In this document: positions 1 to 25,122 of the stretch, one piece after another
Position numbering within the stretch: position 1 is the first letter of the stretch
Layout: every line of letters starts with the position of its first letter
Virus record (IMG/VR): IMGVR_UViG_3300018481_000071
Coordinates: 1-25,122 of that record
Strand: one strand, 5' to 3'
Length of the DNA: 25,122 nucleotides
Source: a virus
The notes under the pieces: generated by a model
Seen by the model: only the letters and a program-made list of their open reading frames with translations
Databases searched by the model: none
Told to the model about the DNA's origin: nothing
Translations under genes and position numbers: made by a program

Positions 1-560
1 GTCCAGAGGATGACAAGCTACTTGAGGTAGCCTTCGTCCTTACGGATGACATGCTACAGATCAGAGATGAAATCAGTATCGTCATCCACCGGGACTACAT
101 TGAGTACGACAGTGCAGCCGACAAGTGGGAGCCACCCTTCGGCATCAACAAGATTGTCGTAGACATGCACAACGAGTCAGGTCTGTGGCGTGCCTGTAAC
201 AACGCACCTTCATCCTTTACCACTCGACGTGTCGAGAACCTACTGTGTGATTGGGTTGAAGCACATGGAGCCAAAGACCTACCACTGGTCGGCAACACCA
301 TTGGGTTCGACAGGAACTTCATCCGTCTCCACATGCCACGGCTACATGCGATGTTCCATTATAGGTCTTTAGACATCTCTAGTATTAAGATCGCATCTCT
401 CCTGTGGAACCCTCTCGATGCTACCGAGCAGCCACGTAACGACAAGGTACACCGTGCACTACCTGATTGCCACGATTCCATTAGGGAACTAGATGCCTAC
501 CGACGAATCATTTTCCACCACGATTTCGCCGACTTTGAAAAAGATCCTTCCGCGAGGTAG
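1..560 (+). CDS. orn: Oligoribonuclease (DEDDh 3'-5' exoribonuclease), 5'-truncated by window edge
   Basis: Orn degrades 2-5 nt RNA oligomers to mononucleotides in the cytoplasm. The open frame continues upstream of the ATG at 51 to the left edge (frame starting at base 3). Those upstream codons read like the Orn region just after the first catalytic motif (PEDDKLLEVAFVLTDD), so the ATG at 51 is internal and the true start, with the D-x-E pair, lies outside the window. Visible family signatures, in order: MHNESGL, PLVGNTIGFDRNFI (exonuclease motif II region with its Asp), HYRSLDISSIK, and HRALPDCHDSIREL, which carries the motif III His and Asp (HxAxxD). The C-terminus ends soon after the last helix, as in normal-length Orn. 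The 3' end overlaps the next gene by 68 bases. It probably salvages nucleotides from degraded host RNA; a role against dinucleotide signals is conjecture. Family assignment is secure. Confidence 0.9.
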   Translation, partial: PEDDKLLEVAFVLTDDMLQIRDEISIVIHRDYIEYDSAADKWEPPFGINKIVVDMHNESGLWRACNNAPSSFTTRRVENLLCDWVEAHGAKDLPLVGNTIGFDRNFIRLHMPRLHAMFHYRSLDISSIKIASLLWNPLDATEQPRNDKVHRALPDCHDSIRELDAYRRIIFHHDFADFEKDPSAR

Positions 561-1002
561 ATACATCTTAGGTGTGGACCCTGGCATGACGACAGGGCTC
601 TCATGGGTCGACATAGTGTCCGGGGAAGAACACTCATGGCGACACGTATCGTTTGATAGTATGGCGAGCTACTTGTGGAGTCTAGGTTACCCCGGCAAGG
701 ACAACATCGCCGCTATCGTTATTGAGGACTTCGCTTTGCTTGGAGGTAAAGCCCTTGCCCAGACAGGTAGCAAGTTCGAGACTTGTCAAGTCATCGGCAT
801 GTTCAAGCTGTGGGCTTATGGTGATGGAACATCAATCTTCATGCAGCCTCCTAGCATTAAGCCGCTTGCCCAAGGCTTTTCCGGCGTCAAGCCTAAGGGC
901 GCTCATAGTCTGTCCCATCATGTCGATGCCTTCAACCACGCCATCTACTGGCTACGAAGACAAGGACATTACCGAACCGTACTTGAAAGAGAAGGAGAAT
1001 GA
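493..1002 (+). CDS. RuvC-like Holliday junction resolvase (RNase H fold)
   Basis: A 169-aa protein with the RuvC/RNase H-like core: ILGVDPGMTTG near residues 25-35 gives the first catalytic Asp (D29), VIEDF gives an acidic residue at 79, and DAFNHA near 145-150 resembles the C-terminal D-x-x-x-H motif. Such phage enzymes cut branched DNA during recombination or before packaging. The ATG at 493 lies inside orn, but AGGGA at 483-487 is five bases upstream, which supports this start. A TTG at 535 is an alternative, which would remove about 14 poorly conserved N-terminal residues. The stop overlaps the next start as ATGA (999-1002), so the two are probably translationally coupled. The fold is clear. 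Exact specificity (Holliday junction versus other branched DNA) cannot be read from the sequence. Confidence 0.8.
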   Translation: MPTDESFSTTISPTLKKILPRGRYILGVDPGMTTGLSWVDIVSGEEHSWRHVSFDSMASYLWSLGYPGKDNIAAIVIEDFALLGGKALAQTGSKFETCQVIGMFKLWAYGDGTSIFMQPPSIKPLAQGFSGVKPKGAHSLSHHVDAFNHAIYWLRRQGHYRTVLEREGE

Positions 1003-1313
1003 CTACCACTGAACAACATCGAGCCCGCGTTAGGGAGGCAAACCTAGTTGCCGCCACCATTCATGGAGGCGTCAACGTGTACACCAAGAAGTGCTGGCAG
1101 TGTAGCTCCACCTTCCTCACCAACGAGAGCTTCGTCAACCTATGTAGTGATGACTGCCTGTCGGATTACCTCTACGACAGGGGACTTGATTGGGTACCCG
1201 AAGAGAACCCTGCCGACAGGTGGGCCATCGAGCCAGCAGGGATCATCAACAGTGACACCATCAGGGTGCTACAACAGTGGGCACGTAAGGTGCTAGCCAT
1301 GAAGCTAGACTAG
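999..1313 (+). CDS. Small Cys4 (zinc-ribbon-like) protein of unknown function
   Basis: A 104-aa protein starting in an ATGA overlap with the resolvase gene, behind a strong AGAAGGAGA ribosome-binding site. Residues 30-55 hold CWQC and CSDDC (C32, C35, C49, C53), spaced like a treble-clef or FCS/TRASH-type zinc site. The rest shows no recognised domain; a basic N-terminal helix and a C-terminal helix (VLQQWARKVLAMKL) are apparent. It is the last plus-strand gene, and its stop codon overlaps the stop of the converging whiB gene. A nucleic-acid-binding or protein-interaction role is plausible from the zinc site alone, but no function is assigned. Confidence 0.75.
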   Translation: MTTTEQHRARVREANLVAATIHGGVNVYTKKCWQCSSTFLTNESFVNLCSDDCLSDYLYDRGLDWVPEENPADRWAIEPAGIINSDTIRVLQQWARKVLAMKLD

Positions 1314-1531
1314 AAGACACGTGCAAACTTGAGGTTACTCCTAAAGTCCTTGGTCGTTCCTCCCCATACACCGTAGGCATCGTACTTGATAGCCTCCAAC
1401 ATACAGGAACCCTTGACAGGACAACCCTCGCAGTACTTCTGGATCATCCTGGTCATGTCTTTCATCGAAGGTGAGAAGGCTAGTTCGTATGCTTCCTTGC
1501 TGTCTTTGCAGTTGGCTCTTGCATTGTCCAC
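1310..1531 (-). CDS. whiB: WhiB-family (Wbl) iron-sulfur regulatory protein
   Basis: A 73-aa protein with the Wbl signature: C8, C34, C37 and C43 (C...CxxCxxxxxC) to ligate an Fe-S cluster, followed by GVWGG at residues 54-58 and a short basic tail. Wbl proteins are confined to actinobacteria and their phages; they bind the primary sigma factor and activate or repress host promoters. The phage homologue WhiB-TM4 of mycobacteriophage TM4 is a known precedent. The start is a GTG at 1531 preceded by AAGGGGAG four bases upstream. It is separated from the late operon by 72 bases carrying a perfect inverted repeat, so it may have its own regulation or be an attenuated distal gene. The 3' end overlaps the converging plus-strand gene by four bases. 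Short for a WhiB but all key residues are present. Confidence 0.9.
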   Translation of the reverse strand: MDNARANCKDSKEAYELAFSPSMKDMTRMIQKYCEGCPVKGSCMLEAIKYDAYGVWGGTTKDFRSNLKFARVF

Positions 1532-1553
1532 GATTCTCCCCTTAGACTGGGAA

Positions 1554-1598
1554 AGGCTAGGTCAGTTTGTGCCCCCCTCACACACGCTGACCTAGCCT
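1554..1598. repeat. Perfect 12-bp inverted repeat between NlpC/P60 gene and whiB (possible terminator/operator)
   Basis: AGGCTAGGTCAG (1554-1565) and CTGACCTAGCCT (1587-1598) are exact reverse complements separated by 21 bases; the loop contains TGTG and CACA, which could extend the stem. It is the only substantial non-coding interval in the late operon. On the minus strand the stem is followed by TTCCC, a poor U-tract, so a classical intrinsic terminator is uncertain. A pausing or attenuation hairpin, an RNA-processing site or a protein-binding palindrome upstream of whiB are alternatives. An 8-bp palindrome (AAACGTTT) lies immediately to the right, over the NlpC/P60 stop codon. Confidence 0.6.
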
Positions 1599-1603
1599 AA
1601 CCC

Positions 1604-2086
1604 TCAAACGTTTAGATGTATGCCAAACACATTGTCATTTGGATGTAACTCACGTGTGATAGGTGGACCACCTACAGACTCCATGATCTTACCTTCGCCC
1701 ACGTACACTGCCATGTGACCAACATAAACCATACCTCTCCAACCACCTTCCCATGCAACAAGGTCACCGGAGTCCAGCTCTGATACGGACACACGTGTAC
1801 CAATCACACCACCAGGGAATAGGTCTTCACCTACCTCATAGCCTATTGATTGGTACACTGCATTCACCAGAGCTGAGCATTCAATCCCTCCTGCTGTACC
1901 TGTGTTCTCGCTAGGTACACCACTCCACATCGAAGCACCGCTACCATCTACGAACCTAAGCCCTGTCGCAGAGCCAGTGTCCGCAGCATAAGGTGGGATA
2001 GGTGTAGGTATACGTGCAGGTAATCCCATTTTTACTGGGTCGATAACAGGTGCGTCCATCCCGGCATCGACAGGAGGCTGAGTCAT
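1604..2086 (-). CDS. NlpC/P60-family peptidoglycan peptidase
   Basis: A 160-aa protein. After a Pro-rich N-terminal segment (residues 1-40) comes a compact NlpC/P60 domain: GIECSALV places the catalytic Cys at 70, LDSGDLVAWEG is the usual strand before the His motif, and VGHMAVYVGEGKIMES places the catalytic His at 124. These enzymes cleave the gamma-D-Glu to diamino acid bond of wall peptides. No signal peptide or wall-binding domain is seen. The start is an ATG following TAGGAGGA. It lies directly after the lysozyme-like/M15-like hydrolase and the giant ejection-type protein, far from the holin, so a virion-associated wall-penetration role is more likely than lysis; that is inference from context. 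Confidence 0.85.
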   Translation of the reverse strand: MTQPPVDAGMDAPVIDPVKMGLPARIPTPIPPYAADTGSATGLRFVDGSGASMWSGVPSENTGTAGGIECSALVNAVYQSIGYEVGEDLFPGGVIGTRVSVSELDSGDLVAWEGGWRGMVYVGHMAVYVGEGKIMESVGGPPITRELHPNDNVFGIHLNV

Positions 2087-2094
2087 ATGTCCTC

Positions 2095-3192
2095 CTATAG
2101 GAATGAGATGTGCACATGGTCACGGTGGGCACCAGTGTCATTGTTCATGGAGGGATGAGAGTACTGAGACCAACTTCCATTCTGCCAGATGCGATCACGC
2201 CAGATGATGTACTTGGTACCATAGGCAGACGGGTTGTTGATGAACCACTGAGCAACTGAGTTGCCCTGCTGGATACCTTGTGAGGATTTGTAGTTACCGA
2301 TCATCACATCAAGGGCCTTACCCTTAGGATGATCTGAACCTGAGACAGAGCCACCTCCATATCCACCGATGTTGTTGATACCGAACGTCTTCTGAATGAA
2401 GCTTTGTGCAGCAGCTGCGTTACCTGCTAGACCACCTGAGGTAGTGGGTCCGTAGTTACCCCCATTGTAAGCAGCCTGCATGGCAGAAGGCACAGAGCTG
2501 GGGATGTACTTCGAGTAGGCACCAGTCTTATACACAGTCCATGCGTTCAACCCCTGTGACTGGTAAATGTTATAGGCAGCGATAGCAGATTGCAACGGGT
2601 CCATCGGGTTAGTAGGATACCACGGATTACCCTGATGGACTGAGTTGATCTGAAACAAGCCCTGATCTATCGTGCCATTAGGGTTACTGTGGGAGGCACC
2701 TGGGTTCCATGATGACTCAGCCATAGCAATAGCCATCATCGTAGGTAGCTGTGCCTCGGAGAATCCTGCACGACGCAGGACGTTAGCTACACCTTGAGCA
2801 CCACCACCTCCCCAGTCACCTGAGTAGCCTGACCCACCTCCACCTGCATAGTTAAGTGCACCGAAGTTAGGATCGTTCTGCCAGAAAGCCTGACCTGCTG
2901 CCGCAGCATCAGCCCTCGACTTAGCCTCGATACGTGCCCACTCTTGTTGCTTGAGTGCATCGTTACGTGCACTGACTACTGCGTCAGCCTGGATGGCACC
3001 TGTCGTAGCCTTAGCTGAGTTGCCCCTGATGGTATCGAGACGGGTGTAGTACGTGTCGTACGGCAGCTGTCCCGCCGTAGGTGAGATGGTATCTTGTGCC
3101 TGCTGGCTCTGATACCTCTGCTGTACTGCCTCGTCTGTCTTCTCCCAGGCTAGCTTATTCTTGTCACCTTCCAGAAGAGAGGGTGCTGTCAT
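2095..3192 (-). CDS. Bifunctional virion-type wall hydrolase: lysozyme-like/SLT domain plus M15-like peptidase domain
   Basis: 365 aa. Residues 1-110 are Gln/Ala-rich and probably helical; a Gly-rich linker follows (117-131). Residues 135-245 are a lysozyme-like/transglycosylase domain: MAIAMAESSWNP gives the catalytic Glu at 159, then DQGLFQIN and AAYNIY. A second linker leads to a C-terminal VanY/M15-like peptidase domain with SDHPKGKALDVM (H288, D295), YIIWRDRIW and AHRDHVHISF (H356, H359, H361), the metal-binding pattern of this group. The protein could cut both glycan and peptide. It starts in an ATGA overlap with the 1600-aa ejection-type gene, preceded by GGGAGG. Together with the following NlpC/P60 gene it is best read as wall-penetration machinery delivered with the DNA. 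Domain calls are strong; the virion location is inferred. Confidence 0.88.
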   Translation of the reverse strand: MTAPSLLEGDKNKLAWEKTDEAVQQRYQSQQAQDTISPTAGQLPYDTYYTRLDTIRGNSAKATTGAIQADAVVSARNDALKQQEWARIEAKSRADAAAAGQAFWQNDPNFGALNYAGGGGSGYSGDWGGGGAQGVANVLRRAGFSEAQLPTMMAIAMAESSWNPGASHSNPNGTIDQGLFQINSVHQGNPWYPTNPMDPLQSAIAAYNIYQSQGLNAWTVYKTGAYSKYIPSSVPSAMQAAYNGGNYGPTTSGGLAGNAAAAQSFIQKTFGINNIGGYGGGSVSGSDHPKGKALDVMIGNYKSSQGIQQGNSVAQWFINNPSAYGTKYIIWRDRIWQNGSWSQYSHPSMNNDTGAHRDHVHISFL

Positions 3193-6100
3193 TCAGACAT
3201 CCTCCCTGTCGCCACAGAAGGAAGTCCGATCCTACCCTTTTCAATCCTGTCCTTGAGCATGAGGAAGGGATCATTCTCTTCTTGATACTTCTGGTTATCC
3301 TGACGTGCGATGTTAAAGTAGCTAGCCCTATCGGTGTCCTGCATGTTGAAGGGCAGCCAGTAGTTCTGCATACTCTGGTTGAAGAAGAAGTCCTTCTCAC
3401 CCTTCTCCATAGCACGTGACTCATCGAGCTTACCACTCGACAGGAGTTCCTCAATCGAACCTGTGGCAGATATACCCGACAGGGCAGACAGCTGGTTCAG
3501 GTATGGGATACCTCTGTCGATCCACTCGCTCTGATCTGGGATATAATGTTCCTCAGCAAACAGATGATGACCCTGCTGTAGACCAATAGGAATCTTAGCG
3601 AGTGGGTTAAGCATCTCTCCAATGTTAGCAGCAACATTACCCTGCAAGACACTAGCCATTGCCTCAGTAGGTGAACCATAATCCACCATAGTACCCTGTC
3701 GGTTATCATTCGCCAGGGGGCCAAACAAACTCTTACGAAGGAAGTCAGGGTAGTAGCTACCTTCCGGGAACTTACCTTCCTCACCTGGCTCCATACCTAG
3801 CATACCCTGTAGGTTAGTGTGAACTTTCTGGATAGCAATAGGTCGTTGCGGGTTAGTAAGCGTGGTCATAAACATGGTAGGTGCAGCCTGCTTGAACCAC
3901 TGGTAGAAGGGGAAGACACGACGCATGTACTTACCCTCGAACTTCGACAGGCCGCTAGCATCCGGGTGGAACTTCAAGACACGTGTCGAGAGACTACGCA
4001 TCATAGCCTCAGCACTGTCGAACTGACCAGTCACCTTACCGTTCTGCATCAGACCAATGAGGTGTGCCAGTCTTGCGTTGTTGGAGCTAACCTCTGACAC
4101 CTTACCTGCCACCTGGATCAGAGACAGTTCATTGATGGCATCGAGAGGCTTGTTAAGCCCACCACCTGAGGCTTCGAGGATGTCCTCTAGCTTACGGTAA
4201 TCAAGCAGCATACCTGACTGGTGTGCCCACCACTCGATCTGATTGTACGAGACATCTTCTGTCTTACCGTTCTTCATCTTAACGGAGACAGCCTTACCCG
4301 TAGCCTTAGGCGGGTTCGGAGACAGGAGGGCATTGACCCTTGCCAGGTCATCCTGAACACCATCCAGGCCCTTCTTACCCTTCCACCCTGTCGTACCTCC
4401 GAGCTTACCTCCTACACGTTGAACCTCAAGTGCCTTTAAGTTGTTGGCAGGGTTCATGTACCGAGCACCATCCATGCCAGTGAAGATGCTATCACCAATG
4501 AAGTTTCTCATGTGGTGACTGACACGGAGGACAGTAGAGCTAAGCTTCCAAGCCGACAGGTAGGGGTCGATGAAGTCCTTCATCAACTTGTTGTTGAAGT
4601 TGGTGTTCTTCATAATCTCACGTGAGTACCGACCGAGCATGTCGATATGCTCAGGATGGTAGTACATGTCACGGTCCACCATATGTGACAGGTCGAAGTC
4701 CTTAGACCTAGCAATCTTCAACATGCCAGGCTGCTTCACTGCACTACCAAACTCAGCAGAGAAGTACCTGCCTACAGCTGAGTGACTTGACAACTCCATC
4801 TGTACCTGTCGGTGCTTGTTGAGGAAACCAATGGGGTCCTCAATGTTAGTGACCTCACGCCACTGCTCCGGTACCTCAAGGTGGTTATCCTTAGCCCTGT
4901 ACTCGAAGCCCACGTCATGCTTACGCATAAGCTGGTTGATAGTGTCCAGCTCGAAACCATTCCTGAATGCACTGGTGTCACCCCAAGAATTGACACCTGA
5001 ACTCATGGAGATGGTGTTCTCCATCGCAGCATTTAGGTCAGCGTATGCAGTCTTCTGAGTAGCTGATAAGCCAGCCGAACCCGACCTGTTACGCAGAGCC
5101 TCAAAAGCATAATGAACATCAAGAGGATCATGCTCTCTCAGCCTCACCATGATGTTATTGAACTGGGCCATAGTATCACCAAAGTGATTGAAAGCCTGGC
5201 GTCCGATAGGGAAGAGCTTACCCATACCATAGCCACCTGAGACAGCACCAATGATGCCATCCAGCATACGTCGGAACAGACCATCAGTGACGACACCTGG
5301 CACGTCGATCTGACGGACACCTGCCATCTGAGCACCAGTCTGGATGATCTTGACCTGCTGCCTAGCCCACCTCTGCTGCTGCTTGTTCACCTGATTGGTG
5401 TTGTTACTGGTGCGACGTGCCTTCGCCTGCTGACCAGGCTGTGAGGTCCAAGGGTTCTGTTGGCGTGAACCTCGTGCATTCATAGTAGAGTTCGTGGACT
5501 GTAGTCTGTTACTCTGCTGCACATGTCGTGCAGTCTGGATGTCAGACTCGATGACCTTCTCAGCGATACGTGCACCTGCCGTACCTGTTGCAATGGTGGC
5601 ACCGTTATCACTGGCACCACTGGCACGCGCAGCCTTACTCGCAGCGTTAGGCAGGTCAGCTACGGCAGCGAGCTTCTCACCTACGCCTACGTCAGGATCA
5701 TCGAGAGTCTTGGCAAGGTCATCACCTAACCTACCACCGACCTCCTTACCAATGGCAGAGTCACGTGTAGCGTGCTCCGCTAGGTTAGCCATAGCCTTGC
5801 TGTGCAGTGCCTCTCGCTTACCCCAAATCTCAGTGGCGTAGGTTACAGCACGCTTATCAAACGTCTGCCCTGTATGATGTGCTGCATGGATAGCCCGAAC
5901 GATCTCAGGGATAGCCTCATCAGCTGACTTGCCAGCCTGCAACAACTCGATAGACTTAGCTGCCGCCGCCATCTGTGAGCTGGGAGGAATGCTCCACTTG
6001 GAGAACTGCATCTTGTTAACGAGAGCAGGTCCCAATGCTTCGTACACATCATGGGGGTGCATAGGATAGCTTGCTCCCCCAGGTGAACTGATGTTATCGT

Positions 6101-7991
6101 AGATACCCTTAGACTCATTAGCTGCCTTGCTAGCCTTAAGGTCTTCCATGACCTTACCCTGCATGGCTACTTTCTTCTGCTTGAAGTCCATGCCATCCAG
6201 GTCAGTCCTACGTTCCTGGTTACGTACCCATGTAGTAGCCTTGTTAGTGAGAGCCCTAATCTCTTCGTACTGCTGGCTAGTTGTCCTGACTGCCGCTTCA
6301 CCTGCCTTGCGGGCAGCAGTAGGTACCACGATGGGTACCTCACCTGTGATCTTAGCTGCCGTCTCGACTAGTGTCTCACCTGTCCTGGCAGCTGTAGTCG
6401 TAACCAGATCATTCGCTACGTTGGAGACTGGAATCTTATTGCTAGCCGCAGCAAGGTCAGTAGCTACATCACCTGTTGACTCAGGCATGGAGACACGAGG
6501 CGGCGCACTTTCATCGACAGGGTGGATAACAGATGGGCGAGAGGTAACCTGCTCAGCTACTGCATCAGTGACAGCTTTCGTATCCTCCACCTTAGCTGCC
6601 GCGACGGTGACATCATCAACCCTCTTAGCCGCAGCGGCTGTGGTAGGCTCCATCATGTTCACAAGCCACTTAGGCAGAGGCTTACCTGCCATCGCCTTTA
6701 TAGCATCCTTGGTACCTTGATGCCAGTCAGTAGGAATCTTGGAGACTTCCCTGACCTCACGTTCAGAGAAAGGAGCCCTGGGTCGTGTACGTTTGACAGC
6801 CGACAGGTCAGTGACACCCTCAGCACCAGCCTGGAACCTGGACACAGGTAGACCAGCCATGATGGCTTCTTCTGGTGGCAACGGGGCCTTAGGAGCCGCA
6901 CGTTCTAGATCACCAGCACCGAACATACCTTGCTGGCCCTCTACCTTAGGCGTGACCTGAGGTCCATTGAACCCCACACCCTGCCTACCTGTCGGAGGTG
7001 CAACAAGGTTCCTGAGGTTCTCACCAATCTGGTCAAGGTCAAACGGTGCCTTAGGTCCAGTAGGTGTGAAGGCGTTGAAGTTACCGAGTCCCGAAGGTGT
7101 AGCTGCTCGTGCTCCTTGTCCAATCGTAGGCATGACACTCTGCGTAGGTACAGAACCCGCAGCACGTCTAGCCTTACCTGCCTGCATAGCCATGACAGAG
7201 TTAAGTGATCCAGGTGCACCGGCAGGTGTAGGGGCAGCACCCGGCATAGGTGAGCCCCCGCCCCTACCTCCCGTTGGCCCAGGACCAGGAGTAGGTGTGG
7301 GTGTAGTAGGTGCAGCACCACCAGTAGGTCCTCCACCTGTGGGACCTGTGTTAGGTGATGGAGGATTGGTACCACCACCAGTAGGTCCAGCACCTGGAGA
7401 AGGTGGTTGTGTCTGACGTGCGATAGCTTCGGCAGCCGTAGCCTCAGCAGGGATGACATCATCCGGGCCAAGCTCACGTACCGCAGCCTTACCCTTAGTG
7501 ATACCCTTGTAACCTGCGCTGGCACCCTTACCTAGCCAGCCAAGAGGGATGAAGTTCAGAGGGTCAGTGAACAAGTCCCAAGCTAGACCTGTTGCGAAGT
7601 CACCATCGTTGTCACTAAAGTCACCAGCAGCCGCTCTCCGCGTCTTGGAGATGTCAGCACCGCGCGTCTTGTCGATACCCGACAGGCCAGCCCACAGTGA
7701 TTCGAGAGGGTTGTCTGTGTTGGGGTCCTTATCGTAGGTGTCCTTGATAACATTGTTCAAAGCAAAGGCAGGTCGAGAGATAACGTCGAACAACCTGTCA
7801 AGGAACCCTAGTTCATCAGGTCGCTTCTCTACTGATGAGTCAAAGGTTTCGGGATTCCAGAGCGGACCCTCAGGTATATCATATCGAGGCGTCGTAGGTG
7901 AAGCACCACTAGCCCCTGTCGGAACATAGCGGCGCTCACCACTCCTACGAATAGCTTCGTTGAGTGCATCCCAATTCTGCTTTGACGCCAC
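3189..7991 (-). CDS. Giant (1600 aa) putative internal virion/DNA-ejection protein
   Basis: The largest gene here. GTG start at 7991, five bases after an AGGAG (TTAGGAGTTGAG). Visible regions: a charged N-terminus with a hydrophobic patch around residues 136-155; a Pro/Gly hinge at about 194-262 of repeated PTGGG/PSPG units; a long Ala/Thr/Lys-rich, probably helical segment; a Gln/Asn-rich basic stretch; and a C-terminal half with amphipathic helices and motifs such as FRNG, RVSHHMRNFIGDS and RRVFPFYQWFKQAAP. I recognise no enzyme domain. Length, lack of a wall-hydrolase motif of its own and position between a 529-aa coiled-coil protein and two wall hydrolases resemble the large internal/ejection proteins of podoviruses. 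It may instead be a polyvalent virion protein of another type. Its end overlaps the next start (ATGA). Confidence 0.75.
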   Translation of the reverse strand: MASKQNWDALNEAIRRSGERRYVPTGASGASPTTPRYDIPEGPLWNPETFDSSVEKRPDELGFLDRLFDVISRPAFALNNVIKDTYDKDPNTDNPLESLWAGLSGIDKTRGADISKTRRAAAGDFSDNDGDFATGLAWDLFTDPLNFIPLGWLGKGASAGYKGITKGKAAVRELGPDDVIPAEATAAEAIARQTQPPSPGAGPTGGGTNPPSPNTGPTGGGPTGGAAPTTPTPTPGPGPTGGRGGGSPMPGAAPTPAGAPGSLNSVMAMQAGKARRAAGSVPTQSVMPTIGQGARAATPSGLGNFNAFTPTGPKAPFDLDQIGENLRNLVAPPTGRQGVGFNGPQVTPKVEGQQGMFGAGDLERAAPKAPLPPEEAIMAGLPVSRFQAGAEGVTDLSAVKRTRPRAPFSEREVREVSKIPTDWHQGTKDAIKAMAGKPLPKWLVNMMEPTTAAAAKRVDDVTVAAAKVEDTKAVTDAVAEQVTSRPSVIHPVDESAPPRVSMPESTGDVATDLAAASNKIPVSNVANDLVTTTAARTGETLVETAAKITGEVPIVVPTAARKAGEAAVRTTSQQYEEIRALTNKATTWVRNQERRTDLDGMDFKQKKVAMQGKVMEDLKASKAANESKGIYDNISSPGGASYPMHPHDVYEALGPALVNKMQFSKWSIPPSSQMAAAAKSIELLQAGKSADEAIPEIVRAIHAAHHTGQTFDKRAVTYATEIWGKREALHSKAMANLAEHATRDSAIGKEVGGRLGDDLAKTLDDPDVGVGEKLAAVADLPNAASKAARASGASDNGATIATGTAGARIAEKVIESDIQTARHVQQSNRLQSTNSTMNARGSRQQNPWTSQPGQQAKARRTSNNTNQVNKQQQRWARQQVKIIQTGAQMAGVRQIDVPGVVTDGLFRRMLDGIIGAVSGGYGMGKLFPIGRQAFNHFGDTMAQFNNIMVRLREHDPLDVHYAFEALRNRSGSAGLSATQKTAYADLNAAMENTISMSSGVNSWGDTSAFRNGFELDTINQLMRKHDVGFEYRAKDNHLEVPEQWREVTNIEDPIGFLNKHRQVQMELSSHSAVGRYFSAEFGSAVKQPGMLKIARSKDFDLSHMVDRDMYYHPEHIDMLGRYSREIMKNTNFNNKLMKDFIDPYLSAWKLSSTVLRVSHHMRNFIGDSIFTGMDGARYMNPANNLKALEVQRVGGKLGGTTGWKGKKGLDGVQDDLARVNALLSPNPPKATGKAVSVKMKNGKTEDVSYNQIEWWAHQSGMLLDYRKLEDILEASGGGLNKPLDAINELSLIQVAGKVSEVSSNNARLAHLIGLMQNGKVTGQFDSAEAMMRSLSTRVLKFHPDASGLSKFEGKYMRRVFPFYQWFKQAAPTMFMTTLTNPQRPIAIQKVHTNLQGMLGMEPGEEGKFPEGSYYPDFLRKSLFGPLANDNRQGTMVDYGSPTEAMASVLQGNVAANIGEMLNPLAKIPIGLQQGHHLFAEEHYIPDQSEWIDRGIPYLNQLSALSGISATGSIEELLSSGKLDESRAMEKGEKDFFFNQSMQNYWLPFNMQDTDRASYFNIARQDNQKYQEENDPFLMLKDRIEKGRIGLPSVATGRMSE

Positions 7992-7999
7992 CTCAACTC

Positions 8000-9589
8000 C
8001 TAAGCTTTCTTCTCCTGGTAGTAATTAGCTGCTGCTGCCTGAGCAAGTGCCGTCGGAATACCTGTGGAAGCAGCTAGTTGGTCACGTACCAATCGAGCAA
8101 AATTAGCAGCCCTTACCTGAACAGTTTCCTTAGCCTCAATCTGAGACGCATCAGAAGTGTAAGATGCGAGCATGTCATCAATGGCTCGATACACCTTATC
8201 AGTGGCAGCCTCATCATCACCAAGCTGATGCTTCAACCAGCCATACGTCTGAGTCTGACCTGGGTAGTCGCCCATATCAAACTCACCTGCCCCACCTCCG
8301 GCTGCACCGGCACCTGCTAAGGTTGCCCAGTCAATGTCAAAGCCTTGCTGTGTCTTCCACAGGTCAAAGGCGTTAGCGTAGTCCTGCTGATCCTGTGATT
8401 CCCAGGTAGTGTACTGACTCATCTGGTTATTGAACAGGTCCTGCAAGGCTGCGTAGTCCATCTGCTGACCCTGCATCGACAGGGAAGCGTTCTGACCCTG
8501 CATCTGGAAGTCCCTATCGGCTAGCTGCTGAGCTAGTTCCAGTGACGTAGTAGCCTGCTGACCTGATGCGTTAGCCTTGTTGACATCAATACCTGCAAGG
8601 GTATTCATCAGCTGTGAGTCAAGGTCCTGCTGAGCTACCAGACCTTGATGCCCCATGATGCTGCCATACTGGGTGTCATAGTTACCCTGTGCCAGCTTCT
8701 GAGTATCGAGGAACTGCTGCTGTGACTCAGTAGCTGCACCTGCCTCAGCCTGTTCAGAGGTCTGCTGCTCAACACCTTGCTGCAACATGGTAGGTGCACT
8801 CACATCAAGACCGTAAGCTTTCAACTGCTCTGCCATGTTAGCGTTAGCTGAACCCTGACTCTCCGCGATGTCAGCCTGCTGAGCCTCGCCACGTGCAGCA
8901 GTCTCAGCCTTCACCTCATCGAATCTGCCCGCTGTGTCCGCTGCCGCTTTCGCAATGTCCTTGGTGAAGTTCTCATACAGCCCTGCGGTAGCTTCCTTAC
9001 TGGTCTTGCCCTGAGCCTGAGCATTTGTTCGAGCAATGTCAAACGCTGCAAGGAAAGGAGCGAAGGCTTCGGCCGCGATCTTCTTAGCTTGCTCAGTGAA
9101 ATCCCTCATCTCAAGGACAGGCACGTTGAAGTTAGGTGCACCCGGCGCATTTGGAATGTTGTACGGGTTACTAGGTGAGTCATAGATGAAAGGCGTAGGT
9201 GCAGGCTGCGCATTCCGAACGAACACGTCACCATTAGTCTTTGTAGGAGGCTTCTTTCCCAGATCAGTACGCCCAGGTTGATCGGGCATAGGATCAACGG
9301 CACCACGTCCACCATACCCAGTAGGCGGTTTACCTAAAGCAGGTACGTTTGGGTTAGTAGGGTAGTTTGCCACACCTGTGTTAGAAGGGTTAGGTGTACG
9401 CTGAGGTGTACCGCTACCGTGAGGGTCGACAAAGAAGCCTGTAGTGGGTGTCCCAGACTTCATGGCATTAGTGGCCTTGATCCTGAGTTGAGTACTGGCA
9501 TTACCTAGCTGGTAAGCCTTGATCTCATCAGGAGTAAGTCCCGCTGCCCTAAGCTTCTTCCTCTGATCTATACTCAGGTCGATCGCCAT
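8000..9589 (-). CDS. Putative internal virion/ejection protein, Gln/Ala-rich (529 aa)
   Basis: 529 aa with a basic helical N-terminus (DQRKKLRAAGLTPDEIKAYQ), a Pro/Gly/Asn-rich linker at about 50-150, a long helical or coiled-coil region (about 165-280, Ala/Glu/Lys-rich), a Gln-rich stretch (about 280-410, QQ-rich with many Met and Asn), and a compact acidic C-terminal part (DEAATDKVYRAIDDMLASY...). No catalytic motif is seen. Composition and position directly upstream of the 1600-aa gene fit a component of the ejection assembly. The ATG at 9589 overlaps the preceding stop (TAATG), so translation is probably coupled. The product name is inference from context. Confidence 0.65.
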   Translation of the reverse strand: MAIDLSIDQRKKLRAAGLTPDEIKAYQLGNASTQLRIKATNAMKSGTPTTGFFVDPHGSGTPQRTPNPSNTGVANYPTNPNVPALGKPPTGYGGRGAVDPMPDQPGRTDLGKKPPTKTNGDVFVRNAQPAPTPFIYDSPSNPYNIPNAPGAPNFNVPVLEMRDFTEQAKKIAAEAFAPFLAAFDIARTNAQAQGKTSKEATAGLYENFTKDIAKAAADTAGRFDEVKAETAARGEAQQADIAESQGSANANMAEQLKAYGLDVSAPTMLQQGVEQQTSEQAEAGAATESQQQFLDTQKLAQGNYDTQYGSIMGHQGLVAQQDLDSQLMNTLAGIDVNKANASGQQATTSLELAQQLADRDFQMQGQNASLSMQGQQMDYAALQDLFNNQMSQYTTWESQDQQDYANAFDLWKTQQGFDIDWATLAGAGAAGGGAGEFDMGDYPGQTQTYGWLKHQLGDDEAATDKVYRAIDDMLASYTSDASQIEAKETVQVRAANFARLVRDQLAASTGIPTALAQAAAANYYQEKKA

Positions 9590-10512
9590 TAGCCGACCTT
9601 CTCACGTGTGATCGTCTTCTCCATACCCATCGGTACCTCACCAAGTTGGATAGCATACTTGGCAGCGATCTTATTCACAGCGTCCTGCAAGGCTGACTTG
9701 TCCGCAGCCTCCTGCTGACCTGCAAAGGCATTCATAGCCACGTTCTGAGTATCTACACTCTCATCACGACTTTTCAAGAGAGAGTTCAACCTGTCGGTAA
9801 AGTCATTGCCGATGTTAGTCTGAGACTGTGCAAACAGGCCGGACCTACCGACACCGCGACCTACGAAGTCATTCCCGTTAACGTACAGAGCCTCACCATA
9901 AGCACCCTCGTTAGGGTCAAGTGACCACACCTCATCAGAGCCAGCACCTGCTGCTAGTCCGACAGGTTCGGCAAACTTGGAAGCCTTGTCTCTCTTGAGG
10001 AAGCCCATACGTCTCTTGGCGTCACCAAACTGACGGTCATACTGGTCACGTGTCAGCTTCTGCTGTGCACCAAAGTCAGCCTTGGCACGTGCCAGGTCAG
10101 CTACCGTCTTCTGGTACTGGTCATCAGCCTTAGCATCAGGGATGACGATGGTCTCCATGACAGGTTCAGGTGCAGCCATCATGGCAGTAGCTACAGCACC
10201 ACCGCCACCACCTCCACCGCCACCTGATGAACCGCCACCTCCACCTGATGAGCCACCTCCACCACTACCAGTAGATGGTCTAGGCGCAGCCTTTGGAGCA
10301 GCAGGACGACGATCTAATGCTATGTCATTAGCTTGACGCTCAGCATCGGTATAGGTAACCTTCTTCTTACGATCCAATGCTACGTCATTAGCTTGACGCT
10401 GAGCATCAGTGTAGGTGATCTTCTTTACCGGTGCCTTAGGCATTACGAACCCAGGTCGTGGGACAGCAGGAGCCTTCCAGCCAGGCTGAGCATAGCTAGG
10501 TGCGCCTATCAT
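9589..10512 (-). CDS. Gly-rich putative virion protein with a 20-residue tandem duplication
   Basis: 307 aa. Residues 31-50 (KITYTDAQRQANDVALDRKK) are repeated with five changes at 51-70. A Ser/Gly-rich segment follows (about 80-105, long Gly runs), then a charged helical segment (about 125-175), and a C-terminal half with a predicted coiled region and GEVPMGMEKTIT near the end. No known domain was recognised. The start forms a TGATG overlap with the preceding gene. The block of low-complexity proteins between tail hub and ejection proteins suggests a structural or assembly role. Confidence 0.65.
   Translation of the reverse strand: MIGAPSYAQPGWKAPAVPRPGFVMPKAPVKKITYTDAQRQANDVALDRKKKVTYTDAERQANDIALDRRPAAPKAAPRPSTGSGGGGSSGGGGGSSGGGGGGGGGAVATAMMAAPEPVMETIVIPDAKADDQYQKTVADLARAKADFGAQQKLTRDQYDRQFGDAKRRMGFLKRDKASKFAEPVGLAAGAGSDEVWSLDPNEGAYGEALYVNGNDFVGRGVGRSGLFAQSQTNIGNDFTDRLNSLLKSRDESVDTQNVAMNAFAGQQEAADKSALQDAVNKIAAKYAIQLGEVPMGMEKTITREKVG
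10311..10426 (-). repeat. 60-bp tandem duplication within the Gly-rich gene
   Basis: Two direct copies with a 60-base period, beginning at 10311 (GATCTAATGC) and 10371 (GATCCAATGC). They encode the two 20-residue copies of the YTDA(Q/E)RQAND(V/I)ALDR unit. The copies differ at scattered positions, many silent or conservative, which indicates an old in-frame duplication maintained by selection. Confidence 0.85.
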
Positions 10513-10757
10513 CAGAACTTACCTCCCCCAGCTGGACGACTGTTAACATCCTTGAAGTACTTAGTAGCGCCAGGGAAAGCAGGAACTCTCCTAGTAGGAG
10601 AAGGCTTGTCCTTAAAGTACTTAGTAGCACCGGGGAAGGCAGGAACTCTGTCTGCGTTAGGGTCAGGCTTAGGTGATGGTCGAGGTGAAGTACGTCCACC
10701 ACCACCACCCTTACGGTTAGCAGCAGCCTGAGCAACATCTCTTGATGTTAGTGCCAT
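10512..10757 (-). CDS. Small basic protein with duplicated RVPAFPGATKYFKD motif
   Basis: 81 aa. An N-terminal TSRDVAQAAANRK segment resembles the YDVAKAAADK segment of the neighbouring 207-aa protein. A Gly run (17-21) and a Pro/Ser/Arg linker follow, then RVPAFPGATKYFKD occurs twice (residues 37-50 and 57-70, period 20). Strongly basic and probably disordered apart from the repeats. The ATG overlaps the stop of the transmembrane microprotein (TAATG) and its own stop overlaps the next start (TGATG). Not recognised; a short-linear-motif scaffold or minor virion protein is a guess. Confidence 0.65.
   Translation of the reverse strand: MALTSRDVAQAAANRKGGGGGRTSPRPSPKPDPNADRVPAFPGATKYFKDKPSPTRRVPAFPGATKYFKDVNSRPAGGGKF
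10550..10649 (-). repeat. 60-bp-period tandem duplication within the 81-aa gene
   Basis: Two 40-base copies (10550-10589 and 10610-10649) match at 36 of 40 positions with a 20-base spacer. Most differences are synonymous: both copies encode RVPAFPGATKYFKD. It has the same period as the duplication in the adjacent Gly-rich gene, though the sequences are unrelated. Confidence 0.85.
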
Positions 10758-10846
10758 TACGGTCGCCGCCTAAGTCCGAACAACATCAGCAGAAGGATGA
10801 TAACAACGATGATCGTGACGATGATGAGCAGCACAGAGGTATCCAT
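10757..10846 (-). CDS. 29-aa single-pass transmembrane microprotein
   Basis: A short ORF encoding MDTSV, about 18 almost entirely Ile/Val/Leu/Met residues, then LFGLRRRP and TAA. This is a textbook single membrane-spanning helix with a positively charged C-terminus (N-out/C-in predicted). Its ATG overlaps the stop of an 8-codon ORF (TGATG) and its stop overlaps the ATG of the 81-aa gene (TAATG); without it there would be an unexplained gap of about 110 bases in a gapless operon. No Shine-Dalgarno sequence of its own is seen, so it probably relies on coupling. It could be a small membrane or lysis modulator, or a minor virion membrane-interacting peptide; function unknown. Confidence 0.65.
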   Translation of the reverse strand: MDTSVLLIIVTIIVVIILLLMLFGLRRRP

Positions 10847-10872
10847 CAGACAACATCACGTGAGGTAGTCAT
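10846..10872 (-). other. 8-codon leader ORF linking two genes (MTTSRDVV)
   Basis: The ATG overlaps the stop of the 207-aa gene (ATGA) and the stop overlaps the ATG of the transmembrane microprotein (TGATG). The peptide MTTSRDVV resembles the MALTSRDVA start of the 81-aa protein one gene downstream. It may be a coupling relay, or the remnant of a duplicated gene start. Whether it is translated cannot be judged from sequence alone. Confidence 0.35.
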
Positions 10873-11492
10873 TTAATTCCTCTTTTCTCTCTTTCCTTCT
10901 CCTGAGCCCTATCGCTCTTCCAGAGAGGATTTTCGTGACCTGCTCGGTACTTTTCCTGGAGTATACGTGCCTGCATATGTGAAAAATCCCGGTGTTGCGG
11001 ATCACCACCATTAGGATAGGTACCTCCCGGCCACCTGTCGAACCGGAAAGGAATCTTGTTGTACTCAGGTATCTTCTTAGGAGGACCTGGGTTCTCTTTA
11101 GGTTTTAACTTCTTACCAGGGTAAGGATCACCTGGCTTCGTCCACCTATTCTTCTGATTCTTCTTCCACTCATCATAAGCATCTGTATTTGCGGGTCTAT
11201 TCCTTCGTTCTATATCACGTTTACGTTCATCCTCTTTAGTTTCATTGCGCCGATCCTGTACCTGACTGGCGTCAAGTTTAGCTTTAGGATTAAAGAACTG
11301 ACGCATCCTAGTACTGAACATGTCCCCATCTGTTGTAGTAATACTAGTCCAGTCTGCGTCTACCTTAGGAAGCTTCTTCTTCTTGTCATCCTTATCCTTG
11401 TCAGCAGCAGCCTTAGCTACATCATAGGATGAGATACCCTTACTCTTAGACGACTCATTCTTTGAAGAGGGCCTTGGTCTAATAGGTGGCAT
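10869..11492 (-). CDS. Highly charged Lys/Arg/Pro-rich protein (207 aa), unknown function
   Basis: A strongly basic, probably disordered protein: a Ser/Lys N-terminus, YDVAKAAADKDKDDKKKK (about 24-41), a hydrophilic centre rich in RR, KK and DER runs, a Pro/Lys segment (GKKLKPKENPGPPKKIPEY), then a more ordered part with FRFDRWPGGTYPNGGDPQHRDFSHMQARILQEKY. No known domain. The ATG overlaps the previous stop (TAATG). Composition would allow binding to DNA or RNA, for instance DNA-associated internal virion protein, but nothing in the sequence proves it. Confidence 0.7.
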   Translation of the reverse strand: MPPIRPRPSSKNESSKSKGISSYDVAKAAADKDKDDKKKKLPKVDADWTSITTTDGDMFSTRMRQFFNPKAKLDASQVQDRRNETKEDERKRDIERRNRPANTDAYDEWKKNQKNRWTKPGDPYPGKKLKPKENPGPPKKIPEYNKIPFRFDRWPGGTYPNGGDPQHRDFSHMQARILQEKYRAGHENPLWKSDRAQEKEREKRGIK

Positions 11493-11731
11493 TACCTAGC
11501 ACCTCGCAAGTAGTCAGCTGACATGTAGTTACCATTCTGTGCAGCCTGCATACGCTGTAACACAGCCTGTCGCCTAGCTGCCTGCTCACGTCCCCGTTGG
11601 TCATACCCTCGCTGACCTTGTGCTGACACAGGTCCAGACGTAGGGTTGCTACGTCCTTCGAGACCATAACGCTTCGCACCTGCCGCATACGGGTTATACC
11701 CATCCGGCTTCTGCATCAGAGGGTTAGTCAC
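11492..11731 (-). CDS. Small Arg/Gln-rich hypothetical protein (79 aa)
   Basis: 79 aa; NPLMQKPDGYNPYAAGAKRYG at the N-terminus, a Gly/Arg/Gln-rich centre, then a helical segment (REQAARRQAVLQRMQAAQNG). The ATG overlaps the stop of the tail-hub gene (ATGA) and the stop overlaps the next start. No recognised family. Dense packing and coupling support it as a real gene; role unknown. Confidence 0.65.
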   Translation of the reverse strand: MTNPLMQKPDGYNPYAAGAKRYGLEGRSNPTSGPVSAQGQRGYDQRGREQAARRQAVLQRMQAAQNGNYMSADYLRGAR

Positions 11732-13371
11732 GAGGTTTCCTTAACCACTATCTGCTTCTTCTTTACAAATATGGTTAGATCATAGACTCTAAGGCTTGCG
11801 TCAGCAATACCCCCGTTGGTAATCACGTCGAATACAAGGGTGAAGTAAATCTGACGGAACCTTACCTTCTTCAACATCTTAATGAACTTACGTGCATACC
11901 CACCTAAGGTAGGTGTGATGGTATCAGCGATAGGGATGCTGATGTTGTTCGACCACTTGACACCATTCAAGGCAGCATTAGCCCAGGTACCTCGTGCAGC
12001 CCGAACCTCACGGTAGGTGGAGTTCCTGCTAGCGTTAGGGATGTTCAGAACACCAACGAACTTACCTGAGGTTGCTACTGCGATACCCCACCAGAAGCAC
12101 ACCTTATAGGCATACGGCATATCAAAGTCATATGTCTTGGTAGTAATCTTCCCCTGGAAGAACTCAATGTTAGCAGGTGACGGTACACCCGCTACCAAAC
12201 CAGATGACGTAGTAGCTCTGACATCCTGAAACTGGTAGGACTCAGCAGGTTTCGACAGGGAGGCAGACATAGCGTATGCAGTGTCGAGACCTACCGTGGC
12301 ACTAGGGATCACCACAGCCTTACTGAACTTCCTCGTAGACTCCCACGAGGACCATCGCTGCACCCTCAGGCTATACACGTAAAGGTTCTTGAAGTACCTA
12401 ACGAACAACCTGTCACGATGTAATGTCAGCCCGTACTGGTCCTTAGCGAACAGGTCCAGATCAGTTTCCTGCACCATGTTAATCAACGGAGAGATGCGTG
12501 TGTAGGTGAACTGGAAGAGTTCATACACAGCATTGTCATGCAGGCAGTAGATGGTGTTGTTGTTATAGACCACGACACAGTTGACAGCAGGGACACCAAT
12601 GGTGGCGTCAATCTCATTCAACTCAGACTTACGTGGATCGGTAGTATAGGTATACTTATGTGTGCTGTGTTCCTTGAACAACAACAAGTCTTGACCTAAC
12701 CTCTGAATGTCCACCAACTTCTGACCATTACCTGACGCAACATCGAAGTAATCAGTAACAGTATTCCAGGCTTGAGATGGATCAAGGTAAGGTGAGAAGT
12801 AGAACCGTGAAGTATTAGCAGTAGCACCCACACCACATGCTATCCATAAACGATCACGGTACTGAGCTATAGCCTCACCCTTAGGCATACTAGCTAGCAC
12901 CGCCCATGTGGTCGTGCTAGGTGTAGGTGCATCGAAGTACCCACCGTTAACAACGCTACCTGTCTTAGCTACAACCCAAAGCCTGTTGTTATACTGAATA
13001 CAGCACACTGATACACAACCCGGACCTGTGTTAATCACAGATGCACCTGTTGCGATGTTCACCAGATGGACTGAATTGTCGACAGGGGTGGACACGACCA
13101 GGAACTTCCTGCCATCATTAGGCAGGTAGACACCTAGAAAGGTAGCACCTGCCGCGTTCAGGCCGGTGATGTTAAACATGTTGATCTGAGGACGGTTTAC
13201 CAAGCTACCGTCAGTGTCAACCTCCATGTTGGTTAGCTCAAAGAGTTCCTCGTTCTCGATGAACTCACCTGAACCCGACGAGTTATGCAACCCACCTGCG
13301 AAAGGTCCCAGCTTAAATGTTCTCGTGTCCTGGATGGATGATCCAGTTGACTGGACAGCTGTAGTCACCAC
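11728..13371 (-). CDS. Tail hub / head-stabilisation protein, beta-propeller-like (547 aa)
   Basis: Begins FKLGPFAGGLHNSSG...ENEELFELTNMEVDTDGSLVNRP, a pattern seen at the N-terminus of podoviral hub/stabilisation proteins (P22 gp10-type and tail-tubular-protein-B-like). Then come repeated strand-turn units such as NRLWVVAKTG, RDRLWIACG, LLLFKEHSTHKYTYTTDP, NTIYCLHDNAVYELF and RDRLFVRYFKNLYVYS, as expected of propeller blades. The C-terminal 150 residues look like a beta-sandwich. Start is one of two adjacent GTG codons (13371 or 13368), overlapping the adaptor stop. Adjacent to the head-tail adaptor, as usual. The subclass (P22-like or T7-like) is not settled. Confidence 0.75.
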   Translation of the reverse strand: MVTTAVQSTGSSIQDTRTFKLGPFAGGLHNSSGSGEFIENEELFELTNMEVDTDGSLVNRPQINMFNITGLNAAGATFLGVYLPNDGRKFLVVSTPVDNSVHLVNIATGASVINTGPGCVSVCCIQYNNRLWVVAKTGSVVNGGYFDAPTPSTTTWAVLASMPKGEAIAQYRDRLWIACGVGATANTSRFYFSPYLDPSQAWNTVTDYFDVASGNGQKLVDIQRLGQDLLLFKEHSTHKYTYTTDPRKSELNEIDATIGVPAVNCVVVYNNNTIYCLHDNAVYELFQFTYTRISPLINMVQETDLDLFAKDQYGLTLHRDRLFVRYFKNLYVYSLRVQRWSSWESTRKFSKAVVIPSATVGLDTAYAMSASLSKPAESYQFQDVRATTSSGLVAGVPSPANIEFFQGKITTKTYDFDMPYAYKVCFWWGIAVATSGKFVGVLNIPNASRNSTYREVRAARGTWANAALNGVKWSNNISIPIADTITPTLGGYARKFIKMLKKVRFRQIYFTLVFDVITNGGIADASLRVYDLTIFVKKKQIVVKETS

Positions 13372-14003
13372 TCATACTCGCTATCTGTGGCAACCCACAA
13401 CTCGCCAATCATGTTAGATTGAGCATTGGTATCTTCCATCAGCTTATCCTCGAACTGCTGACGGTTGACCTGATGACCCTGCCAGTCCTCATCTAGCTCG
13501 TAAGCCTTGGAGTTGACATACTCGCACACCCTGTCGAAGTACCGGTCAGGCACCGACAGCTTGTCATTAGGTGAGGTTACAGTGGTGGGCAACTTACTGT
13601 AGTTCACAGAGATGTCTTTGACCACACTAGGTACAGGCCACAGGTATATCATGTCAGCCCACGTGTACCACAGGGTAGGTGTACCTGTCTGTGTGGTGTT
13701 GGAGCCAGCTAGCTGAGTCCTGATACCCTCAAAGTTCTTAGGCTCCAAGATGTTACCGTCATACATAACAGATTCGATCTGGAGGATGTCAGGTGGGACA
13801 GGATAGGTCTGCTGATTAGCCACCGCACTCTGCACAGCTGTCGCCTGGATCATCGGGTTCTTATTGACGATCTCTACCTGAGCCTGGTTCGTCCATGCCG
13901 TGATGTCAGAGTCAGTGATCTGAACACCTGACTCGTCACCAAACTGACGCTTGACGTAACGTGTCACGTCAGCGAGGGTTTTAGTTGCTACACCTAGAGG
14001 CAT
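13365..14003 (-). CDS. Head-tail connector/adaptor protein
   Basis: 212 aa with features of podoviral adaptors: an N-terminal helical part (LADVTRYVKRQFGDESGVQITDSDITAWTNQAQVEIVNKNP), a central beta part (YPVPPDILQIESVMYDG... LWYTWADMIYLWPVP...ISVNYSKLPT) and a C-terminal helix after VPDRYFDRVCEYVNSKAYELDEDW. This architecture matches gp4/gp11-type adaptors that sit below the portal ring. Position immediately before the propeller-like hub supports it. The exact family name is not certain. Confidence 0.75.
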   Translation of the reverse strand: MPLGVATKTLADVTRYVKRQFGDESGVQITDSDITAWTNQAQVEIVNKNPMIQATAVQSAVANQQTYPVPPDILQIESVMYDGNILEPKNFEGIRTQLAGSNTTQTGTPTLWYTWADMIYLWPVPSVVKDISVNYSKLPTTVTSPNDKLSVPDRYFDRVCEYVNSKAYELDEDWQGHQVNRQQFEDKLMEDTNAQSNMIGELWVATDSEYEW

Positions 14004-14005
14004 GA

Positions 14006-14461
14006 CTAGCTCCTGTACTTGCGCTTACCGTGCTTAAAGGTATGAAGGTGTGACTTCATCATGCTGACCACAACGTCCATACGTTCGTCGTGCTCTTCCT
14101 GAATCCTCTGGTCATTAAGCAACTTCACAGCATCGTTGTGAGCCATCATCCTGTCGAAGATGTCCTGAGGACGATGCTTACGGAAGTCGTTCTCGAAGCA
14201 CCACTCTAGGAGACGCTCGTCAATTTGGTCTTCTCGCCAGTAGGAGAGGAACTGACATGACCCATCTGGATGCTGATGAATGATTGCAAAGGGCCGCCCA
14301 TCACCTTCCTCACGATCCTGTGGCTCAATCCAGACAAGGAAAAGTTCAGGGTCGTAGTTGTTGATAACCGAGGCGACTCGCTTGTGAAGCTGATTGACGA
14401 AACGTCCGGTCTGCTCATCATACTTATACTTGTCTCCTAACAAAGGATTAACCGTGCTCAT
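14006..14461 (-). CDS. Hypothetical virion-region protein (151 aa)
   Basis: A mixed alpha/beta protein (LFLVWIEPQDREEGDGRPFAI, SCQFLSYWREDQIDERLLEWCF) with a long charged C-terminal helix rich in His and Met (RMMAHNDAVKLLNDQRIQEEHDERMDVVVSMMKSHLH) and a basic tail HGKRKYRS. The ATG at 14461 overlaps the preceding stop (TGATG) and follows AAGGTGG; an in-frame TTG one codon upstream is less likely. Located between tail protein and adaptor; head-completion or assembly function possible but not demonstrated. Confidence 0.7.
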   Translation of the reverse strand: MSTVNPLLGDKYKYDEQTGRFVNQLHKRVASVINNYDPELFLVWIEPQDREEGDGRPFAIIHQHPDGSCQFLSYWREDQIDERLLEWCFENDFRKHRPQDIFDRMMAHNDAVKLLNDQRIQEEHDERMDVVVSMMKSHLHTFKHGKRKYRS

Positions 14462-15387
14462 CAAACCACCTTAGGAGTTGCTGTACTGTTGCTATTGTTG
14501 ATGGTACCTACCCAGGCATAGTCAGTCTGTGCGGTGTCAGGTGTGTCCCCATCAAAGTAGATACCGGCAGATGAGACCTCTTCAATCAACAACCCTGTGG
14601 CATCAAGAGTGTCACCGATAGCCCATACAGTCTGTCCAGCGAGGGTGTCGACATCAGCTACCACACGCATACCTAGAGCACCTGCTGGTGCAATATGTGT
14701 ACGAGACAACCTTGTCCACACACCTGATGTCAACTGCTCTGTAGGGTTAGCAGGTGCATTATCAGGAATGAACACAGCACCCGCTGATGCAGTCCTATCA
14801 TAGAAGTTAGCAGCTAGGTTGGCACCCTTAAACCCTGTCGGAGATACAGCTTTCATCCACAGGGAGATGGTTACAGCATCGCCAGGCAAGACTGAGAAGT
14901 ATAGTGAAGCATCACTTCTAATCTCGAACCCTGTGTCTGTATTGCTGGTAGGTGCTGCCGTCCAAGTCTTTCTCCGACAGGTCGTGATACCAGTGGTTGC
15001 AGGTCCAACCTGAGCAGTGGCATAGCTATAGGTACCTGCTCCACCACCACCACCGAAGAACCTTGTGGTAGTCCAACCTCCACCGAGATTAACAGCTCTG
15101 GGGTTAGTAGCATAGTTGGTACGTACTTGACTAAGCACACCGTTAGCAGTGTTCTTGTCATCTGACGTGGAGTTGTTACCAGGCCAGAACTTAGACTCGT
15201 TGTCAGTTCGAGAGCTACTAGCACTACCTCCGTTGTTAGCGAAGTAGTCAGAAGCTAGGTCCTCTACTGACTTAGCAGGTGTGGTAGGCCCACCATAGGC
15301 TTTCAACCTCATGTCCTGAATAGACAGACCAGGACCATATGACGACAACAAGGAAGCGTACTCCTTGTCAGTCAAGCTTCCTGTCAT
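14461..15387 (-). CDS. Minor tail/receptor-binding-type protein with carbohydrate-binding-like domain
   Basis: 308 aa. The N-terminal 80 residues (DKEYASLLSSYGPGLSIQDMRLKAY, Ser/Asn-rich linker) probably attach it to the particle. From VRTNYATNPRAVNLGGGW onward is a jelly-roll-like domain ending in AGIYFDGDTPDTAQTDYAWVGTINNSNS, the hallmark of carbohydrate-binding modules in actinophage minor tail proteins. It is therefore a good candidate for binding host surface glycans. The ATG overlaps the holin stop (ATGA). It is unusual in directly following the lysis genes; a spike or fibre role is inferred, and no enzymatic motif is seen. Confidence 0.75.
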   Translation of the reverse strand: MTGSLTDKEYASLLSSYGPGLSIQDMRLKAYGGPTTPAKSVEDLASDYFANNGGSASSSRTDNESKFWPGNNSTSDDKNTANGVLSQVRTNYATNPRAVNLGGGWTTTRFFGGGGGAGTYSYATAQVGPATTGITTCRRKTWTAAPTSNTDTGFEIRSDASLYFSVLPGDAVTISLWMKAVSPTGFKGANLAANFYDRTASAGAVFIPDNAPANPTEQLTSGVWTRLSRTHIAPAGALGMRVVADVDTLAGQTVWAIGDTLDATGLLIEEVSSAGIYFDGDTPDTAQTDYAWVGTINNSNSTATPKVV

Positions 15388-15602
15388 CTTATCTCATCTC
15401 TTCTCTCACGCCTTGAAAGTCTCATGTCAAACAAGTTCTCAACAGGGAGAATGCCTATCATCACCATGCCGATGACTAGCATAGCCACAGTGTTATGTGA
15501 GTCAGGGTCAATCAGTGCAAAGATTGTTATGACAACACCTAGTACGAAGATAACAATGCGGCGCATACTTTCAAATATCTTCCAAAACTTAGGATGCGCC
15601 AC
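15384..15602 (-). CDS. Holin-like two-helix membrane protein
   Basis: 72 aa: a basic N-terminus, a transmembrane helix at about 14-31 (RRIVIFVLGVVITIFALI), a short polar turn (DPDSHN), a second helix at about 38-54, then a highly charged tail (RLSRRERRDEIR). This is class II holin architecture, and it follows the endolysin gene by 12 bases. GTG start at 15602 behind AGGGGAGA. Holins form membrane lesions that release or activate the endolysin. The call rests on topology and position, since holins share little sequence. Confidence 0.75.
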   Translation of the reverse strand: MAHPKFWKIFESMRRIVIFVLGVVITIFALIDPDSHNTVAMLVIGMVMIGILPVENLFDMRLSRRERRDEIR

Positions 15603-15614
15603 ACGCTATCTCCC

Positions 15615-16478
15615 CTATGAGAACAGTCGTCGCCAAGTGTTAGGTCCGAGTAGACCATCTACTCCCAATCCGTTTGCACGTTGGAAGCTCTTCACCCCCT
15701 CATAGGTTTCACCTGCGTAGGTGGCCCCGTACTTACCATCAGCACCGAACCTGGGTAGAGACCCAGGCATCTTCACCATGAGCCTACGCTGACCCTTCTT
15801 CAAACCTTCAATCCAAGAAGCCTGTTCACCAGCCATTCCTGAGATGCAATTACGAGGACCAGACTTAGGCCCGTAGTAGTAACCAGAAGGAAGGGGGAAA
15901 GGTTCATTTGACGGTGGAGTAGGATTAGGTGGGGTAGGAGTGCTGCCACCGCCACCACCGACAATACCTCTAACGTAAGCAGTATGCCGAGGAACATCGT
16001 TAGGTGTCCAGCAGTACTCAAAGTGCATCGCGTCCTTAGAGCCTGAGTACCTACCACCCCAGTAGAAGCCTGCCTTCTCCCACATGTTGACTGCCGCAGG
16101 AGGGATGTCACATACCAAAGGACTCGTGTACGGATTGGCAGGTGCGTTGATGTCTACTGCACGACCCTTAGAATGGTTACTAGCTGTCTTGGTACCTGAG
16201 ATGGCTCTGTTACTGTAACCCCAGCACCATCCGGCAGGAGGCTTCTCAGCAGGTCCATAACAGTTGTAGCCGTGCTTCGTCTCAGTTGCTTCCAACAGAA
16301 GTGTCACCAAAGGTACCAACTCTACACGTACAGTCAGAGACACATTGCCATACCTGGCAACACCTAGCAGGTTAGCTGGAACACCTGCGGGCCACTTGTA
16401 TGGACCCCAACCATTCTCAGCGTTAGCGTTGCGACCTGCGTTAGCATTACCACCATACTGAGCATATGAGTACCCCAT
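15615..16478 (-). CDS. Endolysin: M15 peptidase plus peptidoglycan-binding domain
   Basis: 287 aa from the ATG at 16478, which overlaps the stop of the 45-aa ORF (TGATG); a GTG one codon upstream is the alternative. Residues 60-160 carry an M15 D,D-/L-Ala-D-Glu-type peptidase: SNHSKGRAVDINAP (H102, D109) and SKDAMHFEY (H152). A Gly/Pro linker (172-195) leads to a segment with GYYYGPKSGPRNCISGM, common in actinophage lysins, and a peptidoglycan-binding-1 domain (about 225-285, DGKYG...VKSFQRANGLGVDGLLGPNTW). No signal peptide, so export should depend on the neighbouring holin. Domain assignment is strong. Confidence 0.9.
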   Translation of the reverse strand: MGYSYAQYGGNANAGRNANAENGWGPYKWPAGVPANLLGVARYGNVSLTVRVELVPLVTLLLEATETKHGYNCYGPAEKPPAGWCWGYSNRAISGTKTASNHSKGRAVDINAPANPYTSPLVCDIPPAAVNMWEKAGFYWGGRYSGSKDAMHFEYCWTPNDVPRHTAYVRGIVGGGGGSTPTPPNPTPPSNEPFPLPSGYYYGPKSGPRNCISGMAGEQASWIEGLKKGQRRLMVKMPGSLPRFGADGKYGATYAGETYEGVKSFQRANGLGVDGLLGPNTWRRLFS

Positions 16479-16615
16479 CACTCAGCCTCTTCCTTGTACT
16501 CAGGTGTCTCAGGGTCTTCTTCTTGAACCTCAGTCTCAGGATCAAAGTGCTCTAGGACCCGCTTATGGAGACCCTCTTTGTCCTCTACCAGATCATCCAG
16601 ATCACTGCCGCTCAT
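16478..16615 (-). CDS. 45-aa acidic protein in the lysis cassette
   Basis: ATG at 16615 behind TTAGGAGTAGGAC, which also carries the stop of the glycosidase gene; the TGA overlaps the endolysin start. The peptide begins MSGSDLDDLVEDKEG and ends DPETPEYKEEAE: strongly acidic, hydrophilic, with no membrane segment. It fills what would otherwise be an unexplained 143-base gap. Good ribosome-binding site and coupling at both ends support expression. Role unknown; a lysis modulator is one possibility by position only. Confidence 0.7.
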   Translation of the reverse strand: MSGSDLDDLVEDKEGLHKRVLEHFDPETEVQEEDPETPEYKEEAE

Positions 16616-16624
16616 GTCCTACTC

Positions 16625-17827
16625 CTAACTGTGGTAGAGAGAACGAATCGCTTCTACTGCTAGCTTAGCCTTCTTCTCCCAAGAAGACGTGTTGGTATAG
16701 ATACCAAACCAACCTTCATTAGTATTAGGTCGAGATGGGATGTCAAGATCGGCATACACCATAGCGACATCAATCCACGGAAGATCAGCACCCATATCTT
16801 GCAGGTTTGCAACCAACAACTTAGCCTGGTTCTCAGGTGTCTGACCTCCGAGAGGCTTACCTGATGGACTAGGAGGTGTGGGTACGCCAAACTCAGACAC
16901 CCATACCATCTTTGATGTAGCGTTATGCTGAACCATCAGCTGTCGGAGATAGGTGTACCTCTGATGGTCATTAGCTACATCGTAATTATGGAACGAGACA
17001 CCATCGGAAGCATTGAAGAAACCAGCATTAAAGCACTCTGCTAGCCAAGGCTTCCAGTTACCAAGGTACACATGCTCAGATGCACCGATGATCTTGTAGT
17101 TAGGATCAATGAACTTCAACCTGGGATAAGCAGCCTTAGCTGCCTCTGCGTACTGTGTGCCGGTGATCTTAGTGGAGTTAATCTCATTAGGGTACTCGAA
17201 CACTAAGACATCAGGGCCTAGACCTAGTGACTTAGCATACTGTGCCATCTCACCAACGAACTGCCCATAAGCAGTTGTGTTCAATGGAACCTGACCGTTC
17301 CACTGGTTACCAGGGAAGGATGCTCTCAGGAGTACCTTCATGTCTGCGGCACGAATGGCACTTGTCCACTTGTTAACGTTAGCTCGCCAGTCACCATCAC
17401 TGGAGAAACCTACACGAGCCCATACATCTCCTGGAGACAGGGCACGGAGGTTACGCAGATGTGCTGAACTGATAGGGCCAGCTAGGGCCTCACCATTAAG
17501 AGAGAAGCCTAGTACAGGCAACTCATCAGGATTCTCGACAGGAGGTGGATCGACAGGAGGTGGATCAACAGGTGGGGTTTCACTCTCAAGCTCTGCGATC
17601 CGAGCTTTCAGCATGGTGATCTCATCATCGGCAGCTTTACGCTCAGCTGCTAATGCGACATCGGTGTCAGCTCTGGTGCCCACTACTGATCCTTTGCTAT
17701 AGGTAAGTGATTTGATACCTTGACCTTTAACGTCAGGCCGAGACAGGAACTCAGCGATGCTTGCTACCACTGCGATAGCAAGCACCGCCAAGACCACTGA
17801 GAAAGCCTCTCTTACAAAGGCTCTCAT
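16625..17827 (-). CDS. Membrane-anchored glycoside hydrolase, clan GH-A-like (TIM barrel)
   Basis: 400 aa. Residues 8-28 form a hydrophobic signal-anchor after Arg residues (predicted N-in, catalytic part outside). A coiled-coil follows (58-84), then a Pro-Val-Asp linker (85-100) and a catalytic domain (about 103-400). The domain shows the clan GH-A pattern: FEYPNEIN with the acid/base Glu at 215 after Asn, DGVSFHNYD (His 280), and VWVSEFGVPT with the presumed nucleophile Glu at 312, all in TIM-barrel order. Families such as GH5 or GH39 are the nearest in style; substrate is unknown. It lies between the major capsid and lysis genes. It may attack a host wall polysaccharide or capsule during lysis, or be a virion enzyme; the anchor favours the first. 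Confidence 0.75.
   Translation of the reverse strand: MRAFVREAFSVVLAVLAIAVVASIAEFLSRPDVKGQGIKSLTYSKGSVVGTRADTDVALAAERKAADDEITMLKARIAELESETPPVDPPPVDPPPVENPDELPVLGFSLNGEALAGPISSAHLRNLRALSPGDVWARVGFSSDGDWRANVNKWTSAIRAADMKVLLRASFPGNQWNGQVPLNTTAYGQFVGEMAQYAKSLGLGPDVLVFEYPNEINSTKITGTQYAEAAKAAYPRLKFIDPNYKIIGASEHVYLGNWKPWLAECFNAGFFNASDGVSFHNYDVANDHQRYTYLRQLMVQHNATSKMVWVSEFGVPTPPSPSGKPLGGQTPENQAKLLVANLQDMGADLPWIDVAMVYADLDIPSRPNTNEGWFGIYTNTSSWEKKAKLAVEAIRSLYHS
17535..17577 (-). repeat. 15-bp tandem repeat encoding the Pro-Val-Asp linker
   Basis: TCGACAGGAGGTGGA occurs twice back to back (17535-17549, 17550-17564) with a degenerate third partial copy. It encodes the PPVDPPPVDPPPV linker between coiled coil and catalytic domain of the glycosidase. 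The repeat contains two copies of the CGACAGG word that is enriched across the window. Confidence 0.8.
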
Positions 17828-17833
17828 GTTTAC

Positions 17834-19066
17834 TCAGCTTTCCGTGATGTCTTTCATCACGAAATGAGCATTGCGACGATCAGTACCCAACTCGGAGTAC
17901 TGGAACATCGTCGCCGCATAGGCGTCCTTGATGGTACCTGCGACAGAACCTGGGACACGATCCCACATGCTGCCGTCGTAATCCATCCAGTCCCAATCAG
18001 CATCACGGTAGAGCCGAATGTTAGGCTCCGACAGGCCGTAGATGGTGTTGAACGGGCAGTCGATGTCCGCCACCATCGGGACCTCACCCTGATCTGTCGT
18101 GAAGACCAGACCGGAGTAGCCACCTGTGAACTCCTTGACGTTGGAGAACCTACGTGCCTGGACAAGCAGGTTCCAGAACGCACGCTGCACACCAAGGGAA
18201 CTCACCAGAAGTGTCGTCTTACCACCGTTGTTACGTACCGCGTGAACGTTACGCATCATGGCAGACTCAGACAACGGCCGGTTGGTTCCACCGTTAGCAT
18301 CAACGATGGACTTCCAGATTGGGTAGGTGGCAGGATCGACACCATACAAGATGCCCGAGTTGTTGACGATAGCCTTGAGGCCCGTCCACTCACGGTTGGC
18401 GCTACCTGTCCGAACGAACACGTCACCAGCCGCAAAGGTGACGGAGTTCGCAGCCAGCACCACAGCACCTGTCTGAGGATCAACAGACGTGACCGTGACA
18501 GGTGAGCCAGCCTTAGCTGCACCATCAGCCGCAAGGGTAGCCGGGACGTACACGTCCAGGAGTTCACCTGCCTGCAACTGCTGCACACCTGCGGTGATGG
18601 TAGGTGTCGTGCTGGCACCCACCGTAGAGGTGGTAGCGATGGCACCTGTACCGTCACCATAAATCTGACGGTTAAGGTCCTTCGCAAGGTCATCCTTGAG
18701 ACCATTCATCTCAAGGTCCAGACCTGCAACGAACGTCTGCGGGTCCTTGTTGGCAAGCCGCAGGGTCTGACCAGTCAGCTGCACCGAACCGTACAGGTAC
18801 TTGAGCCGCACCTGTGCCGGGGCAGTTCCCTGGTTACCAGCAATCGGCAGGTTCTCACCTTCACGACGACCACCGAGACCTGTGTTTCGAGAAACGTGAA
18901 TCGGGAAGACACAGTACTTGCCACCCACGTTGGAAGAGATGACGCTTCCTCCACCGTTACGAGCGATGCGCTTGAGAAGCACAACCTCGTTATTGAACTG
19001 CTCTCGCAGCTTACCGTCGTACACTTCCTTTAGCACACCCGTAAGGGTGGCAAGACTTGCTGGCAC
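17834..19066 (-). CDS. Major capsid protein (HK97-like fold)
   Basis: 410 aa from a GTG at 19066 that has a perfect GGAGG five bases upstream; an in-frame TTG at 19087 would overlap the scaffold gene and is less likely. The sequence has the HK97-type order: N-terminal helix (LKEVYDGKLREQFNNEVVLLKRI), an E-loop/beta region with many Gly (GRREGENLPIAGNQGTAPAQVRLKYLYGSVQLTGQTL), the spine helix (DPQTFVAGLDLEMNGLKDDLAKDLNRQIYGDGTG), the A-domain core and C-terminal strands. It directly follows the scaffold-like gene. No protease gene is seen between portal and capsid, so assembly probably uses the scaffold without processing. Codon use looks more GC-rich than in neighbouring genes, consistent with high expression; this was judged by eye. 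Confidence 0.9.
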   Translation of the reverse strand: MPASLATLTGVLKEVYDGKLREQFNNEVVLLKRIARNGGGSVISSNVGGKYCVFPIHVSRNTGLGGRREGENLPIAGNQGTAPAQVRLKYLYGSVQLTGQTLRLANKDPQTFVAGLDLEMNGLKDDLAKDLNRQIYGDGTGAIATTSTVGASTTPTITAGVQQLQAGELLDVYVPATLAADGAAKAGSPVTVTSVDPQTGAVVLAANSVTFAAGDVFVRTGSANREWTGLKAIVNNSGILYGVDPATYPIWKSIVDANGGTNRPLSESAMMRNVHAVRNNGGKTTLLVSSLGVQRAFWNLLVQARRFSNVKEFTGGYSGLVFTTDQGEVPMVADIDCPFNTIYGLSEPNIRLYRDADWDWMDYDGSMWDRVPGSVAGTIKDAYAATMFQYSELGTDRRNAHFVMKDITES

Positions 19067-19067
19067 G

Positions 19068-19976
19068 TTAACCTCCAGAGTTAACAAACTTCAACATTTG
19101 TACCAGGTGTGCTTGACGTTCCTCTTCATTCATCTTACTGACAGGCTTCTCGGTGGTAGGTGCCACTGAACCTGACGGTGGAAGGATGTTAGGTGCCTGT
19201 CGCCCCTGGTTTTGGGCTTGGTACATTCGCTGGAAGACAGCCTTCTGTTCCTCAAAGGCAGCATTGGCATCAAGCTGCTTGCCTTGATTGACCTGGTTAA
19301 ACATACGTCCCAGGACATCCTGCACGTCTACCGCTGGGCCAAACTTGTCCACCAACCCCTGGACCTGCTTGTCGATCTGTTGCTGGTAGGTGTCAACCTT
19401 TTGGTTGTACTGCTGCTGCTGGACATACTCGTCCATCTGAGCTTGACGTTGCAAGAGATCATATTGCTGTTGTTCCAACTGAGCAAGATAAGGGTCCTTG
19501 TCCAGACCTTGCTCATCAGGGTCCTGCTGATCCTGTAGCTGACCTGTCTGTTGCAGATGGTTGTACAGAGACTGATAGACCTTCATCGGGTCCGACTGAA
19601 TCTGCTGCAACAGGTTAAGGCCGTAACCTAGAGCCTGAGGGTCCACACCTGAATAGGCTTCATATGGCTTGTACTTACCCTCAAGCTCCTGATACTTCGT
19701 TTCGAGTCCACGGTAGTTATCATCCCACGACCTCAGCTGCTTCTTGAGAGGTGCGTGAAAGACTTCCGGTACACCTTCAAGGAAAGGTGCCCATGCGGGG
19801 TTGTCTGCCTGGTTTGTGCCTGACACCTGCTGGGTCTGTCCCTGAGGTTCAGAGACAGGAGTGCTATCGGTGGCTGGGCTGAAGGCTTCTTTACCACCTG
19901 AACTAACAGATGCGAAGTCTTCTACAGTAATGCCAGGTCCTGAATCACCAGACGACCCACTATCGAACTCGGACAT
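19068..19976 (-). CDS. Capsid scaffold protein
   Basis: 302 aa, acidic and Gln-rich. Residues 1-65 are Ser/Gly/Pro-rich and disordered; then a coiled-coil region (WDDNYRGLETKYQELEGKY), and a very Gln-rich helical segment (about 145-215). A C-terminal portion with a basic end (VSKMNEEERQAHLVQMLKFVNSGG) resembles the coat-binding helix-turn of scaffolds. It sits immediately upstream of the major capsid gene with one base between them, the usual place. ATG at 19976 behind TTAGGAAG. Function by position and composition. Confidence 0.85.
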   Translation of the reverse strand: MSEFDSGSSGDSGPGITVEDFASVSSGGKEAFSPATDSTPVSEPQGQTQQVSGTNQADNPAWAPFLEGVPEVFHAPLKKQLRSWDDNYRGLETKYQELEGKYKPYEAYSGVDPQALGYGLNLLQQIQSDPMKVYQSLYNHLQQTGQLQDQQDPDEQGLDKDPYLAQLEQQQYDLLQRQAQMDEYVQQQQYNQKVDTYQQQIDKQVQGLVDKFGPAVDVQDVLGRMFNQVNQGKQLDANAAFEEQKAVFQRMYQAQNQGRQAPNILPPSGSVAPTTEKPVSKMNEEERQAHLVQMLKFVNSGG

Positions 19977-20032
19977 GCAACTTCCTAACTGGAGGCTCCT
20001 GTACCCTTACTGGCCCTGGGAGTAGATGAGTG

Positions 20033-20287
20033 TTAAGCGAGACCTGCGTTGTTAGCTACCGTGCTACGCAGATAAAACAACTTGTCCCAGATGCTCTCCT
20101 GAGCAAGTCTGGTAGCAGTCCAGTAGGTGCCGTTGTTAGCTGCCAACCAAGCATCCAACGTGCGGGTGTCTTGAGTAGCTGCAAACTCAGCTGCGGTGGC
20201 AGGACTTGCGACATCAGTTGGAGTCCAACGTTTGTCGGTAACAGTGATGCCCATGCCATAACCTGGAACCATTGTGATATTAGCCAT
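20033..20287 (-). CDS. Hypothetical 84-aa protein between portal and scaffold
   Basis: ATG at 20287 behind GGGAGGTG. N-terminal MANITMVPGYGMGITVTDKRWTP looks like a beta strand pair, followed by an Ala/Thr-rich helix-forming part (AEFAATQDTRTLDAWLAANNGTYWTATRLAQESIWDKLFYLRS). No recognised family. Small genes at this position in other phages encode head-decoration or head-completion proteins, but nothing here proves it. A 56-base gap before the scaffold gene contains only its ribosome-binding site. Confidence 0.7.
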   Translation of the reverse strand: MANITMVPGYGMGITVTDKRWTPTDVASPATAAEFAATQDTRTLDAWLAANNGTYWTATRLAQESIWDKLFYLRSTVANNAGLA

Positions 20288-20299
20288 GATTCACCTCCC

Positions 20300-22510
20300 T
20301 TACATACCCATACCTGGCGGCATACCTGGCGGCATACCTTCTTGTCCCCCTCCTGGGGGTGGAGGTGGTCCCCCTCCTGGGGGAGGTGCGCCACCTGGCG
20401 GTTGACCTTCCATACCCGGAGGACCTTGTGAGGGATCGCCTGACATACCCATTGATCCTGGAGGTGCACCCTGCTGAGCAGCACCCATCATGGGATTAAG
20501 CATGGCAGCATAAGCACGCATCTCATGTAGCTTGATATGCTTAGCGAACTGATCCTGAACCATAGGATCGAGCATCTCAAACTCTTGAGACTTACGGTAG
20601 TTGTTATGAGTGGTGATGTGCACCTGATGGTTGTCCCACTCGTTCACCTTCACCATAGGTGGATAGGTGTTCGCGTTAACAGGATCAATAACAGGTAGTC
20701 CGGTGTTGGGATCACGTGACCCTTCACCACCGACAGCTGCGTTCTCCATCTGTTCGATATTGAACTGCTGCAACTGCTCAGGTGTGATCTTCTTCATGCG
20801 CAGGTTCTCACGTTGCGCACATCTCATGTCAATACGCATCCTGTCGACCAGGACGTTAACCGAGCCCATCTCCATCATATCCAGCATCTGTTGTGCTGTG
20901 ATGGCTCCCGACTGGAACAGGTCCATCAAGAAAGCCTGACGTGCAGACTTGCTCATAGGTAGAGATGAGCCCGGCTCAACACGCACGTCTAGCCCATTGG
21001 CAATGTCACTGCCTTTGAGCGCGAAGCTGTCAAATGCGCGGTCCATGCCAGCCACACGGATGATCCGGGGGACATCCCAGAAGTCCACTACAAGTGATAG
21101 CGCGTGACGTGCGATCTTAGTGATGGCCTGTTCCATTGACGACATGGTTGTCGCCAGCATCGACTCGTCCTTCTCTTGAAGGTACGCAATCGCAGTTGCT
21201 GCAACAACACCTTGTCCGGGTGCCATACCACGTGATACTTGATGTTGGCCCGCGACATCTTCAATGTCCGAGATAATACGACCGAGTTCTTCGAGCACAT
21301 AATTAGGTATGGGTGTGAGAGGAAGTGGCTCTGGTTTACCCAACGCGGGCTTATAGAATACAAGCTTACCCGGTTCAGAGGTGTACTTTGACGGGTCCAT
21401 TGTTCCAATGGGCACCAACAGTTGTGGCCGCGCCATACGGTTCTTGGACTCGATAATCTGATTACGAGTCTTGTTGTACTCGACTTGAAGTGGATTGGTG
21501 TCATTAAGCGTAGAATCGGCATAGAACTTGCCATTCATCCGATCCTTAATGTGCGAGTAAGGGTACTCGTCATGTGTGTAGGGCATACCCTCCACAAAGT
21601 TGACCATCTTGTCACCTACGATGGTAACCAACCCACCATTAGGCAGCAGAGGACATGAGCCTGACTTCACATAGGCTTCAATTAGCAGCACTGAGTCAGG
21701 CTTGGCAATGTTACTACCAGTGCTCTGGAAGTAAGCTGACTCGAAGATTTCGGTCTTAGCTACAGAGGTAGCCTCGAAATCTTGCTTAAAGCGCTGACGT
21801 GCCCACTCGATAGGCTTGGTATAAGCCTCGAACATATGAGGCTGGTTCTCGATGTCCTCTTCGAGCAGGTCAGGAAAGAACAGGTTATAAGGCGTGACGA
21901 CACCAAAGGACACGTTACCTGTCGTAGGTAGACCCATGACAGTCTTAAGCTGCCTGTCGATGAAGTCCTTGTCGTACCATGTCTTGAGGAAACCATTACC
22001 AGTGACACAGCACCAGAACGCCATACGTTCCAGTTTCCACTGGAGGTTGTTGTGCATGTAGAGAAACTCCCAGACAGCCTCGCCTGACTGGGCAGCAAAC
22101 AGGTCATCATCTTCACCGGAGGCAGGTACAACCGTTACAGTTGGTTTCTGTGTTGTCATCCTGGTGACGTTAGTCATCACGAGGGGACGGGTACGGTTGG
22201 TGATACTACGTTCACGGTGGCGAGGCGAAGGTGGCGTGCCAATCTTGGCAATGCCACTCTGACCTGTGAGTTCCTGGATGTACTGGTTACCTGCATACAT
22301 TTGCAGGTTGATGTCCCAGGTACGACGGACACGTTGCCTGTCCGTCTTCATCTTGTCGTAGTTCTCCTTGACCCACGACACTAACCTGGCTTGATCCTTC
22401 TCAGAAGGTAACTTAGGCTTCTCCGTTGACTTCTGCTCTAATCCGTTCAAACTCGGCTGTTGAGAGGTCGCCTGAGAAGTTGGTGGCAGCATCATAGATG
22501 GGGCTGTCAT
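20300..22510 (-). CDS. Portal protein (podoviral type), Pro/Gly-rich C-terminus
   Basis: 736 aa, the size of P22-like portals. The core reads as portal: RVRRTWDINLQMYAGNQYIQ near 60-78, NRTRPLVMTNVTRMTTQKPTVTVVPAS, the wing and stem region (WKLERMAFWCCVTGNGFLKTWYDKD... PYNLFFPD), and the long helix around VEYNKTRNQIIESKNRM. The last 60 residues are a Pro/Gly/Met low-complexity tail (PPGMEGQPPGG...PPGMPPGMGM), encoded by short CCTGGCGG-type repeats at about 20310-20400. The portal forms the dodecameric DNA channel. ATG at 22510 with GAGG seven bases upstream; the first 98 bases overlap another ORF in a different frame, so a later start (for example the GTG encoding Val in LVSWVKE) cannot be excluded. 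Confidence 0.88.
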   Translation of the reverse strand: MTAPSMMLPPTSQATSQQPSLNGLEQKSTEKPKLPSEKDQARLVSWVKENYDKMKTDRQRVRRTWDINLQMYAGNQYIQELTGQSGIAKIGTPPSPRHRERSITNRTRPLVMTNVTRMTTQKPTVTVVPASGEDDDLFAAQSGEAVWEFLYMHNNLQWKLERMAFWCCVTGNGFLKTWYDKDFIDRQLKTVMGLPTTGNVSFGVVTPYNLFFPDLLEEDIENQPHMFEAYTKPIEWARQRFKQDFEATSVAKTEIFESAYFQSTGSNIAKPDSVLLIEAYVKSGSCPLLPNGGLVTIVGDKMVNFVEGMPYTHDEYPYSHIKDRMNGKFYADSTLNDTNPLQVEYNKTRNQIIESKNRMARPQLLVPIGTMDPSKYTSEPGKLVFYKPALGKPEPLPLTPIPNYVLEELGRIISDIEDVAGQHQVSRGMAPGQGVVAATAIAYLQEKDESMLATTMSSMEQAITKIARHALSLVVDFWDVPRIIRVAGMDRAFDSFALKGSDIANGLDVRVEPGSSLPMSKSARQAFLMDLFQSGAITAQQMLDMMEMGSVNVLVDRMRIDMRCAQRENLRMKKITPEQLQQFNIEQMENAAVGGEGSRDPNTGLPVIDPVNANTYPPMVKVNEWDNHQVHITTHNNYRKSQEFEMLDPMVQDQFAKHIKLHEMRAYAAMLNPMMGAAQQGAPPGSMGMSGDPSQGPPGMEGQPPGGAPPPGGGPPPPPGGGQEGMPPGMPPGMGM

Positions 22511-22610
22511 AACCTCGCCTCTTCAAACGTTCGATCTCAGCTTCATCTGTGGGATCGTAGTCTGAGTCTAACACCGAGCTAGCATCTGTCGCTACAACCT
22601 GATATGTCAT
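22413..22610 (-). CDS. Hypothetical 65-aa protein overlapping the portal start
   Basis: From the ATG at 22610, ten bases after the start of the preceding stop codon. The protein begins MTYQVVATDASSVLDSDYDPTDEAE and continues IERLKRRGYDSPIYDAATNFSGDLSTAEFERIRAEV: globular-looking composition with two likely helices, not a random shadow. There is no clear Shine-Dalgarno sequence, so re-initiation after the upstream gene is assumed. Without it, 22511-22617 would be the largest unexplained gap in this part of the operon. The overlap with the portal frame is 98 bases. Function unknown. Confidence 0.6.
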   Translation of the reverse strand: MTYQVVATDASSVLDSDYDPTDEAEIERLKRRGYDSPIYDAATNFSGDLSTAEFERIRAEVNGEA

Positions 22611-22617
22611 CGGGTCT

Positions 22618-23049
22618 TTAACCGACAGGAGGTCTACCGAGTGTCTCAACAACGATATTAGCTCCGACGTGTTCCGGGTGCTCTTCTGTTGGAAATAGAG
22701 TATCAACCACAGGCTCAACAGTGAGGTTGCGAACACGATGGACATAAGTATCAACAGCTGCCACCAAACCACTTTGCAGGTCCTCCATTGCATCTACAGC
22801 CATAGCAAGCTGTCGCTTCATCGTGTCGTTCTCTTCCATCAACCTCACAGCGTCAGACCTACGCATGAGATCAAGCTCCGGTACATGTACCGATTCCAAG
22901 ATACATTCAGTGCAAATAAGCAACGTGCCGAAGTAGTCAATGTCGATATGGAAGTCGATGCAAGGTCTACGACTGGAACCACAAATGGCACAGCTACCCG
23001 GAAAGGGAAGATGCTCTACCTGAATGAAATGAAACCTGTCGCTACTCAT
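22618..23049 (-). CDS. Cys4 zinc-finger-like plus coiled-coil protein (143 aa)
   Basis: The ATG at 23049 overlaps the terminase stop by eight bases and has GGGAG seven bases upstream; an ATG at 23070 lies further inside terminase without comparable support. Residues 20-50 contain CAIC and CTEC (C20, C23, C46, C49; C30 also present), a probable zinc knuckle. Residues 60-110 form a heptad-rich helix (MRRSDAVRLMEENDTMKRQLAMAVDAMEDLQ). The C-terminal end is acidic with His. Placed between terminase and portal, it might help connect the packaging motor or regulate it; this is inference. Confidence 0.7.
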   Translation of the reverse strand: MSSDRFHFIQVEHLPFPGSCAICGSSRRPCIDFHIDIDYFGTLLICTECILESVHVPELDLMRRSDAVRLMEENDTMKRQLAMAVDAMEDLQSGLVAAVDTYVHRVRNLTVEPVVDTLFPTEEHPEHVGANIVVETLGRPPVG

Positions 23050-24607
23050 ATTCAAACTCCCTAAGATCATACCCTACAGTGATGTTCCATGTAGATGAAT
23101 CAGAATCACGTGACGCTGCGGGACCAAACTTATCAATGTAATCCCATATGGTACCAACGTCACTAACATCTAGAGTGTGTTCTGACCTTGGAGAGATGTC
23201 AAGACCCTGTGCTGATAGTTCAGGTAAGAAGGTGAAGAAGTACCTCAGAGCATCAGGTGCGTGGTCATCCTTCTTATGGATAGTCTCACGTGAGTTGTTG
23301 GAGTCCTCTAGCTTAGGACTAGTATAGTAGTCCCAGTGTAGTGCCTTCATCTCACGAATCATGTTCTGGCAACCTAACGTACACTGCCAATAAGGCATAC
23401 CAGTCTGAGGATTATGATGCAGATAAGTGTTAATTCTATCGACACCTATGCTCACATTCTTAGGTACCGAATCCAGAGAGAAGTATATGCCACCTTCTGC
23501 ATATAGGGTCTGAATCGAATTACCGGACTGAGCCTGTCGCTGCTTCATAGCAGGGTCACCAGTCCTGAGGAACACATCAATGTCGTTATCTAGTTCCCAC
23601 TGAACAAACTCAGCTGCCCAGTCCTTAACGATCTTCTCACGTCCATAGAACTCCTTGAACGTAACTACAGAACCACCATCAGGACTGACAGCATGATATA
23701 GACCAGCAGTAGGATTGTTGTACCCATGATCGAGGCTATGATAAATAAGCCAATCACGAGGCGGACGCCATCCAGCACTGAGCGTGCCGTGGACACTAGC
23801 CATGAAGTCTGGGAATACGAGCCCACCTCTGGGAACAAACTTTCCATGTTCGCGCTTAGCTCTTTCATCATCATCCAAGAAAGCTAGAGCGGTCATCTTC
23901 TCTGAAACCGACAGGTAAGGATTGTCAGCCATGTCGACTTCGATGATAGCCAGGTCCTCTTTGGTACCTGACTTCCCTGGCAGGTAAAGGGTGTTATATG
24001 TCCAGGTCAGACCCTGGACAGGGGTCATGGTGATCCATACTGAACCACCTACGTCAATGGTACGAATCAGGTTTTCTTCAAAGATTCGTCTAGGTGGTTC
24101 CTCATCGAAGTGTATAAAGTCACGAGACGTTCCTGCGTGCTTGTCGAGGTCTTGATCGTAGGATTTGAAGTCGATCTCATTGCCGTTTGCCAAAGTGAGG
24201 GTGCGTTCTGAGAGGGACCATGACCGTTCCCATGAACCGTCAATAAGGTCACTCGGTACGATCCATCGCTTGAAGATAGGCAGGAGTATACCCTGTACTC
24301 CGTTGATGAAATCAACCCCAAGAACGCGACCGTGGATTCTTTTGTCGGGAATCTTACGGTATGGGTGTCTACCCGTAACCCACCACAAATCTTCAACAAC
24401 GCCGCCAACCGACTTGCCTGACCTGTTCCCTCCAATGTACAACCTTACTGTCTTGTCAGCTTCGTGAAAGAGACGTTGCTTGGTATGTGGCTGGTAAGCG
24501 TGCATATTCGGTTCATTAGCCTGATTCTTAAACGCCTTAGCTAATGACTGAATCATCTCCAACTTATCAGGAGGTTCTTCATCTTCTTTCTTACGGCGTG
24601 GTGGCAT
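23042..24607 (-). CDS. terL: Terminase large subunit
   Basis: 521 aa with an ATPase then a nuclease domain. Walker A is GGNRSGKS at 59-66, Walker B is FIHFDEE at 164-170 (catalytic Glu included), and the coupling-type motif WITMTPVQG lies at 191-199. The RNase H-fold nuclease shows LDHGYNNPTA (D293), TGDPAM (D351) and KKDDHAPDALRYF (D448/D452 area). It pumps DNA through the portal and cuts the concatemer. An N-terminal charged stretch (PPRRKKEDEEPPDK) precedes the domain. It overlaps the preceding ORF by 17 bases. No small terminase subunit is recognised in the window; one may lie just beyond the right edge. Confidence 0.95.
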   Translation of the reverse strand: MPPRRKKEDEEPPDKLEMIQSLAKAFKNQANEPNMHAYQPHTKQRLFHEADKTVRLYIGGNRSGKSVGGVVEDLWWVTGRHPYRKIPDKRIHGRVLGVDFINGVQGILLPIFKRWIVPSDLIDGSWERSWSLSERTLTLANGNEIDFKSYDQDLDKHAGTSRDFIHFDEEPPRRIFEENLIRTIDVGGSVWITMTPVQGLTWTYNTLYLPGKSGTKEDLAIIEVDMADNPYLSVSEKMTALAFLDDDERAKREHGKFVPRGGLVFPDFMASVHGTLSAGWRPPRDWLIYHSLDHGYNNPTAGLYHAVSPDGGSVVTFKEFYGREKIVKDWAAEFVQWELDNDIDVFLRTGDPAMKQRQAQSGNSIQTLYAEGGIYFSLDSVPKNVSIGVDRINTYLHHNPQTGMPYWQCTLGCQNMIREMKALHWDYYTSPKLEDSNNSRETIHKKDDHAPDALRYFFTFLPELSAQGLDISPRSEHTLDVSDVGTIWDYIDKFGPAASRDSDSSTWNITVGYDLREFEYE

Positions 24608-24914
24608 TGATGATTCCCAACTTGGTCAACTCGTTCAGTAGTTGGTTCATAATGTCATTCATGTTGTTAGTTCGGGAACCACTGATAGTACTCGACAGGA
24701 GGACGTTACTGGTGGTGCCATCATGCACATGTCCACCTTCACACGCCTGGTTACGACCTTTACCTAAGGTGTGGTGCTGAGCCTCAGGACGTGAGTCCGA
24801 GTCACTCTGTCGATGAAAAGCCAAGACCGTTCTGGCATCAGCCGTTTTCAGATCAACAGGTTTATCTGTCGACTTAGGACCACCTCCGACAGGAGGTGCC
24901 TCAGTATTATTCAT
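24591..24914 (-). CDS. Small protein with HxLGxGxxQAxxGxHxHDG-type motif
   Basis: 107 aa. The central segment QHHTLGKGRNQACEGGHVHDG (about 45-66) matches a motif common in actinophage virion proteins, in which His residues and a terminal HDG may bind metal. The N-terminal 40 residues are Pro/Lys/Asp-rich and disordered-looking; the C-terminus is a helix (NDIMNQLLNELTKLGI). ATG at 24914 overlaps the preceding stop (ATGA), and the 3' end overlaps terL by 17 bases. No DNA-binding helix-turn-helix is visible, so it is not called as small terminase. Role unknown. Confidence 0.65.
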   Translation of the reverse strand: MNNTEAPPVGGGPKSTDKPVDLKTADARTVLAFHRQSDSDSRPEAQHHTLGKGRNQACEGGHVHDGTTSNVLLSSTISGSRTNNMNDIMNQLLNELTKLGIINATTP

Positions 24915-25122
24915 ACCATCGGCCTTACCACCGAGATAAACACAGATGAAAGCATACTCAACTGATTCGTAGGTGCATAGTTCTGAAAGATACCAACTAC
25001 CCAGTCCCCGACATTAAACGGTCTGATATACTGGACATTGAGGCATGTAGCAGTAGGATTGGTCTGTAGTCTATTCTCCATGTGTGTGTAATCAGCACCG
25101 TTAATCATAAGTGACCCACAGA
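24911..25122 (-). CDS. Hypothetical protein, probably 5'-truncated at the right edge
   Basis: The frame is open to the window end: four more codons precede the ATG at 25108. That ATG has only a weak GGG upstream, so the real start probably lies outside. The visible part (about 65-69 aa) has a beta-rich look (LNVQYIRPFNVGDWVVGIFQNYAP...VFISVVRPMV). Its stop overlaps the next start as ATGA, so it belongs to the same operon. No family recognised. If the ATG at 25108 is used, it would be a 65-aa protein. Confidence 0.5.
   Translation of the reverse strand, partial: CGSLMINGADYTHMENRLQTNPTATCLNVQYIRPFNVGDWVVGIFQNYAPTNQLSMLSSVFISVVRPMV

Follow-up and report, generated by a model that had tools for sequence, protein, structure and literature searches.

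The window analysed here is the whole of a 25,122-nucleotide stretch of viral DNA (IMG/VR record IMGVR_UViG_3300018481_000071), along which one short word, CGACAGG on one strand or CCTGTCG on the other, recurs with unusual frequency. Is this excess a by-product of the proteins and codons that the DNA encodes, or does it belong to the DNA itself and, in the latter case, which molecule reads the word?

A heptamer over-represented at the DNA level

Exact counting over the 25,122 bases yielded 45 copies, as stated in the original prediction. The 24 copies on the plus strand (CGACAGG) are exact matches at positions 308..314, 590..596, 1175..1181, 1214..1220, 2068..2074, 3438..3444, 3477..3483, 3945..3951, 4554..4560, 6515..6521, 6801..6807, 7680..7686, 8477..8483, 9960..9966, 12253..12259, 13080..13086, 14975..14981, 17536..17542, 17551..17557, 18029..18035, 22623..22629, 23909..23915, 24693..24699 and 24887..24893. 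The 21 copies on the minus strand, which appear as CCTGTCG when the plus strand is read, are equally exact and lie at 1157..1163, 1962..1968, 2999..3005, 3205..3211, 3695..3701, 4387..4393, 4805..4811, 6988..6994, 7915..7921, 9790..9796, 11034..11040, 11566..11572, 13530..13536, 14150..14156, 14834..14840, 19196..19202, 20840..20846, 21918..21924, 21953..21959, 23035..23041 and 23533..23539. Those starting at 17536 and 17551 form a tandem 15-bp pair. The positions quoted earlier were correct, except for 13529, which is actually 13530, and the sparse stretch that had been pointed out between 15.0 and 17.5 kb is ordinary, since in 67% of trials with randomly placed copies the largest gap was no wider than this one. 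Base composition predicts 3.3 copies, close to the approximately three announced in advance, a first-order Markov model 3.5 and a second-order model 4.7–4.8. The reversed word, used as a control, occurs 3 times, and words composed of the same letters have ~2.8 copies on average. CGACAGG/CCTGTCG is the commonest 7-mer of the window (the runner-up has 29 copies) and each of its one-letter neighbours has at most 11. The preceding base is C in 18 and T in 16 of the 45 copies, which bears out the preference for these two bases noted before.

At least 39 of the 45 copies are in coding sequence, 19 in sense and 20 in antisense orientation, and all three frames as well as both orientations are represented, in keeping with the several reading frames already reported. 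The companion remark that copies occur in genes of both strands offers weak support because nearly all genes of the window are on the minus strand. A codon, dipeptide or mutational bias devoid of any function would fit the marked compositional preferences of phage genes and the mostly coding location of the words. However, synonymous shuffling within genes produced 5.8 ± 2.2 copies (maximum 13 in 500 shuffles, well short of 30) and a shuffle also preserving junction dinucleotides 5.3 ± 2.0 (maximum 10 in 60), against the 39 observed in coding sequence. Codon-preserving nulls likewise gave two to five times fewer copies than observed in 13 genomes and ~40 times fewer in Microbacterium phage Shocker, a genome of 63% GC whose AT-rich word is more than 100-fold enriched, and one-letter neighbours remain near background. 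A functionless bias retains practically no probability, and the part that the original prediction had conceded to codon or dipeptide bias is excluded by the codon-preserving nulls. With 39 copies where nulls that preserve proteins and codons give 5–6, with every frame represented and with sense and antisense nearly balanced, the over-representation is a real, DNA-level feature, and the proposal of a role at that level is supported.

Familiar regulatory repeats were rejected as candidates. Actinophage stoperators and start-associated or intergenic repeats do not fit copies that are coding in at least 39 of 45 cases, as frequent in sense as in antisense and devoid of a -10 partner. The Shocker word, CTTTACAG, resembles the promoter -35 element TTGACA; here too there is no -10 partner, and sense equals antisense.

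Each phage lineage has its own word

The genes of the window constitute a structural module (terminase, P22/SU10-like portal, SU10-like capsid protein, tail and lysis). The window holds this module alone and ends before the replication genes, the primase gene discussed below being outside the contig. The major capsid protein gene (17834..19087, minus strand; phrog_14242, E=1.3e-115; SU10_MCP) served as query for finding relatives. Four of them (G001–G004), with capsid proteins 78–88% identical to that of the window, use the same word CGACAGG, with 19 copies in 18.8 kb, 30 in 23.6 kb, 58 in 39.7 kb and 65 in 35.7 kb, respectively. Arthrobacter podophages, Brad and Jasmine among them, have capsid proteins 46% identical to that of the window, and the word in excess in Jasmine is CCACAG (101 vs 16). 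It is CGACAG in Cellulosimicrobium phage DS1 (116 vs 28), CTACAG in ctEqG8 (98 vs 28) and TTTACAG in both Shocker (45 vs 0.3, the preceding base being always C) and G007 (31 vs 0.5), the latter two having CTTTACAG as their word. Shocker-like phages have two words. The comparison with related phages advised in the original prediction thus reveals enrichment in the relatives, each with its own word and all with one common skeleton.

Lineage-specific words could in principle track the host, through a site for host recombination, methylation or a nucleoid protein, as HIP1 does in cyanobacteria. Nevertheless, the words of Jasmine and Shocker are not enriched in six unrelated phages of the same hosts, namely Gordon, Galaxy and PrincessTrina for Arthrobacter sp. 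ATCC 21022, the host of Jasmine, and Burro, ValentiniPuff and Jacko for M. paraoxydans NRRL B-14843, the host of Shocker. Conversely, the related word CCACAC is common to phages of six different host genera (Serratia, Pseudomonas, Yersinia, Gordonia, Mycobacterium and Microbacterium). A HIP1-like host word was also rejected, CGACAGG being non-palindromic and the words, as judged from phage genomes, not tracking the host. A determination by the host is therefore very improbable, and the six phages without the words show that the determinant is carried by the phage lineage.

Association of the words with a primase gene

The replication genes common to the lineage encode a primase–helicase, DNA polymerase I, a PD-(D/E)XK nuclease, an AAA ATPase and a SNF2 helicase. 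Searching a phage collection with the Shocker primase–helicase retrieved phages with very different virions, namely Serratia phage Serbin, Pseudomonas phages Lebethron and Almagne, Gordonia phages GTE2 and BigChungus and Microbacterium phage Sansa, and CCACAC/GTGTGG, or the longer GGCCACAC, is among the leading over-represented words of these siphophages. Scans with the primase of Serbin alone or of ctEqG8 alone returned no matches.

We gathered 80 viral loci by primase homology alone, ranked the hexamers of the 54 that reach at least 10 kb and scored, for each, the best-ranked member of the CNACAS class (8 hexamers among 2080). It ranked first in 17 of the 54 loci, among the top three in 25 and among the top ten in 39, against a top-ten position in 2 of 71 phages from two control groups lacking the primase. 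Because primase loci are related, they were dereplicated at 60% primase identity; 29 of the remaining 39 had a CNACAS hexamer in the top ten, compared with 2 of 42 arbitrary viral contigs chosen by an unrelated 14-mer (Fisher p = 4e-11). About a quarter of the primase-bearing loci have no top-ten CNACAS word. Some of these loci display a longer or shifted variant, such as CGCTACAG in L107, and others are unexplained. For four further primase-bearing phages, a prediction on hexamer rank, with a codon-null observed/expected (O/E) cut-off of 2, was recorded before the sequences were fetched. The rank prediction held in three, Yersinia phage P744 (rank 2), Mycobacterium phage Muddy (rank 1) and Brevundimonas phage Strzyga (rank 7, with a codon-null O/E of 1.9, slightly below the preset value). 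In Schubert, the hexamer ranked 27th and the top 7-mers were GGCCACA (51 vs 8.0) and GCCACAC (34 vs 7.1). Another locus, L116, whose primase domain is 76% identical to that of G003, has 27 copies of CCTGTCG vs 2.0. The word is thus associated with the phrog_3123 primase gene.

Co-occurrence alone cannot single out the primase, because it usually comes as a set with DNA polymerase I, PD-(D/E)XK nuclease, AAA/Sak4-like ATPase and helicase. In particular, the words might be Chi-like signals recognised by the PD-(D/E)XK (Cas4/RecB-like) nuclease that the phage encodes and its AAA/Sak4-like partner, by which phage DNA would be protected or recombined, and they would differ by lineage as Chi does among bacteria. 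Most members examined do have this nuclease and ATPase alongside the primase, and Chi words, 5–8 nt long, show over-representation in those phages that depend on them (PMC3784561). However, Streptomyces phage Hiyaa, found via its nuclease homologue (E=2e-6), also has DNA polymerase I and a recombinase together with a different primase (Prim-Pol, PF09250), and no CNACAS word is enriched in its genome. Burro and ArMaWen, which carry other Cas4-like nucleases, are likewise without the word, as are the phages of the same hosts mentioned above. Lambdoid Chi reaches ~0.2 copies per kb with a median O/E near 2.3 (PMC3784561), compared with 1.8 per kb and an O/E near 9.5 for CGACAGG here, and a Chi-like function would leave the match to known primase sites described below without reason. 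We thus regard this reading as unlikely, although less so than the other alternatives.

The co-travelling of the entire replication module would also suit some other DNA signal attached to replication or packaging, such as polymerase loading, a packaging site or a site for an Lsr2-like nucleoid protein, and Jasmine does encode Lsr2-like proteins. Yet, among the genomes compared, the Lsr2 match is limited to Jasmine, capsids and tails differ among the podo-, sipho- and myoviruses that have the common skeleton, and the T·GTNG layout of the words (the dot marks the junction between the T and the motif) is specific to priming by archaeo-eukaryotic primases (AEP). Signals of this sort appear quite improbable. 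The primase is singled out because the word agrees with known AEP sites, because of the identity of the protein and because of the contrast provided by Hiyaa.

A predicted fusion of RepB'-like primase and RepA-like helicase

The primase protein belongs to phrog_3123, listed as "unknown function" in PHROGs. Profile searches matched its N-terminal part to RepB_primase (PF16793) in several members. When the N-terminus of the G003 protein was modelled with AlphaFold (pLDDT 89.5), Foldseek matched it to RSF1010 RepB' (3h20, E=8.7e-12), with the PrimPol of cyanophage S-2L as second structural match. The C-terminal part matches RSF1010 RepA (1g8y, E=3e-15). These profile and structural matches identify the modelled protein as a RepB'-like AEP primase joined to a RepA-like helicase. 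A T7-like primase, our first idea, was dropped, the protein being an AEP and not a TOPRIM primase. The G003 contig carries both this primase gene and a capsid gene whose product is 78% identical to that of the window, from which we infer that the phage of the window probably carries the primase gene too. We also looked for covariation between word bases and primase residues; the top column corresponds to Shocker Y289, in the presumed helix-bundle domain, but the signal is spread and confounded by relatedness, and no conclusion was drawn from it.

The words resemble AEP priming sites

Written on the template strand, the words are 5'-CCTGTCG in the window, CTGTGG, CCTGTAG (with a CTGTAG core), CTGTAAAG and GTGTGG, and all lineages examined have the skeleton 5'-(C/G)T·GT-N-G-3'. 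For the primase–helicase of G003 or Jasmine, the predicted template words are 5'-CCTGTCGG-3' or 5'-CCTGTGGG-3'. A single-substitution scan showed strict positions for C or G, T, G, T, a lineage-specific N, and G, with weaker preferences for C before and G after the core; the count falls close to background as soon as any one base of the core template 5'-(S)TGTNG-3' is altered. All words have a T of the initiating type directly 5' of the GT-containing motif, and this T is strict. The third motif letter varies, with GTGG in Jasmine and the CCACAC phages, GTCG in the window, GTAG in ctEqG8 and GTAAAG in Shocker.

In the AEP primases studied biochemically, the helix-bundle domain binds a template GTG, and ATP, placed opposite the base that immediately precedes this triplet on its 5' side, starts the synthesis (PMC11009956; PMC8076596). 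On the pRN1 template 5'-CT·GTG-3', ATP pairs with T and dGTP with C (PMC11009956), and priming is lost when GTG is replaced with CTG (PMC8076596). The NrS-1 primase prefers 5'-GTGG/GTGA-3' and also uses an 8-nt site, 5'-TTTGGTTA-3' (PMC8718748), and GTG has been proposed as the start site in RSF1010 ssiA (PMC4434180). By this comparison, the words match the layout of AEP primase sites, with a third motif letter that varies by lineage. CGACAGG/CCTGTCG is most probably the site that a phage-encoded primase, a RepB'-like AEP enzyme fused to a RepA-like helicase, recognises and at which it starts. Among the functions listed in the original prediction, a replication signal is thereby retained, and a Chi-like element, a packaging signal or a host-protein site is not favoured.

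If so, the primase would bind and prime at the word, and lagging-strand initiation would be the purpose of the sites. The helix-bundle domain would read 5'-GTCG-3' on the single-stranded template exposed during phage replication, and the catalytic domain would begin the primer opposite the T that immediately precedes this motif on its 5' side, such that a template 5'-CCT·GTCG(G)-3' would lead to a primer starting with pppA-G-G. The CGACAG hexamer occurs ~1.1 times per kb on each strand, which would offer a priming chance about every kilobase, at the scale of Okazaki fragments.

Turnover of sites and maintenance of their density

The density of the best word is ~0.5–1.6 per kb per strand in primase-bearing genomes of 40–63% GC, and after codon correction the two strands show the same enrichment. 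A strand bias marking a replication origin was accordingly discarded, as the plus/minus imbalance of the siphophages vanishes with this correction. Regular spacing was not retained either, gaps being mostly as random, with fewer short gaps than expected by chance in G004 and GTE2 only. In pairwise comparisons with relatives, 4 of 14, 5 of 21, 1 of 10 and 4 of 15 window sites were kept, small numbers that do not exceed those of random 7-mers. Individual sites thus turn over at a neutral rate and the density is retained, which is what selection on density, and not on position, would leave. Such selection would act everywhere, coding or not, regardless of exact positions, and we propose that it favours a high density, chance occurrences of a hexamer being too infrequent. 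Whenever the specificity of the primase shifted in a lineage, the word would shift too.

By extension, it seems likely that podo-, sipho- and myoviruses with the phrog_3123 RepB'–RepA fusion, infecting many hosts, have had their whole genomes rewritten around the word of their own primase. The word would therefore report the specificity of the enzyme without experiment, making it readable from genome sequence alone, and each change of specificity (GTGG, GTCG, GTAG, GTAAAG) would have required that new sites arise by the dozen throughout the genes. A frequent phage word that lacked an explanation becomes a testable enzyme–site pair, in which the joint evolution of one enzyme and its dozens of dispersed sites can be tested directly, and a function is proposed for a family without known function in PHROGs that is often annotated as "RecA-like recombinase". 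Searches of an open-access library, with few subscription journals in it, turned up no earlier account of phage genomes enriched in primase sites in this way.

Comparison with known systems

Lambdoid Chi resembles the present case as a short over-represented word of phage genomes tied to a DNA-processing enzyme (PMC3784561). It is read by a host enzyme and has lower density and enrichment, whereas the word studied here is not common to the phages of one host. The sites of T7 gp4, 5'-(G/T)2GTC-3', are also short, spread over the phage genome and used for lagging-strand priming (PMC12839067). By contrast, gp4 is a TOPRIM primase of unrelated fold and its site is shorter than the words described here. 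We know of no lineage-specific words for T7 gp4 primase sites.

AEP systems are closer. RSF1010 RepB' and RepA provide the closest structural (3h20, 3h25) and helicase (1g8y) matches, but they are separate proteins acting at one 40-nt site per strand, whereas the phage proteins are predicted to be fused and to have dozens to more than 100 short scattered sites. NrS-1 PrimPol is likewise a phage-encoded AEP primase, with the GTGG/GTGA preference described above. Genome-wide over-representation of its site is not reported in the accessible part of its description (PMC8718748), unlike in the phages studied here. Its structural similarity to the G003 primase model is weak, and the NrS-1 enzyme doubles as replicative polymerase, whereas our phages have a separate family A polymerase. 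The pRN1 primase (ORF904) is likewise an AEP enzyme, and its site, with GTG as recognition triplet, an ATP start opposite the T directly 5' of it and C as next base (primer A-G), has the same order as 5'-CT·GTGG of Jasmine and 5'-CCT·GTCG of the window. The pRN1 motif has 3 nt and belongs to an archaeal plasmid; known AEP sites in general span 3–5 nt (NrS-1 also using its 8-mer), whereas the sites deduced here would have 6–8 strict positions and recur genome-wide at ~1 per kb per strand.

Repeat and gene contexts of single copies

Two of the 45 CGACAGG copies in the window derive from a perfect tandem duplication, CGACAGGAGGTGGAT repeated twice at positions 17536-17565, which lies within a gene matching glycoside hydrolase family 5 (GH5) cellulases (16625-17827, minus strand; PF00150, E=3e-5). 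This gene is flanked by the capsid gene and by an M15 peptidase/peptidoglycan-binding endolysin gene (15615-16481), and its product is possibly a tail-associated enzyme. The copy at 24887 is held in an inverted repeat, CACCTCC-GACA-GGAGGTG (24881-24898), a possible hairpin close to the start of a minus-strand gene (24591-24914).

Primases and iterated words in other phages

In GenBank, the proteins of phrog_3123, the primase-helicase family (records L093-L097, L099, L282 and similar), are often labeled "RecA-like DNA recombinase" or "DNA recombinase"; judged by their domain content, members annotated as recombinases are primase-helicases.

Microbacterium phage Shocker has two iterated words, CTTTACAG and CGACAGGG. 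The former occurs in 45 copies against about 0.3 expected (expectation for TTTACAG), 13 of them intergenic, versus an intergenic share of only 5% of the genome. TACCCTAA, intergenic in 13 of its 15 occurrences, is probably a separate regulatory element. Other words are strongly over-represented in two of the unrelated same-host phages, namely CCTCGAG (90 versus 14) and ACTCGGGG (28 versus 1.5) in Arthrobacter phage Galaxy, and the palindrome CTGCAG (72 versus 17) in Microbacterium phage ValentiniPuff.

Curtobacterium phage Nonagon and Clavibacter phage CMP1 encode a distant relative of the primase fused to a DUF3987 domain. Their leading 7-mers, AGCACAG (29 versus 5.7) and AGGCACA (22 versus 4.4), read as templates 5'-CT|GTGCT and 5'-T|GTGCCT. 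GTG again directly follows the T in both, and these words suggest that the T-then-GTG rule would extend to other types of AEP primase. Streptomyces phage Hiyaa, with a primase of the Prim-Pol/PriCT_1 type, is enriched in CCGCCACC (47 versus 9.2), whose complement, GGTGGCGG, includes GTGG; this might be a further word of the primase type.
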